From NCBI RefSeq assembly GCF_004358105.1, contig NZ_SMYL01000008.1:1-64000 (forward strand): DNA of 64,000 bases, written 5' to 3'. Origin of the DNA: Sapientia aquatica (GTDB lineage: Bacteria > Pseudomonadota > Gammaproteobacteria > Burkholderiales > Burkholderiaceae_D). Shown piece after piece: positions 1-64,000 of this stretch. Each line of letters begins with the position of its first letter. Position 1 is the first letter of the stretch. A program made the translations under genes and the position numbers. A model generated the notes under the pieces. It worked only from the letters and a program-made list of their open reading frames with translations. It had not been told where the DNA came from and did no database searches.

Positions 1-17
1 ACATTTATTGACTGTAT

Positions 18-31
18 GTTGTTAAAGAACG
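18..31 (-). promoter_or_regulatory. boxA-like antiterminator in rRNA leader
   Basis: Read on the minus strand this is GTTCTTTAACAAC, a close match to the boxA antitermination element (TGCTCTTTAACA) found in bacterial rRNA leaders. It lies downstream of two rRNA-type promoters on the same strand. The 16S gene itself would lie just left of the window, so the rRNA operon is an inference. Confidence 0.6.
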
Positions 32-141
32 TCAGATAAGTTTAGTTACTGACTGCTGTGTGTTCTGACTGGCCGCTTTAGCGGGGAAAGTCGTACTTTA
101 GGCGGACAAAGCGTTGTGTTTGTTCGCAGCACAGAAACGAG

Positions 142-170
142 ATTATGGGGCAATTCCAGCAAACCGTCAA
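142..170 (-). promoter_or_regulatory. rRNA operon promoter, proximal
   Basis: On the minus strand: -35 TTGACG (165-170), 17-bp spacer, -10 CATAAT (142-147), followed by CTCGTTTCTGTGCTGC. This arrangement, with a CTCG-T discriminator and a GCTGC start region, is typical of Burkholderiales 16S rRNA promoters. It points leftwards to the boxA and out of the window. Confidence 0.7.
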
Positions 171-281
171 CACTTATTTTTACGACGTTTTGCGTTCAAT
201 CCGGCATGGCCACTTCAACTTCTCGTGTAATTCGGGCCACTCCATCAACCCGTTTTACCCCGCGATTTCTGCGGGAGCCGA

Positions 282-311
282 ACTATAGCAAAATCCCACC
301 GAACTCCGCAA
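282..311 (-). promoter_or_regulatory. rRNA operon promoter, distal candidate
   Basis: On the minus strand: TTGCGG (306-311), 18-bp spacer, TATAGT (282-287). It lies about 140 bp upstream of the proximal promoter and has the same direction. Tandem promoters are usual for rRNA operons. The region between 312 and 511 holds no supported gene. Confidence 0.45.
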
Positions 312-511
312 GGGGTTTTCTAAAATAAATTCAATTTGCTGAAAAACCGCTAGTTAGTCAACCAATAAAATGGGGGTTATTAACCGTGTAATTTATTTGA
401 CCCTGTTTCCAACTAGTAAGAATTATTGGAAGTCAGGGATTGTTAGCTAATATAGTTGAGTGCGGTAAAATGTCGCCCCGTTTGACTGTTTTATCCTCTG
501 GAATTCTATTT

Positions 512-2122
512 ATGCTGCGCTTGACCGACATACAACTCCCTCTGGATCATCCTGAATCCGCCATTCGTTCTGCGATTTTGGGTAAATTGGGTATTACCGA
601 AGATGCGTTGCTCAGCTTTGACGTATTCCGCCGCAGTTACGATGCGCGCAAGAAAACGGCCATTAACCTGATTTATACGTTGGATGTTGTCACCGACCGA
701 GATGAAGAGTTATTAAAGCAATTCCATGGCGATAAAAATGTTACTCGCACACCCGATACAAACTATAAGTTTGTTACCCATGCAAATAATCAGAATTTTT
801 CCCGTCCAGTCGTCATTGGAACCGGCCCTTGTGGATTGTTTGCTGGCCTACTGCTAGCGCAAATGGGCTTCCGTCCGATTATTTTGGAACGGGGCAAAGC
901 GGTGCGTGAGCGCACGCAGGATACTTGGGGTTTATGGCGTAAGCGAGAATTGAAAGCCGAATCCAACGTGCAATTTGGCGAAGGTGGCGCAGGCACTTTT
1001 TCTGATGGCAAGCTATATAGCCAAATCAAAGACCCGAAACATTACGGCCGTAAAGTGTTGACCGAGTTCGTCAAGGCCGGCGCGCCCGAAGAGATCATGT
1101 ATGTCAGCAAACCCCACATCGGCACCTTCCGCTTGGTGAAAATGGTGGAATCGATGCGGGCCAATATTATTGAGCTAGGTGGCGAGGTTCGCTTCAGCCA
1201 AAAGGTGGTTGATATTTTGCGCGAAGACGGTCATGTCCGCGGGATTAGCCTTGAGAGCGGCGAACAAATTGAAACTAACCACGTCGTTCTAGCGATTGGG
1301 CACAGTGCGCGTGATACGTTTGAAATGCTGTATGAACGCGGCGTCTATATAGAGGCGAAGCCATTTTCAGTTGGGTTTCGCGTCGAACATCCTCAATCAG
1401 TCATCGATAAATGCCGCTTCGGTCCGAATGCTGGCAACCCCATCCTAGGCGCAGCCGACTATAAATTGGTGCATCACGCTAAAAATGGTCGCTCCGTCTA
1501 CAGCTTCTGCATGTGCCCAGGCGGGACCGTGGTCGCGGCGACGTCCGAGCCGAATCGCATCGTTACTAACGGAATGAGCCAATATTCACGCAATGAGCGC
1601 AACGCCAATAGCGCCATCGTGGTAGGAATTAGTCCCGAGGATTATCCCGGCCACCCTTTAGCGGGCATCCCGTTTCAGCGCGCCTTAGAAAGTCACGCTT
1701 ACATTTTAGGTGGCTCAAACTACAACGCGCCGGGACAATTAGTGGGTGATTTCATCGCTAATCGTCCATCGACAAAATTAGGATTGGTCGAGCCATCCTA
1801 TAAACCGGGGGTGCAACTTGGTGACTTAAATAGCGCACTGCCTGAATATGCGATTTCAGCGATTCGCGAGGCCTTACCTGCTTTTGAAAAGCAAATTCGT
1901 GGCTTTGCGATGCACGATGCCATTCTGACTGGCGTGGAAACTCGCACCTCTTCACCGATTCGCATTAAACGTAATGACCATGATTTACAAAGCTTAAATA
2001 CACGAGGTTTATTCCCTGCTGGCGAAGGCGCTGGCTATGCCGGTGGAATTTTGTCTGCGGCAGTCGATGGAATTCGCGTTGCCGAACAAGTCGCCCTGAG
2101 TATTACGCAAAACAAAACGTAA
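512..2122 (+). CDS. FAD-dependent dehydrogenase (COG2509-like)
   Basis: A 536-residue protein of the uncharacterised FAD-dependent dehydrogenase family related to COG2509. The FAD-binding Rossmann motif GTGPCG is at residues 103-108, followed by an acidic strand end (ILERG), a glycine-rich stretch (QFGEGGAGTFSDGKL) and a C-terminal FAD-contact region with GEGAGYAGGI. The N-terminal 90 residues before the Rossmann fold are typical of the family and may bind a partner or substrate. I chose ATG 512 over the upstream TTG at 440 because MLRLTDIQLPLDH begins the family's conserved N-terminus. Substrate is unknown. The gene stands alone, followed by a bidirectional terminator shared with acs. Confidence 0.85.
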   Translation: MLRLTDIQLPLDHPESAIRSAILGKLGITEDALLSFDVFRRSYDARKKTAINLIYTLDVVTDRDEELLKQFHGDKNVTRTPDTNYKFVTHANNQNFSRPVVIGTGPCGLFAGLLLAQMGFRPIILERGKAVRERTQDTWGLWRKRELKAESNVQFGEGGAGTFSDGKLYSQIKDPKHYGRKVLTEFVKAGAPEEIMYVSKPHIGTFRLVKMVESMRANIIELGGEVRFSQKVVDILREDGHVRGISLESGEQIETNHVVLAIGHSARDTFEMLYERGVYIEAKPFSVGFRVEHPQSVIDKCRFGPNAGNPILGAADYKLVHHAKNGRSVYSFCMCPGGTVVAATSEPNRIVTNGMSQYSRNERNANSAIVVGISPEDYPGHPLAGIPFQRALESHAYILGGSNYNAPGQLVGDFIANRPSTKLGLVEPSYKPGVQLGDLNSALPEYAISAIREALPAFEKQIRGFAMHDAILTGVETRTSSPIRIKRNDHDLQSLNTRGLFPAGEGAGYAGGILSAAVDGIRVAEQVALSITQNKT

Positions 2123-2132
2123 AGCCCAAAAT

Positions 2133-2167
2133 AAAAAGCTGGCAACTTGTTCGGTTACCAGCTTTTT
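2133..2167. terminator. bidirectional terminator
   Basis: AAAAAGCTGG and CCAGCTTTTTT arms close a short hairpin between two convergent genes, with A-tract on one side and T-tract on the other, so it can serve both the FAD protein gene and acs. Confidence 0.8.
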
Positions 2168-2191
2168 TCATACTTCAAGCCAATCAGATTT

Positions 2192-4189
2192 TTACAGCGC
2201 TTCTTTCAGTTGCTCTAGAATCGCTGGATTTTCCAGTGTCGAAATATCCTGCGTGATGGTTTCGCCTTTAGCCAAAATACGCAGTAAGCGGCGCATGATT
2301 TTGCCGGAACGTGTTTTCGGCAAATTGTCACCGAAGCGAATTTCTTTTGGTTTGGCAATCGGGCCGATTTCTTTGGCCACCCAATTACGCAACTCTAACG
2401 CTAATTGTTTAGCTTCATCACCCGTTGGACGACTGCGCTTCAACACCACGAATGCGCAAATCGCTTCGCCCGTAGTTTCATCTGGACGACCAACAACTGC
2501 TGCCTCCGCCACCAATGGATTGGCGACCAAAGCCGATTCAATTTCCATTGTTCCCATGCGGTGACCAGATACATTCAAGACGTCATCGATACGACCGGTG
2601 ATGGTGAAATAGCCAGTGTCTTTATTACGGATTGCGCCGTCACCAGCGAGGTAAATATTGCCGCCCAACTCTTCGGGGAAATAGCTCTTTTTAAAGCGCT
2701 CTGGATCATTCCAAATAGTGCGAATCATCGAAGGCCACGGACGTTTTACCACCAGCAAACCGCCCTGCCCATTTGGCAAATCATGGCCTGTTTCATCCAC
2801 AATTGCCGCAGCAATTCCTGGCAATGGCAAGGTGCATGAACCCGGCACCAACGGTGTTGCGCCCGGCAATGGACTCATCATGATGCCGCCGGTTTCGGTT
2901 TGCCAGAATGTATCGACGATCGGGCATAGCTGACGGCCGATATTGTTGTAGTACCACATCCAGGCTTCTGGATTGATTGGTTCACCGACTGAGCCTAATA
3001 AACGCAGCGACGATAAATCAAACTTGCTTGGGTGAACCGAAGCATCACCGTCAGCCGCTTTAATCAATGAGCGAATAGCGGTTGGTGCAGTGTAGAAAAT
3101 AGTGGTTTTGTGTTTCTCAATCGTGCTCCAAAAACGCGCTGCATTTGGATAGGTTGGAATTCCTTCAAACACGATTTGCGTCGCACCCGCGGCCAATGGT
3201 CCGTAGGCGATGTAGCTATGACCCGTGACCCAACCGATATCGGCAGTACACCAAAATACGTCGGTTGGCTTCAAATCAAAAACCCATTGCATGGTCTGCT
3301 TAGCCCATAGCAGGTAGCCGCCAGAGGAATGCTGTACACCTTTTGGTTTTCCGGTTGAGCCAGACGTATACAAAATGAATAACGGATGTTCTGCGCTCAC
3401 CCATTCTGGCGTGCATTCTGCCGATTGGTCTTTCACCAAATCGTGCAACCAAATATCGCGTTCAGTCCAGTTAAGTTGCGCGCCTGTGCGTTGATAGACA
3501 ATCACGTTGGCAATCGCTTCGCAACCACCTAATGTAAAGGCTTCATCCACGATTGCTTTTAGTGGCAATTGCTTACCGCCGCGCACTTGGAAATCGGAAG
3601 TAATCACGGCAACCGCGCCGGCATCAATAATCCGTTCTTGTAATGATTTAGCGGAGAAGCCGCCGAACACCACCGAATGGGTTGCGCCGATACGTGCGCA
3701 GGCTTGCATCGCCGCGACGCCTTCAACCGACATAGGCATGTAAATGATGACGCGGTCACCTTTTTTGATTCCTAGCGAGCGCAAACCGTTAGCAAATTTG
3801 CTGACCTTTTCGTGCAGTTCGCGGTAGCTGACTTTGTTTGAGCTGCCATCGTCAGCTTCAAAAATAATCGCGGTTTTGTCCACGTTACCGTTGGTTAAAT
3901 GCACATCCAAACAATTGTAGGAAACGTTCAAATCGCCATCTGCGAACCAGGTATAAAACGGCGCATTGGATTCGTCCAACCCTTTGGTGAATGGCTTATG
4001 CCACTGCAGTTGTTCACGCGCTAGCTTAGTCCAGACGCCCTGCTCATCTGCCTGCACTGCATCGCACAGCGCTTGATAACCATCCATGCCAGACACGTTT
4101 GCTTGCGCTTGGAATGCGGCGGATGGTGGGAAAATTCGGCTTTCTTCTTTACCGGTATGTGTATCGTTAGTCGATGCAGCGTTGGTCAT
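2192..4189 (-). CDS. acs: acetyl-CoA synthetase, AMP-forming
   Basis: 665 residues, the usual length for Acs. It activates acetate to acetyl-AMP and then acetyl-CoA in the cytoplasm. Visible motifs: the AMP-binding P-loop [14 protein letters not shown], the A5-type WQTETG, the hinge region [16 protein letters not shown], and the C-terminal [11 protein letters not shown], whose lysine is the known acetylation site in the family. A strong ribosome site (AAGGAGA) precedes the ATG. It is transcribed divergently from the original fumarase promoter at 4432; acs and fumarase are both tied to acetate use and the TCA cycle. Confidence 0.97.
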
Positions 4190-4431
4190 AGCAGTCTCCT
4201 TCGTTATGGTTTTCGTTAAGTTAAAAGTATAGTCTTACTCCGCCCTTACACTCCGCACTCGGGTCATTCATAAGACCGAAGAGTTGATCACAATTAGCGA
4301 TTCGCTAACTAATTTAGCGCACTGTGAAGCGCATGAAATGAATAACAAATAATCATCACACGCGAGCAGCTAGAATGCCACGATTATCAAGCGATCTTAG
4401 CGATAGCGAACCATAGAATCAACTAGGTTCT

Positions 4432-4459
4432 TTGATCTACCTCACAGCAGGTGTAAAAT
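4432..4459 (+). promoter_or_regulatory. probable original fumarase promoter
   Basis: TTGATC (4432-4437), 16-bp spacer, TAAAAT (4454-4459), about 75 bp upstream of the fumarase start remnant at 4535. The island has separated it from the rest of the gene, so it now drives only a 30-codon stub. The rest of 4190-4534 is the acs/fumarase divergent control region; I see no gene in it. Confidence 0.45.
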
Positions 4460-4534
4460 GCCGGCCATACTAAGCACCATGAAGCAACTCAACGCGCCAA
4501 ATTCTCAACTCAACTAGCCACGAATCTGACTACC

Positions 4535-4627
4535 ATGACAATCATCAAACAAGACGATTTAATCGAATCTGTAGCCGCTGCCCTGCAATTTATCAGTTAT
4601 AAAACACGCTGCGAAAAACCGCTTTAA
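4535..4627 (+). pseudogene. 5' fragment of class I fumarase cut by island
   Basis: Encodes MTIIKQDDLIESVAAALQ, then FISY, and runs out after 30 residues. Residues 1-22 match the start of the intact fumarase at 20044 (MTIITQADFIESIAAALQ, then YISY) at most positions, but with many synonymous and some non-synonymous differences. After the shared ATCAGTTAT (4592-4600) the similarity stops and island sequence begins. The KQDDLI wording is what I would expect of a native Burkholderiales fumarase, so this is read as the original gene start, orphaned by integration. Confidence 0.85.
4592..4600 (+). other. attL core
   Basis: ATCAGTTAT, identical to 20101-20109. Upstream bases also agree partly (TGCA-T--ATCAGTTAT). 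It is the last stretch shared by the two fumarase 5' ends and therefore the likely crossover segment of the island integrase. Confidence 0.7.
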
Positions 4628-4885
4628 TTCAACGGCATACGTAGGTTTCCACTATAGCAATAAACCGCCATGTGCATCTTTAATACTAGATCGCATAACC
4701 TGTTGATTTATATGGGGTTTTAACTTGTTATTTCAACACTAAAATACTCAAAGTTGCATCTTGGTCGTACAAAAGATCAACAAAATAAATATCAAAATAA
4801 CACCGATTTCCGAGTGTAAATTACCAGAAAAGAACACATACTGCTTCTGTAAGGCATAAATACATGCTTACAAGAGGAGCAGTAA

Positions 4886-5929
4886 ATGGCACTAATAAAA
4901 AGAGGCGAGGTGTACCACGTGCGTACACAAGTCGCAGGCGTACTAATCGCAAAATCAACCAAAACAAAAAACAAACGCATCGCTGAACAGCTAGAAGCAA
5001 AATGGATTTCTGAAATTCATTCTGAAGTCGTTGTCGCTAAACGCATGCCGATCACAGTCGAAAAAGCTATCGAAGAATTTCTACTTAGTCGTCGTGGCAC
5101 AGCTGGTCATGTCAACGCTGAAAATAAATTACAGATGTTCAGTGCACTTGCGAAATTGAAGCTGCATGAAGTCAAAGCAGCCGATGTGCAAAGCATCGCA
5201 TTCCAATTACTTAACGATGAAGGCTACGCAATCAGCACAGTCAACACCGCTATCATTTACTGGAATGCAGTGCAGAATTTTTGCACCAAATCCAATTACA
5301 CAGCCGGTCCAAAAATCAAACGCTTCAAAGGCCAAACTGGTCGCGTACGATTTTTAAGTGACGATGAAGTTATGCTGTTGCTTGCCAAGTTGAATCCGCA
5401 AAACGACGACTATCGTGAAAAGCGTCGTGCACAAGACAACTTAGATTTCACCGTTGCGCTATTACATACTGGCGCACGTGACAGAGAAATTGCCGACTTG
5501 AAATTGAATCAAATCGACATTGCAAATAATACGATCACCATTCATCGCAGCAAAGGCGGCACCGACACCACGCTGAAAATGAGCAATGCATTATCTGAAA
5601 TGATCAAACGTCGCATTGCGGAAGCAGACAAACCCCTCGATGGCCTATTACTGCATGGCCGTGCTGGTAATGGGTGCTTATTTCCGGAACGTGCCAAGGC
5701 TCGGTATAACAATGAGTACTTGGGCAAGGCATGCGCTAAGATTGGCTTGAAAGACGTGAATCTGCACACACTCCGACATACGTTTGCATGCAAGATGTTA
5801 CGGGCTGGAATTTCAATTGTGGAAGTGCAGCACTTATTAGGCCATCGCAATTTAGGGTCAACGATGTGCTATGCACACATGATCCCCAACTTGACTGCGG
5901 ATCGTGCTGCACAGGTGTTAAACGCTTAA
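4886..5929 (+). CDS. tyrosine recombinase / island integrase
   Basis: 347 residues. The N-terminal 50 residues (MALIKRGEVYHVRT...) look like an arm-binding region, residues 57-150 form a core-binding helical domain, and the catalytic domain follows. The catalytic set is complete: R198 in GARDREI, K223, H294 and R297 in HTLRH, H320 in LLGHR, and Y329. An excellent ribosome site (AAGAGGAG) precedes ATG 4886. Its position beside attL and the direction away from the end fit an integrase acting on the fumarase target. It ends before a bidirectional terminator. Confidence 0.93.
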   Translation: MALIKRGEVYHVRTQVAGVLIAKSTKTKNKRIAEQLEAKWISEIHSEVVVAKRMPITVEKAIEEFLLSRRGTAGHVNAENKLQMFSALAKLKLHEVKAADVQSIAFQLLNDEGYAISTVNTAIIYWNAVQNFCTKSNYTAGPKIKRFKGQTGRVRFLSDDEVMLLLAKLNPQNDDYREKRRAQDNLDFTVALLHTGARDREIADLKLNQIDIANNTITIHRSKGGTDTTLKMSNALSEMIKRRIAEADKPLDGLLLHGRAGNGCLFPERAKARYNNEYLGKACAKIGLKDVNLHTLRHTFACKMLRAGISIVEVQHLLGHRNLGSTMCYAHMIPNLTADRAAQVLNA

Positions 5930-5954
5930 TTGACATCGCCTTTACAGTATATAT

Positions 5955-5975
5955 GCTGTCGTGTAACACGACAGC
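5955..5975. repeat. island palindrome copy 1
   Basis: Core TGTCGTGT-A-ACACGACA extended by GC on both sides to a perfect 10+1+10 palindrome. It lies between the convergent integrase and AAA ATPase genes. One of five copies confined to the island. Confidence 0.9.
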
Positions 5976-5984
5976 TCAGGACAC

Positions 5985-6012
5985 AAAAAAGCCAGCGCGA
6001 AGCTGGCTTTTT
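5985..6012. terminator. bidirectional terminator after integrase
   Basis: AAAAAAGCCAGC, a five-base loop, then GCTGGCTTTTT. It separates the convergent integrase and ATPase genes. Confidence 0.85.
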
Positions 6013-6030
6013 GCATTACAGATTTTTGGG

Positions 6031-6732
6031 TTAGATAGTTCCTCCGAGGTCAACACCAATAGTGACAATGGCGCTGCAATATTCACGCATGGAACCTTGA
6101 CTGGCAACTGCAATTTCTTGCAGCAGTGCTGCATTGACTTCATTACCAGTTAAGCCCATGAGTCGAAGGAAATGTCGCCCCATTTGTTCCATGTCGGCAG
6201 GCTTAGGTTGATTCATTTCAATCATGTGCGCGCGATCTTTCAGGCCACGTTCAAGTTTTTCCGGAAAGTTGGTTGTCATTATGAAGATGGTTTCTGTTGC
6301 ATTGCTAATTAACGCTTTTAGTGAAGCCTGTGTTGCAGGCGTCAGAAGATCGACTTCATCCAGTATTTCGTAGTAATAACCTTTCGGCGATGTATGCACT
6401 ACTGACTGAGATCGCTTATGCAAATCCTGCAACAACGATACTGAATTGTTGCCAAGTCCGCACGATGTAACTTGATAATAGTGCTGTGACTGCCACATGC
6501 TATTGGCATTTGCAGTGGGCATCAAATTACCGCTTGCTTCGATCAAATCGGGCAGCATTTTCGCCAGCGTAGTTTTGCCTGTACCGTTAACGCCCCACAA
6601 ACAAATCGCTTGCTTACTCATCGGAAATGGCAGTTGTCCATTGACGATACGCTCAATCGTTTGTTTTGAAACAGCATCGCTAATTAAAAAATCAGCAAGT
6701 GACGCAGGTTGGAAAAGATTTATATTTGCCAT
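6031..6732 (-). CDS. AAA ATPase, clamp-loader-like
   Basis: 233 residues. Walker A GVNGTGKTT is at 47-55, Walker B YEILDEVD at 121-128, and a sensor-1-like TTN at 153-155, followed by a helical C-terminal region. The order and the tyrosine-rich strand before the acidic box recall clamp-loader and RarA-type AAA proteins that act on DNA. The protein is short and lacks the usual collar domain. It is preceded by a larger partner gene (45 bp gap) on the same strand, so the two are probably cotranscribed. With the polymerase-like gene at 15520 it could belong to an island replication module; that is inference. Confidence 0.65.
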   Translation of the reverse strand: MANINLFQPASLADFLISDAVSKQTIERIVNGQLPFPMSKQAICLWGVNGTGKTTLAKMLPDLIEASGNLMPTANANSMWQSQHYYQVTSCGLGNNSVSLLQDLHKRSQSVVHTSPKGYYYEILDEVDLLTPATQASLKALISNATETIFIMTTNFPEKLERGLKDRAHMIEMNQPKPADMEQMGRHFLRLMGLTGNEVNAALLQEIAVASQGSMREYCSAIVTIGVDLGGTI

Positions 6733-6776
6733 GATATTTTCAGCGGAGCTTCCGCCCCGCTGCCTTGTAGTTAGAT

Positions 6777-7655
6777 TTAGATAGTTGAGTTAAGTGCGAG
6801 GGACATTGCAGATTGCTTTGCAGGTGTTGCTGCTGCACTGATTTTCTGCATATCAACTTTGTGTGCCGTGTAGTGCGCTGCTAAAGCAGCTTTTACAACA
6901 GACTCGTTTTTGACCACACTGTTTACTTCCAGCTCGCCGGTTGGCAAGTAAGTGACGACCAGAAGCATCAGCTTATCGACATCATCGGTGCTGAACTCCA
7001 TTTGTTTTGTGTCCGGCTTGAACAACATAAGCGGTTTGTTTTTTACTGCTGTGGTTGCAACTTCGACACGCTCTGCTAATGTAATTCCACCGCTTTTGGT
7101 AGCAGTTCGAATTTCTTCGATACCGCCCTTTTGTGCAATCCAGTCAGGCAGTGCATCAACAGTTAATGGTGTAGCGCCTTTACCTGCAGTTAGTGCTACA
7201 CGCAGGGCCAAACTGTACGCACTGACGCGGCGACGGTCTTCACCAAAGACAGCCTTTACAACTTTGTTCATGCCGTGCGTTTTAGATAGGGTCTTGAAGC
7301 CGCGTGCATGTATAAAGCGATCCAGCCCCTTTGCTAATTGTGCTCTGGCTTCTTTTGTCGTTTCAGGCGACTTCATTACCAGATAGTAGTTGTAGCATTT
7401 AGCCAGAATGCTATACAGCCGAGCATGGCTTGCTGCCAGTTCCACACCTTCCCAGTTGCTGCGAGCAGCTTCCAGTTTTTCCAGCACATTCACAGCTGTA
7501 AAGCTGTCAATGTCGCTGTTTTTCAGTGCTGCATCAATGCCGTCGAATTCATTAACTAGCACTTGTCGTCCAACGCCGGGCAACACCGTAAATTCTGTCG
7601 CTGTCACATTTACTGTAGTTGCCGAGTTTGCTGCTACGTTTGTATTAATGTCCAT
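6777..7655 (-). CDS. hypothetical protein, partner of AAA ATPase
   Basis: 292 residues if started at ATG 7655, which has AGGAGA at the right distance; the reading frame stays open to 7748 without a better site. No family is recognised. The protein is helix-rich with a central basic segment (FGEDRRRVSAYSLALRVAL) and a C-terminus that is alanine-rich. It is directly upstream of the AAA ATPase on the same strand, which suggests an oligomeric complex or adaptor for it. Divergent from the gene at 7797. Confidence 0.65.
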   Translation of the reverse strand: MDINTNVAANSATTVNVTATEFTVLPGVGRQVLVNEFDGIDAALKNSDIDSFTAVNVLEKLEAARSNWEGVELAASHARLYSILAKCYNYYLVMKSPETTKEARAQLAKGLDRFIHARGFKTLSKTHGMNKVVKAVFGEDRRRVSAYSLALRVALTAGKGATPLTVDALPDWIAQKGGIEEIRTATKSGGITLAERVEVATTAVKNKPLMLFKPDTKQMEFSTDDVDKLMLLVVTYLPTGELEVNSVVKNESVVKAALAAHYTAHKVDMQKISAAATPAKQSAMSLALNSTI

Positions 7656-7796
7656 CTTAAATCTCCTGTGTGATATCTCTGCAGCAGTGGCGTTATTGCC
7701 GTTAAAGATTTGCTGTTTCGATGTATCCATTAGAATTCTTTTACACACTTAATTGAATAATCAGATAGGATTGTGTTTTTATTTGTGTAAATTACG

Positions 7797-8750
7797 ATGA
7801 CGGCTAAGCTAAAACCGTGGAAATTGCGTGCAGCCGATTACAGCAAACCGGGCTGGCATACTAGGCCGACCGTTGGTTATGAATTAATGTTTGAATTTCT
7901 GCGGCTAAGTCCCAGCTATGAATTGGCTCGCAAAGCAAATCAAGAAGGGCTAACGGAAGATGACAAGAAATTACTACCCAACGACTTTAATCAAGTTCTC
8001 AAAACCTATAAGCTGCTGGGCAATGTGCAGAGATATTTATTCCGGTCTTGGTGGTTAAAACGCGGATTGAAAGTATTTGGCAATCCACATTCCAAACCCA
8101 AAGTGCATAAATTTGGATTCCTGCCGCATGGTGTTGATGTGTCACCGGATTTAGTTATGGACGATCTGGAAAAGATACTCAGCGACACCCGCCGTGACGA
8201 AGGGCTTGGCTCCACGCTTTTGATTTCCGTACCGCTGGGTCGTCGCAAAGGCGAAGTCCTTAAAGAAATCGGTCGTTTGCTTGACGCACAAGTTGACACC
8301 AGCGCCAGCGCCACAGCGCCATTAATAAAACTAGAAGGTCAAAGGCTGCGCGCCAAGGTTTTAATGAATGGAATTCGACTGCTCTGGATTAAGGCTGCAA
8401 AACCGAAGTGGGAACTATGGCGCCTGGGAGCGATGGCAAGACTAAGCAAAACCTATTCACAAGAGCTCGATCCAAAATCACCACGTAAGGCGTCAGACAA
8501 GATTTATGATAGAGATATGATGAGCAAAATTACCTATCGTGCATTACTCAAATTTGAAGCCGTCGCCGAAAATGCGGCTCGTGGAAAATTTCCGTCTGAC
8601 GCACCGGTTGATCAAGTAACATTCGACTATCCGCAACTGGCAAAAATTATACAGCGTAAAAATATGTGGGAAGATCAGGAGAAGAAACGACTCCTTGACG
8701 CTTATGAGGCCAGACTTGCTCTTAAACTGCAGTTGGTGGCCGAACCATAG
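7797..8750 (+). CDS. hypothetical protein, DUF6499-like N-terminus
   Basis: 317 residues. The N-terminal segment GWHTRPTVGYELMFEFLRLSPSYELA weakly resembles the short W...EFLRRNP.Y motif of the DUF6499 family that occurs in plasmid and ICE regulators. The rest is rich in basic helices and not recognised. No clear ribosome site precedes ATG 7797. It diverges from the 7655 gene and its stop codon abuts palindrome copy 2. A DNA-binding role is possible but unproven. Confidence 0.55.
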   Translation: MTAKLKPWKLRAADYSKPGWHTRPTVGYELMFEFLRLSPSYELARKANQEGLTEDDKKLLPNDFNQVLKTYKLLGNVQRYLFRSWWLKRGLKVFGNPHSKPKVHKFGFLPHGVDVSPDLVMDDLEKILSDTRRDEGLGSTLLISVPLGRRKGEVLKEIGRLLDAQVDTSASATAPLIKLEGQRLRAKVLMNGIRLLWIKAAKPKWELWRLGAMARLSKTYSQELDPKSPRKASDKIYDRDMMSKITYRALLKFEAVAENAARGKFPSDAPVDQVTFDYPQLAKIIQRKNMWEDQEKKRLLDAYEARLALKLQLVAEP

Positions 8751-8767
8751 TGTCGTGTTACACGACA
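8751..8767. repeat. island palindrome copy 2
   Basis: TGTCGTGT-T-ACACGACA, starting at the base after the TAG stop of the preceding gene. Confidence 0.9.
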
Positions 8768-8832
8768 TTGGAACTCGGAGGTTACAAATCTTGCTCCAAT
8801 TGTGGTTTTATAAAGCAGAAAAGAACCCGACC

Positions 8833-9465
8833 ATGAATAAGTCATCAATTCTAATATTCTCACCAGATAACGAGCCATATCTCGGCAGTCAACTACTTAA
8901 GCTGTTTGATGACACCATCGTCAAATCTATGGCAGTTCATCGGCAGCTGGGCGCGCGAACTTACGCAGCGGACCTATCACAACTGCAAATCGCCGCCACC
9001 GAAATAATCCCTCAAGGCGTGAGTATCGCACTGAGCATGAGGGAGTTGATAAGACAAGGGTATCTATTCTCTGCGGGAATTTTAATGCGCCCCCTTGTTG
9101 AGCGCGCAGGGATGATTTATTACCTTCATAAATATCCAGAAGCCGTTAGGTCTTGGCACGATGGCTGGCCGCGCAAAACGCAGCCGACATTTGACAAACT
9201 TCTCGACCTTATAATGCCATCAACATGTGATGAGGAGCGAAAAGAAACTCTGGAAATACTCAATAAGTTGGTGCATAGCGATCCCAAAACCGCATCTTAC
9301 AATTCCACCACTAGATCGGATGGTCTGTGCGCTTCTGCTGCTGGCAAGGAACTTAACGAACCGATAAAAGCTGATGCAATAAGTGCATTTGCGACACGAT
9401 GCCTCGACAGACTAACCAGTATATCGATCCAGATTCTTGGTGCGCCGAGCGAGCAAATCCATTGA
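8833..9465 (+). CDS. hypothetical protein, possibly DUF5677-like
   Basis: 210 residues from ATG 8833. The helical segment SMRELIRQGYLFSAGILMRPLVERAGMIYYL resembles the (A/S)xxLxRxLxE helices of DUF5677-type proteins, a group of helical proteins often seen in accessory regions. This match is weak. The frame is open upstream to 8695 but would overlap both the previous gene and palindrome copy 2, so the internal ATG is preferred; its ribosome site is poor. Confidence 0.5.
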   Translation: MNKSSILIFSPDNEPYLGSQLLKLFDDTIVKSMAVHRQLGARTYAADLSQLQIAATEIIPQGVSIALSMRELIRQGYLFSAGILMRPLVERAGMIYYLHKYPEAVRSWHDGWPRKTQPTFDKLLDLIMPSTCDEERKETLEILNKLVHSDPKTASYNSTTRSDGLCASAAGKELNEPIKADAISAFATRCLDRLTSISIQILGAPSEQIH

Positions 9466-9554
9466 GATGGAAACTTACATTCGAGAGATGGCCCCAATGT
9501 GTGTTGTTAGCGGCGGATCACGAATGACCGGGGTATGGGAAGGCAAAAATTATT

Positions 9555-9592
9555 GCCGAATTTCGCATTTCTCATCGCCGAATATTGCATTT
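9555..9592 (+). repeat. two 16-bp direct repeats, 22-bp period
   Basis: GCCGAATTTCGCATTT (9555-9570) and GCCGAATATTGCATTT (9577-9592) differ at two positions and are spaced about two helical turns apart. They sit in the gene-free gap 9466-9734 next to palindrome copy 3 and the second recombinase gene, so they may be protein-binding sites. Confidence 0.6.
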
Positions 9593-9679
9593 GGCACACC
9601 CCAGCCAATCGAGGCCAAAGTACTTTGGCCGTTTACCATCAATAAGCCGCCATTCAAATGCCTGTCATTTTTAACTTGG

Positions 9680-9700
9680 AGTGTCGTGTTACACGACACT
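9680..9700. repeat. island palindrome copy 3
   Basis: Core TGTCGTGT-T-ACACGACA, extended by AG/CT to a perfect 10+1+10 palindrome, in the gap between convergent genes. Confidence 0.9.
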
Positions 9701-9734
9701 GAATTCGATTGGTGGGTAAAACTAAATTCAGATA

Positions 9735-10307
9735 TCAAGCCAATTCGACCGCTGCGCGTTTTTGATTGTCGTTGCAGTCGATATAGACCTGCGTGGTCTG
9801 GATTGAACGGTGACCTGACAAGGACATCAGCACACGCACCCCAACACCTTTAGCTGCAAGATTAGTAATGAACGACCTGCGACCGCTGTGACTGCTTGCG
9901 CCGTCAATGCCAGCGTTCCGATAAAGATAATGGAAATGCTGGGTCAACGTATTTGCAGTGAAGCCTTCCCGGATACGCTTTTGTGTATAAAATAATTTCT
10001 GCCCCGGATTTGCGGATGCATACAGCGCCAGATATTTTGTCAGCTCTTTCTGGAGCTTTTCATTTACAAAAACTACACGGGCGTGATTGCCTTTAGTTTG
10101 TTCAGCATCCAAACGTATTTCACTGCGTACTTTTCCATCTGCGCCGAGCACGTCGGAAATACGCAGCGCAGCCACTTCCCCAACCCGCATTCCAGATAAA
10201 TGTGTGACCAGCAGCATCGCCCTATTCCGTGCAGCGTGTTTTCTGGTAGCGACATAATCGAGTACGCGACGCAGTTCTTGCGGGGTTAAAGTTTTAGCTT
10301 GGCTCAC
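9735..10307 (-). CDS. minimal tyrosine recombinase (catalytic domain only)
   Basis: 190 residues, GTG start with AGGAG at good distance. The full catalytic set is present: R41 (GMRVGE), K72 (TKG), H140 and R143 (HSGRR), H166 (LSGHR), Y175. The N-terminal core-binding domain is absent; the protein starts about where the catalytic domain begins (LTPQELRRVLDYV). Such short recombinases occur on plasmids and islands and may act in resolution, inversion or with a helper. No start-site evidence supports a longer form. Confidence 0.88.
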   Translation of the reverse strand: MSQAKTLTPQELRRVLDYVATRKHAARNRAMLLVTHLSGMRVGEVAALRISDVLGADGKVRSEIRLDAEQTKGNHARVVFVNEKLQKELTKYLALYASANPGQKLFYTQKRIREGFTANTLTQHFHYLYRNAGIDGASSHSGRRSFITNLAAKGVGVRVLMSLSGHRSIQTTQVYIDCNDNQKRAAVELA

Positions 10308-11027
10308 GATATTCTCCTAATCAAATAATTTCCATACGCTTAGTATGTTTTCTTTGATTACGAAGGACAACCGGAAATGGCCGAAAAGTGAATCTCTATG
10401 CGATTCAACGAGATAACAGCGAAACCAAAGCATTCATACATTTCCTTTGGTTTGTGCTCGGTCAAATAATTATTGCAGTGCCGATTTTATTGCAGAGATA
10501 ATTTGCGGGGTATATGCAATTTATTTTTCAGCTTCGCTACTCATGTATGCCCAGCGGCGATTAATTGGACTGCAGGGGATTTTATTGGGCTGCGTTAATT
10601 GAAAATAAAAAATTGAACGGCAGGTAAACAACAGGTTGCAGCCAACCAGATTACAACCGTGACTGAGTGCTTTGTGCCCATAGTTGACTGTCATGACCGT
10701 CCGCATAGGGCAACGCCAATTTGCTCGTTTTCTTATCAGTGACTGTCGCAAAATGGACGCAAAAGTCATGCGACTCGACAGTGTGGGGCATAAAAATTCT
10801 CAAACTCTGAAAGTATTAGTTGCGACCTAACAAAACGTTGGAAGTGAAACCGTTGCAATTTAAATAAATTATCGTTAAGAAATCCGATTAAATTGTTGAA
10901 TTACTGCAATAGTGCGTAAGCCAGCAGGACGGTTAACGTATAATTCGTGGCTGTTTCAATCGGTGATACAACGAAACAATTCCACATTGTCGTTCTTTTA
11001 ATTCATCAAAACTAAATTGGATCAGAT
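10308..11027. other. gene-free region
   Basis: 720 bp between the minimal recombinase and the acyltransferase. It is A/T-rich with no convincing gene; a minus-strand frame at 10521-10769 has no ribosome site or recognisable content. It must hold the acyltransferase promoter, but I could not place one with confidence. Confidence 0.5.
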
Positions 11028-13076
11028 TTGAATATTTTTTACCGAAAAGACATTGACGGTCTGCGAGCATTGGCCGTCTTACTCGTTATTATTTGTCATG
11101 CTGGATTCAAATCATTTTCCGGTGGATTTATCGGGGTCGACATTTTTTTTGTCATTTCTGGTTTTGTCGTAACGAATTCGATTACAGCATCACTCGAACA
11201 AGGGCGATTCCGATTTTCTGAATTTTACGTCCGAAGGGCGAAACGATTAGTTCCCGCACTTTACACGGTGATGTTAGTTACGCTTGCATTTGGCATTCTG
11301 CTTCTGGTTCCAGATGCCGCCTACAGTATCATGAAAAATATCGGCGCCGTTACGATATTTTCTTCCAACATTTATATTTCCAGCTTGATCGGATATTTTG
11401 ATCCCAGTGCTGAAAATATGCCTCTGCTGCACACATGGTCTTTATCGGTGGAGGAACAGTTTTACCTTGTGTTACCACTGCTTTTATTCCTTCTGAGAAG
11501 ACAATCTGATCGATCTAAAATATTGATAGATTCAGCTATTCTGATTGGATCGTTATCAGCATCTCAATGGGCGGTCTCAGTTGGGAGTCCAGGTTCCTAT
11601 TATCTTTTTCAATTTCGGATTTTTGAATTCATGCTGGGAGTCATCGCGACCAGAATATCTTTTTCGCTGAGCAACTCAAGAAACAACGACGTAGTTTTAT
11701 TGTTGGGCGTAGCCATTATTTTTGCCTGCGCTTTGACAATGGACGCTTTAACGCCGTTTCCCGGGCTAGCCGCATTATTGCCTTGCTTAGGCGCAGTCAC
11801 GATTATTTTGTCATGCCAAAAGTCGCCGGTAGGACAAATTATTTTTGGCAATAGAAGCTCTGTGATGTTGGGGAAATTATCATACAGCCTCTATTTATGG
11901 CACTGGCCTGTATTTTTTGCGTTCCGACATTTTGATCTAAAATCGGCGTGGGCAATGTTCGGCGCAATAATCGTTTCATTGGTACTGACGGTATTTACCT
12001 TCCTGTATATAGAACAACCATTGCGTCAGATGAAAATGTCATTAAAAAAAGCAGCCTTGCTTTTCATTGGCATGCCCTTTTTGCTAGTTGTTTGCCTGAC
12101 TGCCACAGGGAAATTGACTCACAATTTCCTTTTTCTTTATCCTCCAAAATTTCAAGAAATCTATAAAGTGCTCGCCGTTTCCAGACACGACAATCGGTCA
12201 ACATTTGCGCAGAAAGAACTTCCTTTGCCAGCGAAAGATGTATTCGGAAATCCACTTGGCATTACTGACGCAGTCATATGGGGCGATTCCCACGCCCTTA
12301 GTTTTCGCAATTTTTTTGATGCATTGGGAAAAGAGTACAACGTGGCTATGTTTGATATGTCCTGGCCAGGATGTCCGCCTGTTTATTTTTCAGAAGCGTT
12401 GGCAATACCTGGTTCGGGAAAAAATATTCCGCCAAATGCAACCATATGCAAAACGAATAACGATTTGGTGATGAAGTACATTCTCTTCCATAGCGAAATA
12501 AAAATTGTTTTCATTTCAAGTCGATGGCTGACTTTCAAAGATGACTGGATTAAATTTGATGAAATTCATCCGATATTTTCAACAGAACAGGTAAAAAAAT
12601 CACTGTTTGAAACGGTGAAAGTTTTGCAAGCATCAGGAAAGAAAATTGTATTTATTGATGATTTGCCTGAAATTCCAAAATCATTAAAGGATTGCGTAAT
12701 TTCACGTGATACGTGGTTTGGAAAGAATAATTCATGTTCGATGCAGGCTGACGATGCATTAAGGCCATATAACGCGTACATCGCACCAGTTATGGCGGAT
12801 TTACAAAGTCAATTTTCGGCGGTCACTGTATTACATACCTACGACGTTCTGTGTGATTTGAATTGGTGTCATACAGATATATCTGGTCACCAGATATATC
12901 AAGTGGACGATGTGAACCATTTGGCTCTTACGGCGGGCCCTATCTTTTATAAGGCATATCGCGAAAAACATCCGCTAGAACTGGATCAATTGTTTCACCG
13001 TCGGAGTACTTCTCAACCATTGGAAAAAAATGATAATACTGATCGTCCGATAGCGAGTAATGCCGAACAGCTTTAG
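11028..13076 (+). CDS. acyltransferase 3 with SGNH domain (OafA/YrhL type)
   Basis: 682 residues. The N-terminal half is an acyltransferase-3 membrane domain: YRKDIDGLRALAVLLVIICHAG at the start, about ten hydrophobic helices, and HTWSLSVEEQFY. The C-terminal half is a periplasmic SGNH hydrolase-like domain with WGDSH and a D-x-x-H pair in VDDVNHLAL. Such proteins O-acetylate lipopolysaccharide or other surface glycans. The TTG start is required to keep the conserved YRxDIDGLRAL segment; its ribosome site is weak. As island cargo it may alter surface antigen or a phage receptor, which is inference. Confidence 0.9.
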   Translation: MNIFYRKDIDGLRALAVLLVIICHAGFKSFSGGFIGVDIFFVISGFVVTNSITASLEQGRFRFSEFYVRRAKRLVPALYTVMLVTLAFGILLLVPDAAYSIMKNIGAVTIFSSNIYISSLIGYFDPSAENMPLLHTWSLSVEEQFYLVLPLLLFLLRRQSDRSKILIDSAILIGSLSASQWAVSVGSPGSYYLFQFRIFEFMLGVIATRISFSLSNSRNNDVVLLLGVAIIFACALTMDALTPFPGLAALLPCLGAVTIILSCQKSPVGQIIFGNRSSVMLGKLSYSLYLWHWPVFFAFRHFDLKSAWAMFGAIIVSLVLTVFTFLYIEQPLRQMKMSLKKAALLFIGMPFLLVVCLTATGKLTHNFLFLYPPKFQEIYKVLAVSRHDNRSTFAQKELPLPAKDVFGNPLGITDAVIWGDSHALSFRNFFDALGKEYNVAMFDMSWPGCPPVYFSEALAIPGSGKNIPPNATICKTNNDLVMKYILFHSEIKIVFISSRWLTFKDDWIKFDEIHPIFSTEQVKKSLFETVKVLQASGKKIVFIDDLPEIPKSLKDCVISRDTWFGKNNSCSMQADDALRPYNAYIAPVMADLQSQFSAVTVLHTYDVLCDLNWCHTDISGHQIYQVDDVNHLALTAGPIFYKAYREKHPLELDQLFHRRSTSQPLEKNDNTDRPIASNAEQL

Positions 13077-13308
13077 TCGCTTTTACTTTAACTTGAATTA
13101 CAAAATTCGAGGTTGAATCGATCACTATTTGTTCGACTGTTTGCAACGGTGTAAATCGAACAGTTCACTGTCTGCTTTGGAGCGATCTTTTAGCAATGAT
13201 GACTGTCAGGACTGTGCCGACTGCGAACAGATGCCGACATACTGTCACCGTCCGGTTCATATTTATAACCTGACATACGTTTTGACACAACCACTGCCGT
13301 CTGCTGCC

Positions 13309-13764
13309 CTATTGAGCGTTTTGAGGTGCGTTCCCATCGTATTTAAATTTGTATCCGATTTGGACGCAGAAGAGCATCATCTTATCCACCGGCATCACTT
13401 TGAGGGCATGGTCACCAGAAAATAAGCCGCCAAGCTTAGCCACGTCTGGTTGGCTTTCAGATTCGGGGAAACCAACCGAAACGTTATCGCTGCCATCAGT
13501 TGGATATGAAGCGATCATAAATTTTTGATGGTTCATGAGCGCTAAATTAGTATAAACACACATCATCCAGCGCGACCCTACAGCGCTTCGCGTGTCGAAT
13601 CCAGGAATGTTCAGAATCAAAACGCGATCAGTACTGGAGACCACTTTAGCCTTGTATTCAATATTCGAAAAGCCTGTCTCTTTTGTATTGAACTCTATTG
13701 TTTCTCCGAATGCGGATATACACGCCCAACTCAATAATGCGGCCAAAGCTATTTTTATATTCAT
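13309..13764 (-). CDS. secreted hypothetical protein
   Basis: 151 residues from ATG 13764, which follows GAGGAT. The first 20 residues (MNIKIALAALLSWACISAFG) form a typical Sec signal peptide, so the mature protein is periplasmic or exported. No family recognised; the mature part is beta-rich, with two internal cysteines (MMCVY, LFCVQ) that could form a disulfide. Convergent with the acyltransferase. Confidence 0.65.
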   Translation of the reverse strand: MNIKIALAALLSWACISAFGETIEFNTKETGFSNIEYKAKVVSSTDRVLILNIPGFDTRSAVGSRWMMCVYTNLALMNHQKFMIASYPTDGSDNVSVGFPESESQPDVAKLGGLFSGDHALKVMPVDKMMLFCVQIGYKFKYDGNAPQNAQ

Positions 13765-13870
13765 TATTATCCTCAAATTGAAGAACTTTCTCACTGACGG
13801 CAATGCAGCCGTTTTTTGCCATTCAAAGAATTTTATATGCGACGGCTCATTCTCAATCGATTTAAATACA

Positions 13871-15250
13871 TCACTCGCTGCCAGATTGGGTTTCAGCGGT
13901 AGACTCTGTCTTCGCCTTAGTTATAGGACTGTGTTTTTTGGCGGTTTCTATTTTTTCACTGGCCATCCGTGAAAAACTTCCAATTAGATCGGGTGCTATT
14001 TTAATAGCCTGCTTGAATAGATCAGAATCCAGCAATTCGTGCCAAGGGCTTCCATGTGTTTTGTGCTCAACAAACCGCAGTGGCTGTTCATCGAGCCGGG
14101 CCAACGCAGATGAAAAGAGTTTGTTCTGGAAATCTGCATCGAGATTTACGGCCTCTCGTCGATAGCCTTCGTAGGCCTTTGAGATTGACGCTTTGTATCC
14201 GTAATCTTCGGCTAACCGGAAACGCTGACCAATTTGTTTGGTTGCAATCCAAGCAAACCAAACAGGGGCACCGACAGAAAGTAACGACAAAAATAACCGT
14301 GTCCAGACTATTATCGGTGGAGTGGAAGATTCAATCGCGACGGAAAGTTGATTAAGTTGATGGCTCCCAAAAACAGCGCCTGCGCAAAGTGCTACAACCA
14401 AACCGATGACCCAATAAATCATTGACCTTGTAAGTAATTCAGCTCGGTCATGGAATGCTGCCGCCAATCCGAAGCTGGTGGACGTCCGCATAGCATCTTC
14501 GCATCTATTTATTATATCGGTAGCAGATTCAGTACTGGATTTAAGTAAAGAGTCCCAATCATGTTTTCGCTTATCTATTTCCTGATTGTAAATTGCAATA
14601 TCTGAATGCAGTGTGGATTCACAAAGTTTTATATCATCGAGAATCTTTTTCACAGCACCTTGATCTTTTGCTGTTAAATCGCGAAGTGATTGAATTTCTT
14701 CGCGCGCCTCACGGAGAGTGGCGAGATCGGTTGGAAGTTGGTCTGCGGCAGAGTGCGCCTCCACAATCTGGGCCGCCATCGCTTCAAGGGCATCAACTTT
14801 CGGTTCCAGCGCAGCAACGCGGCTTACCATGCCTCTTAGCTTTGTCTGTATATTTTTCGCAGTTTTAGCATCTTCCACAACTTTTTCATGATCCAACAAT
14901 AGAACTGGTGACAAATCACGCTCAAGGCATTCGAGGGTAAGCACATATGCTGGAATTGCATGAACACCGTTTCCATTAAAAAGGTGAGGAATCGTGTTCC
15001 CTATGAGAAATTGAAGCCGATCAGGATACGTCCCAAGATATGCTTCGTTTACTTTTAAGTGATCGCCACCTAATGTCGTAATTTTGTTTGCTAAAGTGAC
15101 CGCAATATTCGCCAATTCATGGCGATCTACAACAGCCTGATTCCAAGTCGAATGGATAATACCGGCGGCTCGATCCTCACCAGTCGATCCTTTTACAGCA
15201 ACAGCTACTTCCCGAAGCTTTAATTCCAACGCAGTGAGAACCGGATGCAT
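13871..15250 (-). CDS. coiled-coil membrane protein, possibly DUF6161-like
   Basis: 459 residues. Residues about 110-260 are a long coiled coil, followed by two transmembrane segments (YWVIGLVVALCAGAVFG; LFLSLLSVGAPVWFAWIA) and a C-terminal soluble domain with GYKASISKAYEGYRREA and LARLDEQPLRFVE. That C-terminal arrangement recalls DUF6161-type proteins, which are seen in accessory and defence-rich regions; the name is from memory and not confirmed. It looks like a membrane-anchored sensor or effector. It is separated by 270 bp from the polymerase-like gene and has its own promoter region. Confidence 0.6.
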   Translation of the reverse strand: MHPVLTALELKLREVAVAVKGSTGEDRAAGIIHSTWNQAVVDRHELANIAVTLANKITTLGGDHLKVNEAYLGTYPDRLQFLIGNTIPHLFNGNGVHAIPAYVLTLECLERDLSPVLLLDHEKVVEDAKTAKNIQTKLRGMVSRVAALEPKVDALEAMAAQIVEAHSAADQLPTDLATLREAREEIQSLRDLTAKDQGAVKKILDDIKLCESTLHSDIAIYNQEIDKRKHDWDSLLKSSTESATDIINRCEDAMRTSTSFGLAAAFHDRAELLTRSMIYWVIGLVVALCAGAVFGSHQLNQLSVAIESSTPPIIVWTRLFLSLLSVGAPVWFAWIATKQIGQRFRLAEDYGYKASISKAYEGYRREAVNLDADFQNKLFSSALARLDEQPLRFVEHKTHGSPWHELLDSDLFKQAIKIAPDLIGSFSRMASEKIETAKKHSPITKAKTESTAETQSGSE

Positions 15251-15407
15251 GTCGATGCCTTTCTTCTTTAAAATTGTTTAGAGACAATAACTTTTCTAGT
15301 GTTGCACCTAGAGTCCCGGTCAAACCTTCATGCTTGATATGCGCAACCAAAACCATAATTGCTAATTTGCAATTTTTTTGAGATTATATTGTTTTGATAA
15401 TTCCTGC

Positions 15408-15426
15408 AATACCCCAAATAGGGCAT
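15408..15426. repeat. 19-bp motif shared with 34878-34896
   Basis: AATACCC(C/T)AAATAGGGCAT, containing the inverted halves CCC-YAAAT-AGGG. It lies about 160 bp upstream of the coiled-coil gene. The second copy is outside the island, upstream of lipoprotein genes. Possibly a regulator site. Confidence 0.5.
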
Positions 15427-15519
15427 TTCGAGAAAATGTTCATTAAAAGTTGATTTTGCATTTCTGCCCTGTGCAAATTCATCTGCCAGCGTGGCATTTC
15501 AGCCCACTATGCCATTGCA

Positions 15520-17079
15520 TTAATCGCCGGACAGCATGTCAGCGTCAACCATGCCCCAATGTGTCATGATTTGTCTTTTAGGAGCCGCGAATGGAATTGC
15601 AGATATGGTGCAATGTTCAGAAGCATAGGCCTTAACGGAAGATGCCGCATTGCTGGTGCCGCCGTTCTGAGAATTGGCTCGGGAATTTTCAACAACCATA
15701 TGCGCCCGATGGTCGCTTTCAGCTCGGTCAATATCTTGATCATACTTACAAACATAATCACTGGCATGGATAGGAATAATGGCATCGCCTTCGAAATTGA
15801 GAAATTCGTATCGGCACATCAATGCATATTTAATGTCAGCGATTTGCTGGGCCGACAACGGTTTGTCCAAATACGCGCAGTCATGTACCAGCAATTTTAT
15901 TTTGTAATTTTCAGGAATCATGTTCACGAACATATTCAGTGCACCTGACTCCAAGCATTGATATAGCCAAGCAAGTTTTTGATTCTTGGTGCGCTTGGTT
16001 TTGTCTTTGGGATTGATCTCGGCATATGTTTTTCCAAACAATTCAAAATCACCTTTGCCAAGTGAATTCAGAATAACTGCCGATACTTGATCAAGCTGAC
16101 TCTTGATGCACATGAATTCTGCATTACATAACAGCTTGTGATATTTTTCTTGACCGATTTTTTTACGAATTGAATTGTACGGATTGTCTTTTAATTGAGC
16201 ACCGAAACCGACTGAAGTGAAAATTTCTTTCATCCATTCTTCACTAATGCCAATATCTTTTGCGATGCGCCTGCGAATGACACTGCGGTTTTTTATGTAA
16301 TCCTGCAACGCACCAGTTTTTAATGTCGGATCAATTTGTCTTGCAAATGAAGTCATCAATGCGTAGCTGGCAGCTTTGAAATCGTAGCGATAGCACCGAC
16401 CAAGTGCAGCATGACGAACTTCTTTCGGAATGCGTTGCAAGCTAAGACCGTGACCATGTATGCGCCCACTGTCAATCTCATCCCAATATTCATCCAGATA
16501 TGCGACACCATTATTATCCCGTACAAGCACCTGAAGTTGGTTAGCAATCTGTAGGTTCCGCAATAGTTTCTCGTCGTATGCTTGCCCTTTGCGGTTCTTG
16601 AGTGACAGTTTTGTTTGCTTGATATACGAAGCCAGGGACTCAGGATCAATTTCGACGCTGTGATTAGCTAAGTCCTGCAATTCTTTCAATCGCTTCGGTT
16701 CACATTCAATAATTAAACTGCCCAGTTCTTCCATAATTTCCTTTTTATAAATCGGATTAAATATAACGCGACTGACTCGATGTGTAACGCTGTTGCCTTT
16801 GTAAGCACTGATGATTAGTGATGTCGCTGGATGCTCTTGCATGAGATGATAGACATATCCGGTGCGGCCACTTATTTTATATCTGCCGCTGGCATTATCG
16901 ACTGACTTGGCAGAGAAATTCATTTCGCCATCGCTCACTTCATCTGAACTCATCAGCATAAAGCGCTTGGCTATTTCAGACATCACTGCTGCAACATATT
17001 TATCAACATAGCGCAATGCCATCTTGTCCGTAATGAACGGATGTAATTTTTTTAGTTCTTCCTTCAATTTTTGTTTCAT
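15520..17079 (-). CDS. family-A polymerase-like protein
   Basis: 519 residues. Motif A is YRYDFKAASYALM (D233), preceded by GRIHGHGLSLQRIPKEVR, which parallels the R...LQNIP...R segment of DNA polymerase I-type enzymes. Motif B is probably IRRRIAK followed by KEIFTSVGFGAQ (about 268-295). Motif C is LLVHDCAY (H399, D400), preceded by LESGALNMFVNMIPENYKI, which mirrors the QGTAADIIK...LLQVHDE helix-strand of family A. The thumb is short and no exonuclease domain is visible. The second acidic residue usual in HDE is C401, which is odd. DNA polymerase, primase-polymerase or T7-RNAP-type activity are all possible. Ribosome site AGGA precedes the ATG. Confidence 0.6.
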   Translation of the reverse strand: MKQKLKEELKKLHPFITDKMALRYVDKYVAAVMSEIAKRFMLMSSDEVSDGEMNFSAKSVDNASGRYKISGRTGYVYHLMQEHPATSLIISAYKGNSVTHRVSRVIFNPIYKKEIMEELGSLIIECEPKRLKELQDLANHSVEIDPESLASYIKQTKLSLKNRKGQAYDEKLLRNLQIANQLQVLVRDNNGVAYLDEYWDEIDSGRIHGHGLSLQRIPKEVRHAALGRCYRYDFKAASYALMTSFARQIDPTLKTGALQDYIKNRSVIRRRIAKDIGISEEWMKEIFTSVGFGAQLKDNPYNSIRKKIGQEKYHKLLCNAEFMCIKSQLDQVSAVILNSLGKGDFELFGKTYAEINPKDKTKRTKNQKLAWLYQCLESGALNMFVNMIPENYKIKLLVHDCAYLDKPLSAQQIADIKYALMCRYEFLNFEGDAIIPIHASDYVCKYDQDIDRAESDHRAHMVVENSRANSQNGGTSNAASSVKAYASEHCTISAIPFAAPKRQIMTHWGMVDADMLSGD

Positions 17080-17343
17080 TTCACTTTTCCTATGATTGGT
17101 TGTGTCGACTACAGGGGAGAAGCTTTAGCAACGCAGTTCCGTCACCACATATGCAGCTATATATCTGACATAGGATGCATCAGTGGCATGTCGTTTCGCA
17201 TTTGTCTTACATACTACAAGCGCCACACTTTTCGGTGTTTTTGACTGGTAAAAAGTGCGTATCTGTTAAAGCTAATCCACACTTATTTATCACTACTGAA
17301 AATGAACTGATTGAAATGCTGAAATGCCGATATTGTTTTGAGT

Positions 17344-17360
17344 TGTCGTGTTACACGACA
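17344..17360. repeat. island palindrome copy 4
   Basis: TGTCGTGT-T-ACACGACA, upstream of the polymerase-like gene. Confidence 0.9.
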
Positions 17361-17410
17361 CTGGATGTATTGCTGGAAGTTTTGGTTGTGCCTGCGCTGG
17401 CGTGCTGCAC

Positions 17411-17429
17411 TGCTTTCTTTAAGAAAGCA
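17411..17429. repeat. 9+1+9 palindrome
   Basis: TGCTTTCTT-T-AAGAAAGCA. A degenerate second copy of the same sequence (TTTTCTTAAAGAAAGCAT) lies about 150 bp further right. Confidence 0.7.
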
Positions 17430-17436
17430 TCTACAA

Positions 17437-17471
17437 AAAAAACCCTGAGCTTTTTATGGCACAGGGTTTTT
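17437..17471. terminator. bidirectional terminator
   Basis: AAAAACCCTG and CAGGGTTTTT arms around a 15-base loop, flanked by A- and T-tracts. It probably ends the minus-strand transcript from the 17942 gene before the polymerase-like gene. Confidence 0.75.
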
Positions 17472-17608
17472 AATGGATGTTTTTAACAATGAGAAGGTGC
17501 AGATCGCACTGACTATTTATCACTCTTATTTCGATGACTGATCAATCCTGAAATTGAATCTTTTCTTAAAGAAAGCATTGGATTATTTTCCACCACTGTT
17601 CGACAACA

Positions 17609-17629
17609 AGCGTCGCTTAAAGCGACGCT
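17609..17629. repeat. 10+1+10 palindrome
   Basis: AGCGTCGCTT-A-AAGCGACGCT, perfect, with the same 10+1+10 architecture as the TGTCGTGT palindromes but different sequence. It lies 18 bp from palindrome copy 5. Confidence 0.75.
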
Positions 17630-17647
17630 CTGACAACATTAGCAAAC

Positions 17648-17664
17648 TGTCGTATAACACGACA
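17648..17664. repeat. island palindrome copy 5
   Basis: TGTCGTAT-A-ACACGACA, one mismatch to the consensus, 8 bp past the stop of the minus-strand gene at 17673. Confidence 0.85.
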
Positions 17665-17672
17665 CTGCATGA

Positions 17673-17942
17673 CTAATATTCGTCGGGCATCAGCAAACAA
17701 GTTGAGCTGCGATCAGCTTCAGTAATGATCCAAATTTTTTCACTGCCGAATTGGTATGAACTAAATATGCGTAAATCGTGCTGTACAGCGTGAACATTTG
17801 CTTCGACGTCCTCAATACTTAAATCGCCATAATCACCCGCTATATGACGGCCTAGTAATAGCAGCGGGTTGATTTTTTGTGTTTCACAGAACTTCAACGC
17901 TGCTGGTGTTGCAACTACTGACCCTAATTTGAAAAGTGGCAT
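17673..17942 (-). CDS. plasmid-related small protein
   Basis: 89 residues from ATG 17942, which has AGGAG upstream. It matches a family of short proteins common on plasmids and ICEs of proteobacteria: an N-terminal (F)KLGxxVATPAAL, a middle RHIAGDYGDL...D...N and a C-terminal IWIITEADRSST.LLMPDEY. The function is not known. Its presence supports a plasmid-like ancestry for the island. The frame is open to 17981 but the extra residues are not family-like. Confidence 0.8.
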   Translation of the reverse strand: MPLFKLGSVVATPAALKFCETQKINPLLLLGRHIAGDYGDLSIEDVEANVHAVQHDLRIFSSYQFGSEKIWIITEADRSSTCLLMPDEY

Positions 17943-18084
17943 AACAGTGCTCCTGAGTGGAAAGCACAACGTTATTGTCACTCCGCGAAATGGACAACCG
18001 AAATGATTCAGGCAAATTCCGGTTGCTCATTCAAAAGTCTGAAAACAAACTACTGATTCCAACTTACTTAATGGAGTCAAAAAA

Positions 18085-18537
18085 ATGTCTAGTACACTTT
18101 CCAAATTGAAGCTCGTCAATGTGCAAGCTGATCTGAAAAATCCGACCGTTTCGCGTCGCAACCGGCTGACCGCGCAAATTGAAGGTCAGATTGCATCGGT
18201 GAGATGCGCCATTGCTGGTGAAATATATGCAGAAAAAAGGCAGAAATACGTAACGGATCATCAGACCGGAGAGCGGTCTCTGGTTGAGATTTCCAAAAAA
18301 GTTAAGCCGTGGTGGTTTATTTCTGCTACAAATAAGGCTAACTTAATTTTGAAATATGGATCGAAAAAAATCGAGATAGTGAAAGGAAAAAATGCCGTGG
18401 AAGTTGATAACATGGACGAACTGATCGCCACACTGGAACTCATTAAAACTGCTGTTATTGCTGGCGAACTTGATATCCAGATTGAAACTGCTTGTGGCGC
18501 ACTGCGGGCAGGATTTAGTAAGAAGAAAAAGTCGTAG
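18085..18537 (+). CDS. DUF6641-like plasmid/island protein
   Basis: 150 residues. The start SSTLSKLKLVNV, the basic RRNRLTAQIEGQ, the KPWWF segment, and YGSKKIEIVKGKNAVEVD..ELI..L...K.AV.AGELD match the pattern of DUF6641 proteins that accompany plasmid and ICE modules. Function unknown. GGAG precedes the ATG with a slightly long spacer. Probably followed by the 18606 gene in the same transcript, with an attenuating hairpin between. Confidence 0.7.
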   Translation: MSSTLSKLKLVNVQADLKNPTVSRRNRLTAQIEGQIASVRCAIAGEIYAEKRQKYVTDHQTGERSLVEISKKVKPWWFISATNKANLILKYGSKKIEIVKGKNAVEVDNMDELIATLELIKTAVIAGELDIQIETACGALRAGFSKKKKS

Positions 18538-18560
18538 TTGGCAATTTTCTTTTGCTATCG

Positions 18561-18603
18561 CAAACCCCTCGTATAGGTAAATATATTACTAACGAGGGGT
18601 TTG
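18561..18603 (+). promoter_or_regulatory. hairpin covering the ribosome site of the 18606 gene
   Basis: CAAACCCCTCGT (18561-18572) and ACGAGGGGTTTG (18592-18603) form a perfect 12-bp stem with a 19-nt loop. The right arm contains GAGGGG (18594-18599), six bases before ATG 18606, so the folded RNA would hide the ribosome site. It might also act as a weak terminator, but no long T-tract follows. Confidence 0.7.
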
Positions 18604-18605
18604 TT

Positions 18606-18821
18606 ATGACTTTAGAAGAAATTATAGAAGCTGGCTCTGGCGCAGCCGAGCAGCGTGTACTGCGTATGACTGCCAATGCCAAATCAGCACAGGACCGCGC
18701 TAAACAATTGAAGGATCAGGCTGATGCCAGTGCTGATATATTGAAGCTGCGCCAGACTCGGCTGAAAGCGGCCAAGGTACGAAAGGCTTCGTGCGGCAAA
18801 ATGATCACGCCGTACAAATAA
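18606..18821 (+). CDS. small helical hypothetical protein
   Basis: 71 residues, MTLEEIIEAGSGAAEQRVLRM..., mostly one long charged helix (coiled-coil-like) ending in a basic tail. The start is set by GAGGGG at six bases, which lies in a stable hairpin. It follows the DUF6641-like gene on the same strand. No family recognised. Confidence 0.6.
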   Translation: MTLEEIIEAGSGAAEQRVLRMTANAKSAQDRAKQLKDQADASADILKLRQTRLKAAKVRKASCGKMITPYK

Positions 18822-19087
18822 ATCGGTGATTGTCCGCAAGAGAGAGGATGACGCAAAAACATGCCTATCGACCCGTTAAAATAAATGGATATTTGATCGT
18901 ACGGAGACGCTATTCACCACAATTTGCGGCAAAACCCTGACAACAATATGCAATACACAATTTATTGAATAATAAATTTTCCATTGAGTAAGCGCTGCGT
19001 AGAAATCAGAGTACGCTGTGAGGCTTAGTAATGGTTATGTTGTTTGTAAATGATGAACAATCGCTTATTGCGATAGGTTGGAAAATT

Positions 19088-19417
19088 ATGAGCTACTACG
19101 GAATTACAAAAATAAGCTGGGATAAATCGCACGGCTTTGTTAAGCAAGTTATTCTGCACAAAATGTCCCGCAATACAGAAGACAGCCGGATTTTCGGATT
19201 GGATGCCGGCACAAAGTTACCATATTACGAAGTCGCTTCGTTGATCGATAAAGGCAACCATGTTTACGTGATGCTGAACGATGGTCCGGGCAGTTATAAA
19301 GCCGATGATGGAGTGGGAGTAATGCCTGGGTATCAAGAAGAATATATAGAGAGTGTTGACGAAGCGGGAAATCCAACGGGTGCGCTATTTGATTTGCCTG
19401 CTTGGATTGAAAAATAA
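19088..19417 (+). CDS. hypothetical protein
   Basis: 109 residues from ATG 19088 (AGGTTGGA upstream); the frame is open to 19031 and the longer form cannot be excluded. MSYYGITKISWDKSHGFVKQVILHKM weakly resembles DUF3892-type small proteins, which start with an ITxI strand and end with a basic-acidic tail. Function unknown. Confidence 0.5.
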   Translation: MSYYGITKISWDKSHGFVKQVILHKMSRNTEDSRIFGLDAGTKLPYYEVASLIDKGNHVYVMLNDGPGSYKADDGVGVMPGYQEEYIESVDEAGNPTGALFDLPAWIEK

Positions 19418-19484
19418 ATGACTGAATCTCGTATATGTTGGAACGTCAATTTACAAATAAAGCTGCCTTGACCAAGGGATATGC

Positions 19485-19703
19485 ATGACACCTGCATCAC
19501 ATATTCATGAGTGGCAGAATAAAATTGTAGGTATTTGCGAAATAAAATTGCGACGCAAATTATCGAATAAGGAATTGAATTTTATACGCTGCACTGACGA
19601 CACGATTGTTTTGGAAATGCTTGAAGATGCGGTAGGTGATTTATCTGATATTGAACTCAAACCCTACCTGAATTCCGAAATACATTTGGATTTTGGAGCA
19701 TGA
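19485..19703 (+). CDS. small hypothetical protein
   Basis: 72 residues with AAGGGAT upstream of ATG 19485. Helical, acidic C-terminus (LEDAVGDLSDIELKPYL). No recognised family. The last gene of the island before the terminator at 19776. Confidence 0.5.
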   Translation: MTPASHIHEWQNKIVGICEIKLRRKLSNKELNFIRCTDDTIVLEMLEDAVGDLSDIELKPYLNSEIHLDFGA

Positions 19704-19775
19704 ATGCTTCGCCCCACAATCTGTGTCACTCGACAGAACGTTCCTGAAATACATAAATCAAAATTCAAAAATCTT

Positions 19776-19803
19776 AAAAGCACTGATCATTCAGTGCTTT
19801 TTT
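19776..19803 (+). terminator. rho-independent terminator
   Basis: AAAAGCACTGA, loop TCAT, TCAGTGCTTTTTT. It insulates the restored fumarase from island transcription. Confidence 0.85.
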
Positions 19804-19845
19804 GTTACTTATTAATCAACTTTTCAACTAGGTAATTACTTGCTT

Positions 19846-19854
19846 TGCTATAAT
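19846..19854 (+). promoter_or_regulatory. extended -10 promoter for restored fumarase
   Basis: TGCTATAAT at 19846-19854 is an extended -10 (TGnTATAAT); no good -35 is present. It lies after the terminator and about 190 bp before the fumarase ATG, so it is an island-supplied promoter candidate. Confidence 0.5.
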
Positions 19855-19893
19855 GAGCGGATTAGTTGGGCACTGGTTTTAGCAGTGCGTTTC

Positions 19894-19959
19894 GATGTAC
19901 AAAATTCTTTAGCAGCGCAGATTTGTTATCTTTTTAGACACGTAAAAGATGTACAAAAT
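19894..19959 (+). repeat. direct repeats near right end (possible integrase arm sites)
   Basis: GATGTACAAAAT occurs at 19894-19905 and 19948-19959, 54 bp apart. TTTAGCAGYGC occurs twice nearby (about 19879 and 19909). A related CGTACAAAAG lies near the left end (about 4768). Repeats of this sort next to an att site can be arm-type binding sites of integrases. Confidence 0.4.
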
Positions 19960-20043
19960 CGTGACAGTCGTTTTTAGGTACGTGAGCTCTGTCACACTTT
20001 ACTATTGCGATGCTTTTTAAGCCATATAAATCAAGAGGTTACA

Positions 20044-21561
20044 ATGACAATTATTACCCAAGCAGATTTCATCGAAAGCATTGCAGCGGCTTTGCAGTAC
20101 ATCAGTTATTACCATCCGGCTGATTACATTCAACATTTGGCACGTGCTTACGAGATCGAACAAAGCCCCGCAGCCAAAGACGCGATTGCGCAAATCCTGA
20201 CTAACTCACGTATGTGCGCTGAAGGCAAGCGCCCGATTTGCCAAGATACCGGCATCGTTAACGTGTTTATGAAGATCGGCATGGGCGTGCGCTTTGAAGG
20301 CTTTACTGGCTCCATCATCGACGCAGTCAATCAAGGCGTTCGTCAAGGCTACAACAATCCAGAAAACGTACTGCGCGCATCGATCGTGGCCGATCCTTTG
20401 TTTGATCGTAAAAACACCAAAGACAACACACCGGCTGTGGTGCACATGGAACTGGTGCCGGGCGATAAATTGGATATCCAAGTCGCCGCCAAAGGTGGTG
20501 GATCCGAAAACAAATCCAAGTTTGTTATGCTCAACCCATCTGATTCCCTCGTGGATTGGGTCATGAAGACTGTCCCAACGATGGGCGCAGGTTGGTGTCC
20601 GCCGGGAATGTTAGGTATTGGTATTGGCGGTACCGCCGAAAAAGCGATGTTGATGGCGAAGGAATCCTTAATGGAAGACATCGACATGCACGAATTAAAA
20701 TTGCGCGGTCCAAAAAACAAAACCGAAGAATTGCGTATCGCCTTATGCGATCAAATCAATGCGCTCGGTATCGGCGCGCAGGGCTTGGGCGGCTTGACCA
20801 CCGTGCTCGACGTGAAGATCAATATGTATCCAACGCATGCGGCATCCAAGCCAGTAGCAATGATTCCAAACTGCGCTGCAACGCGTCATGCACATTTCGT
20901 TATGGATGGTTCTGGCCCTGTGTATATGGAGCCACCATCGTTAGATACTTGGCCGAATGTGCATTGGACTCCCGACACCGAAAAATCCAAGCGCGTCGAT
21001 CTCAACACATTAACCAAAGACGAAGTCGCTAGCTGGAAGCCGGGCCAAACATTGCTATTGAACGGAAAAATGTTAACCGGTCGTGACGCGGCTCATAAAC
21101 GCATTCAAGACATGCTAGCCAAAGGCGAGCCGCTGCCAGTGGACTTCACTAATCGCGTGATCTACTACGTTGGTCCAGTTGATCCAGTGCGCGACGAAGC
21201 CGTTGGCCCAGCAGGCCCAACGACCGCAACTCGTATGGATAGCTTCACTGAAATAATGTTGGCTAAAACTGGTTTGATTTCCATGATTGGTAAAGCAGAG
21301 CGCGGTCCAGTGGCGATTGAAGCGATTAAGAAACATCAATCTGCTTACTTGATGGCAGTTGGCGGCGCGGCGTATTTGGTGTCGAAAGCAATCAAAGCAG
21401 CCAAAGTCGTGGGCTTTGCTGATTTGGGTATGGAAGCGATTTACGAATTCGACGTGGTTGATATGCCGGTGACTGTTGCCGTTGATGCTAGCGGTACATC
21501 GGCGCACACCACTGGCCCTAAAGAATGGCAAGCCAAAATTGGCATTATTCCGGTTAAATAA
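20044..21561 (+). CDS. fumarate hydratase, class I (restored by island)
   Basis: 505 residues, the usual length for the class I iron-sulfur fumarase of Burkholderiales. It converts fumarate and malate in the TCA cycle. Three cysteines likely to hold the 4Fe-4S cluster are visible in RPICQDTG, GAGWCPPG and IPNCAATRH. The first 22 codons come from the island and differ from the original start at 4535; the rest, from about 20110, is host sequence. AAGAGGT precedes ATG 20044, better than the ribosome site of the old start. A long hairpin follows. The gene is probably functional. Confidence 0.95.
   Translation: MTIITQADFIESIAAALQYISYYHPADYIQHLARAYEIEQSPAAKDAIAQILTNSRMCAEGKRPICQDTGIVNVFMKIGMGVRFEGFTGSIIDAVNQGVRQGYNNPENVLRASIVADPLFDRKNTKDNTPAVVHMELVPGDKLDIQVAAKGGGSENKSKFVMLNPSDSLVDWVMKTVPTMGAGWCPPGMLGIGIGGTAEKAMLMAKESLMEDIDMHELKLRGPKNKTEELRIALCDQINALGIGAQGLGGLTTVLDVKINMYPTHAASKPVAMIPNCAATRHAHFVMDGSGPVYMEPPSLDTWPNVHWTPDTEKSKRVDLNTLTKDEVASWKPGQTLLLNGKMLTGRDAAHKRIQDMLAKGEPLPVDFTNRVIYYVGPVDPVRDEAVGPAGPTTATRMDSFTEIMLAKTGLISMIGKAERGPVAIEAIKKHQSAYLMAVGGAAYLVSKAIKAAKVVGFADLGMEAIYEFDVVDMPVTVAVDASGTSAHTTGPKEWQAKIGIIPVK
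20101..20109 (+). other. attR core
   Basis: ATCAGTTAT, codons 20-22 of the restored fumarase, identical to 4592-4600. Confidence 0.7.
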
Positions 21562-21572
21562 TTAAGGCATCA

Positions 21573-21608
21573 ACACAATAAGGCGCACTGGATTGTGCCT
21601 TATTGTGT
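21573..21608. terminator. hairpin after fumarase
   Basis: ACACAATAAGGC and GCCTTATTGTGT form a 12-bp stem between fumarase and murI. There is no T-tract, so it may be a processing or RNA-stability element instead of an intrinsic terminator. Confidence 0.5.
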
Positions 21609-21668
21609 GTGCGACGACCGTCTTCCGCCGCACATTGATTTTTAGTTGAATTCAACATTTCACTCTAC

Positions 21669-22529
21669 ATGCCCGCAACTCCAACCACTATTTCTGCGCA
21701 ATCACCCATCGGCATTTTCGATTCAGGCATAGGTGGCTTATCGGTCTTACGTCACATCCAGCAGCAACTTCCCAACGAGGCATTGTGCTATTTCGCTGAT
21801 TCTGGCTTTGCGCCCTATGGCGACAAAACCGAAGCAGAAATCATGCAGCGCACCTTATTTGCGGCACACCACCTGCTGCAACATGGAGTAAAAGCCATCG
21901 TCGTGGCTTGCAATACCGCCACAGCCGCGGCGATTGCATTGCTGCGCGCGAATTACCCCGATCTGATTTTAGTTGGCGTAGAACCTGGACTAAAACCCGC
22001 CACATCAATCACCAAGACCGGTTGCGTCGGAGTGCTAGCGACTAGCCGCACTTTGTCGAGCGCCAAATATCAAGCACTGTGCGAGCAAATCCAACAAACA
22101 ACCCAAGTGCGCTTCATCAACCAAGCCTGCCCCGGTTTAGTGACCCAAATTGAACAAGGTGAACTAGCCAGCGAGGCGACCTTGACATTACTAAAAAATT
22201 ATCTTCAGCCCATGCTGCAAGAGCCGGTCGATACCATAGTTTTAGGCTGCACACACTATCCCTTCGTTGAACACAGCATCAAAACGGTGGCCGCGCAATT
22301 GCGCCATCAACCTATTCAATTGGTGGACACTGGCTTAGCTATTGCCAAACAACTGCAACGACTCTTACATCAACAACAACTAAATAATCCTGACGCCGAG
22401 CAAACCCCGCTGCAATGCTTTACTAGCAGCACGCGCGATAAATTGGAATTTGCGCTGCGTGAATTGCTGCACTTAACACCGCAACAATATCTAATCCAAG
22501 AAATAGATTGCAATTTACCCGCAAGCTAA
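21669..22529 (+). CDS. murI: glutamate racemase
   Basis: 286 residues. It interconverts L- and D-glutamate for peptidoglycan precursors in the cytoplasm. Motifs: IGIFDSGIGGLSVL near the N-terminus, YFADSGFAPYG, the first catalytic cysteine in VVACNTATAAAI, and the second in VLGCTHYPF. Both catalytic cysteines are present. The ribosome site is poor, but the start MPATPTTISAQSPIGIFDSG fits the family. It follows fumarase in what is probably the ancestral acs-fum-murI order. Confidence 0.95.
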   Translation: MPATPTTISAQSPIGIFDSGIGGLSVLRHIQQQLPNEALCYFADSGFAPYGDKTEAEIMQRTLFAAHHLLQHGVKAIVVACNTATAAAIALLRANYPDLILVGVEPGLKPATSITKTGCVGVLATSRTLSSAKYQALCEQIQQTTQVRFINQACPGLVTQIEQGELASEATLTLLKNYLQPMLQEPVDTIVLGCTHYPFVEHSIKTVAAQLRHQPIQLVDTGLAIAKQLQRLLHQQQLNNPDAEQTPLQCFTSSTRDKLEFALRELLHLTPQQYLIQEIDCNLPAS

Positions 22530-22589
22530 TTAAAATAGCGGCCTTGCCTAACCAATGGCAAGCTTAACGAAAGTTAAGTGCAATACAGT

Positions 22590-22666
22590 GGTGGTCGTAG
22601 CTCAGTTGGTAGAGTCCAGGATTGTGATTCCTGTTGTCGTGGGTTCGAGCCCCATCGATCACCCCA
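22590..22666 (+). tRNA. tRNA-His (GTG)
   Basis: Acceptor stem GTGGTCG / CGATCAC with the extra G-1 (22590) opposite C73, D-arm GCTCAGTTGGTAGAG, anticodon GTG in ATTGTGATT, T-arm GTGGGTTCGAGCCCCAT, and encoded CCA at 22664-22666. No truncation or attachment-site copy is seen around it. Confidence 0.95.
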
Positions 22667-22681
22667 CGAATTCAATGAAAC

Positions 22682-22706
22682 AGCCGACTTTTTAGTCGGC
22701 TTTTTT
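22682..22706 (+). terminator. tRNA terminator
   Basis: AGCCGACT, T-loop, AGTCGGCT and a T6 tract directly after tRNA-His. Confidence 0.9.
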
Positions 22707-22723
22707 GTTTTCAGCGACCCGCC

Positions 22724-23623
22724 CTAGGTTTTCTTTAACTCAAGCGGCACTTCATTGGCTAAAAAGTCATACACCGCCCTAATCGGCCCGCTGCTGCGGA
22801 TTTCGCGGTGAACTGTTAGCCAAATTGGTAGCGCTGGCAAGACTAGTTGCGGCAAGATGGTGTGCACGTTGGGATTGGTCGCCGCCACATAATCCGCCGT
22901 AAAGCCTATTCCCAAACCCGCTTGAACTGCCGCCCATTGCGCTAAGTAATCGTCGCTTCGCAAACTGTAGTTAAAACTCTTGGCGTCAAAGCCGAGTGCC
23001 TTGGCACTTTTCTCGACCTCGTTATTGGTTTCGCTTCCAATCAATTGATGCTTAAGCAAATCGACCGTATCCTTCGGCGTACCATGCGTTGTCAGATAGA
23101 ACTGGCTTGCGCAAGTGACTATTTGTACTTTGGCGATGCGTTTGGCGATTAATGAACCTTGATCGGGCCGCACCATGCGTAACGCGATATCCGCCTCGCG
23201 TCGTAATAGGTTGGAGATGCTGTTACTCGAAATTAAATCAATATCAATCTCGGGGAGCGCCTGCTTCATCCGCGCGAGCACTGCCGGCAGCAATATGCAA
23301 GCGACCGGTTGACTTGCAGTGATACGCACTCGCCCCTTTAAATCAACGCTCTTACTTTTGGCCATCCGAACTAGATTGGATGCGCTGTCGTCCATTTGCC
23401 TTACCAATTCAGATAATTGCAGCGCCTGCGCGGTCGGCAACAAGCGTCGCCCTGTGCGCTCGAATAAAACAACGCCCAATTGCTGTTCCAAATCCAAAAT
23501 ATGGCGCCCTAGCGTCGGCTGGCTTAATCCCAGTACCTGAGCAGCTTTGACCAAGGTTTGGTGATCCAAAATCGCTAAAAACGAGCGGAGCAAATTCCAA
23601 TCTAACGAAGCAGATGTATTCAT
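22724..23623 (-). CDS. LysR family transcriptional regulator
   Basis: 299 residues. N-terminal winged helix (LLRSFLAILDHQTLVKAAQVLGLSQPTLGRHILDLEQQLGVVLFERTGRR) followed by the effector domain. It diverges from the NAD-binding protein gene at 23713 across 89 bp, the classical arrangement for a LysR regulator and its target. Ligand unknown. Confidence 0.92.
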   Translation of the reverse strand: MNTSASLDWNLLRSFLAILDHQTLVKAAQVLGLSQPTLGRHILDLEQQLGVVLFERTGRRLLPTAQALQLSELVRQMDDSASNLVRMAKSKSVDLKGRVRITASQPVACILLPAVLARMKQALPEIDIDLISSNSISNLLRREADIALRMVRPDQGSLIAKRIAKVQIVTCASQFYLTTHGTPKDTVDLLKHQLIGSETNNEVEKSAKALGFDAKSFNYSLRSDDYLAQWAAVQAGLGIGFTADYVAATNPNVHTILPQLVLPALPIWLTVHREIRSSGPIRAVYDFLANEVPLELKKT

Positions 23624-23712
23624 AAATGAATAGGTGAGATAAACATTCTTGTATTTTCAGCGATTTTATCGCGCTCTACAATAGTGCCTATCAAATTCAC
23701 TCAAGGACAACA

Positions 23713-24657
23713 ATGACGAACTCTAAAATACTCGTTCTAGGCTATGGCGCGGTTGGTCAAGCGACGACCCAACTATTACACGAACAAGGCTACTCAGTCA
23801 GCGTGGCGCAACGCAGTCAACCGACTAATTTACCAGCGGGGGTTGGATTCTTAGCTTGTAATATTTTGGATTTGGCGTCAGTCAAAAAGTGCTTGCAAGG
23901 TTTTGATCAACTCATTGTCGCGATTGGCTTGGAATACAAAATCAAAATTTGGCAACAACAATGGCCAACTGCGATGCAGAACATCGTCACGGCGACTACC
24001 GAACTTGGCATGCGAGTTATTTTTGTCGACAATCTGTATATGTATGGTCCGCAAACAGAAGCCTTGCGAGAGGAGATGGCGCTGACCGATTATTGTGGCA
24101 AACCGTCGGTACGCGCAGAAATCACCCGCATCTGGCAGCGCGCTGTTGAACAGAATGGATTGCGCTTTACTGCGTTACGCGCGCCGGATTTTTTCGGGCC
24201 TAGCGTGTTGTTATCGCATTTAGGTGAGGTGGTTTTTGGTTCCTTAGCCAAAGGCGGTACAGCACAGTTTTTTGTACCCAATAATCAGCCCCATGACTTT
24301 GCTTACGTGCCGGATATGGCGCGCGCGGTTTACGAATTAATCAAAGCCGATGACAACAAGTTCGGCCAAGTTTGGCATATGCCGTGTGCGCCAACAGCCA
24401 CCATCAACGAGCTCGTAAAGCTGGGGGCGCGCAGTCTGGGCGTCGCACCAAAGCTGATCAGTATTCCGTTGTGGGCATTACGATTAATCGGATATTTCAT
24501 GCCCTTGGCGAGAGAGATTTGGGAAATGCGCTTTCAGTGGGATAGGCCTTACTACGTCAATGCGGATAAATTCCGCAAGACCTTTACGTTTGAGGTAACT
24601 CCATTCGAAGTCAGCATTCCTGCGACGGCTGTTTCGTTCCGAACTACAGAACGGTGA
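23713..24657 (+). CDS. NAD(P)-binding epimerase-like protein
   Basis: 314 residues. The N-terminal dinucleotide site is GYGAVGQATTQLL, followed by a Rossmann fold typical of atypical extended SDR proteins (VFVDNLYMYGP; YVPDMARAVYEL). The usual YxxxK pair is not obvious: a tyrosine follows LTD (DYCGKPS), so K and Y spacing is unusual. Ribosome site AAGGAC precedes ATG 23713. Probably controlled by the divergent LysR regulator. The gap 24658-24903 holds nothing I can support. Confidence 0.8.
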   Translation: MTNSKILVLGYGAVGQATTQLLHEQGYSVSVAQRSQPTNLPAGVGFLACNILDLASVKKCLQGFDQLIVAIGLEYKIKIWQQQWPTAMQNIVTATTELGMRVIFVDNLYMYGPQTEALREEMALTDYCGKPSVRAEITRIWQRAVEQNGLRFTALRAPDFFGPSVLLSHLGEVVFGSLAKGGTAQFFVPNNQPHDFAYVPDMARAVYELIKADDNKFGQVWHMPCAPTATINELVKLGARSLGVAPKLISIPLWALRLIGYFMPLAREIWEMRFQWDRPYYVNADKFRKTFTFEVTPFEVSIPATAVSFRTTER

Positions 24658-24903
24658 TTTGAAAATACAAAGATGGGCCTTGGATGTTTAACGCATCGCC
24701 ACTCATCAGCAACAATTATTCGGCTGCGCAAAAAATTATCCCGTTGTCTATGCGCGTCGCAGTCATCTTGATCGTCCGCGAGAAGGGCAACAAATCGTTA
24801 ATTGATTGTCTGCCTAAGACCATGACGAGGGAGTGCAATGCGCCGTAAATGGTTTTAGACCAAATCCATCGACGACACATCGCCGCGCCGCGCACCATCC
24901 AAA

Positions 24904-27774
24904 CTATCGTTTCACACTAATCGCCTGCCCGCCATAATTAACGGTTTGATCAACAATATCCAGCGTCGTTGCGCTCGATATCCCCGGCTTGATGAAGTGA
25001 ATCTTGAACTGACGTTGAGCGATCATGCCTTGGTACTGCCCTTGGCGTTCACCTATCGTCAAGGTGCCGTTTTTTTCGTTGTAGCTGAGTGGAATCCGAG
25101 TAAATTCGCCGCGCTTGTACGCGTTGCTAACGCCGTCATCTTCGTACAAACTAAACTGACCATCTGCCCCGGTATAAACCGTCAAGGTAATCGGCGCATC
25201 GGGATGTTCATCCACGTATTGGGTGACCGGTCCCATCGGCAAAATTGCACCGGCTTTCACCATCACCGGAATCTGCGTCACGGGTGCTGCGACCTTAACC
25301 GTCGAACCGCCACGGTAAAAGTCGCCAGTATTGAAATCGTACCAATCAGCACCCTTAGGGAGGTACACGTTGCGCGACCGCGCTTGGTATTCCGTTACTG
25401 GTGCCACCATCAGCGCATGACCAAAGAGATATTGATCTTTAATATCTTTCACCTGATTGTCGTGCGGGAAATCCATCACCAAACCGCGCATCACGGTTCC
25501 AGAATCAAAGTAAATATCCGATGCAGTCGAATAGATATACGGCATTAAGCGGTAGCGCAATTTGTCGTACCACACCATCGATTCGCGCATGGCGGAACCT
25601 TCGGGGGAGATCAGATAAATCTCACGCTTAACTACCTCACCATGCGAGCGGAATAAGGGGCTGAATGCACCAAACTGAAACCAGCGCAGATTGAGTTCTT
25701 GCCACTCGTTGACATCGGCTGGATCAATCGCTGCCGCGCCGATAACGCGGTTTTCTTGTGCAGATCCGATTTCGCCGGTCTGAAAGCGCGTCTCTTGCGC
25801 ATAGCCGCCAATATCATGCGTCCAATTGGGAATGCCAGACATGGAGAAGTTCACGCCCGCCGCAATTTGGTCGTATAAATTATTCCAACGCCCTGCCGTA
25901 TCCCCACTCCAGACCGCGACCGCATTGCGCTGAATGCCGGCAAAACCAGAGCGCGACAAGATAAATTGGCGCGTATCCGGTTGATCACGATTAAGTCCGT
26001 CAACCAGCGCCTGGGTATGCATCAAGCTGTAAGGATTAAACGTCACTTCACCCGCGCCATACACTGTTGGGCCGATCAGTTTTTTGAAATCGGCTGGGCG
26101 CGTGTTAGAAAAAACGTCCGGCTCACTGTTATCCATCCACCACGCATCAAACCCAAGGTTGCCCAACTTCGATTTAATTTGGCGGTAGTAAATATCGCGC
26201 GCTTCTTGGGTGTAGGGATCGTAATGGCTGTTTTTGTAGCCGGGGCCAACCCAATCGACATCGCCATTGACCACATTCTGCGTCCACATGTGACCAGCCG
26301 CGGCAAACTCTTGATAGTTCGCTGTATTGGGATAAAACTTGCCCCAGATGGATAACATGATGTGTGCATGATTTTTATGGACCGCATCAACCATGCCTTT
26401 GGGATCGGGGAAACGCTGCGGATCAAAATCGTGCGAACCCCAACCGTCTTCCGGCCAGTAGAACCAATCTTGCACGATGTTATCCAGCGGCCAGCCGCGG
26501 CGTCGGTATTCGTTGACCGTATCGGTGAGTTGCTGCTGCGTTTCGTAACGCTGACGTGACTGCCAAAATCCATACGCCCATTTCGGCATCATCGGTGCTT
26601 GTCCGGTCAATTGACGGTATCCAGCAATCACCTTATCCATGTTGTCCGCACTAATCACGTAATAATTAATGCCCTGCGCAATGTCGGAAGAAAAAGTGAG
26701 TGAATGGCGCTCTGGCTGCGGGAGCGGATTATTGTGCGTGACCGCCACCATGCCGCCCGACGGTTTCCATTCCAGATGAAATTGCACTGGCTTGCCTGGC
26801 TTGAAAGTCACGTCGAAATTGTGATACCAAGGATTCCATCCCTGACGCCAAACATCGAGAATTTGTTTGCCATCCAAACTCAATTTGGCATAGTCGGACG
26901 CGTACAACTGCATTTTATGCACGCCACCAACATCCGAAGTCAACGTGCCATCCCACACCACTTTGGCGTCTTTTAAATCCTTGGGCGCGGCGATTTCTTT
27001 AGGCCAGTTTTCGGCTAAGTCTTTCAAATATTGATAGGCGATATCGGTTTCATGGCGCGTTAGCACCAACTTTCCATCAACGTAATAGCGTGCGGTCAAA
27101 CCACCGGCTTTGCCATCGGCGTCACTAAGTTTTAAATCGCGCACCATTGGCCCATAAGGTGTGCTGTCGCCAAAACGGGAGATCGAATTGTTATCCCACA
27201 AAACGCCGTAATTTTTATCCGAAATCACGAACGGCACCGCCACATCCATATTGTGCTGCGCCAGCAAAACGTCCTCACCATTTAGATTCATCTGCGCATT
27301 TTGATGCTGTCCTAACCCGTAAAACGCATCTTTGGTGCCGTAATTAAAGCCTTCTTTAATCGCCAAGAAAGGCTGGCCAGCGACATCGATTGGCTTAACG
27401 CTTTCCGCCGCCTGCGTCAGGATGGGCTTGCCAGCGGCATTGTAGAAATCGACCTTGCCGTTGGTGAGTGCGACCCGCGCTGAAATTTTCCCTGCGTTGA
27501 GGGTAACTATTCCATTTGCGTTGGTGAGCTTAAATTTACACACGCAAGGCTGCGCGATGGTCATCAGTGATGGCGTTATAATTTTGCCCGCTTGATCCAA
27601 TTTCACGACGTGAATAATGTTATCGCTCATCACATCAAGCCGCACTTCCTTAATGTCACCCTGGGCTGGTCGAACGACAATTCCTGTGCTGGTCTGTTCT
27701 ACCGAATCGACCGCATAACTCGAACCAACAACCGCCAACAACGATACCGCCTGCATGATCGCGCTAAATCGCAT
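24904..27774 (-). CDS. GH31 alpha-glucosidase/alpha-xylosidase with PA14 insert
   Basis: 956 residues with a Sec signal peptide (first about 21 residues), so periplasmic or exported. Order: N-terminal beta domain with GLGQHQN, a PA14-like insert at about 230-345 (VWDGTLTSDVGGVHKMQLYASDYAKLSLDG), the GH31 barrel with the nucleophile motif WWMDNSEPD and later WSGDTAGRW, then C-terminal beta domains (DUF5110-like). The PA14 insert in this position is known in the alpha-xylosidases of GH31, which trim xyloglucan oligosaccharides, so that activity is favoured over simple alpha-glucosidase. GGAG precedes the ATG. Confidence 0.9.
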   Translation of the reverse strand: MRFSAIMQAVSLLAVVGSSYAVDSVEQTSTGIVVRPAQGDIKEVRLDVMSDNIIHVVKLDQAGKIITPSLMTIAQPCVCKFKLTNANGIVTLNAGKISARVALTNGKVDFYNAAGKPILTQAAESVKPIDVAGQPFLAIKEGFNYGTKDAFYGLGQHQNAQMNLNGEDVLLAQHNMDVAVPFVISDKNYGVLWDNNSISRFGDSTPYGPMVRDLKLSDADGKAGGLTARYYVDGKLVLTRHETDIAYQYLKDLAENWPKEIAAPKDLKDAKVVWDGTLTSDVGGVHKMQLYASDYAKLSLDGKQILDVWRQGWNPWYHNFDVTFKPGKPVQFHLEWKPSGGMVAVTHNNPLPQPERHSLTFSSDIAQGINYYVISADNMDKVIAGYRQLTGQAPMMPKWAYGFWQSRQRYETQQQLTDTVNEYRRRGWPLDNIVQDWFYWPEDGWGSHDFDPQRFPDPKGMVDAVHKNHAHIMLSIWGKFYPNTANYQEFAAAGHMWTQNVVNGDVDWVGPGYKNSHYDPYTQEARDIYYRQIKSKLGNLGFDAWWMDNSEPDVFSNTRPADFKKLIGPTVYGAGEVTFNPYSLMHTQALVDGLNRDQPDTRQFILSRSGFAGIQRNAVAVWSGDTAGRWNNLYDQIAAGVNFSMSGIPNWTHDIGGYAQETRFQTGEIGSAQENRVIGAAAIDPADVNEWQELNLRWFQFGAFSPLFRSHGEVVKREIYLISPEGSAMRESMVWYDKLRYRLMPYIYSTASDIYFDSGTVMRGLVMDFPHDNQVKDIKDQYLFGHALMVAPVTEYQARSRNVYLPKGADWYDFNTGDFYRGGSTVKVAAPVTQIPVMVKAGAILPMGPVTQYVDEHPDAPITLTVYTGADGQFSLYEDDGVSNAYKRGEFTRIPLSYNEKNGTLTIGERQGQYQGMIAQRQFKIHFIKPGISSATTLDIVDQTVNYGGQAISVKR

Positions 27775-27857
27775 AGTGTCTGCTCCAAGATTAAATTTTT
27801 TGATTATTAATTGTAAATTTTTGGCTAGTATATGCGATGTTGGAATTTAGCAATATG

Positions 27858-27895
27858 TAAAAAAATGGGCAAACGTGATTTCAACGCTTGCCCAT
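27858..27895 (-). terminator. terminator of amidohydrolase gene
   Basis: On the minus strand ATGGGCAAGCG...TTTGCCCAT followed by a T7 tract. It lies just after the stop at 27947. Confidence 0.75.
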
Positions 27896-27946
27896 CTACT
27901 TTTACGAGACGGTTTTATTTTTTAGCCGAAAAGTCTAACCAAGGCT

Positions 27947-29722
27947 TTACAGTCCTGCACCAAAAACCTGTTTTCCGGCAAACATCGTGGACAACACCTG
28001 CGCGCCTTTTAGCTCGTCCGCACTGACGGTAAGCACATCCCGATCAATCAACACCAAATCCGCACGTTTGCCCGCGGCTAAGGTGCCGATGCTGCCGAGT
28101 TGATTTAAGACGTCCGCCGCATTTCTGGTGTAGGCGTACAGCATGGCGGCGCGTGGCATGCGCTGCTCGGGGAATAGCACACCCGATGCGCCTAATCGTG
28201 TTTCGGCTTGATACATCGCCTCAAACGGCGCGGCGGTTGAAATTGGCCAGTCACTCGCGCCCGCTATTTCAGCGCCTTTGTCGAGCAAACTTCTGGCGGG
28301 GTACATCGTGCGGTAAATCGCTGGATCAATATACGGTTGCACAATGTCTATCGTGCTCGCGTCGGCTAAGGCCCACAGCAGCTGGAGCGCGGCGATCACA
28401 TTATCTTGGGCAAAGCGCTGCTGATCTTCGGGGGCGACAAACTGAGCGTGCGTGATGACATGCTTAAGTTTGCCATGTGGATTGGCTTTGCGAGCGACTT
28501 CAAAGGCGTCCAAACTCGCCTTTACCGCGCCGTCGCCAATAGCATGAACGTGCACTTGCAACCCATTTTTATCCGCTTGCAGCACCATGGCATTCATCGT
28601 GGCTTGCTTAAACAAAGTCGGTACGATGCGACCGGAATTAATATAGGGCTTGGTTAAGGTTGCGGTCTGGGACGGGAACTCCACCACGCCATCGGCAAAA
28701 ATTTTAATGCCGGGGATAGTTAAGTTATCGACGTCTTTAAATTCGTGCTGCAACTTCTTCACCGTCGCCACTTGCGCGATGCCCTCGTTAGGCGACAACA
28801 CCGGATAGGCGGCAACGTGTGCCGTCAGCGCGCCTTGTTTGGCTAATTCGCGATAAATCGGCAACGTGCCTTTATCAGCGCTTGATAACGGCGTTCCGCT
28901 CGCGTCGCCGATGGCTGCGGCGTCTAACCAACCGGTAATGCCGAGACTATTCATGTATTGCACACCCGCGATTCCGGCGGCATAAAAAGTGCCTGCGCTG
29001 GGCTTAGGCAGGCTTTGTTCGATCTTGTTTTTACCAAAATCCACCACAAAGCCGTTCGGCACAAAGTTGGGGTCGAATCCGAAATAGTTTTGTTTATCCG
29101 CTGGCAGTTTACGAAGGTAATCGGCGTTGATTCCGGCGCGCTCGCGCACTGCTTGATTGGCCCACGTGGTGTGAAAATCGCTGCCATTGAGCACAATCGG
29201 CATTGTGGCATAACGTCCGTGACTGAGAATCGCATCCAACTCAGCAGCGTGCGCCCAATACCCCAAATCAATGTTGTAGATCACTAAGGTGTCACCCACA
29301 AAACTTTTGTGCGCGTCGATTTGGGCATCAATAAATTTAACTAAATCCGGGATCGAACCATTGGCATCGGCAAAACTGGCCATCACCAAGGTCATGCCGC
29401 CCCACATCGGATGCGCGTGTGCGTCGATCATTCCTGGCATTAAGAACTTGCCTTGCAAATCGACTTTTTTAACCGACTTACCGGCAACTTTTTCCACCTC
29501 GGTTTGTGTGCCAACCGCTACTATTCGGTCGCCCCTAATGGCGATCGCTTCAGCATAAGGATGGGCGTATTCGGCCGTGAATATATGGGCATTGAAATAC
29601 AAGGTGGTGTCTGACTTTGTTGATAACTCCGCCGCTTGCACCGATGCACCGATAGCCCACGCTGCCATCGCCATACAGGCTAATTTTGTGAGCTGTCCAA
29701 ACCGTGGCAATTGTTGTTGCAT
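27947..29722 (-). CDS. amidohydrolase, YtcJ-like
   Basis: 591 residues from ATG 29722, which has GAGGGGAC upstream; a longer frame starts at 29749. A signal peptide (KLACMAMAAWAIGASVQAAE) directs export. The metal site begins with GKFLMPGMIDAHAHP, the later metal ligands sit in VHVHAIGDGA and GASDWPI, and the C-terminal beta domain ends with GKRADLVLIDRDVL. These are the marks of the metal-dependent hydrolases of the amidohydrolase-3/YtcJ group. Substrate unknown; possible amide or carbamate hydrolysis in the periplasm. Confidence 0.9.
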   Translation of the reverse strand: MQQQLPRFGQLTKLACMAMAAWAIGASVQAAELSTKSDTTLYFNAHIFTAEYAHPYAEAIAIRGDRIVAVGTQTEVEKVAGKSVKKVDLQGKFLMPGMIDAHAHPMWGGMTLVMASFADANGSIPDLVKFIDAQIDAHKSFVGDTLVIYNIDLGYWAHAAELDAILSHGRYATMPIVLNGSDFHTTWANQAVRERAGINADYLRKLPADKQNYFGFDPNFVPNGFVVDFGKNKIEQSLPKPSAGTFYAAGIAGVQYMNSLGITGWLDAAAIGDASGTPLSSADKGTLPIYRELAKQGALTAHVAAYPVLSPNEGIAQVATVKKLQHEFKDVDNLTIPGIKIFADGVVEFPSQTATLTKPYINSGRIVPTLFKQATMNAMVLQADKNGLQVHVHAIGDGAVKASLDAFEVARKANPHGKLKHVITHAQFVAPEDQQRFAQDNVIAALQLLWALADASTIDIVQPYIDPAIYRTMYPARSLLDKGAEIAGASDWPISTAAPFEAMYQAETRLGASGVLFPEQRMPRAAMLYAYTRNAADVLNQLGSIGTLAAGKRADLVLIDRDVLTVSADELKGAQVLSTMFAGKQVFGAGL

Positions 29723-29790
29723 TTTTTGTCCCCTCTTCATTTCAAGCAAATTGAGTCAATCAAATCATTGTTCTACCTAACTTCATTGCG

Positions 29791-30291
29791 CTAATCCGTC
29801 GATTCCGCACCCGCCGGACAGTTCGTGCACGCGCCGTCATCGCATAAGGCGCAATACTGATACAGCTCGATTTTGCTTGTGGTGCGCGCAGTGATAACGG
29901 GCTCAATAATGGCCGCCAAAGCGCTTTGCTGCTCACTGTTAATCGCGCTGAGATAGGATTCTGTTGCCTTGGCCCGTAGCGCTAGTATTTTTTTCGCTAG
30001 CGTTGCACCAGCCTTGGTAATTTTCAAACCAACCTGTTTTTTGGCATCCTTATCCAAGCGCGCAATTAGGCCATCTTTCTCTAACCTATCTACCACCCTC
30101 ACCGCCGACGAATGTTGCAGCGACAATGTTTGCGCCAGCCAGCCGATATGAAATTGATCGCAGTTTTGAATACTGACCAAGGCCGTGAGTTCGGACAGTG
30201 AACGCCCAAAAGACGCTTCAAGCTCACGCTCAACATGCGTATTAAGTCCACGGGCAAACGCGGCGATCTGATTCAAATAGGCGGGTGTCAT
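29791..30291 (-). CDS. MarR family regulator with cysteine-rich tail
   Basis: 166 residues. Winged-helix region: ALVSIQNCDQFHIGWLAQTLSLQHSSAVRVVDRLEKDGLIARLDKDAKKQVGLKIT. The tail CALCDDGACTNCPAG has four cysteines in two CxxC/CxxxxC pairs, a feature of a MarR subgroup that could bind a metal or cluster or sense redox state. Six bp separate it from the flavin reductase upstream, so the two are cotranscribed and the regulator probably controls that operon. Confidence 0.88.
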   Translation of the reverse strand: MTPAYLNQIAAFARGLNTHVERELEASFGRSLSELTALVSIQNCDQFHIGWLAQTLSLQHSSAVRVVDRLEKDGLIARLDKDAKKQVGLKITKAGATLAKKILALRAKATESYLSAINSEQQSALAAIIEPVITARTTSKIELYQYCALCDDGACTNCPAGAESTD

Positions 30292-30297
30292 GACGAG

Positions 30298-30861
30298 TTA
30301 TTCCTCAATAGTTGGGACTTTAAATCGTTCTCCGGTGAGAAAGAATTCACCGTTCGAAATATAGTGCATTGTACGTTCTTGTGGATCATCGCCAAAGTCC
30401 CATTGGTTGTCGTGAAAACGATCTGCATCGAAATAGCAGGCCACGACTTCTGCGATAAATAAATCGTAGCGCTGGGTGGCATCCGGAATCACTTTGCATT
30501 CCAGCCAAGCGACACATTCTTCCAACATCGGCGCCGCAATTTTTTGAGCTGGGAAGGTCTTGAGATTAAAGCGTGCGAACTTATCCTCGTCGCGACCGGA
30601 CACTTGCCCCACGCCGACTGTTTCTTCCGCAATGCGACGCTTAGGAACTTGCAGACCGAATTCACCGCTAGCATCAACTAGTTCGCGGGTATGCGCAGCG
30701 GCATCCAGTACCAACAAGATCTTCGGCGGATCATAATCCAGCGGCATCGCCCAAGAAGCGGCCATGACATTCGATTTGCCGCCATGGGCTGAAGTAATGA
30801 TGGTTACTGGGCCGTGGTTTAACAGCTTCCAGGCCTTATCTAAAGGGAGATTGGTGCGCAT
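30298..30861 (-). CDS. flavin reductase-like domain protein
   Basis: 187 residues of the flavin reductase-like (FMN-binding split barrel) family: GPVTIITSAHGGKSNVMAASWAMPLDYDPPKILLVLD is the N-terminal flavin region, with later FGLQVPKRRI and AWLECKV. It probably supplies reduced FMN or acts as a flavoredoxin. Cotranscribed with the MarR regulator. Confidence 0.9.
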   Translation of the reverse strand: MRTNLPLDKAWKLLNHGPVTIITSAHGGKSNVMAASWAMPLDYDPPKILLVLDAAAHTRELVDASGEFGLQVPKRRIAEETVGVGQVSGRDEDKFARFNLKTFPAQKIAAPMLEECVAWLECKVIPDATQRYDLFIAEVVACYFDADRFHDNQWDFGDDPQERTMHYISNGEFFLTGERFKVPTIEE

Positions 30862-30919
30862 GAGTTTTGTACTTTCTTCAAAAAGTTAATGGTTATTTGC
30901 TTAGAAATCGGACGAAAAA

Positions 30920-32269
30920 CTAGCCAGCTATTGCAGCAAGAAATTCATGTGCCGCGCTTAAATACTGTGCAATATGCGCATCAGTGTGGGCAAACGAAAC
31001 TTGTGGCCCCGCCGTTGCCATGGCATCCCACACGCCGCGGTTGGCCATAAATAATTTTCGTGTCGAGATGAATTCAATGTCGATGGATTCGTAGGCTTCG
31101 GCGCCGTTTTTCGGCAATTGCGGCTTCAAGCAGTAACCAGAACGCGGGCCTAAATGCAACGCGCGCCAAGGCAGTTCGAGTTGATCAAAACTCGCTTGTA
31201 AGCCTTGCGCCAACGTTCTGCCCAAATAATTGGTGCGCGCATAGTTTTCTGGTGTGAGTACGTTTTCCAATGCGGTTTTGGCGGCGAGGATGGATAAGGT
31301 ATTGGCGTAAGTCGTGCCACCCGCAGCGATACCCGGTTCGCCCAAGTCGATTTGCGTATGTGCATCGACAAAATCGGCTACCTCCTTTGACATGCCGTAC
31401 AAGGCAAACGGAATTCCAGTTCCTAGACCTTTACCCAATACCAAAAAGTCGGATTTCAAATTCCACGCGCGGGTTAAACCGCCATAGGCAAACGAAAAAT
31501 TGTGCGCTTCGTCTAAGCAGAATAGCGTCCCATAACGCTGACACAATGCGTACACGGCATCCAGATAACCCGGCTCCGGTTGTACCAAGGTGCAGTTGCT
31601 CAAGGCAGGTTCAGTCAGCACTAAGGCGATGTCGCCTTGCTTGAGCTTTTCTTCGAGAGCGGCTAAGTCGTTAAACGGAACAATCTCCACGCCCTTGGCC
31701 GCCGAATGGGGCAAGCCGAGAACGTAAGGTCGGATTTGTCCGTCCGCTTTTTCTAACATTGTGTCATCCAAATGACCGTGATAATGTCCGGCAAACACCA
31801 GAACTTTGTTACGTTTAGTGATGGTTCGGGCGATCCGAATCACTTCCGTGTTAGCACCGCTTGCAGTCAAGGTAAATTGCCAGAACGGCACGCCGGTGCG
31901 CTCGGCTAAGTTTTCGCACACATCAATCGCTTCTTCAATCGGCAGCAAAAAATGCGCCCCGCGCTGCATGCTTTGTTCCATCGCCCGCTGCACGAAAGAA
32001 TTGGTAAAACCCATCGTCACAGCCAAATCGACCACGTTAAAGTCGAGATAGCTATTGCCATCCACGTCAAAAAAAGTCGGCCCATCGCCGTGCGTGACAT
32101 AGAGGCTGTGATGCCGATACAGTCCGTACATCCACGACATCGGCACGCCGCGCACCATGGATTTTTTGGCTCTTTTTAACATCGCTTCCGACTTAGCCGT
32201 TCTTTGGTTAAACGCGGCCAACTCTACCGATTTCACTCTTTGCAACTTATCCCGATTGATTTGCCTCAT
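30920..32269 (-). CDS. class III aminotransferase (HemL-like fold)
   Basis: 449 residues, PLP-dependent fold type I, class III. The PLP lysine is in VLGKGLGTGIP, with the preceding LCLDEAHNF strand and an AGHYHGHLDD segment that is typical of glutamate-1-semialdehyde aminomutase-like enzymes. It is not certain to be HemL: the N-terminal MSWMYGLYRHHSLYVTHGDG differs, and it probably serves another amino donor. Stands alone. Confidence 0.85.
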   Translation of the reverse strand: MRQINRDKLQRVKSVELAAFNQRTAKSEAMLKRAKKSMVRGVPMSWMYGLYRHHSLYVTHGDGPTFFDVDGNSYLDFNVVDLAVTMGFTNSFVQRAMEQSMQRGAHFLLPIEEAIDVCENLAERTGVPFWQFTLTASGANTEVIRIARTITKRNKVLVFAGHYHGHLDDTMLEKADGQIRPYVLGLPHSAAKGVEIVPFNDLAALEEKLKQGDIALVLTEPALSNCTLVQPEPGYLDAVYALCQRYGTLFCLDEAHNFSFAYGGLTRAWNLKSDFLVLGKGLGTGIPFALYGMSKEVADFVDAHTQIDLGEPGIAAGGTTYANTLSILAAKTALENVLTPENYARTNYLGRTLAQGLQASFDQLELPWRALHLGPRSGYCLKPQLPKNGAEAYESIDIEFISTRKLFMANRGVWDAMATAGPQVSFAHTDAHIAQYLSAAHEFLAAIAG

Positions 32270-32684
32270 GCCTCACTCCATTTATGTATGCAGCAATCAT
32301 ATATCTAGATTTAACAAAGATCAACTGATTTGGTGGCAGATTTAGGAGTTGCATTAATGAGTATTAATTAATAGAAAATCGCCCGACGTAAGGCAAATTG
32401 CAAAGAGCGCCATAGCCCATGTTTAGGCAATTTACAAATAGCTGGGAGAGCACTTTCTGAGGGAATACAAAACTTCTACGGGCGATTGACCTACATATTT
32501 TTGAATCCGAGGCGACATCAAATAATCTTGATCAATATTCGCCTCGGAATTACGGCTCGATTGCGTGCTGAGCCAGTTTGATTGGCCCACTTTGCGGTAG
32601 CAACTGCGTTGCTAAACGTAGCCAGAATTGGATAATCCACCGCACGCCACATGGAGGAGAAATTATCGAATCAAAACGGTTGCG
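32270..32684. other. gene-free region with inverted repeat
   Basis: 415 bp without a gene. CCGAGGCGA (32507-32515) and TCGCCTCGG (32539-32547) can form a 9-bp stem with a 23-nt loop, but no T-tract follows. AATCGCCCG and CGGGCGATT near 32376 and 32479 form a second, looser inverted pair. Confidence 0.4.
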
Positions 32685-34670
32685 CTAATAACTAAAACTC
32701 TTCCCCGGCACAGCCCAAACACTATTGGCCGCGCTACAGGCTGCCAAGGTTAGCGAACTTCCATTTGGTGTTAAGCATTGGCCAGAGCTGGTCAATACGA
32801 GTTGACTGCCAGCGGAGCCAGCAGAGCCGGGCGCGACTGTCCACTGTTGATTTGATGAACCAGCCGCGCACGTCAGCATGACGACATTGCTACCAGCAGA
32901 GCCGGCTGTAGCATTGTTGCTGCCATTCCACGCCGTTAAGCAATAACTGTTTTCGATTTGAATCGTGGAGTCGCTTGCCATTACCCACAACTGGGGCGCA
33001 AATTTAGAACCGCCCGAGGCATGCACTGACGCGGATGTTGGGCAGCTCGCTAAGATGGCGTTGTTAGAGCCTACTGGGTTCCCTGCCGTTTCACCTTGCT
33101 GGGCGGTCAGGCAGCTACCGTTGGCTTTGACTAAGCCTTGCGCTGACGCCTGCGGCGCACCGATTTCGGTCGAGGTTTTGGTGCTAGTGTTAAAGCCCGT
33201 GGTCGCAAAGCTGCTCGGACAGCTTGAGTTGGCATACACATTGGCTGCGCCTAAATTGACCGGACTGCCGCTGGCGCTTTGTGCTTGAATCGAGAATTGG
33301 ACACTGGTGTAAGGTACCGATGTGCAGTCTGTTCTTTTTGAATTCCAGTCAAAATATTCCACCCACTGCGATACGTAAGTCGTCGGTACTAAGGTCGCCG
33401 TGCCGCCCACAAAAATACTACCAATATCAAAACTATCGCCCACGTTGCCGCCCGTGACATCGGTCACATTGGTTTTAAACCACCCGCCGCCTAAGCTGGC
33501 ATTGGGCGTAACCCGAAAGCGGTAAGTGTGTCCGGCCTGCCAGTCGTAGTGATAGCGACATTGCACACCCGCCGATCCATCAGTGGCCGTGCCTGAGACA
33601 GTGCAAAAGCTGCCACCGCCAATTCCGGCAGAAGCTGGTGTGCCGGCTTGCGCATTGGTGGCGCCCCAAAGTGAGAACAAAAATTGTTTGCCGACGCCTT
33701 CCGCACCTGCCACGATTTCGGTTGATTGCAATCCGGTGTAACCACCGAGGCCACCCATTTGGTTACTCCAAAATACGTTGGAATTAGGCCCCGGATCGTT
33801 CATCGGCGTGACGAACATATCGAGCACCGCAACGCCATTCACGCCCGAAGGAAACCACGTATCGCTGTACAGCCCAGGTGTTCTTCCCAAAATCGAAATC
33901 GACGGAACAGCAACGCCGGCAAGCGCGCCGCTGTTAGCTGCGTTGCTGGATGCGATAGTGATCGTATTACTCGCTGGGAGTTGATTGACCGGGGGGATGT
34001 TGATGTTAAACGTGAACACGCATTTACCCGACGCAGGCACGGTGGCATTGGTCAGGGTGACTTGATTGGACGAACTGCTCAATGTTGCGCCGCAGGCCGC
34101 ATTAAAACCCGAAGCGCTAAAGCCCGAAGGGAGAACTACGTTCAAATTAGCCACCGCATTGGACGAGCCGGAATTGGTCAACGTCAACGTCGCGCCGTCA
34201 TGCCCGCCGACGCTCGGCGATGTGCTGCCTAAAGTTAAGGCAGCAGCATAGCTGCCAGCGCTCGTGCTGCCCGCGCTGCTTGAACTCGATCCCGCAGTTG
34301 CGCCTGAGGTTGAGGTTGAGGTTGAGGTTGAGGTTGAGCCAGTGCCAGAATTGGCCGCGGAGCTTCCCGAAGCAGTAGTTGATTCGCTTGTCGTTGCTGT
34401 CGTTGTTCCTGTCGTCGATCCACCCGCCGTTGCTCCCGTTGCGGCCGACCCTGCGCCAGCGGCACTTCCCGCCGCAGCGACACTTCCCGCCGCACCGCCC
34501 CCACCACCGCCGCAAGCGCTCAACAATAGCAAGGATGCGAATCCAAAACTGGTCAGCGCTCGGTTGAGTTGATTACTTACGAGGGAGTCCAAATTCGTGC
34601 TTCGTTGAGGATTTTTGTACGAGCTAGCTTCATTTAAGCCCTTGCGATTCATCCAAGCCACATCATGCAT
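32685..34670 (-). CDS. lipoprotein with Ser/Thr/Gly linker, DUF3472-like and ricin-like domains
   Basis: 661 residues from ATG 34670 (GGAGA at eight bases). The lipobox is LLLLSAC followed by a Gly run. Next comes a low-complexity Ala/Ser/Thr/Gly linker with an ST repeat encoded by a TGAGGT hexamer array, then a beta domain (GATLTLTNSGSSNA...GFNAACGATL) like DUF11/extracellular repeats, then a DUF3472-like region (GLGGYTGLQSTEIVAG...FLFSLWGATNAQAG...HYDWQAGHTYRF), and a C-terminal ricin-type beta-trefoil with repeated QW-like motifs. It is a surface-anchored glycan-binding protein by inference. Confidence 0.75.
   Translation of the reverse strand: MHDVAWMNRKGLNEASSYKNPQRSTNLDSLVSNQLNRALTSFGFASLLLLSACGGGGGGAAGSVAAAGSAAGAGSAATGATAGGSTTGTTTATTSESTTASGSSAANSGTGSTSTSTSTSTSGATAGSSSSSAGSTSAGSYAAALTLGSTSPSVGGHDGATLTLTNSGSSNAVANLNVVLPSGFSASGFNAACGATLSSSSNQVTLTNATVPASGKCVFTFNINIPPVNQLPASNTITIASSNAANSGALAGVAVPSISILGRTPGLYSDTWFPSGVNGVAVLDMFVTPMNDPGPNSNVFWSNQMGGLGGYTGLQSTEIVAGAEGVGKQFLFSLWGATNAQAGTPASAGIGGGSFCTVSGTATDGSAGVQCRYHYDWQAGHTYRFRVTPNASLGGGWFKTNVTDVTGGNVGDSFDIGSIFVGGTATLVPTTYVSQWVEYFDWNSKRTDCTSVPYTSVQFSIQAQSASGSPVNLGAANVYANSSCPSSFATTGFNTSTKTSTEIGAPQASAQGLVKANGSCLTAQQGETAGNPVGSNNAILASCPTSASVHASGGSKFAPQLWVMASDSTIQIENSYCLTAWNGSNNATAGSAGSNVVMLTCAAGSSNQQWTVAPGSAGSAGSQLVLTSSGQCLTPNGSSLTLAACSAANSVWAVPGKSFSY
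34305..34338 (-). repeat. TGAGGT hexanucleotide tandem array
   Basis: Five complete copies plus four bases in the linker of the lipoprotein. On the coding strand it encodes Thr-Ser pairs. Copy-number changes would stay in frame and alter linker length. Confidence 0.9.
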
Positions 34671-35098
34671 TGCGATTATCTCCGTAGTTTTTGCCGGTTG
34701 GTGCTCCCGCCCGTCATTCAATGAATCATTCCGATTGGTAACGAATAACGGGATTGAGTTTTGGATTATACAGTTGTTTTGCGGCAATTTTATGAGCTGA
34801 ATCCAGTTTTCGATCGGCTTTACATCGCTAGAGAATAATGTTTACAAAAACAACTTTTCTGCTGACTTTATTTAACTAATACCCTAAATAGGGCATAGAC
34901 ATAATTGTTTTCTTAATTTAATCTCGCAAAGTTGCATTTTGGCAAAATTTAAAATTGCCAACATTTAGCCTGCAGTCGATTCAAGCAAGCGGGCCGAATA
35001 TCGGCTTCATCCAGCGCGTGAGCCGCCATCAATGCAACAGCGACTGAATGTGAAAAACAACGATGTGCCAATTAAATAAACATAACTAAGGGACTTAA
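34671..35098. other. divergent control region with shared 19-bp motif
   Basis: 428 bp between two divergent lipoprotein genes. It contains AATACCCTAAATAGGGCAT at 34878-34896, a copy of the motif at 15408. No gene is supported; the frame reading through to 34787 is upstream of a better start. Confidence 0.5.
34878..34896. repeat. 19-bp motif, second copy
   Basis: AATACCCTAAATAGGGCAT; one base differs from 15408-15426. It sits in the divergent region between two lipoprotein genes. Confidence 0.5.
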
Positions 35099-35860
35099 AT
35101 GAAATCATTAAAAATAAAATCAGGCTTTTTTTTCACAGCGTTAGGATTGATCGTTTCCAGCCAACTCGTTGGTTGCGCCTCGGTTTCTAATGGAACCACT
35201 TCAGCAATCAAAATCGACACACTAAGCAAAGATGGTCGCTCCGTTTCTGGAGCACGCTGCGAATTAAGTAACGATTCCGGCACCGTAAGCTTAACCACTC
35301 CCGGCAGCGTCATCGTTCATCGCTCCAGCTCAGACCTTAAAATCACTTGCACCAAAGACGGCTTCGACCCTGCCTCTGGCACCGCCACTTCGCGCATGAC
35401 CGGCAGCTTTTACGGCAACATTTTGATTGGCGGCGGGATTGGCATGATCGTCGATCACTCCAACGGATCGGCGTACAACTATCCAGAATGGATGCAGTTA
35501 GTAATGGGCTCCAACTTATTCTTTGATCGCAGAAACTCCGCCGATAACTTACCTACCCCATCCACCAGCATCGCCAATGGCACGGTTGACGCACAGCCAG
35601 CTTCTGGCATGAACACGGTCCAACAAAATCAAGCAGCATCAGCCGCTGCACCGACTTCAATCCGCGTTGGACAATCATCCAAAGAAATCGAAAAACTGGC
35701 AGAGCAACAATCTTGCAAATCGGAGCAAGGTGCTGGATTAGTTTCACAAAATGGCCCCACCAAGGAAGACTACAAAATTAATTGCATCGATGGACGCCAA
35801 CTAGCAGCGCATTGCGAATACCGCCAATGCACACTTTCACCGGCTACATCAACCCAATAA
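35099..35860 (+). CDS. lipoprotein, hypothetical
   Basis: 253 residues, AAGGGAC before the ATG. The signal peptide ends with a lipobox LVGC, so the mature protein is lipid-anchored at C26. It has SGARCELSND and FYGNILIGGGIGMIVDH segments recalling the small translocation or stress lipoproteins of enterobacteria. Function is not known. Confidence 0.75.
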   Translation: MKSLKIKSGFFFTALGLIVSSQLVGCASVSNGTTSAIKIDTLSKDGRSVSGARCELSNDSGTVSLTTPGSVIVHRSSSDLKITCTKDGFDPASGTATSRMTGSFYGNILIGGGIGMIVDHSNGSAYNYPEWMQLVMGSNLFFDRRNSADNLPTPSTSIANGTVDAQPASGMNTVQQNQAASAAAPTSIRVGQSSKEIEKLAEQQSCKSEQGAGLVSQNGPTKEDYKINCIDGRQLAAHCEYRQCTLSPATSTQ

Positions 35861-35955
35861 TCAGTTAGTAACAAGTTGAATCCACTTGCTTGGGCACCCG
35901 CCACAGCCCAAGCGAGAACCGCCTAAAAGATTCATTAACCCGCAACGGAGCCGCC

Positions 35956-36414
35956 ATGAAAAATCGAATCGCCTTAATCGCGTTTGCCCTGCTAACCAGC
36001 GTATTAACGCCAGCATTTGCCGCCACCCCAACCGAAGAAATTCTGCAACTCGAAGTTGACATCAACAAAGCCTATGCGGCCAACGATTTACCCAAGTATT
36101 TTTCCTACTACGCCGACGATTTCCGCGGCATCTTCCCAGACGGCTTCACCACCTTGCCCGCTTACCGCAAGGAATGGACCGAGTCCGTCAAAGCTGGCAA
36201 TGTGCTCGTGGGCTTTAGCTACAAAGACATCCAAGTACAAGTTTCCCCTAGCGCCGACGCCGCCATCGCCACCTACCACGCCACCGCTCGCATGCGCTAT
36301 GTCGGCAAGGAACCGGTAGATGAACAGTATTTTGAAACCGACGTGTTTTTTAAACGTAAAGGCGTTTGGAAATTGGTTGAGGTGCATTATTCGACGGCGG
36401 CTGGCGGGAAATGA
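35956..36414 (+). CDS. secreted NTF2-like (DUF4440/SnoaL-type) protein
   Basis: 152 residues. The signal peptide is MKNRIALIAFALLTSVLTPAFAA. The mature part follows the NTF2-like pattern (EVDINKAYAANDLPKYFSYYADDFRGIFPDG...DEQYFETDVFFKRKGVWKLVEVHYS), a small ligand-binding cone. No catalytic residue can be assigned. GGAG precedes the ATG. Confidence 0.75.
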   Translation: MKNRIALIAFALLTSVLTPAFAATPTEEILQLEVDINKAYAANDLPKYFSYYADDFRGIFPDGFTTLPAYRKEWTESVKAGNVLVGFSYKDIQVQVSPSADAAIATYHATARMRYVGKEPVDEQYFETDVFFKRKGVWKLVEVHYSTAAGGK

Positions 36415-36591
36415 TCAATCCGTGGACGAGATGCAAATAACAATTCCGGAATGTTTTCGTTAGGTGAGTTTTTAAATGATCGGGAATCGACTGCGACTGG
36501 CGCTTTGCGGCACAAAACGGTCAGTGCTTGGGCGCGCCAAATATCTTAATATTCAGGAACTTGAAGTAACCAAAATACTGAGGGATGTAAC

Positions 36592-37011
36592 ATGCAAGCA
36601 GAATTCTGGGGCATTCTTCATGACGGCGGCATTGAGTCGATTTCCGGTGACGTCCCTGGAACAGTTTCGATAAATGTATCTATTCGTTATCTAAGACAAT
36701 ATTTTCCCGGTGATGGAATTGGATTTCGCATTGAATTGGGTAACTGCACAAGATTTGAATATCAAGAATACGATGCTGCGCCTATAAAAGATTTTGCTGC
36801 GATAGTTGCCATGGACCCTGAAATTTTGAGCCTCAACAGTGGGCATGTCTCTGTTGTCGTTAACTGCGTAATGGGTTCTCTGACAATGGCTTACGAGGAG
36901 GCATCCGTATTCTTAGATTCAGGTGCTCCAGTAACCTTTGATGAGTTATGCGCCGCGAGCAAAGCCTATTGGGATGAGTGGCGAGCCCGCATCAAGAAGA
37001 AAGTAATATGA
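36592..37011 (+). CDS. hypothetical protein
   Basis: 139 residues with GAGGG upstream of the ATG. Beta-rich first two-thirds, helical C-terminus (FDELCAASKAYWDEWRARIKKK). No family recognised. The surrounding DNA (36.4-37.8 kb) is unlike its neighbours in codon use, so recent acquisition is possible. Confidence 0.5.
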   Translation: MQAEFWGILHDGGIESISGDVPGTVSINVSIRYLRQYFPGDGIGFRIELGNCTRFEYQEYDAAPIKDFAAIVAMDPEILSLNSGHVSVVVNCVMGSLTMAYEEASVFLDSGAPVTFDELCAASKAYWDEWRARIKKKVI

Positions 37012-37159
37012 CACTGGCTAACAAAAAGGCGGCTGGCGGCACATTGGAGTCGCTCAGCGAACTTTGGTGATTGAGTGATTTGGAACGTGCTCCTGCCATA
37101 AGAGAATTTACATTCTCATATCTTTTAAATGATATAACCAAGAAAACCATAAAAATATA

Positions 37160-37750
37160 ATGCGAAAAATATTGTCTAAACCTTCTTCGACAATCACATT
37201 TAATATGATTAAGTTAGTGGGTTGTTTAATTCTAATATTTGGTACGTTAACCGGATGTTTTCATCCGAATAAAACCATCTCATGGAAAGAGGAAGTCCAG
37301 CTTTCTAACGGAAAAGTTATTGTCGTTGAATGTTCAACAGAATCAAGGAATGTTTACGACGGTAATAGCATGGGATGGTTGCTGGTGCACGATAGCATTA
37401 AAACTGTTTTTCCACCTTCTGGTGCGGAAGTTAGATGGGTAGGAAGTCTCATGCCATTGGCGCTCGACATGTCGGCCAACGGAGAAATATATCTTGTAGC
37501 TATTGCACAAACTTCGCAGGCAATGGAAGAATATTCGACTACAAGCGGTTATGCTGCCTTCAAATTTACTGGGAATGGTTCTTGGACACGAATTCCCGTC
37601 GAATCTGTACCAAAAGAAATTGTGCCGAATATGCTCCTTCAACTGCCAGAGGATTTATCTAAGACAGTTAATTTGCTGACCAAGGAAAAACTGAATTCCA
37701 ATCCTAGATTTGATCGTTCTTATAGAGGATGGCTGCCAAAGAGCCCATAA
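37160..37750 (+). CDS. lipoprotein, hypothetical
   Basis: 196 residues. A hydrophobic stretch ends with the lipobox LTGC, so it is a lipoprotein by sequence. The rest is beta-rich and not recognised. An ATG start at 37160 has no strong ribosome site; an internal ATG at residue 16 (MIKLVGCLILIFG) gives a more ordinary signal peptide. Confidence 0.55.
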   Translation: MRKILSKPSSTITFNMIKLVGCLILIFGTLTGCFHPNKTISWKEEVQLSNGKVIVVECSTESRNVYDGNSMGWLLVHDSIKTVFPPSGAEVRWVGSLMPLALDMSANGEIYLVAIAQTSQAMEEYSTTSGYAAFKFTGNGSWTRIPVESVPKEIVPNMLLQLPEDLSKTVNLLTKEKLNSNPRFDRSYRGWLPKSP

Positions 37751-37875
37751 AAATGCCAGAGGCGAATGTCTGCAATGTACGCACCCATCTGGCAGCAAAG
37801 GGCACAAACCAGCCAAACATCAAATCCCCCATTCTCCAAATCTAGCCACCCACGCACTAGCTCGAATAAACGATT

Positions 37876-38835
37876 TCACAAAAACCTTTCACTAAAGCGC
37901 GCCAAATAAAACCACTCATCGCCAGCGCGCGAGTCTTCGTCGGGGAACACGATGTAGCCTGCTTCTGGTGCCAACATTGGTTGTCCTTGGTGGCGGATGC
38001 CGATGACTTCGTTAGGTTTAATTGCATCAAAACTGGACCACGTTTGCGAAAAAATGTCGTCATCATGATGTTTGTCGATCACGTCATACAGGCGCAACGA
38101 TTCCATGGAATGTTCGACCAACGGAGCCGTTTGCTCGATCATGCCGAGGTGGGTTAGCGTATTCAAAATCGCGTGCCTTGCTACGACCGGTGCTTGTGGG
38201 TCGAGGTGACTGCCGCACTCTAGGGTTACGCCGTAACCGCCTTGGGTACGCATGTATTCGGTGGTGCCTACGCCGAAATAAATATTTTGTTCGGGTAGCG
38301 GCGTATCGCTGGTTGCCTGCGCTTGTCGGCGGCGAATACCGTTGTCGTAGGTTTTTAGCCAACCATCTACTGCTCTAGTCACACCTAAAATTTTAGCCAG
38401 CGCTTTTTCTTGGGCGGCAAATTTGAATGGTTCGATCTCACCGTCGTTATTCTCTGGGCCGACCATGACAAAGGCTTTGCCTTTACTTTGAAACGAATGC
38501 AAATCGAGTAGCACATCGTGCTTGGCTAATAAGGGGCAAAGCCAATTGGCGATGTGATCTTCGTATACTTTTGGATTTTCGTAAGGCATCAACATACGGT
38601 TCAAATTGCGTTCACCGCAGCGCTGGCGGCGCTCGTAGGCCATCGGGTTGGCGACTGGCACAAAGGTCACGGAGCCGCGCTGCAAGACCAAATTCTTGGC
38701 GCTAAATTCGGCGATGATGTGCTCAATCGCTTCAGTGCCGCAAGTCTCATTGCCGTGCACGGCACCCAGAATGATTAAGCGCGGTCCATCGGTTTTGCTA
38801 TAGAACGAAATGGAATGATTAAGGGCAGAAGACAT
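37876..38835 (-). CDS. M14-like aspartoacylase/succinylglutamate desuccinylase family enzyme
   Basis: 319 residues. Zinc site GAVHGNETCGTEAIE (H-x-x-E) and LLDLHSFQ (third ligand). R-rich patch GERNLNRML contains the substrate-binding arginine pair expected in the family. It is cotranscribed with the YkuD-like gene (6-bp gap) and ldcA, so an amide substrate from peptidoglycan peptides, such as a gamma-D-Glu-diaminopimelate bond, is plausible but not shown. Confidence 0.8.
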   Translation of the reverse strand: MSSALNHSISFYSKTDGPRLIILGAVHGNETCGTEAIEHIIAEFSAKNLVLQRGSVTFVPVANPMAYERRQRCGERNLNRMLMPYENPKVYEDHIANWLCPLLAKHDVLLDLHSFQSKGKAFVMVGPENNDGEIEPFKFAAQEKALAKILGVTRAVDGWLKTYDNGIRRRQAQATSDTPLPEQNIYFGVGTTEYMRTQGGYGVTLECGSHLDPQAPVVARHAILNTLTHLGMIEQTAPLVEHSMESLRLYDVIDKHHDDDIFSQTWSSFDAIKPNEVIGIRHQGQPMLAPEAGYIVFPDEDSRAGDEWFYLARFSERFL

Positions 38836-38841
38836 AAGGAT

Positions 38842-40224
38842 TTAATGTTGAGATTGGGCTAAGTTGATTTGGTCGATTACATCCGCCAACACGACCGTAC
38901 GCGGCAGATCATCAAGATTGATGACCACCATAAATCCTTGCAGTGAGCCGGTAGAACTAAATGCTTTCACCAAGGATAATTGGTCGCTATGCAGCAGCCT
39001 GCCATCGATTTTGGACCAATATTCCATCGCCACCAAACAACCTGCGGATGGGGTTCCGGGGTAGAACGACTCTTTTCGGTAGTAATCCGAATTGACAGTG
39101 GTGCCATGCGCTAAAATTTCGTTGCGACCGGCTAAACCAGCGCGCCACGCTTCCTTGATGGGGAAATAGTTCTTCCATGAGGCGGGCAGAAACTCAGTGT
39201 ATTTCTCTTCGCTCCAGCCTTCTGTATCGGCTTGGTGGCTGAAGTCTGATAATGAACTTTCAATCGGTAAAAACGAATTTAAATAAGGCGTTGGGCCGAT
39301 CCAAATCGTATCGACCGACGTGCCGGTGCCATCGATGGTGAAAATGCCTTGCGGGGTATTGCCATTGGTAATTGAGCTGGGCAGGGTATTTCCTGCACGC
39401 GCTAATTGCGGTACGTTGAAATAGCTGCCATCGGCGTTGCGCACGAACCGCCCCTGTGCATCACGCACCATTACTAGACCAAAAAAATTTCTATTTTTAC
39501 GTTGAAAACTGTACACCACTGGATAGCCACTTTTGATCGGTGCGGCCAATAAATCCAACAGCGGCGGACGTTGTTGTAGTTCCGACTTTGCATCCACATG
39601 GAGTGCGTGATCTAACTCGATTAAGCGCGGATCAGTTTGCCATTCTGGGAAATTTTTATGCATCGCTAGCTCAATTTTATGCCGAGCGGATTTTGTGGGG
39701 TAGCGCTTTAAGACCGTAAATCCCGCGATGGCGAATTCGCGTTGAGTGTTTAAGCGTGGCAGCTTTGTTGCCACGATCGCGCCGAGTTCCTTGGAATACA
39801 AGCGATAGACCGCTGTTAACACCTCACGCTGCACCTCGGGCGATTGGGATTCAATATGGCGCACGGCGTATTTCGCTTTGTTGAGCGCCAGCTTTTTATC
39901 GAGATTGAACAACATCAGCGCGGAAAAAACCGACGCTTGTTCTTGATCGAGTACTGGTGTCGATGGTCGTTTTAAGAGCGCGTCAATTTTATCAATTGCT
40001 GCTGAGCGCAGCGCTAATTCGCCCTGCTGTGAATTCATCTCGGACTGAAAGTCACCGATCTGTAATGCCTGTAATTGAGGTAAAGAATGGCGCACGTTTT
40101 GTTTGACTTCTTGTGCGTACAATTTCGCGCTTACCAGCGTCAGAGTGGCAATCACCGTGAAGCGAAGCAGAGCTGAGTTGATCTTGGGAGTTTTGCTGTA
40201 GTTCATTCGATCACACCAACTCAT
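38842..40224 (-). CDS. YkuD-like L,D-transpeptidase, atypical motif
   Basis: 460 residues from ATG 40224 (GGGAGAG upstream); ATG 40206 is the alternative. A hydrophobic N-terminus (LLRFTVIATLTLVSAKLYAQ) is a signal peptide. A helical region (about 60-230) precedes the catalytic domain, whose motif is HGTTVNSDYY...PSAGCLVA. The usual ending is SHGC-x-R; here SAGC lacks both the second histidine and the arginine. It could still act as L,D-transpeptidase or have changed specificity. It overlaps ldcA slightly. Confidence 0.75.
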   Translation of the reverse strand: MSWCDRMNYSKTPKINSALLRFTVIATLTLVSAKLYAQEVKQNVRHSLPQLQALQIGDFQSEMNSQQGELALRSAAIDKIDALLKRPSTPVLDQEQASVFSALMLFNLDKKLALNKAKYAVRHIESQSPEVQREVLTAVYRLYSKELGAIVATKLPRLNTQREFAIAGFTVLKRYPTKSARHKIELAMHKNFPEWQTDPRLIELDHALHVDAKSELQQRPPLLDLLAAPIKSGYPVVYSFQRKNRNFFGLVMVRDAQGRFVRNADGSYFNVPQLARAGNTLPSSITNGNTPQGIFTIDGTGTSVDTIWIGPTPYLNSFLPIESSLSDFSHQADTEGWSEEKYTEFLPASWKNYFPIKEAWRAGLAGRNEILAHGTTVNSDYYRKESFYPGTPSAGCLVAMEYWSKIDGRLLHSDQLSLVKAFSSTGSLQGFMVVINLDDLPRTVVLADVIDQINLAQSQH

Positions 40225-41269
40225 TAAATTGCGCTCTCCCACCTACCACGGTCAAGCGATGTGGCAGCCCCATTTTTACAGCTAGGTTCATCGCTTGATG
40301 TCCGACGGGGAAGTCAAAACAAACCGGATAGGGATAGTCGCGTACTTTTTCTAACACGATTTGGTAGAGGTCGAGCGCGAAAGGCAAATCGTTTTCTTCG
40401 TCCGCTGGCATATCAAAGCCACCGATCATTAAACCGGCCAATTTAGCCAACTTACCGCTGCGCTTTAAATGCCAAAACATCCGATCCACCGAATACAACG
40501 CTTCACCTACATCTTCCAGCAAAAGAATTTTTCCGTCGGTATCTAGTGCAGACGCTGTGCCGCTCAAGGTTTCTAGCGTGCGCAGATTTCCACCCACCAC
40601 CAGCCCAACTCCTACGCCGTCTCGGTTGTGAATGCTGGGTTCGATAGGATAGTCAATAGAATGACCCGTGAGCGCATCGTTGATACTTGCGATGGACAGT
40701 GCCGCGGCCGAATTGGCTGGCTCTGGCTGATCAACAAATCCGGTTGCCATTTTGCAGTGCACGCTGGCTAAGCCGCTATGTTTGTTGAGATGACTATGCA
40801 GCACCGTGACATCGCTAAATCCAAGTATCCATTTTGGACTTTGGACGCAGCGTGCAAAATTGAGTTGATCAACGATGCGCACCAAGCCATAACCGCCGCG
40901 CGCGCAAAGAATCGCCTTAATCTCGGGGTCATCCAGCAGCGCCTGAAAATCACTCACCCGCTGCGCATCGGTTCCGCCGAATGTGCCATGCGCTTGACCG
41001 ACACTGCGCCCAACTTTGACAGAAAAGCCCCAACTTTTTAACGTTCTAATAGCCGGTTGAATTTCTTCTAAGGAGACAAAACCCGCCGGCGAGCTAATGC
41101 CGATAGTATCGCCTTGGCTTAGGTAAGGAGGCACTAAAAAGCCGGGACTCGGTTGTGCAAGACTGTTCGCCATGAGGAGTTCAGAATAGTTAAAAGTTGC
41201 AGCGCTCAATCCAAGCTTGGCAATGTGCGCCAGACACTGTCGGCGTGACAGCAATGTGTGTTGGAGCAT
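40211..41269 (-). CDS. ldcA: LD-carboxypeptidase (S66), twin-arginine leader
   Basis: 352 residues. Catalytic serine in LGFSDVTVLH, acidic residue in LLLEDVGE, histidine in FPVGHQAMN. LdcA cleaves the L-Lys/DAP-D-Ala bond of muropeptides during recycling and is normally cytoplasmic. Here an N-terminal SRRQCLAHIAKLGLSAATF looks like a Tat signal, implying export, which is unusual. It is the first gene of an operon with the YkuD-like protein and the M14-like enzyme. Confidence 0.88.
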   Translation of the reverse strand: MLQHTLLSRRQCLAHIAKLGLSAATFNYSELLMANSLAQPSPGFLVPPYLSQGDTIGISSPAGFVSLEEIQPAIRTLKSWGFSVKVGRSVGQAHGTFGGTDAQRVSDFQALLDDPEIKAILCARGGYGLVRIVDQLNFARCVQSPKWILGFSDVTVLHSHLNKHSGLASVHCKMATGFVDQPEPANSAAALSIASINDALTGHSIDYPIEPSIHNRDGVGVGLVVGGNLRTLETLSGTASALDTDGKILLLEDVGEALYSVDRMFWHLKRSGKLAKLAGLMIGGFDMPADEENDLPFALDLYQIVLEKVRDYPYPVCFDFPVGHQAMNLAVKMGLPHRLTVVGGRAQFNELV

Positions 41270-41284
41270 GTCGATTGCTCATAA

Positions 41285-41315
41285 AAAAACCGGGCCATCG
41301 CTGGCCCAGTTTTTT
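41285..41315 (-). terminator. terminator after TonB receptor
   Basis: Minus strand: AAAAAACTGGGCC, loop, GGCCCGG and a T7 tract. It lies 10 bp after the receptor stop and before ldcA, so the two are separate transcripts. Confidence 0.85.
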
Positions 41316-41324
41316 ATCACGCGA

Positions 41325-44036
41325 TTAATAGAACTTATATTTCAATTCCAACATAAATGCGCGCAATCTTGGTTGACCTTCGCGTGCATCCCAACCAGCA
41401 CCGACCACATCATCGACGTTGTGCGCCGAGAACGGTGGGTCTTTATCGAACAAGTTTTTGATCGTAAAGTTGATCGTGGTGTTGTCAAATCCTGCGTAAC
41501 CAACACCTAAGTTGTAGATGTTGTAGCTCGATACACGCGGATTAAAGCCTGGCGGCGTTGTGCCATAAGGCACTTCGTCATAATAACCACGGTTGTATTG
41601 CTCGGTTAATGTGGTGGTCCAGTCTTGGTGTTTCCAAGTCAAGCTGGCGGTATGTCTCCAACGCAAAAACAAATCCGCAAAACCGCTATTTGGATCGCCA
41701 AACTGCCCTACAAACTCATTCGTCGGACTTTGCGGCGAATTCTGCACTGCATGGCTAATCATGTAAGTGCCATCCAAATTCAGATAGAAATGATCGCCTG
41801 CGAATTTTTCGTCCCATTTCATTCCCAAATCAATGCCTTTGGTATCGTCTTGGGCGATATTCATGAAACCGGCTTCGATGTAGTTAATCGTTCCATCAGC
41901 ATTACGAATAACATTCGCTGGATCGTTGGCTAATACTTGGACTGGGTCAGGAGTGACAATACGATTCGTGCGCTTGATATTCCAGTAATCCACTGTGGCA
42001 CTCAAATTGGACAGCGGTGAGACGACGAATCCAGCAGAAACCTGTTTGGATTTTTCGGCTTTCAAATTCAAGTTACCGCCGGTTTGGTAATTCCAAGCTT
42101 GGTTGCAGTAGGTTGGATTACCTGGATTTTTTGGGCACAGAATCGGATCAGGTTCTTCGCTGTTCAAAAATCCCGGAGTTTGACCGGCGTACATTTGCTC
42201 AAAGTCGGGCGCGTGGAATCCCGTGCTCCACGACGTACGCAACATCAAGGAACTGATCGGTTGGTAGCGCAGGGATACTTTAGGATTGGTGGTTCCACCA
42301 AAATCGCTGTAGCGATCGTGACGCACCGCTAAATCGGCTTCCAATTGCTTCACAATCGGCACCAATAATTCACCATATAACGCGATGATATTGCGTGAAA
42401 CTTGATTCAACGATGGATCCGAAGTCGCTTGATAAATATTGTTCGCCGCGTTGCTATTGGAATTGAATTCATACGTTTCACGGCGCAAATCAAAGCCTAA
42501 AGCCGATGAAATGGCATTGCCGTTCCAATTAGCGATTTCCTTCGAAGCGCTGCCGTCGGCTTGCATCAAGCGGGTATGTCCGCTGTACACTTGCCCGGTT
42601 GCTTTAGCACTATTCAACGCGGCCATACCGGCTGCGCTTTGAGCTTGACCTGGCATGGCGAACGGATTAATCAGGCCAGTGCTCATCGCTGTTTTAAATG
42701 CGGTGGCGTTCACATAACCATTAACCAAATCGGTATTGGCGCTGCTACCTGCCATGGAAAAGCCCGCTTTGTAATCCCAACCTGCAATTAATCCATCGAT
42801 GCCAAATAAGGCGCGGTAGGTGGTGCTGGCCGTGGTTTCCTCGCGGTTTCCGCAAGGGACACAGCGCCAACTCAATCGAATATCTTGGGTCGGATCATAG
42901 CCGGGAATATAGGAGCTCAAATCTTGGTAGTACGGCCCACCAGCAGGATAGCTAAATCCCTTCACTTGAATCGGCGTGTAGACGTCGGTCGCACTGGTGT
43001 GCGATGCGGTCAGCTCAAAATACACGGTATTGCTAGCATCGAGCTTGTAGCTGGCGCGGCTGACTAAATTTTGATGTTCCTCCGGTTGCATCAAGGCCCA
43101 ATCCGCACCGTAGTCGTAAGAGCAGCCTTGAGCGCGAGCCGTGTTACCCGACAAATCGCTATTGTAGGGATGCATCTGCGGGTAACTGCTGCAATTGCCT
43201 TGCAGAGCTAATAAATTGGCATAACTGTATTGCTGGGTGCTGCCCGGCAAACTGAATGGCGATAATCGTTGCGTTGCAAATGGTGTGCCGACTGTATCCG
43301 GAGCCAAGCCACGCGCTGGTTGATAGCCGTTTTGGAACGCACGTTGATGTCCTTGTAACGCACTATTTTTATCAACCGCTAAGGTCGCCATAAAGTTATA
43401 GCCATCGTCAACCAACGAGCCTTTGCCAAACAGCAGCGACGCATTATAGATATTGCCACCGCGATGTTGAGTCATGTCGCCAGAGACATTGGCTTCTAGA
43501 CCTTGGTAATCGGTACGCAGAATAAAGTTGATTACGCCGCCAATCGCGTCAGTTCCATAAATCGCGGATGCGCCGTCTTTTAACACTTCAACGCGCTCAA
43601 TGGCGGAAAACGGAATCGAATTCAAATCAACCGAGCTACCGTTCAAACCATGATCGGCAATGCGGCGGCCGTTCAGCAATACCAGCGTGCTATCTGGGCC
43701 AAGACCGCGCAAGTTGGCCGACGATGAGCCTGAGTTATGGGTGCCGGTGGAAGCGGTAAAACCTTCTGCTTGGTTAGCGCTCATGTTGAACGCACCGCCC
43801 ACGTTAGCACTTACTGTTGCCAACAGTTGCTCAGCACTTGTGATGCCAGCACGATCGATATCTTGGCGGGTAATGACTTGAACTGGCAAAGCGCCTTCGG
43901 CTTCGACCCGTTTGATGCTGGAACCGGTAATTTCTACTCGTTGCACCGTTTTATTGTTATCGGTTGTGTCCTGTGCAAACGAAACTCCGGAAACACATAA
44001 CAACATAATGCTGTGTGCGATCACACTTAATTTCAT
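41325..44036 (-). CDS. TonB-dependent outer membrane receptor
   Basis: 903 residues from ATG 44036 (AAGGGG upstream). Signal peptide, then a TonB-box-like VQRVEITGSSI, a plug domain (QDIDRAGITSAEQLLATV...VLLNGRRIADHGLNGSSVDLNSIPFSAIERVEVLKDGASAIYGTDAIGGVINFIL) and a 22-strand-type barrel that ends with an aromatic LELKYKFY. It imports a scarce solute across the outer membrane; neighbouring genes suggest peptidoglycan peptides or D-amino-acid peptides. That is inference. Confidence 0.93.
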   Translation of the reverse strand: MKLSVIAHSIMLLCVSGVSFAQDTTDNNKTVQRVEITGSSIKRVEAEGALPVQVITRQDIDRAGITSAEQLLATVSANVGGAFNMSANQAEGFTASTGTHNSGSSSANLRGLGPDSTLVLLNGRRIADHGLNGSSVDLNSIPFSAIERVEVLKDGASAIYGTDAIGGVINFILRTDYQGLEANVSGDMTQHRGGNIYNASLLFGKGSLVDDGYNFMATLAVDKNSALQGHQRAFQNGYQPARGLAPDTVGTPFATQRLSPFSLPGSTQQYSYANLLALQGNCSSYPQMHPYNSDLSGNTARAQGCSYDYGADWALMQPEEHQNLVSRASYKLDASNTVYFELTASHTSATDVYTPIQVKGFSYPAGGPYYQDLSSYIPGYDPTQDIRLSWRCVPCGNREETTASTTYRALFGIDGLIAGWDYKAGFSMAGSSANTDLVNGYVNATAFKTAMSTGLINPFAMPGQAQSAAGMAALNSAKATGQVYSGHTRLMQADGSASKEIANWNGNAISSALGFDLRRETYEFNSNSNAANNIYQATSDPSLNQVSRNIIALYGELLVPIVKQLEADLAVRHDRYSDFGGTTNPKVSLRYQPISSLMLRTSWSTGFHAPDFEQMYAGQTPGFLNSEEPDPILCPKNPGNPTYCNQAWNYQTGGNLNLKAEKSKQVSAGFVVSPLSNLSATVDYWNIKRTNRIVTPDPVQVLANDPANVIRNADGTINYIEAGFMNIAQDDTKGIDLGMKWDEKFAGDHFYLNLDGTYMISHAVQNSPQSPTNEFVGQFGDPNSGFADLFLRWRHTASLTWKHQDWTTTLTEQYNRGYYDEVPYGTTPPGFNPRVSSYNIYNLGVGYAGFDNTTINFTIKNLFDKDPPFSAHNVDDVVGAGWDAREGQPRLRAFMLELKYKFY

Positions 44037-44365
44037 GACGTTTTCCCCTTCGAAGATTATTCTCAACCAAAGCCAATGCGGATCAGTTTCTTTTTATTAA
44101 ACATCAGAAAAATGACAAATTACCTATAAAAATCGCGGTCATTTCAACAGTGTTCGCCAAATACTAAATAGATTTAACAAAGTTGAACAACTGAATGATT
44201 ATTACCCACCTATAAGTAGAAGTAATAGGTTTGATTTCTCCCCATGCAGCATGTGTTGGCAGCATTAACAACGACTGACTCACTTTATCTTTTACGCAGC
44301 AATGTGTTGCATTTTAGGATAAGCACCGCGCTGCGCAATCTGTTTTTTACGAGTTGTTGTTGGAT
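44037..44365. other. control region of TonB receptor
   Basis: 329 bp between ddpX and the receptor gene; no gene is seen. On the minus strand TTGTTC with 17-bp spacing to TTAGTA (about 44168-44196) is a weak promoter candidate. Confidence 0.3.
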
Positions 44366-44965
44366 TTAGTCAATGCGCTCATAACATTGACGAATACGTG
44401 CCACGTCGCCGTGATCAAAATGCCACCATTCGGTTTTAATCCCCTTAAAACCGCCCTGCCGCATCGCTGCATACAAGATGTGTCGATTGGCTAACTGCGC
44501 CTGAGTTAGCAGACCTTGGGCAAGATGTTGTTGTTCGTATTCGGGATGGGAAAGCGGTGACATCTGGTCAAATTCAGCGCCCATGTCTAACGGATTGCCG
44601 TTGGCGTCCAATAAGGTCACGTCGACCGCCATCCCAAACGAATGAATCGAGCCGCGCTGAGGATTAGCCAAATACATCTGCAATTGGGTACCTTTTAGTT
44701 GATCCCACAATAATTGCTGGGCGCGGTGCGGACGCAATGCATCCAAAATTTGTAGCTGTAGCGGCGAAGATTGTGCGGCTAGCCATTGCGCGGCGCGCTG
44801 AATTCCCTCGGCTGCTTCGCGATGCAGCCAAGCGCAATTCCACTGACCGTACACGCTGCGACCGACAAAGTTATTGTCGCCCTGATAGCGCAAATCGATC
44901 GCAATGCCATCAATGGCGCTTAACGCCACAAAATCAGGATGCGTGTGGATTTGCTCAATCTGCAC
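44366..44965 (-). CDS. ddpX: D-alanyl-D-alanine dipeptidase (VanX/DdpX)
   Basis: 199 residues of the M15D zinc peptidases. The zinc motif SIHSFGMAVD supplies H and D, and EWWHFDHG supplies the third ligand and catalytic glutamate. DRLRY-like IDLRYQGDNNFVGR is the family N-terminus. It splits free D-Ala-D-Ala; DdpX in E. coli sits beside a D-Ala-D-Ala ABC transporter, as here. 3 bp separate it from the LysR gene. Confidence 0.93.
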   Translation of the reverse strand: MQIEQIHTHPDFVALSAIDGIAIDLRYQGDNNFVGRSVYGQWNCAWLHREAAEGIQRAAQWLAAQSSPLQLQILDALRPHRAQQLLWDQLKGTQLQMYLANPQRGSIHSFGMAVDVTLLDANGNPLDMGAEFDQMSPLSHPEYEQQHLAQGLLTQAQLANRHILYAAMRQGGFKGIKTEWWHFDHGDVARIRQCYERID

Positions 44966-44968
44966 GAG

Positions 44969-45874
44969 TTAACTCGCCTCATTCGTTAGGCAGTTGCAAG
45001 CGGCGCGGCGTAAATCATCGACTAAGCTGCGCGCCGCGTGCGACAGCGGCGACAAATTGGCCGTCAACAAATACAACTCCACCGCAATAGCTGGCTCAAT
45101 CGGGCGGCGCATGGCGCTGTCCAGATCAATCATGGCGGCAGTATAAGGATCGATCACCGCCACGCCCGCGCCGTGTTCCACCAAGCTACGCGCTAATTGG
45201 TAAGTTTGGACAGTGGTGTGGGTATTGACGGCGTGTTCGACCAGATTACACGCGTCGAAGAAGCGACTGCCGAGCGGATCGTCTTCGGGCAATCCAATTA
45301 AGCGGTTCGGTAAATCCGTGATCGCAATCGGTTGATCAGAGAGTTCCTGCGGCCAAGTGCCTACTGGCGCAATCGCGGTCATCACGCCTTGGGCAATCGT
45401 CTCAACTTGAATGCTGGGATGCTGCGGATTTTGGAGCGACAAGGCAAAATCGGCTTCGCCCAATAACAGCGCGTTCACAATTTCGCGCGTGTGTTGGGTG
45501 GCTAGTTGGCAATGGGTGTCGGCGTATTTTTTACGCCATTCGCGCATGGCAATCGGCACCAAAGTCAGCGCCAGCGTTGGGGTAGAAACCAGCTTCACCA
45601 CTTCCGTCGCGCCATTACGCAAACTGCTGGCTAAGCGTCGCACCGAATGCAGATCGCGATTAACCCGATCAACTTCGATAAATAATTTTTGGGCTTCGGG
45701 AGTTGGGTAAAGTTTGCCCTTGACGCGCTCAAACAATTTCAACCCAAGCTGCATCTCGCAATGCTGCAACACTTTGGTGACCGCCGGCTGCGAGATAAAT
45801 AAAATCTGCGCCGCGCCGCTAATCGAGCCAGCTTGCATGATGGCGTGAAAAACTTCGATATGTCTTAGTCGCAT
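44969..45874 (-). CDS. LysR family regulator of the murein-peptide operon
   Basis: 301 residues. Winged helix (IEVFHAIMQAGSISGAAQILFISQPAVTKVLQHCEMQLGLKLFERVKGKLYPT) and effector domain. It lies inside the operon between dppF and ddpX with gaps of 3-4 bp, so it is cotranscribed with its likely targets. It may also act on the divergent region at 51346-51549. Confidence 0.92.
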   Translation of the reverse strand: MRLRHIEVFHAIMQAGSISGAAQILFISQPAVTKVLQHCEMQLGLKLFERVKGKLYPTPEAQKLFIEVDRVNRDLHSVRRLASSLRNGATEVVKLVSTPTLALTLVPIAMREWRKKYADTHCQLATQHTREIVNALLLGEADFALSLQNPQHPSIQVETIAQGVMTAIAPVGTWPQELSDQPIAITDLPNRLIGLPEDDPLGSRFFDACNLVEHAVNTHTTVQTYQLARSLVEHGAGVAVIDPYTAAMIDLDSAMRRPIEPAIAVELYLLTANLSPLSHAARSLVDDLRRAACNCLTNEAS

Positions 45875-45878
45875 ACGC

Positions 45879-46892
45879 TCATCCGATGAGCTCTTCTAAA
45901 CGATGACAGGCCACTTGTCTTCCTTCCCAAGAACGTAGTTGCGGTAATTCTAGCTGACAACGATCAATTGCATAAGGGCAACGTTTATGAAACGCGCATC
46001 CGGTGGGCGGATTGAGTGGGCTTGGCAATTCGCCCTTGATGTTAATTTTGATACGACGATCTTGCGGCCGAATCGCTGGCGTGGCGCTCATCAGCGCTTG
46101 GGTGTAAGGATGGAAAGGCTTATCAAACACATCGACCTTGCTGCCGTACTCCACCACTCGCCCTAAATACATCACCATCACTTCATCGGCCACATGCTCA
46201 ACGACCGACAAATTGTGCGAGATAAAGACATAGGAGGTGCCAAATTCATCCTGCAAATCCATGAACAGGTTCAAAATCTGCGCTTGAATCGATACATCCA
46301 AGGCCGACACCGGCTCATCGGCAACCACAATGCTAGGATTCAAAATCATGGCGCGCGCAATCGCAATCCGTTGGCGTTGGCCGCCCGAAAACATGTGCGG
46401 ATAACGTTGCCCAAATTCGGGCCGCAAGCCAACTCGCGCAATCATTGCTGCAATGCGCTGGGCGCGTTCGGCCTTTTCTAACTTGGTGTTGATGAGCAAT
46501 GGCTCATCCAAGGTGGCAGCGATTTGTTTGCGCGGATTGAGGCTGGCAAACGGGTTTTGAAACACCATCTGCACTTGGCTGCGTAGGTATTTCAGTTCAT
46601 GCAGGTTCGCTTGCGCGACATTAACGCCCTTAATGATTAACTCACCCGAGCTTGCCGGCTCAATGAGCGTCAACTGGCGCGCCAAAGTGGATTTGCCGCA
46701 GCCGGATTCCCCAACCACCGCCAACGTATGTTTTTTGCCTAAGCTAAAGGACACGCCATTGAGCGCTTTAACCGTCCCTGCTTTGGCAAATAGTCCGTTA
46801 TTGATCGCGTAGTGGCGGGTTAAATTTTGCGCCTGCAAAATTGGCCTAGCTTGCTCAACATTGATTTGGTCGGATTTTGGGTGAGTTGACAT
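45879..46892 (-). CDS. dppF: dipeptide ABC transporter ATPase (DppF type)
   Basis: 337 residues. Walker A GESGCGKSTL, signature SGGQRQRIAIARAM, Walker B IVVADEPVSALD, H-loop FISHNLSV; a C-terminal oligopeptide-transporter domain (NPPTGCAFHKRCPYAIDRC) has three cysteines as expected for a metal site. Partner of the DppD-type ATPase. Confidence 0.93.
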   Translation of the reverse strand: MSTHPKSDQINVEQARPILQAQNLTRHYAINNGLFAKAGTVKALNGVSFSLGKKHTLAVVGESGCGKSTLARQLTLIEPASSGELIIKGVNVAQANLHELKYLRSQVQMVFQNPFASLNPRKQIAATLDEPLLINTKLEKAERAQRIAAMIARVGLRPEFGQRYPHMFSGGQRQRIAIARAMILNPSIVVADEPVSALDVSIQAQILNLFMDLQDEFGTSYVFISHNLSVVEHVADEVMVMYLGRVVEYGSKVDVFDKPFHPYTQALMSATPAIRPQDRRIKINIKGELPSPLNPPTGCAFHKRCPYAIDRCQLELPQLRSWEGRQVACHRLEELIG

Positions 46893-46896
46893 GAGT

Positions 46897-47865
46897 TCAG
46901 CTACCGACTTCTAAAGGATAAAAACAACGTGTTTGCGCGATGCCTACCTGGGCTAATGGCGGCTTGTTTTGATGGCATTGGGCTTGTGCGTAGGCGCAGC
47001 GCGGCGCTAATAGACAGCCTTGCGGGCGATTATATTGACCGGGCACGAGACCGCTTAAAGCCGATAAACGGCGCGCTCCTTTGTTATGTTCGGGGATCGC
47101 ATCGAGCAATGCTTTGGTGTAGGGATGCGTTGGGCTATCGAATAAATTAGGCACAGGCTGTTGCTCCACCACCTGCCCGGCGTACATCACATAAGCCCGT
47201 TGCGCCATCTCCGCGATAATCGCTAAATCGTGGCTAATCATGATTAACGCCATATTGGATTCTTTTTGCAAGCGCACCAACAATTCCATAATTTGCGCTT
47301 GAATCGTGACATCTAATGCCGTGGTCGGCTCATCCGCAATCAATAATTTTGGCTCGCACGAAATCGCCATGGCAATCATCACGCGCTGATTCATGCCACC
47401 GGATAATTCGTGCGGATAGGAATTGATGCGGCTTTTGGCGGCAGGGATTTCAACCCAATCCAATAAATCCAGAACGCGCTTTTCTAACGCCGCGCCGCGC
47501 AAATTCATGTGCAGCTTTAACGTTTCGCGGATTTGAAAGCCGATGGTGTACGACGGATTTAAACTGGTCAACGCATCCTGGAAAATCATCGCCACGTCGC
47601 GTCCAATAATCTGTCGGCGCTGCTTAACATCCATCTTTAACAAATCGTGCCCATCAAACAGCAATTGATCGGCGCTGCATTGACCCGGCGGATCGATCAA
47701 TCCCATTAAAGCCATCATAGAAACCGATTTACCCGAACCAGATTCGCCCACCACACCGATCAATTCGCCGCGCTTAACATGCATGCTCACGCCATCGACC
47801 GCGCGAAAAGCTTGCTTGCCGCTGCCGAATTCAACCCGCAAATTATCAATGGTGAGCAAACTCAT
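46897..47865 (-). CDS. dppD: dipeptide ABC transporter ATPase (DppD type)
   Basis: 322 residues from ATG 47865, which has GGAG; an upstream GTG-type start at 47880 would overlap dppC. Walker [12 protein letters not shown], signature [15 protein letters not shown], Walker [13 protein letters not shown], and the C-terminal cysteine-rich oligopeptide motif. It drives peptide uptake with DppF. Confidence 0.93.
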
Positions 47866-47869
47866 TTCG

Positions 47870-48802
47870 CTATGCTCCACGTTTTAATTTTGGATCGAGG
47901 GCATCGCGCAAACCGTCGCCCATTAAATTGATCGACAACACCGTCAGCAACACGGTCAAGCCGGGAATCGTCACCACCCATGGCGCACGTTGAATATAGT
48001 CGCGCGCTGCCGATAACATCGCGCCCCATTCCGGCGTTGGCGCTTGCACCCCCAAACCTAAAAATCCTAAGGCGGCGGCTTCTAATATCGAGGAAGAAAA
48101 TCCTAAAGTGGCATTAACGATTAACGGTGCCAAGCAATTCGGCAGCACCGTGTTAAACATCAGCCGCCAAATCGAGGCACCTGCGACGCGGCTGGCGGTG
48201 ACGTATTCTTTTTCGATTTCCGCCAAGGCTGAAGCGCGCGTTAAGCGCGTGTAACTTGGCAAGGTGCCAATCGCAATCGCAATCGTCGTATTAATCAATC
48301 CGGGGCCAAGTACCGTGATGACGCAGATCGCTAATAACAAGGACGGCAACGCCAGCATCACGTCCATCACGCGCATAATCAACACGCCTAAACGCTTAGG
48401 GAAAAACGCCGCCAGCAAACCCAGCGTCATGCCGGGAACGAGCGACAGCAATACTGAGGTCAAGCCGATCAATAAAGAAATCCGCGCACCATAAATCAGG
48501 CGCGACAAAATATCACGCCCCAATTCATCGGTTCCAAATAAAAATGCCGCGTTCCCGCCATCCTCCCAAACGGGCGGCATCAACATGTGATCGCGGAATT
48601 GTTCGATCGGATTATGCGGCGCTAAGACGCCTGCCAAGAGCGCGCACAGCACGATAAAGACAAAGAAAATACTGGCCACCAATGCGCCGCGATTAGCCGA
48701 AAAACTCAAGCAAAATTGGCGCGCTGGCGAGATGTCGTGCGGCAGCGTTTGTTCCAAGGCCTCGGCGCTTGGGTTGGATGATAAATGGTCGGTGGCGTGC
48801 AC
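47870..48802 (-). CDS. dppC: dipeptide ABC transporter permease (DppC type)
   Basis: 310 residues with about six transmembrane segments, N-terminal cytoplasmic tail, and the [22 protein letters not shown] and EAA-loop [20 protein letters not shown] motifs of the family. Confidence 0.93.
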
Positions 48803-48817
48803 GAGCTAAGCTTCCTT

Positions 48818-49825
48818 TCAATGTCCGCGTATGCGCGGATTAACTAAGCCGTACAACATATCAACAATCAAGTTGACCGCGATGATGATGCACGCCGTGA
48901 TCAAAATACCGGCCTGCACCACCGGATAATCACGCTGCGCGATCGAATCGATTAACCATTTTCCGATGCCAGGCCAAGAAAAAATCGTCTCGGTCAGCAC
49001 CGCTCCAGCCAGCAAACTACCTACTTGCAAACCAATAATGGTGATGACTGGAATTAAGGCATTCCGCAATCCGTGCACCACCACGATTCGAGTCGTGCTT
49101 AATCCTTTCGCGCGTGCGGTGCGGATGTAATCTTCTTTCAAAACTTCAATCATGGCTGAGCGCGTCATGCGCGCAATCACCGCCAGCGGCACGGTACCTA
49201 GGGCAATCATCGGAAGAATCAAATGCATGAGCGCGGATTTAAAAGCGTCTACGTCGTGCGCCAGTAAGGTATCGATTAATAAAAATCCTGTCACCACTGG
49301 CACATCAAATTCGATATCAATCCGTCCTGATACCGGCGTCCAACCAAGATGCACCGAAAAAAATAAGGTCAGGATCAAGCCCCACCAAAAAATCGGCATC
49401 GAATAACCCGCCAGCGCGCCCCCCATAACACCGTGATCCAAGACCGAACCGCGCTTTAGTCCCGCTAACATCCCCGCTGGCAGACCGAGCGCCAAAGCGA
49501 ACAGCATTGCGGCAAGCGACAACTCCACCGTGGCCGGAAAAAATGCTAAAAATTCGGCGATCACCGGCTCCCTACTGACCAAGCTATCACCCAAATCACC
49601 GTGCAAAAGTTGATCAAGGTAAGCACCATATTGTTGATACAGCGGCAGATCTAATTTGAGCTTATGCATCTCGATCTGATGCACCGCAGGGTCCAGATGA
49701 CGCTCGCCCGCCATCACTTCTATTGGGTCGCCCGGGATTAAGCGTATCAATAGAAACGCGAGCAAGGTAATTCCAATCAAGGTTGGAATGACTGCCAGCA
49801 GTTTTTTAGTGACGAATGCGAACAA
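48818..49825 (-). CDS. dppB: dipeptide ABC transporter permease (DppB type)
   Basis: 335 residues, starting with a hydrophobic helix (KKLLAVIPTLIGITLLAFLLIRLIPGDP) as in all DppB proteins, six membrane segments and the EAA loop YIRTARAKGLSTTRIVVVHGLRNALIPV. It forms the membrane channel with DppC. Confidence 0.94.
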   Translation of the reverse strand: MFAFVTKKLLAVIPTLIGITLLAFLLIRLIPGDPIEVMAGERHLDPAVHQIEMHKLKLDLPLYQQYGAYLDQLLHGDLGDSLVSREPVIAEFLAFFPATVELSLAAMLFALALGLPAGMLAGLKRGSVLDHGVMGGALAGYSMPIFWWGLILTLFFSVHLGWTPVSGRIDIEFDVPVVTGFLLIDTLLAHDVDAFKSALMHLILPMIALGTVPLAVIARMTRSAMIEVLKEDYIRTARAKGLSTTRIVVVHGLRNALIPVITIIGLQVGSLLAGAVLTETIFSWPGIGKWLIDSIAQRDYPVVQAGILITACIIIAVNLIVDMLYGLVNPRIRGH

Positions 49826-49839
49826 TGTGGCCTCTGGTT

Positions 49840-51345
49840 TTAATGAATCACTGGTTTGGTTTTTGCGGTATTGCTAGTTTGCTCGGATGAGGTAGCAACC
49901 CATTCGATTAAGTCGTGCAATACAAGACGACCAGCGGCGGCATCAGGACGATTAATGATGCCGACCACTATCCAGTTTTCGCCATCTTTATCGCGCACAT
50001 ATCCGGCGATGGCGGAAGTGTTATTCAGCGTTCCGCCCTTAATCCTTGCTGCGCCTAGTTCGATGTTGGAATGGCTTTTCGCCATCGTTCCATCCACACC
50101 AAAAATGGGCAAACTGCTTTTGAACTCAGCGCTCCAATTACTACCCGCGGCAGCGCGCAATACTTGCGCTAATTGGAGCGGACTAATGCGTTCAATGCGC
50201 GACAAACCCGAACCGTTTTCCAGCACCAAACCAGTATCGTCGATGTGCTGCTGATGCAGCCACTGCCGCACCGACTGTTGCGCTAAATTTAAGGTCAACT
50301 CAGAGTCCTTAGTTTTTGCCTGCGCGCCCAAGGTTAAATACAGGTCACGCGCCATCGTATTATCGGAGCGCTTATTGATGATGCGCACAATCTCGGCTAA
50401 AGATTCGGATACGTGTTCAGAGACGATTTGCGCCTGCGCTGGGGTCGCGCCATCGCGCACAACTCCATTCCATTGCCCACCCATTTCACGCCAAAGGCGG
50501 CGGATTAGCCGTTCGATATACAGGTTGCGATCTAAAATATTGGTCGAAGTTTGATTGCGGCATCCACGCGGAAAAGTCCCGTTCAAGATAACGGTTGGAT
50601 TACCCGCTTCCATGACAACGGTTGGAACCGGCCACTCCTCATCCCATTCAGCGCAATTTTCATCGACTAGTTGCAACTGGCTTTGAATCTGCACGCCATC
50701 AAGTGGTGGCAAAAATTGCACGGCAACTTTGTCGCGATCAGAACTTAGCTGCAAATCAATCAAATTAGCGCTGACCAGCATCGCGTCGGGAATCACGTTG
50801 TAGTACTGGGTCGGGGTGGAATCAAACGGAGCAACATTGAGATCAATGCGGGTGGGATTAAAAAAGCGGCGATCAATAATTAGGTCGCCGTTAATGTGAT
50901 GTATGCCTTGAGCGTAAATTTCTCTGAGCATGACGCCTAGCTTTTCCCAATTCAGATTTGGCTCAGCACCACCGCGTAAATACAAGGCCCCATTAAGCAC
51001 GCCATCGGCGGGTGACTGCTCGGTAAGGAAGGCGGTTTTCCAATGAAACGCTGGGCCCAGGGTATCGAGCGCCGCAATCGTGGTGAGCGTTTTTAATGTG
51101 GATGCCGGACTCATTGCACGGCGAGCTAAATGACTTAAACGCAGATGGCCATCGCGCTCAGCCATCACAACCACGCCGATCTCTTGCTGCTTAATTCCTT
51201 GAGCGCGCAAGCTGGCTTGGAGTTCAGGCGGTAATTGATTGTCGGCGATACAACTGCTGGCCAGCGCACAACTCGCGGCCAGCAAGACACAGTTGATCGC
51301 AGTCCAGCAGGTGCTAGACATGGCTTTCTTGAGCGGGAATACCAT
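49840..51345 (-). CDS. dacB: D-Ala-D-Ala carboxypeptidase/endopeptidase (PBP4, S13)
   Basis: 501 residues. Serine motif SPASTLKTLTT (SxxK), SDN (KRSDNTMARDL) and the third motif IKGGTLNNTS. It removes terminal D-Ala from pentapeptides or cuts 4,3-crosslinks in the periplasm, releasing the D-Ala peptides that the rest of the locus could use. Hydrophobic N-terminus (CVLLAASCALASSC) is a signal or lipobox. First gene of the leftward operon; weak ribosome site, internal ATG at 51321 also possible. Confidence 0.9.
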   Translation of the reverse strand: MVFPLKKAMSSTCWTAINCVLLAASCALASSCIADNQLPPELQASLRAQGIKQQEIGVVVMAERDGHLRLSHLARRAMSPASTLKTLTTIAALDTLGPAFHWKTAFLTEQSPADGVLNGALYLRGGAEPNLNWEKLGVMLREIYAQGIHHINGDLIIDRRFFNPTRIDLNVAPFDSTPTQYYNVIPDAMLVSANLIDLQLSSDRDKVAVQFLPPLDGVQIQSQLQLVDENCAEWDEEWPVPTVVMEAGNPTVILNGTFPRGCRNQTSTNILDRNLYIERLIRRLWREMGGQWNGVVRDGATPAQAQIVSEHVSESLAEIVRIINKRSDNTMARDLYLTLGAQAKTKDSELTLNLAQQSVRQWLHQQHIDDTGLVLENGSGLSRIERISPLQLAQVLRAAAGSNWSAEFKSSLPIFGVDGTMAKSHSNIELGAARIKGGTLNNTSAIAGYVRDKDGENWIVVGIINRPDAAAGRLVLHDLIEWVATSSEQTSNTAKTKPVIH

Positions 51346-51549
51346 CGTCTCGACTTAATTTATGTTTTAGTTAGTTTAGGTGCTGCGAATTCGAATTTGA
51401 AGTGTGCCTTGTTTAAAACGTGTTTGCTAATCACCAGCTGCACACTGCCTATTCCACCAGGTTATGGGGCTAGTTTATGCAGTCATTAGCTAGCCGATAA
51501 GTCCTCCAATAAACTCGGCGCATTAATTCAACATATTGAAGGCAATATT
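51346..51549. promoter_or_regulatory. divergent dacB/dadA control region
   Basis: 204 bp between the two halves of the murein-peptide locus. A perfect AATTCGAATT palindrome lies at 51388-51397 and could be part of a regulator site. AAGG precedes the dadA ATG. Confidence 0.45.
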
Positions 51550-52794
51550 ATGCGTGAAGTATGTGTCATTGGCGCAGGTGTTATCGGACTAAGCAGCGCG
51601 TGGTATTTGGCCCAAGCGGGTTATAAAGTGACCCTCATCGACCAAGCCAGCAATGTTGGCACCGGTACGAGCTACATGAACGGCGGCCAGCTCAGCTATC
51701 GCTACGTCTCGCCGCTAGCCGATTCTGGCGTGCCGCTTAAGGCCTTGAAGTGGTTATTTGAGCAAGACGGCCCGTTACGATTTAAACCACAAGCCGACCT
51801 GACTCAATGGAATTGGCTGACGAATTTTCTGTTGCATTGTCGTGCATCGGTCAACAGAAAAACAACATTACGCTTGGCAAGGCTGGGACAATACAGTCGC
51901 TTTTGCATGCAGGACTTAATTAAAGAGCACGATTTAGCCAATTTTAACTACCGCGAATCGGGCAAGTTGGTGGTTTATCGCAATGCCTCGACGTTTAGCC
52001 GAGCGATTGCGCCGATCAAAAAAGAAGACGTACAACAAGTGCTCGACCGCGATGAATGCCTGCAACAAGAACCAGCGATTGCTGCGCTGCACGATCAACT
52101 GGCGGGCGGAATTTATACGCCATCGGAAGCGGTCGCGGATTGCTATGGATTTTGTCTTTCGCTGCAAAAAAAATTAAGCAGTCATCCCAATTTTGTCGGT
52201 CTGCGTTATGCCACGGTGACCCATTTCAATCGGCTTGCTGGCAATCGCTTGCAATTGGCGACGACCCAAGGCGAGATTGATTGCGCCAATTTTGTGCTGA
52301 CTGCGGGCATCGCTAGTCGCCGTTTAGCAGCCACGATCAATGTCGATTTACCGCTTTACCCGCTCAAAGGTTACAGCCTTAATGTGCCGTTTGAACCAAC
52401 GCATTTAGTACCAACAACGAGCGTCACCGATTTTGAAAAGAAAGTGTTGTACGCCCGCATCGGCAACCATTTACGCGTCTCTGCGATGGTCGATATGGTG
52501 GGCGAAAATAACGAAATTGATAATGCGCGCATTGCCAGCTTGTTACGTATTGCGCGGCGCGATATGCCCAACGCGGGTGATTATGAGCACAGTCAACAAT
52601 GGACTGGATTGCGTCCTGCAACACCGAGCGGTTCACCCATCGTCGGCTGTAGTTCGCAACCGGGCTTATGGTTAAATGTAGGACACGGCGCGCTGGGATT
52701 CACTTTTGCCTGCGGCACTGCTAGCCTACTGGCCAGTTTAATGACAACGGGACATCCACCACAAGAATTACACGGACTCACATGGCTCAATTAA
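51550..52794 (+). CDS. dadA: D-amino acid dehydrogenase (DadA-like)
   Basis: 414 residues. FAD site GAGVIGLSSAWYLAQAGYKVTLID at the N-terminus, GTSYMNGGQLSYRYVSPL, and C-terminal GLRPATPSGSPIVGC with HGALGFTFACG. It oxidises D-amino acids, mostly D-Ala, to keto acids, feeding electrons to the respiratory chain at the inner membrane. It would finish the breakdown of D-Ala released by dacB and ddpX. Overlaps the next gene by 13 bp. Confidence 0.92.
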   Translation: MREVCVIGAGVIGLSSAWYLAQAGYKVTLIDQASNVGTGTSYMNGGQLSYRYVSPLADSGVPLKALKWLFEQDGPLRFKPQADLTQWNWLTNFLLHCRASVNRKTTLRLARLGQYSRFCMQDLIKEHDLANFNYRESGKLVVYRNASTFSRAIAPIKKEDVQQVLDRDECLQQEPAIAALHDQLAGGIYTPSEAVADCYGFCLSLQKKLSSHPNFVGLRYATVTHFNRLAGNRLQLATTQGEIDCANFVLTAGIASRRLAATINVDLPLYPLKGYSLNVPFEPTHLVPTTSVTDFEKKVLYARIGNHLRVSAMVDMVGENNEIDNARIASLLRIARRDMPNAGDYEHSQQWTGLRPATPSGSPIVGCSSQPGLWLNVGHGALGFTFACGTASLLASLMTTGHPPQELHGLTWLN

Positions 52795-54017
52795 TAACAA
52801 ACGAAAGCTTGGCCAAAGCGCTCATCAAATTGGTCAACGAGCAGCATTTTGAACACACGCCAGATTCGATGCGGGCTGGCTTAGCTATTGAAGAATTTCC
52901 CAGTTTGGACTTAGCGGTTGCGGTGTTTCCCAACGGCGAGCAAACCACCGACGCTGTGTGGGCCAACGTCTTATTTTCGCGTGATTTTCCGCAAGGCCAG
53001 ATCGCGCGCATCGCTGGCCAAGCCGGGCCGGTGTACAACATCCACTATCTCAAAGACCAAATCAATTCGGACTACGAATCGATTGCGTGGTTACCAGGCG
53101 CGGACTGGAATAAGTTGAGGTGGGAAACCTTGCAAGGCACCGGAACCGATTTCGTTCAACCCTACCCTGCCTCGCTGCTCAAGTTAATGGTGTTGGTCGG
53201 CGTGGCTAAATTAATCGATCAAGGTAAGTTCGATTGGAGCATGGAGCGCAGTTTCGGGGGCATCACCAAAACTATCGACGCTTGGGCGGATTCGATGATC
53301 GTCGCTAGCAACAACGATGCGACCACCGCATTGGTGAGCCTATTACATCACGGCGAATTGATTGTGTGCCAAGGCGAGAACGAAATTAATCACCTCAACG
53401 CGCTTTTTGCCCACTATGGTTTAACGACCTTAAAGCTGTCCAATACGCGCGCCAACGGCGGCTGGCGTTCAGCCGATGGCGCAGGCGTTGGCAATATTCA
53501 TATGACCGCGTGGGATACAGTGCGCTTGCTGTGGTTGCTCAGTGATGCGGGACCCAAAGCACCGTGGTTGGCACCGGAGGTTGAACCGATTTTGAGCAAA
53601 GAAGGTAAGCACCGAGTTTGGGGATATTTAGGCCTACAAGGATTGCATACGATTTTGTCGTCCACCAGTTTGGCCGGCGTCGATGGCTGGCAAACTGGCA
53701 TTCCCGCGCATTTATCGGAGCGTTGGATTCAGTCCGATGGCAGCGTGTTGGTGGAAGATATCCCCTTGCCCGCCGATGTGCGCCCAGCCAATAGCGCAGC
53801 CGATGCGTATTTCGCGCATAAAACAGGCAATACCGAAAACTATTGTTCTGACGCGGGTTTAGTTCGGTCATTTAATTCCAACGGTCGCCGTTATATTATT
53901 GCGCTGCTGAGCAATCTGGGTACGCGCTATCAAGCTAATCCCTATTGTTCGAGCACTTGGCGGATTCCGGCTTTGGGTCAAGCGATTGATCAATGGATTG
54001 CCCAGCAGGTTGAGTAG
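52782..54017 (+). CDS. beta-lactamase-fold serine hydrolase, no signal peptide
   Basis: 411 residues, class A beta-lactamase-like (serine beta-lactamase 2 type). Motifs: SLLK (YPASLLKLM), SNN (VASNNDA) and HKTGN. The lack of a signal peptide implies a cytoplasmic enzyme, possibly a D-peptidase acting on imported peptides. An N-terminal 120-residue region is extra. Starts inside dadA. Confidence 0.85.
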   Translation: MAQLITNESLAKALIKLVNEQHFEHTPDSMRAGLAIEEFPSLDLAVAVFPNGEQTTDAVWANVLFSRDFPQGQIARIAGQAGPVYNIHYLKDQINSDYESIAWLPGADWNKLRWETLQGTGTDFVQPYPASLLKLMVLVGVAKLIDQGKFDWSMERSFGGITKTIDAWADSMIVASNNDATTALVSLLHHGELIVCQGENEINHLNALFAHYGLTTLKLSNTRANGGWRSADGAGVGNIHMTAWDTVRLLWLLSDAGPKAPWLAPEVEPILSKEGKHRVWGYLGLQGLHTILSSTSLAGVDGWQTGIPAHLSERWIQSDGSVLVEDIPLPADVRPANSAADAYFAHKTGNTENYCSDAGLVRSFNSNGRRYIIALLSNLGTRYQANPYCSSTWRIPALGQAIDQWIAQQVE

Positions 54018-54068
54018 CAGTTTTTTAGCCAAGTGTTCAACACCGTATTCACCGTGAAGTTGTCATCC

Positions 54069-55655
54069 ATGTTTATCAAAATTAGCCGCCTGATGTTTGC
54101 CTGCCTCGCCCTAACAGCTATGCTGATAACGGCGGCGCACGCACGCGCATTAATTTATTGCAGCGAGGCCAGTCCCGAAGGATTTGATCCCGGCATGTGG
54201 GACGCTAGCAGCACGCATAATGTCACCGGTCAAATGTATCAAGGCTTGATCGCTTTTGAAGGCGACACGACTAAACTTGGCCCTGACTTAGCCACCAGTT
54301 GGCAGGTAAGCGCCGATGCGACTGTGTTTACCTTTAATCTGCGCCACGGCGTGCATTTTCATCACACCAGCTATTTTGCGCCGACACGGGAGTTCAATGC
54401 CGATGATGTGGTATTTACTTTCTCGCGTTTTCTCTACCCAGACTATCCGTTCAACAAAGCCTTTCCCGCGACCTTTGTCTATCCGCAGAATTTGGGCTTA
54501 ACCAATATGGTGGCGTCGATAGAAAAGCTTGATGAATACACGGTGCGCTTTAAGTTAAAGCAACCTAACGTGGCTTTCCTGAGTTATTTCGCGATGTCGT
54601 TTGCGCCTATTCTGTCGGCCGAATACGGTCAGCAATTGATGAAGAAAAATCTCGCGCATCAGATTAATAATTTCCCAATTGGTACCGGCCCATTTCAGTT
54701 TGTCTCGTACAAAAAGAATGAAGTCATTCGTATGGCTGCTAATCCCGATTATTGGAAGGCCAAACAGCGAACGGATAAATTGATTTACGCCATTGTTCCC
54801 GATGCCAATGTGCGGGTGAATAAACTGTTAGCCAATGAATGTCAGATCACGTCCACGGTGCGGGATGACGATATTCCGATTTTGCAAAAGCATGCCAATA
54901 TCGTGATCAAGAAAATCAACGCGTTAAATATTTCCTACTTGTCATTCAATATGAAACACGCCATCACTTCCAACCGCGATGTGCGTGAAGCGCTCGATAT
55001 AGCGATTGATCGGAATGCGATTCATAAAGCGCTCTTCCCGCGCGGCGACACGCTGCAAGCAGCTAATCCGTTTCCACCAACGGTGCCGGGATATAACAAA
55101 AATGTGGTCAACGAATACAATCCCGAACGTGCGCGTCAATTACTTAAAAAAGCCGGTTACGGCGATGGCTTAGAAATCAGTTTATGGGCGCTGCCGATTG
55201 CGCGTCCGACGAATCCCAACGGCCAGTTACTAGCGCAACTTATCCAACAAGATTGGGCGCGTATCGGGGTGAAAGCCAATATCAAAACCTATGAATGGGG
55301 CGAATATTTAAAACGGGCGCGCAATGGCGAACACGATGTCTATATGAGTGGCTGGACTAGCGACACGGGCGATGCGGATGATTTTTTATCCCCCAACTTA
55401 ACCATCGCCGCCAATGGGCCGGAGTGTTTTAAATATTGCAGCGTTGAATTCGACAAGCTCGTCGATGAAGCGCGACGCACCACCGACCAAAAACGGCGCG
55501 TGAGCCTGTATGAAAAAGCCTTAGAAGTGATGCACCACGATAGGCCTTGGATCAATATCGCCCATTCCACTGTCTCGATTCCGATGACCTCGGAAGTGCA
55601 AGGCTTTGTGATGGCGCCCAACGGTGGTATGCGTTTTGAAAATGTGTATCGGTAA
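54069..55655 (+). CDS. dppA: periplasmic dipeptide-binding protein (DppA type)
   Basis: 528 residues from ATG 54069 with a signal peptide (ISRLMFACLALTAMLITAAHA). Solute-binding family 5: YCSEASPEGFDPGMWDASSTHN, GPFQFVSYKKNE...NPDYW, DADDFLSPNL and PWINIAHS. It is the binding partner for DppBCDF and lies in the divergent operon. An upstream frame to 54033 has no better start. Confidence 0.93.
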   Translation: MFIKISRLMFACLALTAMLITAAHARALIYCSEASPEGFDPGMWDASSTHNVTGQMYQGLIAFEGDTTKLGPDLATSWQVSADATVFTFNLRHGVHFHHTSYFAPTREFNADDVVFTFSRFLYPDYPFNKAFPATFVYPQNLGLTNMVASIEKLDEYTVRFKLKQPNVAFLSYFAMSFAPILSAEYGQQLMKKNLAHQINNFPIGTGPFQFVSYKKNEVIRMAANPDYWKAKQRTDKLIYAIVPDANVRVNKLLANECQITSTVRDDDIPILQKHANIVIKKINALNISYLSFNMKHAITSNRDVREALDIAIDRNAIHKALFPRGDTLQAANPFPPTVPGYNKNVVNEYNPERARQLLKKAGYGDGLEISLWALPIARPTNPNGQLLAQLIQQDWARIGVKANIKTYEWGEYLKRARNGEHDVYMSGWTSDTGDADDFLSPNLTIAANGPECFKYCSVEFDKLVDEARRTTDQKRRVSLYEKALEVMHHDRPWINIAHSTVSIPMTSEVQGFVMAPNGGMRFENVYR

Positions 55656-56005
55656 TTCGCTCGATTTACCGATGTCTTGTTTATCAACGTTCTCGTTGTT
55701 AAGCGAAGCAGCCTGAGTGCTATTTTCTTAGCGCGACCATGTTGTTCTTACCGCGCCAACTCCTGCGCGCGGGCGTGGCATAGCCTGCTAATCCCCGCCC
55801 TTTCCCACGCACCAGCCGGTAAAAACTGCCTCATTTATATAGATAAACATCTATATATAAGTCTCATACTATTTATTATTCAATATAGTGAACTTTGTTC
55901 ATAATTCTGTTTTATTCCAAGCCTAAGATCAGTTGGGGGAATCAAATACCGTTGCCAACCATCTTAACTAGCGCTGGGCAAGCATTAACGAATAAGGACC
56001 GAAAA
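55656..56005. other. gene-free region before dabB
   Basis: 350 bp, with an A/T-rich stretch at about 55848-55900 that could hold the dab promoter. No gene or clear motif is supported; the frame from 55895 is judged an upstream extension of dabB. Confidence 0.4.
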
Positions 56006-57631
56006 ATGGACAACATTGACCTATCAATGTGGCGAAGCGCAAACCTCTGGCTGGTGCCAGTGCTTTATCTAAGCTTTGCGCTACTGGCTCGATTGGCCGC
56101 CTTGGGCAACGAGCGCTGTTGGACGTTGGCCAAATTATTAGGGCTGGCTGGCTTGTCTTTAGCCGCTCTGGCATTAGCGCAGACCGTATTGTTCGGGGCA
56201 AAAACGGTGATGTTGCCCGGCGCTGTGCAACTGGGAACGTGGGGCGCGATCACCTTCCATGCGCGGGCTGACTTAATTGGTAATTTGTTTATGGTCATGG
56301 TCAATCTGATTGGCTGGATCATTATCGGATTTTCGCAGCGCTATTTATCCGGCGAAGCCGGTCAGCGGCGTTACGTGATTAGCTTGTTGGTAACGTTGGC
56401 GGCGGTCAATGTGGTCGTCATTTCCAACAATATGATTGTGCTGGCGCTGGCGTGGGTGTTGACTAGCATCGCGCTGCATTCCTTGCTAACGTTTTATCCG
56501 CTACGCACCCAAGCGATTTTTGCCGCGCACAAGAAATTCATCGTCAGTCGCATTGCCGATGTATGTTTGTTTATCGCCATCGGAATCATCGCTCATCAAA
56601 CCGGTAGCTTAGAACTCGATCAAATCGCCGCCACCATCAGTGCGCTGCCAGCGCTAAATCGCGATCTGCAAATTGCGGCCGTTTTACTCGCCTTAACCGC
56701 CGCGCTCAAATGCGCGCAATTACCGTTTCATGGTTGGCTCATTCAAGTGATGGAAGCGCCGACTCCGGTATCGGCTTTGCTGCATGCAGGCGTGGTTAAT
56801 TTAGGCGGCTTTCTGCTAATCCGCTTTAGTTTCTTAATGGTCGCCAGCGCGCCCGCGCAACTGCTGCTGGTTTTTATCGGTGCGATCACCGCCGTGTGCG
56901 CCGCCTTGGTGATGATGACCCGCATTAGTATTAAGGTCTCGTTGGCATGGTCCACCTGCGCGCAAATGGGCTTTATGTTGATGCAATGCGGATTAGGCGT
57001 GTACGAATTGGCAGCCCTGCATTTATTGGCACATTCGCTTTACAAGGCTTACGCATTCCTCAACTCCGGCAGCACCAATGCGCGGCTTAATTTAAAGGCA
57101 GGCCAACCCGATTCACTCGGTTTGGGCAATCGGCTACTGTCAGGGTGCGCTGGATTAATGATCGTGTTTGCGCTGTTTTACTTGATTCATCCGAGCACAT
57201 CGATTGCGCAACCGCTGTTTGCCTTTGCCGTGATTATCGCGCTGGCTTTGGCTCCGCTGCTGTCGTTTAACCTTAGTCGTGATTCGATTCTCAATAATTT
57301 TAAATTTGTCGGCTACGCCGCCGCCTTGGTGCTGGTGTATCTCGCCCTTCATCAGGTGTTTGCCGATCATTTAGGTGTCAGCGTCACCGATCACGCGGGT
57401 TGGATGACGTTGCGAGTTGGCGTGGTGGTGGCCTTGTTTGTTGGGCTGCACTTGCTGCAAAGCGTGGTACTAGAAAAAACCTACCGCCCACTGTTTGAGC
57501 GCCTTTATCCGATGTTTTTTGGTGGCTTTTATCTGGATGATTTATTCACCCGCTTAACCTTTTGGATTTGGCCAGCTCCACTTAAAAATGGCACCCATCA
57601 ACCGTCATCGCGGCCATCGCGTTCTGTGTAG
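56006..57631 (+). CDS. dabB: DabB: proton/Na+-conducting NuoL-like subunit
   Basis: 541 residues, AAGGACC before ATG 56006. Multi-helix membrane protein of the complex I antiporter-like family (LPFHGWLIQVMEAPTPVSALLHAGVVNLGGFLLIRFSFLM; TFYPLR; CAQMGFMLMQCGLGVYELAALHLLAHSLYKAYAFL). In DAB systems this subunit supplies the ion motive force to DabA. Directly followed by dabA (8-bp gap). Confidence 0.9.
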   Translation: MDNIDLSMWRSANLWLVPVLYLSFALLARLAALGNERCWTLAKLLGLAGLSLAALALAQTVLFGAKTVMLPGAVQLGTWGAITFHARADLIGNLFMVMVNLIGWIIIGFSQRYLSGEAGQRRYVISLLVTLAAVNVVVISNNMIVLALAWVLTSIALHSLLTFYPLRTQAIFAAHKKFIVSRIADVCLFIAIGIIAHQTGSLELDQIAATISALPALNRDLQIAAVLLALTAALKCAQLPFHGWLIQVMEAPTPVSALLHAGVVNLGGFLLIRFSFLMVASAPAQLLLVFIGAITAVCAALVMMTRISIKVSLAWSTCAQMGFMLMQCGLGVYELAALHLLAHSLYKAYAFLNSGSTNARLNLKAGQPDSLGLGNRLLSGCAGLMIVFALFYLIHPSTSIAQPLFAFAVIIALALAPLLSFNLSRDSILNNFKFVGYAAALVLVYLALHQVFADHLGVSVTDHAGWMTLRVGVVVALFVGLHLLQSVVLEKTYRPLFERLYPMFFGGFYLDDLFTRLTFWIWPAPLKNGTHQPSSRPSRSV

Positions 57632-57639
57632 GAGTTACT

Positions 57640-60078
57640 TTGAATTCTTTATCTCAACTATCCCAAGCCGAGTTGCCCGCCGCAATTGCGGCCAGCATAG
57701 AGCAAGCGCAAAGCAGGATTGCGCCGACTTGGCCACTGGACCAATTTATCGCGGTGAATCCTTATTGGGGTTGGTCAGACAGCAGTTTTTCTGAGGTGGC
57801 AAAGCAGCTTTGGAAACTCGCTAACGCGCCGCTCACCCTGCAATCAGAATACTTTCGAGAGCAATGGAATAGCGGTCAATTTAGCCAACGTGATTTAAAG
57901 GCTGCGATTGATTTCTCTGGCGAACAAATTCCAGTCAGCACGCTAGAAAAAGCGTTGCACCATAACCGCGATCTGCCCGTCGCAGCCATCCTAATCACCA
58001 AGCTCGCTGACGGGCAACGCAATCTATCGCACGCAATGCCGTGGCAACAGTTTGTGAAGCATCAAATCAGCCAACATTGCGCGGCTTATTTCGATAAAAA
58101 TCAAGCCAAATGGCATCCAGATCAAACAATCACCTTATACGAATCATGGCGTCAAAACACATCCTTTGACTGGGGCCCCTTGCTGCAAATGGGAATCAAA
58201 CGTTTTGAGCGCAACATCCAACAATTGCCCAGCGACGCAGTCGAATTAATCCAACTAGTGTTACCGCAACTCGGCCTCAAACCAGAACATTGGTCACACT
58301 ATTTAACCGCTTTACTGATCGATGTTAACGGTTGGGCGGCGTGGTGCTCGTACGTGAAATGGCAAGCTAATTTGGAGCAACAAGACAGCGACCAAATCGT
58401 GCAGTTACTGGCGATTCGCTTGGCCTGGGAATGGGTGTTGTTAGAGCAATATCCAACGCTGCGCGATCAACTCAGCGCAACTTGGGAAAACTTCGACGCC
58501 AACGATGCATCGATTAACGCCCAATGCCAAATCCAGCAATTACTATTGCACGCGCTAGAACATGCTTATCAACAAAAATTAGCCCACGATTTATTGCAAC
58601 CGAAGTCGCTCGCAACTGCCACTCCCGATGTGCAGGCCGTGTTTTGTATCGACGTGCGCTCAGAAGTGTATCGTCGTGCATTAGAAGCTCATCATCCTAG
58701 TTTGGAAACACTGGGCTTTGCGGGATTCTTCGGCTTACCAATTTCCTATCGCGAACGCGGCAGCGCCTTAGTCCAACCGCAGCTACCCGGATTACTAGCG
58801 CCAAAATATTGGGTCAGCGAATTATCGAGCGCATCGGAGACCATTACCGAGCAAACTTTGCACGATAAAAAGCGCTGGCAAAACGTGCGTCAACATGCCA
58901 GTTCCGCCTTCACTTTTGTTGAGACACTGGGCTTGAGCTACGGCGCAAAGTTAATTCGCAGCGCCTTGATCAAACAGCCGCACAACAAAGCGCAACGCGA
59001 TCAAAGTCAACCGGAACCCGCCTTAGCCCTGTACACCGACTCATCGTTGCGCGAACCGGTCGGCCTGCACGAACAAGCCCAGCTAGCCAAACAGATTCTG
59101 ATCGCAATGGGAATTTCCAAGCGCTTTTCCAAGTTAATGTTATTGGCCGGACATGGCGCAGCCTGCAGCAATAATCCGCACGCCGCCAGCCTAGATTGCG
59201 GCGCGTGTGGTGGTCAAAACGGTGCGATCAATGTGCGCCTGTTGGCGGGATTATTGAATAACGCTGAACTGCGCAAGGTGCTGCATGATGAGGGGATTGA
59301 AATTCCCGCTGAAACATGGTTTGTCGCTGCGCTGCACAACACGACCAACGATCAGGTGCAACTGTATAACGTCGAACAAGTTCCCGCGTCCCATGCATTA
59401 GCGTTAGAGCAACTTCAAGCCGCGCTGACCAAAGCGTCCGAACAAAGCCGCATCGAACGCGCCAGCGCCTTGGGTATCGCTCCAACCAATACCGAACAAG
59501 CCTTTAACCTACGCACCATGGATTGGGCGCAAATTCGACCAGAATGGGGCTTGGCCAATAATGCTGCCTTTATCGTCGCACCGCGCCAACGCAGTGCTGG
59601 ACTAGATTTACAGGGGCGCGCATTTCTGCATAACTACGCATGGGAAAATGATACCGAATTCGCCATTCTAGAATTAATCATGACCGCGCCGATGATCGTC
59701 ACCAACTGGATCAATATGCAATATTACGCCTCCAGCGTCGATCCAGATCGGTACGGCAGCGGCAGCAAAATCCTGCACAACGTGGTGGGAGAACGGATAG
59801 GCGTATTTGAAGGCAACGGCGGTGACTTACGGATTGGACTGCCTTGGCAATCGGTACATAATGGCGACCATTTGATGCACACGCCGTTACGCCTGTCGGT
59901 GATGATCGAAGCGCCACAAACTGCCATTGACGCCATCATCCAAAAACATGCGAGCGTAAAAAATCTAGTTGAAAACGGCTGGCTACATTTATTCCAAATT
60001 AATGCAGCGTCCAACACGATTTATTTCTATAATCAACAACGCTGGACACTCTTTGCAGAACATGCCTTACCCAACTAA
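57640..60078 (+). CDS. dabA: DabA: inorganic carbon pump, DUF2309
   Basis: 812 residues, TTG start with AGGAG. Motifs of the DUF2309 family: FCIDVRSEVYRRALE (zinc-site C and D) and LLAGHGAACSNNPHAASLDCGACGGQNGA (H and C ligands), similar to a beta-carbonic anhydrase site. With DabB it accumulates bicarbonate. The host is likely to gain bicarbonate for anaplerosis or growth at low CO2, as the window shows no carboxysome or RuBisCO. Confidence 0.93.
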   Translation: MNSLSQLSQAELPAAIAASIEQAQSRIAPTWPLDQFIAVNPYWGWSDSSFSEVAKQLWKLANAPLTLQSEYFREQWNSGQFSQRDLKAAIDFSGEQIPVSTLEKALHHNRDLPVAAILITKLADGQRNLSHAMPWQQFVKHQISQHCAAYFDKNQAKWHPDQTITLYESWRQNTSFDWGPLLQMGIKRFERNIQQLPSDAVELIQLVLPQLGLKPEHWSHYLTALLIDVNGWAAWCSYVKWQANLEQQDSDQIVQLLAIRLAWEWVLLEQYPTLRDQLSATWENFDANDASINAQCQIQQLLLHALEHAYQQKLAHDLLQPKSLATATPDVQAVFCIDVRSEVYRRALEAHHPSLETLGFAGFFGLPISYRERGSALVQPQLPGLLAPKYWVSELSSASETITEQTLHDKKRWQNVRQHASSAFTFVETLGLSYGAKLIRSALIKQPHNKAQRDQSQPEPALALYTDSSLREPVGLHEQAQLAKQILIAMGISKRFSKLMLLAGHGAACSNNPHAASLDCGACGGQNGAINVRLLAGLLNNAELRKVLHDEGIEIPAETWFVAALHNTTNDQVQLYNVEQVPASHALALEQLQAALTKASEQSRIERASALGIAPTNTEQAFNLRTMDWAQIRPEWGLANNAAFIVAPRQRSAGLDLQGRAFLHNYAWENDTEFAILELIMTAPMIVTNWINMQYYASSVDPDRYGSGSKILHNVVGERIGVFEGNGGDLRIGLPWQSVHNGDHLMHTPLRLSVMIEAPQTAIDAIIQKHASVKNLVENGWLHLFQINAASNTIYFYNQQRWTLFAEHALPN

Positions 60079-60084
60079 TCCGCA

Positions 60085-60891
60085 ATGGACAACATTACAC
60101 TTCTAACTAAACACCATAAAGCGGCTGTGCTTGAGACAGCATTGGCCGAAAGCGGATTTACGCTAACAACCATCGACGCGTTCGATACCGACCAACTCGG
60201 CACCTTTACCGGCGAGCAGCAACGCACTAAAAGCCAATTAAATACCGCACTACAAAAAGCCCAACTCGGCGCGCAATTGGGCAATACGCGCTATGGATTG
60301 GGCAGCGAAGGCAGTTTTGGCCCCGATCCATTTATCGGCATGACGCCTTGGAATATTGAAGTCTTAGCTTGGTGGGATGCGCAAACCGAACATGCGGTGT
60401 ATGCCATGATTCAGGGACCAGAAACCAACTACAGCCAAAAGTCAGTAAGCAGCATCGACGAGGCTAAACAGTTTCTGGCGCAAGTAAAATTCCCCGAACA
60501 CGGCATCATTATCGGCACCAACAACGACAGTTATTTCAACAAAGATGTCCAAACCCTTGAGATGGCTTTGGAGATTCTGCAACCCTTGCTGGCGGTGGCA
60601 CCGGTTTGGTTGGAAACCGATATGCGCGCGCACCGCAATCCGACCCGCATGCGCATGATAGGAAAATGCGCGTTGAAATTAGCCCACAATTTAAAATGTT
60701 TATGCCCGATGTGTACCCAACGTGGCTTTGTCGCCAGCGCCCAAATCCCCGGCGCTATTTGTGAATCCTGTGGCGCTGAAACCCGCTACCCGCGCGCTGA
60801 ATTGTTATCTTGCTCGGCCTGCGGGCATAAAGAAGAGCGCCTTCTAAATAGCTTTGCGCCCGCCAACCGCTGTGATTTTTGCAATCCTTAA
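60085..60891 (+). CDS. DUF6671-like protein with zinc ribbon
   Basis: 268 residues, beginning 6 bp after dabA, so cotranscribed with it. ASEGSFGP-like LGSEGSFGPDPFIGM, ETDMRAHRNPTRMRMIGKCALKLA, and a C-terminal zinc ribbon with CxxC pairs (CLCPMCTQ, CESCG, CSACG, CDFC). The family occurs beside dab genes and elsewhere; function unknown. Confidence 0.75.
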   Translation: MDNITLLTKHHKAAVLETALAESGFTLTTIDAFDTDQLGTFTGEQQRTKSQLNTALQKAQLGAQLGNTRYGLGSEGSFGPDPFIGMTPWNIEVLAWWDAQTEHAVYAMIQGPETNYSQKSVSSIDEAKQFLAQVKFPEHGIIIGTNNDSYFNKDVQTLEMALEILQPLLAVAPVWLETDMRAHRNPTRMRMIGKCALKLAHNLKCLCPMCTQRGFVASAQIPGAICESCGAETRYPRAELLSCSACGHKEERLLNSFAPANRCDFCNP

Positions 60892-60939
60892 TGAAGCGCT
60901 CGATGCATTTTTAGTGGCCGTCCTAACGCAGCAGCGCGC

Positions 60940-61329
60940 CTATTGCCTTGCTTGATTCGCTCCGCGACATTCGCGGAATAATTCGTTACCGCAGACAGCG
61001 CAGTAATAGCTATAAAAACAAACCTCGTCGTGCACGCGATTATTCAATACACCGAAACTCGCCTCCAACGCTGTTTGCTTTTGCATCTCTGGGCGGAGTT
61101 TATTGGATGCGCAAAAGTAGCAGGACGGACGATTGCGGTCTGGGCTGGGATGCTTTTTTATATACTGTTCACGTGATTCTTTGCGTTGCAGCCATTCGCT
61201 CCATTCTTTGGCATCTTCTTTAATTTGTCGCACCCGCAGCCAATTCGCAATAGGGTAATAGGTGATGAATAGCAGAATCACCATGCCTAGCATTGCAAGA
61301 TTACTTAACCAATCACTATCTAAATCCAT
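60940..61329 (-). CDS. small membrane protein with CxxC motifs
   Basis: 129 residues. One hydrophobic helix (LAMLGMVILLFITYYPIANWL), a basic-acidic linker and a C-terminal zinc-like motif (CYFC, CAVC). No family recognised. Convergent with the DUF6671-like gene. Confidence 0.6.
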   Translation of the reverse strand: MDLDSDWLSNLAMLGMVILLFITYYPIANWLRVRQIKEDAKEWSEWLQRKESREQYIKKHPSPDRNRPSCYFCASNKLRPEMQKQTALEASFGVLNNRVHDEVCFYSYYCAVCGNELFRECRGANQARQ

Positions 61330-61411
61330 TACACGTTCCCACTAATTCAGTTTAAAAAATCTCAATTGGTACCTGGTGTTCTGCGCGCTTCCGGGCTAGT
61401 CTTTGCCGGAG

Positions 61412-62110
61412 TTAATCGCCCCACTTCTGCAAATACGTTTTATAACTCTGATACCACGAATCAGAACCAAAGCCGCCTTCGCTTTGATGCGTAACCGAAA
61501 TCGGCCAGGTGCCGATGCGTAGCTTCTTCCTCCGTGCAGCGCGGCAAAAATCCAGATCGTAAAAATGAAAGGCAAAGCGCGGGTCGAAGTACAGCTCTGT
61601 TTCCGCCAAGCGCCGATTGGACGCTGCGATGAATAAGCCATCGATCAATTCGCATTCCGCGTCCGACGCACCCAAGCGCGTGATAATGCCGTTTGGCGCC
61701 ATGCCGTGTGCGATAGAGCCGGATAAAAATTCGATTTGATCGCGTCGAATTTGGCCGGTTTTGGCATCCTGCACAAAGCACCACGCGGGCTGATTTTTGA
61801 CCCGCCTTTTATTGCCCGCCAAACCGACGACATCGTATTTTTTAAGTCCATCGATTAAACGATCTACCCAAAAAATATCGTCCAACCAAATATCGTCATG
61901 GATGAAGAGCGAAATATCCGATTGCGCTTGTTGAGCACGCTGTTCGATGTGTTGGTTATAAATGGTTGGCAAGCCTAGGCTGTTTTCATAGGCGATGTGG
62001 GTGACCAAGCGGCTATCATCGGCAAAGCGAGCCAGCGATTGCCCGAGCGCCGATTTGCGCCAGAAATCCACCTCGGCATAACGGGTGGCACTGATTAGGT
62101 CGATTACCAT
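61412..62110 (-). CDS. glycosyltransferase family 2-like (StrF type)
   Basis: 232 residues from ATG 62110 with AGGAGCC. SLFIHDDIWLDDIFWVDRLI is a DxD-like site, and GSIAHGMAPNGIITRLG, DLDFCRAARR and HQSEGGFGSDSWY match StrF-type/PF13712 glycosyltransferases. It is 21 bp after the DUF5672-like gene on the minus strand. Confidence 0.8.
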   Translation of the reverse strand: MVIDLISATRYAEVDFWRKSALGQSLARFADDSRLVTHIAYENSLGLPTIYNQHIEQRAQQAQSDISLFIHDDIWLDDIFWVDRLIDGLKKYDVVGLAGNKRRVKNQPAWCFVQDAKTGQIRRDQIEFLSGSIAHGMAPNGIITRLGASDAECELIDGLFIAASNRRLAETELYFDPRFAFHFYDLDFCRAARRKKLRIGTWPISVTHQSEGGFGSDSWYQSYKTYLQKWGD

Positions 62111-62130
62111 GTTTGGCTCCTGAATAAACT

Positions 62131-63003
62131 TTATGGATTGGCCCAACTGATCTGGTAATTGTTTTTGTTAAATTCATCGACTATCCACTGTTCGCCATAC
62201 ACCAGCCCGACTTGCTCAGGTCGCAATCCATAATCAATTTGCTTTAAGGTTAGGTCGCGTATTTTGCGCAGGCGGCTGTGATGCCCGAATATGTTGGAAA
62301 TGATGTCTGGCGTATGAAACGCGGGGATAGCATGTTCAATCGAGAACTCGCGCGCGACACCAAGATTGGGCAAACGTAAGCCGCAATCTTCTAAATCGCG
62401 CCTTACGGTGAGGCACAACCAGACATCTTCCAACACCATCTCGCCCTGCCAATGCAAAGCAAACGGTGGGCCTGGGCACACGCCGGGAACCGGGATTTTA
62501 AATTCCAGGCCGAGCTTACGTGGCGCTTCGAGCAAGCGTTTGCTGCGCAAACTAAAGCCGCCGTTGTAGATGTTTTCAACCCGACATTCGGGATTATTTA
62601 AATAAGGCAACCACTCGAAGCCATAGCGATACGAACTTTGTCCGGCGTGCGTCACGCGCGCTAAATGCACTGGTGCGCCGAGGTAATCGTAATCAAAAAA
62701 CTCGTCTCGCCAATTACTACCGTTGAGCACCCAGCCGTCGTTTTGCACGACCAAGACGAATTCGGTGCGGATAAATTCACCCAGCGCGTACAACATAAAT
62801 AGTGAATATTCCAAATAACCAAATGGCTTGACCGCAATATGCATTATGTCGCTGGGCAAATGTGTTGGTCGCGCTGGGCTCATTAACAAACCCCGGCTAC
62901 CTGGCAAGCTGCGCATGCTTTGTTCAATCGCCAATAAAGCCCCGTCGGCTAATGATTGCAAGCCAGTGACGCTGACCACGGTAATTTTGGTGAAATCGCT
63001 CAT
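62131..63003 (-). CDS. DUF5672-like protein
   Basis: 290 residues. ATG 63003 overlaps the stop of the epimerase gene (ATGA, 4 bp). FVLVVQNDGWVLN, DYLGAPVHLAR, IYNGGFSLRSKRLL and VLEDVWLCLTVRRDLEDCGLRLP match DUF5672, which accompanies glycan-synthesis genes. It may be a glycosyltransferase. Confidence 0.82.
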   Translation of the reverse strand: MSDFTKITVVSVTGLQSLADGALLAIEQSMRSLPGSRGLLMSPARPTHLPSDIMHIAVKPFGYLEYSLFMLYALGEFIRTEFVLVVQNDGWVLNGSNWRDEFFDYDYLGAPVHLARVTHAGQSSYRYGFEWLPYLNNPECRVENIYNGGFSLRSKRLLEAPRKLGLEFKIPVPGVCPGPPFALHWQGEMVLEDVWLCLTVRRDLEDCGLRLPNLGVAREFSIEHAIPAFHTPDIISNIFGHHSRLRKIRDLTLKQIDYGLRPEQVGLVYGEQWIVDEFNKNNYQISWANP

Positions 63004-63935
63004 CGCTGCTCCGCATACGCTAACGACTCGTGCCACATTTCTTGCAAGCCCTCTTGCATGCTGACTTTGGGTAGCCAACCTGAGCAACTGAGCAAGCGAC
63101 CAAAGTTGAGCACATTGGCGGCCACGTCAAATTTGCGTTCTGCCTCATGCTGGATTTGGATAGAAAATCCTGCATCGCTGGCCAGCGGTCGAATCAAATC
63201 GATGATGTCTAAATTTGACCGACCTACGCCGCTGCCGATGTTATAGACCTCGCCATTTTGCCCCGATTGCAAGGCCGCTAAAATGCCGCTGGCGACATCG
63301 CGCACATGGACATAATCACGCACCGTTCCCTGCTCACCATAAATCGTGACGGATTTTCGTCGCAAAATATTGCCCATCGCGGTAGCGATAAAGCCTTGTC
63401 CAACAAACGGTTGCTGCCCTTTGCCATAAGCGTTAGCAGGTCGCACAATCACCACCGGCAAGCTGTGCAAGCGGCAGTACATCAGCGCGTAGCGTTCTAT
63501 CGTGAGCTTGGTAATGCCGTAGGGCGAAACCGGTTCGGTATCGCTGTTTTCTGAGATCGGGAGATGCGTCATATGTCCATAAACCGTGCCACCCGATGAG
63601 ACCACGACCAAGCGGCGCAACTGAGCATAATTTCTAAGCTCTTCCATGAGCGCGACTACTCGCGGCAAGTTGGATTGCAAGTCAAACATGGGATCAATGA
63701 AGCTGGTCTTGGGCACTGTGGCATAGGCTAAATCGATCACTTCATCGCATTCGCTCAACACTTTTCTAAGCGAAGCAATATCGGCGGCATCAATGGCGCG
63801 GTAGTTCAAGCGTGGATAAGGCATAGTAGAAATCGGTTTGCGCCCAACGGCGATCACGTCACGACCAGATGCGCTCAAGCTCTCACATAGATGGTGTCCG
63901 ATAAAACCCGCGCCTCCGATAACGCAACACAACAT
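63000..63935 (-). CDS. NAD-dependent nucleotide-sugar epimerase/dehydratase
   Basis: 311 residues. GGAGFIGHHLCESL nucleotide site, the SSGGTVYG catalytic serine loop and SPYGITK (Y-x-x-x-K). UDP-galactose-type epimerase by pattern, substrate not known. First gene of a three-gene minus-strand operon for a surface sugar. 63936-64000 holds only its upstream region. Confidence 0.9.
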   Translation of the reverse strand: MLCCVIGGAGFIGHHLCESLSASGRDVIAVGRKPISTMPYPRLNYRAIDAADIASLRKVLSECDEVIDLAYATVPKTSFIDPMFDLQSNLPRVVALMEELRNYAQLRRLVVVSSGGTVYGHMTHLPISENSDTEPVSPYGITKLTIERYALMYCRLHSLPVVIVRPANAYGKGQQPFVGQGFIATAMGNILRRKSVTIYGEQGTVRDYVHVRDVASGILAALQSGQNGEVYNIGSGVGRSNLDIIDLIRPLASDAGFSIQIQHEAERKFDVAANVLNFGRLLSCSGWLPKVSMQEGLQEMWHESLAYAEQR

Positions 63936-64000
63936 AATCGTTACCCTCCGCTAGTTAGGCGATTGCCACGTGCAATGCGGCTTTGGCTAATTGGTCGTGG

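Follow-up and report, generated by a model that had tools for sequence, protein, structure and literature searches.

An island very probably integrated in the 5' end of the class I fumarase gene of Sapientia aquatica, with a replacement gene head and related islands in other Burkholderiales

The class I fumarase gene of Sapientia aquatica is interrupted in its 5' end by an island of ~15.5 kb, located in the 64,000-nucleotide stretch analyzed here (NZ_SMYL01000008.1, positions 1 to 64,000; hereafter the window). We consider it very probable that this is an integrative island whose integrase recombines in the head of the fumarase gene, and whose own copy of that head keeps the gene whole. The features of the island and of its flanks are as follows.

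4535-4600, + strand: native fumarase head, attL-side flank; protein identical to the heads of the same-genus genomes G002/G003 (89/85% nt)
4592-4600, + strand: attL core ATCAGTTAT, longest block common to the right junction
4601-4885, + strand: left end of the island, from the core to the integrase, with GTACAAAA (4767-4774) as a putative integrase arm site
4886-5929, + strand: tyrosine integrase, 347 aa (Phage_integrase E 3.6e-27; phrog_1 8.9e-44)
6031-6732, - strand: AAA ATPase, clamp-loader-like (phrog_168 2e-20; AAA 1.1e-7)
6777-7748, - strand: ORF, protein up to 323 aa, no family (296-aa part without match in Pfam, PHROGs, PADLOC, NCBIfam)
7797-8750, + strand: ORF, 317-aa protein, no family (no match in the same four collections)
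8695-9465, + strand: ORF, protein up to 256 aa, no family (213-aa part without match in the same four)
9735-10307, - strand: short second tyrosine recombinase of 190 aa, limited to the catalytic part (Phage_integrase 1e-27; 66-67% homologues in the G778 and G779 islands)
11028-13076, + strand: cargo acyltransferase with SGNH domain (Acyl_transf_3 1.7e-35; SGNH 5.5e-33)
13309-13803, - strand: ORF, small protein, no family (153-aa part without Pfam match)
13871-15250, - strand: coiled-coil-like protein, 459 aa (phrog_34659 4.3e-72, unknown function)
15520-17079, - strand: 519-aa protein, distantly related to one encoded by small Polaromonas plasmids (E 1e-9, 28.6% over 51% of the 519-aa query)
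17673-17981, - strand: shared small gene 1, up to 102 aa (G778 65%, own-genome prophage-like region 56%, G952 70%)
18085-18537, + strand: shared small gene 2, DUF6641, 150 aa (PF20346 1.3e-10; phrog_31551; G778 50%, G952 57%)
18606-18821, + strand: shared small gene 3, 71 aa (55% homologues in G778 and G952)
19031-19417, + strand: ORF, 128-aa protein, no family (no Pfam match)
19776-19801: terminator-like hairpin in both directions, perhaps shielding the leader of fumarase (2 in total, one on each strand; shuffle mean 0.4)
19846-19854, + strand: extended -10-like TGCTATAAT, which may serve as the island's fumarase promoter (seen by eye; not reported by a strict scan)
19951-19995, + strand: GTACAAAA / GTGACA / TGTCAC block, possible right-side integrase arm sites (spacing kept in G778 and G952)
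20044-20109, + strand: island-borne replacement fumarase head, 22 codons (70/68% nt to the G002/G003 heads)
20101-20109: attR core, within the replacement head
20110-21561, + strand: native class I fumarase body, 505 aa in all (aa identity 94% with both G002 and G003; above cut-off for NF004885 and TIGR00722)

An earlier sequence-only reading had proposed such an island from two fumarase N-termini, and their positions (4535-4600 and 20044-20109), shared 3' end, 30-codon stop and intact right frame were confirmed. The left copy, the native 22-codon start, is MTIIKQDDLIESVAAALQFISY and reads on into island DNA as KTRCEKPL and a stop, for a total of 30 codons. With the right copy, MTIITQADFIESIAAALQYISY, an intact class I fumarase frame of 505 residues starts at 20044, and the replacement segment shares its reading frame with the rest of the target gene; the ribosome site newly provided for this N-terminus could also be read from the sequence. 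Joining the flanks (4535-4600 and the body) likewise gives 505 codons and zero stops. The head motif GCNYTNCARTWYATHAGYTAY (A-L-Q-[YF]-I-S-Y) occurred twice in the window versus 0 of 100 shuffles. The longest block common to both junctions, ATCAGTTAT, is identical over 9 bp (4592-4600 and 20101-20109), and this direct repeat, or core, is present at both island ends inside the target gene. That the codons of the two heads differ throughout, as had been stated, was an overstatement: differences were found at 13 of 22 codons (8 synonymous, 5 not), or 19 of 66 nt. The G+C content was lower inside the island (0.415-0.463 versus 0.472-0.506).

Relatives with an empty site, which the earlier reading had predicted, do exist. 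In G002 and G003, acs is followed by one continuous fumarase gene, the head of which encodes a protein identical to that of the left head of the window. At the nucleotide level, identities to these two genomes were 89/85% for the left head, 70/68% for the right head and 82/81% for the body; relative to them, codons 1-22 are foreign and the body belongs to its own lineage. Two more genomes of the genus, G001 and G004, have a single continuous fumarase with different genes upstream. Among 20 relatives with heads comparable in register, 17 were nearer the left copy and three nearer the right one, namely G004 (77 vs 74%) and two of the order; four of the 24 rows were left out of this count (L028 and L031, with no head; L015 and L020, with longer heads out of register), and the shifted body values of L024 and L032 were excluded from the comparison. 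The exact motif was found in 102 of 399 genomes of the order, with two copies solely in the window's own genome, which makes chance or paralogy an unlikely source of the double head. Together with the chimera of head and body and with two further genomes holding both ends, these empty sites support the proposal of an island with 5'-end replacement.

The integrase gene is intact and lies at one island end, with its start 285 bp from the core. Residues R198, K223, H294, R297, H320 and Y329, which we take to be the catalytic set, were invariant in both four-sequence alignments. Only two close relatives (65-66%) were found among the genome contigs, and no relative at E<=1e-30 in the four other genomes of the genus. 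Viral contigs yielded no relative with a single-protein query and three distant ones (26-33%) with a four-row alignment query. Matching records numbered 711 in phages and 853 in plasmids, each below 60% identity, and the best 20 of each set (of 711 and of 853) were below 30%. In a tree, the sister of the window integrase was a prophage-like integrase from the same genome with another site (95/93). The clustering of the fumarase label across the whole tree, in which G1140 was included under that label, was equalled in 100 of 500 shuffles, and integrases located behind fumarase heads do not form a single clean clade. On contig C58, which carries an own-genome relative, terminase-, portal- and capsid-like ORFs were named by eye.

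Integrases adjoin fumarase heads cut after the Ile-Ser-Tyr codons in three other Burkholderiales genomes, G778 (locus L043), G779 (L044) and G952 (L069), with 65, 66 and 47% identity to the window integrase, respectively. Both island ends are present in G778 and G952, and the left end only in G779. The intact fumarase of G778 and G952 starts with another head, of 22 codons, and has island-type genes upstream, and the native heads there have 23 codons; as the two ends lie on different contigs, we infer the continuity of these islands. The window and G952 islands have the three shared small genes at their right ends in the same order and orientation; in G778 these genes are found on the left contig, differently arranged. 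The cargo differs among these related islands of other genera, one of the two with both ends carrying Dnd/Pbe-like genes. Pairwise, the replacement heads showed 13, 15 and 19 differences in 63 nt, versus 18.3, 16.3 and 16.3 expected from the bodies, and are not clearly more alike than the bodies predict; the native heads of G778 and G952 differ at only 13 positions. In the family of G779, the motif was found in 311 of 399 genomes and in two copies in four of them: G952, which bears an island; G1052, with fumarase genes at two loci, one of them complete and the other cut by the contig end; G1119, in which two contig ends overlap; and G834. G1140, considered as a decayed fumarase island, was not counted as a member because its integrase points away from fumarase and groups with integrases lacking a nearby fumarase head.

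The target seems to be the host's only fumarase in the genomes with both ends, since G000 (the window's own genome), G778 and G952 each showed a single class I fumarase, and FumC did not score above the cut-off in any of them. From its leader, the island probably brings its own promoter for this gene, for which the extended -10-like element is the candidate. A strict sigma-70 scan reported no promoter in the right-end leader of the window or in that of G778, and its only hit in the G952 leader lay on the opposite strand. The distance of ACAAAA and TGTCAC from the ATG is kept in G778 and G952 to within 2 bp. Across the attR leaders of the window, G778 and G952, 18 of 120 columns were identical, a value reached in one of 2,000 shuffles. 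Identical columns ran for at most 3 in a row, a length that 92 of 2,000 shuffles also attained, so no single attR motif stands out by run length; the native-promoter control (11 identical columns) was off register for G952 and left out. In G778, a terminator-like hairpin in forward orientation separates the head from the integrase, which weakens the case for native-promoter control of the integrase in every island; no such forward-strand hairpin was found at this place in the window, G779 or G952.

We propose ATCAG[CT]TA as the recombination site of the tyrosine integrase; it holds the Ile-Ser-Tyr codons with which the 22-26-codon head of class I fumarase ends. In the attachment site of the island we would expect a fumarase head copy preceded by a leader and ribosome-binding site of its own, and probably by a promoter. 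A crossover inside the core would sever the host head, left beside the integrase, and give the host body the island head in the correct frame, keeping whole what is apparently the only fumarase; excision would rejoin the native head to the body. The junctions, empty sites, chimera, open frames and recurrence can be read from sequence; the activity of the integrase and of the promoter, excision and transfer are inferences from it. It is also conceivable, albeit quite improbable, that these islands swap control of the host's only fumarase, coupling integration state, integrase level and fumarase output. Fumarase in the integrated state would then run from an island leader that also holds the putative integrase arm sites, and the native fumarase promoter would point into the integrase. 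If true, such coupling would tie island retention to central metabolism.

Ordinary paralogy, with decay of one copy to a 5' fragment and no site-specific recombination, has to be considered as the origin of the two heads, since G1052 does carry two fumarase genes at separate loci. Yet the left remnant is just 66 nt long and breaks exactly at the shared core beside an integrase, the gene is broken at the same codons beside a related integrase in three other genomes, only the first 22 codons are foreign in an otherwise own-lineage gene when compared with G002 and G003, and the four other genomes of the genus have a single copy. We therefore regard this origin as extremely improbable.

Two other alternatives refine the integrative-island explanation and can overlap with it, and both turn on gene content. 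Neither the relaxase and type IV secretion genes of an ICE nor the structural, capsid and packaging genes of a prophage were recognized among the 14 larger island proteins scanned with Pfam and/or PHROGs, and no helper gene, as for a phage satellite, was identified. The 519-aa protein had no match in Pfam, PHROGs, PADLOC or NCBIfam and no PDB sequence match up to E 1, its AlphaFold model (predicted without alignment) was unusable at a pLDDT of 36, and neither it nor the 150-aa protein had relatives in viral contigs. A mobilizable or satellite element with plasmid-like replication, moved by a helper phage or a conjugative plasmid, is a tentative possibility. The likeness of the 519-aa protein to one of small Polaromonas plasmids, the clamp-loader-like ATPase, the size of 15-17 kb and the kinship of the integrase and of the small gene at 17673 with an own-genome prophage-like region would all fit, set against the unrecognized relaxase, capsid and packaging genes and a 519-aa protein without family, PDB or usable-model identification. 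It appears rather unlikely that the island is an old remnant that arrived with an integrase and has since lost its mobility, its head now being host sequence. The same 14 proteins, with no recognized conjugation or phage structural gene, and the four other same-genus genomes, with no integrase relative at E<=1e-30, are consistent with immobility, but the integrase is intact with its conserved residues, both cores are still identical over 9 bp and related islands in other genera carry different cargo.

The target gene and the recurrent set of islands look new, whereas the restoring strategy itself is known. In line with the sequence-only reading, no described element in class I fumarase was found in the open-access literature searched, including that on target-restoring integrative elements; the catalogue 10.1093/nar/gkaa156 lay outside that search. 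Two candidate prior reports were unrelated as far as their available text goes, namely PMC2830990 and PMC7272582, the latter on a Listeria island with a class II fumarate hydratase gene as flanking neighbor. Mobile DNA also lies beside a fumarate hydratase gene in the Xylella remnants pd-r1, ol-r1 and xap2, but between that gene and a division gene near tRNA-Cys, with no head replacement mentioned in the portion available (PMC2605562). With the islands described here, a central-metabolism gene, apparently the only fumarase of its hosts, joins the restored docking sites of mobile elements, and this choice recurs across several Burkholderiales genomes. ATCAG[CT]TA in fumarase is a conserved candidate attachment site that, with the matching integrases, could serve genome engineering in Burkholderiales, and the island offers a testable case in which a core enzyme has its leader and N-terminus taken over by an element.

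SXT/R391 is a large conjugative element, whereas conjugation genes were not recognized among the 14 proteins scanned in the window island, which targets a TCA-cycle enzyme. SXT/R391 ICEs at prfC replace the 5' end of a translation gene together with its promoter (PMC8409611), and the window island probably does likewise at fumarase. The same source describes this strategy for dusA as well, and the hint of a new strategy in the earlier reading is not supported. For the dusA-specific elements (IMEVchUSA3 and relatives), promoter, excision and mobilization were shown by experiment, as reported in the accessible part (PMC8409611). Like the window island, they enter the 5' end of a protein-coding gene with a tyrosine integrase and supply a new N-terminus of equal length (61% identity over 35 residues, versus 17/22 here). 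They also bring a new promoter, for which the window island has a candidate extended -10-like element. They differ in targeting a tRNA-modification gene instead of fumarase, and no conjugation-type gene was recognized among the 14 scanned proteins of the window island. The predicted attP of the window island would fit the general rule that target-restoring integrative elements, with which TIGER/Islander (PMC12424338) is also concerned, carry a replacement piece of the target gene in their attP (PMC10111431).

The class I fumarase gene begins twice in the window. Both heads, that is, the first 22 codons of the gene, were found where the sequence-only reading had placed them, and they flank an island of about 15.5 kb with the following features:

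4535-4600, left fumarase head, with a frame that ends at a stop after 30 codons
4886-5929, forward strand, tyrosine integrase
19776-19801, two-way terminator-like hairpin, both directions
19846, candidate promoter with an extended -10-like TGCTATAAT, spotted by eye, the sole promoter candidate in the window
20044-20109, right fumarase head, start of a 505-aa class I fumarase

The 505-aa protein scored above the cut-offs of both NF004885 and TIGR00722. The motif at the end of the head was present in two copies in the window (0/100 shuffles). The two heads differed at 19 of 66 nucleotides and at 13 of 22 codons, 8 of these being synonymous; thus, the earlier statement that their codons differ was right, although "throughout" was too strong.

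The same reading had proposed a search for relatives with an empty site, and two genomes of the same genus (G002 and G003) indeed carried acs followed by a single unbroken fumarase with a left-type head. At the protein level, their heads matched the left head exactly. Nucleotide identity to the heads of G002 and G003 was 89 and 85% for the left head vs. 70 and 68% for the right head, and the fumarase body averaged 82 and 81% (windows across the first 600 nt past the head). The left head therefore goes with the body, and these identities indicate that it is the native one and that the right head is foreign. Among 20 relatives with heads comparable in register, 17 were closer to the left head and three to the right head, namely G004 (77 vs. 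74%) and a further two from the order. The two remaining genomes of the genus, G001 and G004, each had a single unbroken fumarase with different upstream genes. Fusing 4535-4600 to 20110 onward gave 505 codons plus a stop, with no internal stop. The G+C content of windows was 0.415-0.463 inside the island and 0.472-0.506 outside. Most likely, a circular island would have been recombined by the integrase at the fumarase core, with its attP supplying a replacement head that would keep the host fumarase whole.

This arrangement recurs in other genomes. A scan of genome_contigs returned two integrase relatives at 65-66% identity, on L043 from a Burkholderiales MAG (G778) and L044 from a Rhizobacter MAG (G779), and in both cases the integrase immediately follows a fumarase head that breaks off after Ile-Ser-Tyr. 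The intact fumarase of G778 was on a separate contig (L054) with a differing head (22 codons vs. 23), preceded by island-type genes including DndC and a short recombinase (67% identical to that of the window), and L043 carried DpdB-like, SspH-like, and PbeC/DndD-like genes. Since the PbeC/DndD gene is broken between L043 and L054, with a piece at an end of each (model positions 1-163 and 190-672), these contigs are probably adjacent, giving an island of about 16.5 kb from summed lengths. Unlike the island of the window, that of G778 contains Dnd/Pbe-like (phosphorothioation-type) defence genes (L043 7395-12224 and L054 12522-14390). For G779, the left end alone was seen, as its contig with fumarase starts at residue 66. 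Four of 399 genomes of the G779 family, G779 counted, had an integrase match at E<=1e-40. One of these four, G952, had an integrase 47% identical to that of the window, preceded by acs and a fumarase head truncated at the same codons, and its intact fumarase was on a different contig with a differing head. Upstream of the latter were homologues of the three small genes from the right end of the window, with order and orientation kept; in G778, these homologues were on the left contig in a different arrangement. A short tyrosine recombinase consisting of the catalytic part only (window 9735-10307) is matched by copies of 66-67% identity in two further fumarase islands. A 519-aa protein without family hit (window 15520-17079), with distant relatives on small Polaromonas plasmids bearing RepA and ParA, is possibly a replication protein.

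The longest block common to both junctions was ATCAGTTAT in the window, and the common blocks were TGCAGTACATCAGCTA in G778 and CAGTACATCAGCTACTA in G952. If the same site was used in all three, the crossover would fall within ATCAG[CT]TA. In all three genomes, ACAAAA and TGTCAC precede the replacement head at a spacing to the ATG that varies by no more than 2 bp; they are at most putative integrase arm sites. A gap-free three-way comparison of the leaders gave 18 identical columns of 120, part of them from the shared ribosome-binding site (shuffles 8.3, sd 2.8, 1/2000 reaching 18); the longest identical run, three columns, was matched in 92/2000 shuffles. A strict scan found no promoter in the right-end leader of the window. 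The hairpin at 19776-19801 could insulate this leader; G952 also had a terminator-like hairpin upstream of fumarase, on the fumarase strand, and none was found upstream of the G778 fumarase.

The window integrase retains R198, K223, H294, R297, H320, and Y329, which we take to be the tyrosine-recombinase catalytic set, and is presumably active; excision and transfer of the island are predicted. In a tree of 12 integrases, all four fumarase-head integrases fell inside one group of five, the fork of which (91/95) was drawn open. The fifth member, sister to that of the window (95/93), belongs to a prophage-like region of the same genome. The integrase of this region, on contig C58, is 63% identical to that of the window, and the region also carries a gene homologous to the small one at 17673; its ends share a 12-bp match (L002 1204-1215 and L047 4201-4212) that is intergenic and not in fumarase. 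The fumarase label required three changes on the tree, with G1140 counted under the label, and 100/500 shuffles needed equally few, so clustering of the label is not demonstrated. Within this group, the target may have changed, or fumarase may have been adopted more than once. In G1140 (L070 8180-15100), a broken integrase points away from an intact fumarase, with a reversed fumarase piece (codons 27-64) and a decayed head about 6.6 kb off. Two viral contigs (L081 and L082, about 36 kb) carry integrases 33% identical to that of the window behind the last part of a membrane-protein gene, which lies between acs and fumarase in L044, L070, and L076; in L082, fumarase comes next. An adjacent site at this locus may be used by another element family.

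In the family to which the window belongs, integrase matches at E<=1e-30 turned up in 6 of 392 genomes, none of them above 32% identity outside its own genome. The exact head motif was found in at least 102 of 399 genomes of the order (two copies in this genome only) and in at least 311 of 399 of the G779 family (two copies in four), these being lower bounds, since differently encoded heads escape the motif, as do islands divided between contigs. One of the four was G952. Two were rejected as islands: G1052 has two fumarase genes at two loci, one cut by a contig end, and G1119 an overlap of contig ends. In G834, contigs L077 and L078 are near-identical at the start of the fumarase body and differ in heads and upstream genes, suggesting either a strain mixture or another replaced head; their fetched stretches held no relative of the window integrase.

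One class I fumarase apiece was detected in the window genome, G778, and G952 at the thresholds used, and no FumC scored above the cut-off (best 38.2, 32.8, and 37.5 bits vs. 664.75), this absence being weaker evidence for G778 and G952, as their genome completeness is not stated. The interrupted gene thus seems to be the sole fumarase of these three genomes, which would explain a need to keep it whole. Among the empty-site genomes, G003 had no FumC above the cut-off and G002 had one. A promoter swap coupling fumarase with the integrase is conceivable because the native fumarase promoter is directed into the integrase, with no forward terminator between left head and integrase in the window, G779, or G952. 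A terminator-like hairpin at this position in G778 counts against such coupling, which we consider improbable.

In the open-access literature, we found no description of fumarase or fumarate hydratase as an integrase, attB, island, or ICE target, and a prior catalogue listing is possible. Published work gives as a general rule that attP bears a replacement piece of the target gene (PMC10111431) and indicates that protein-coding genes house many attB sites (PMC12884075). The nearest case found is that of Xylella remnants adjoining a fumarate hydratase gene (PMC2605562).
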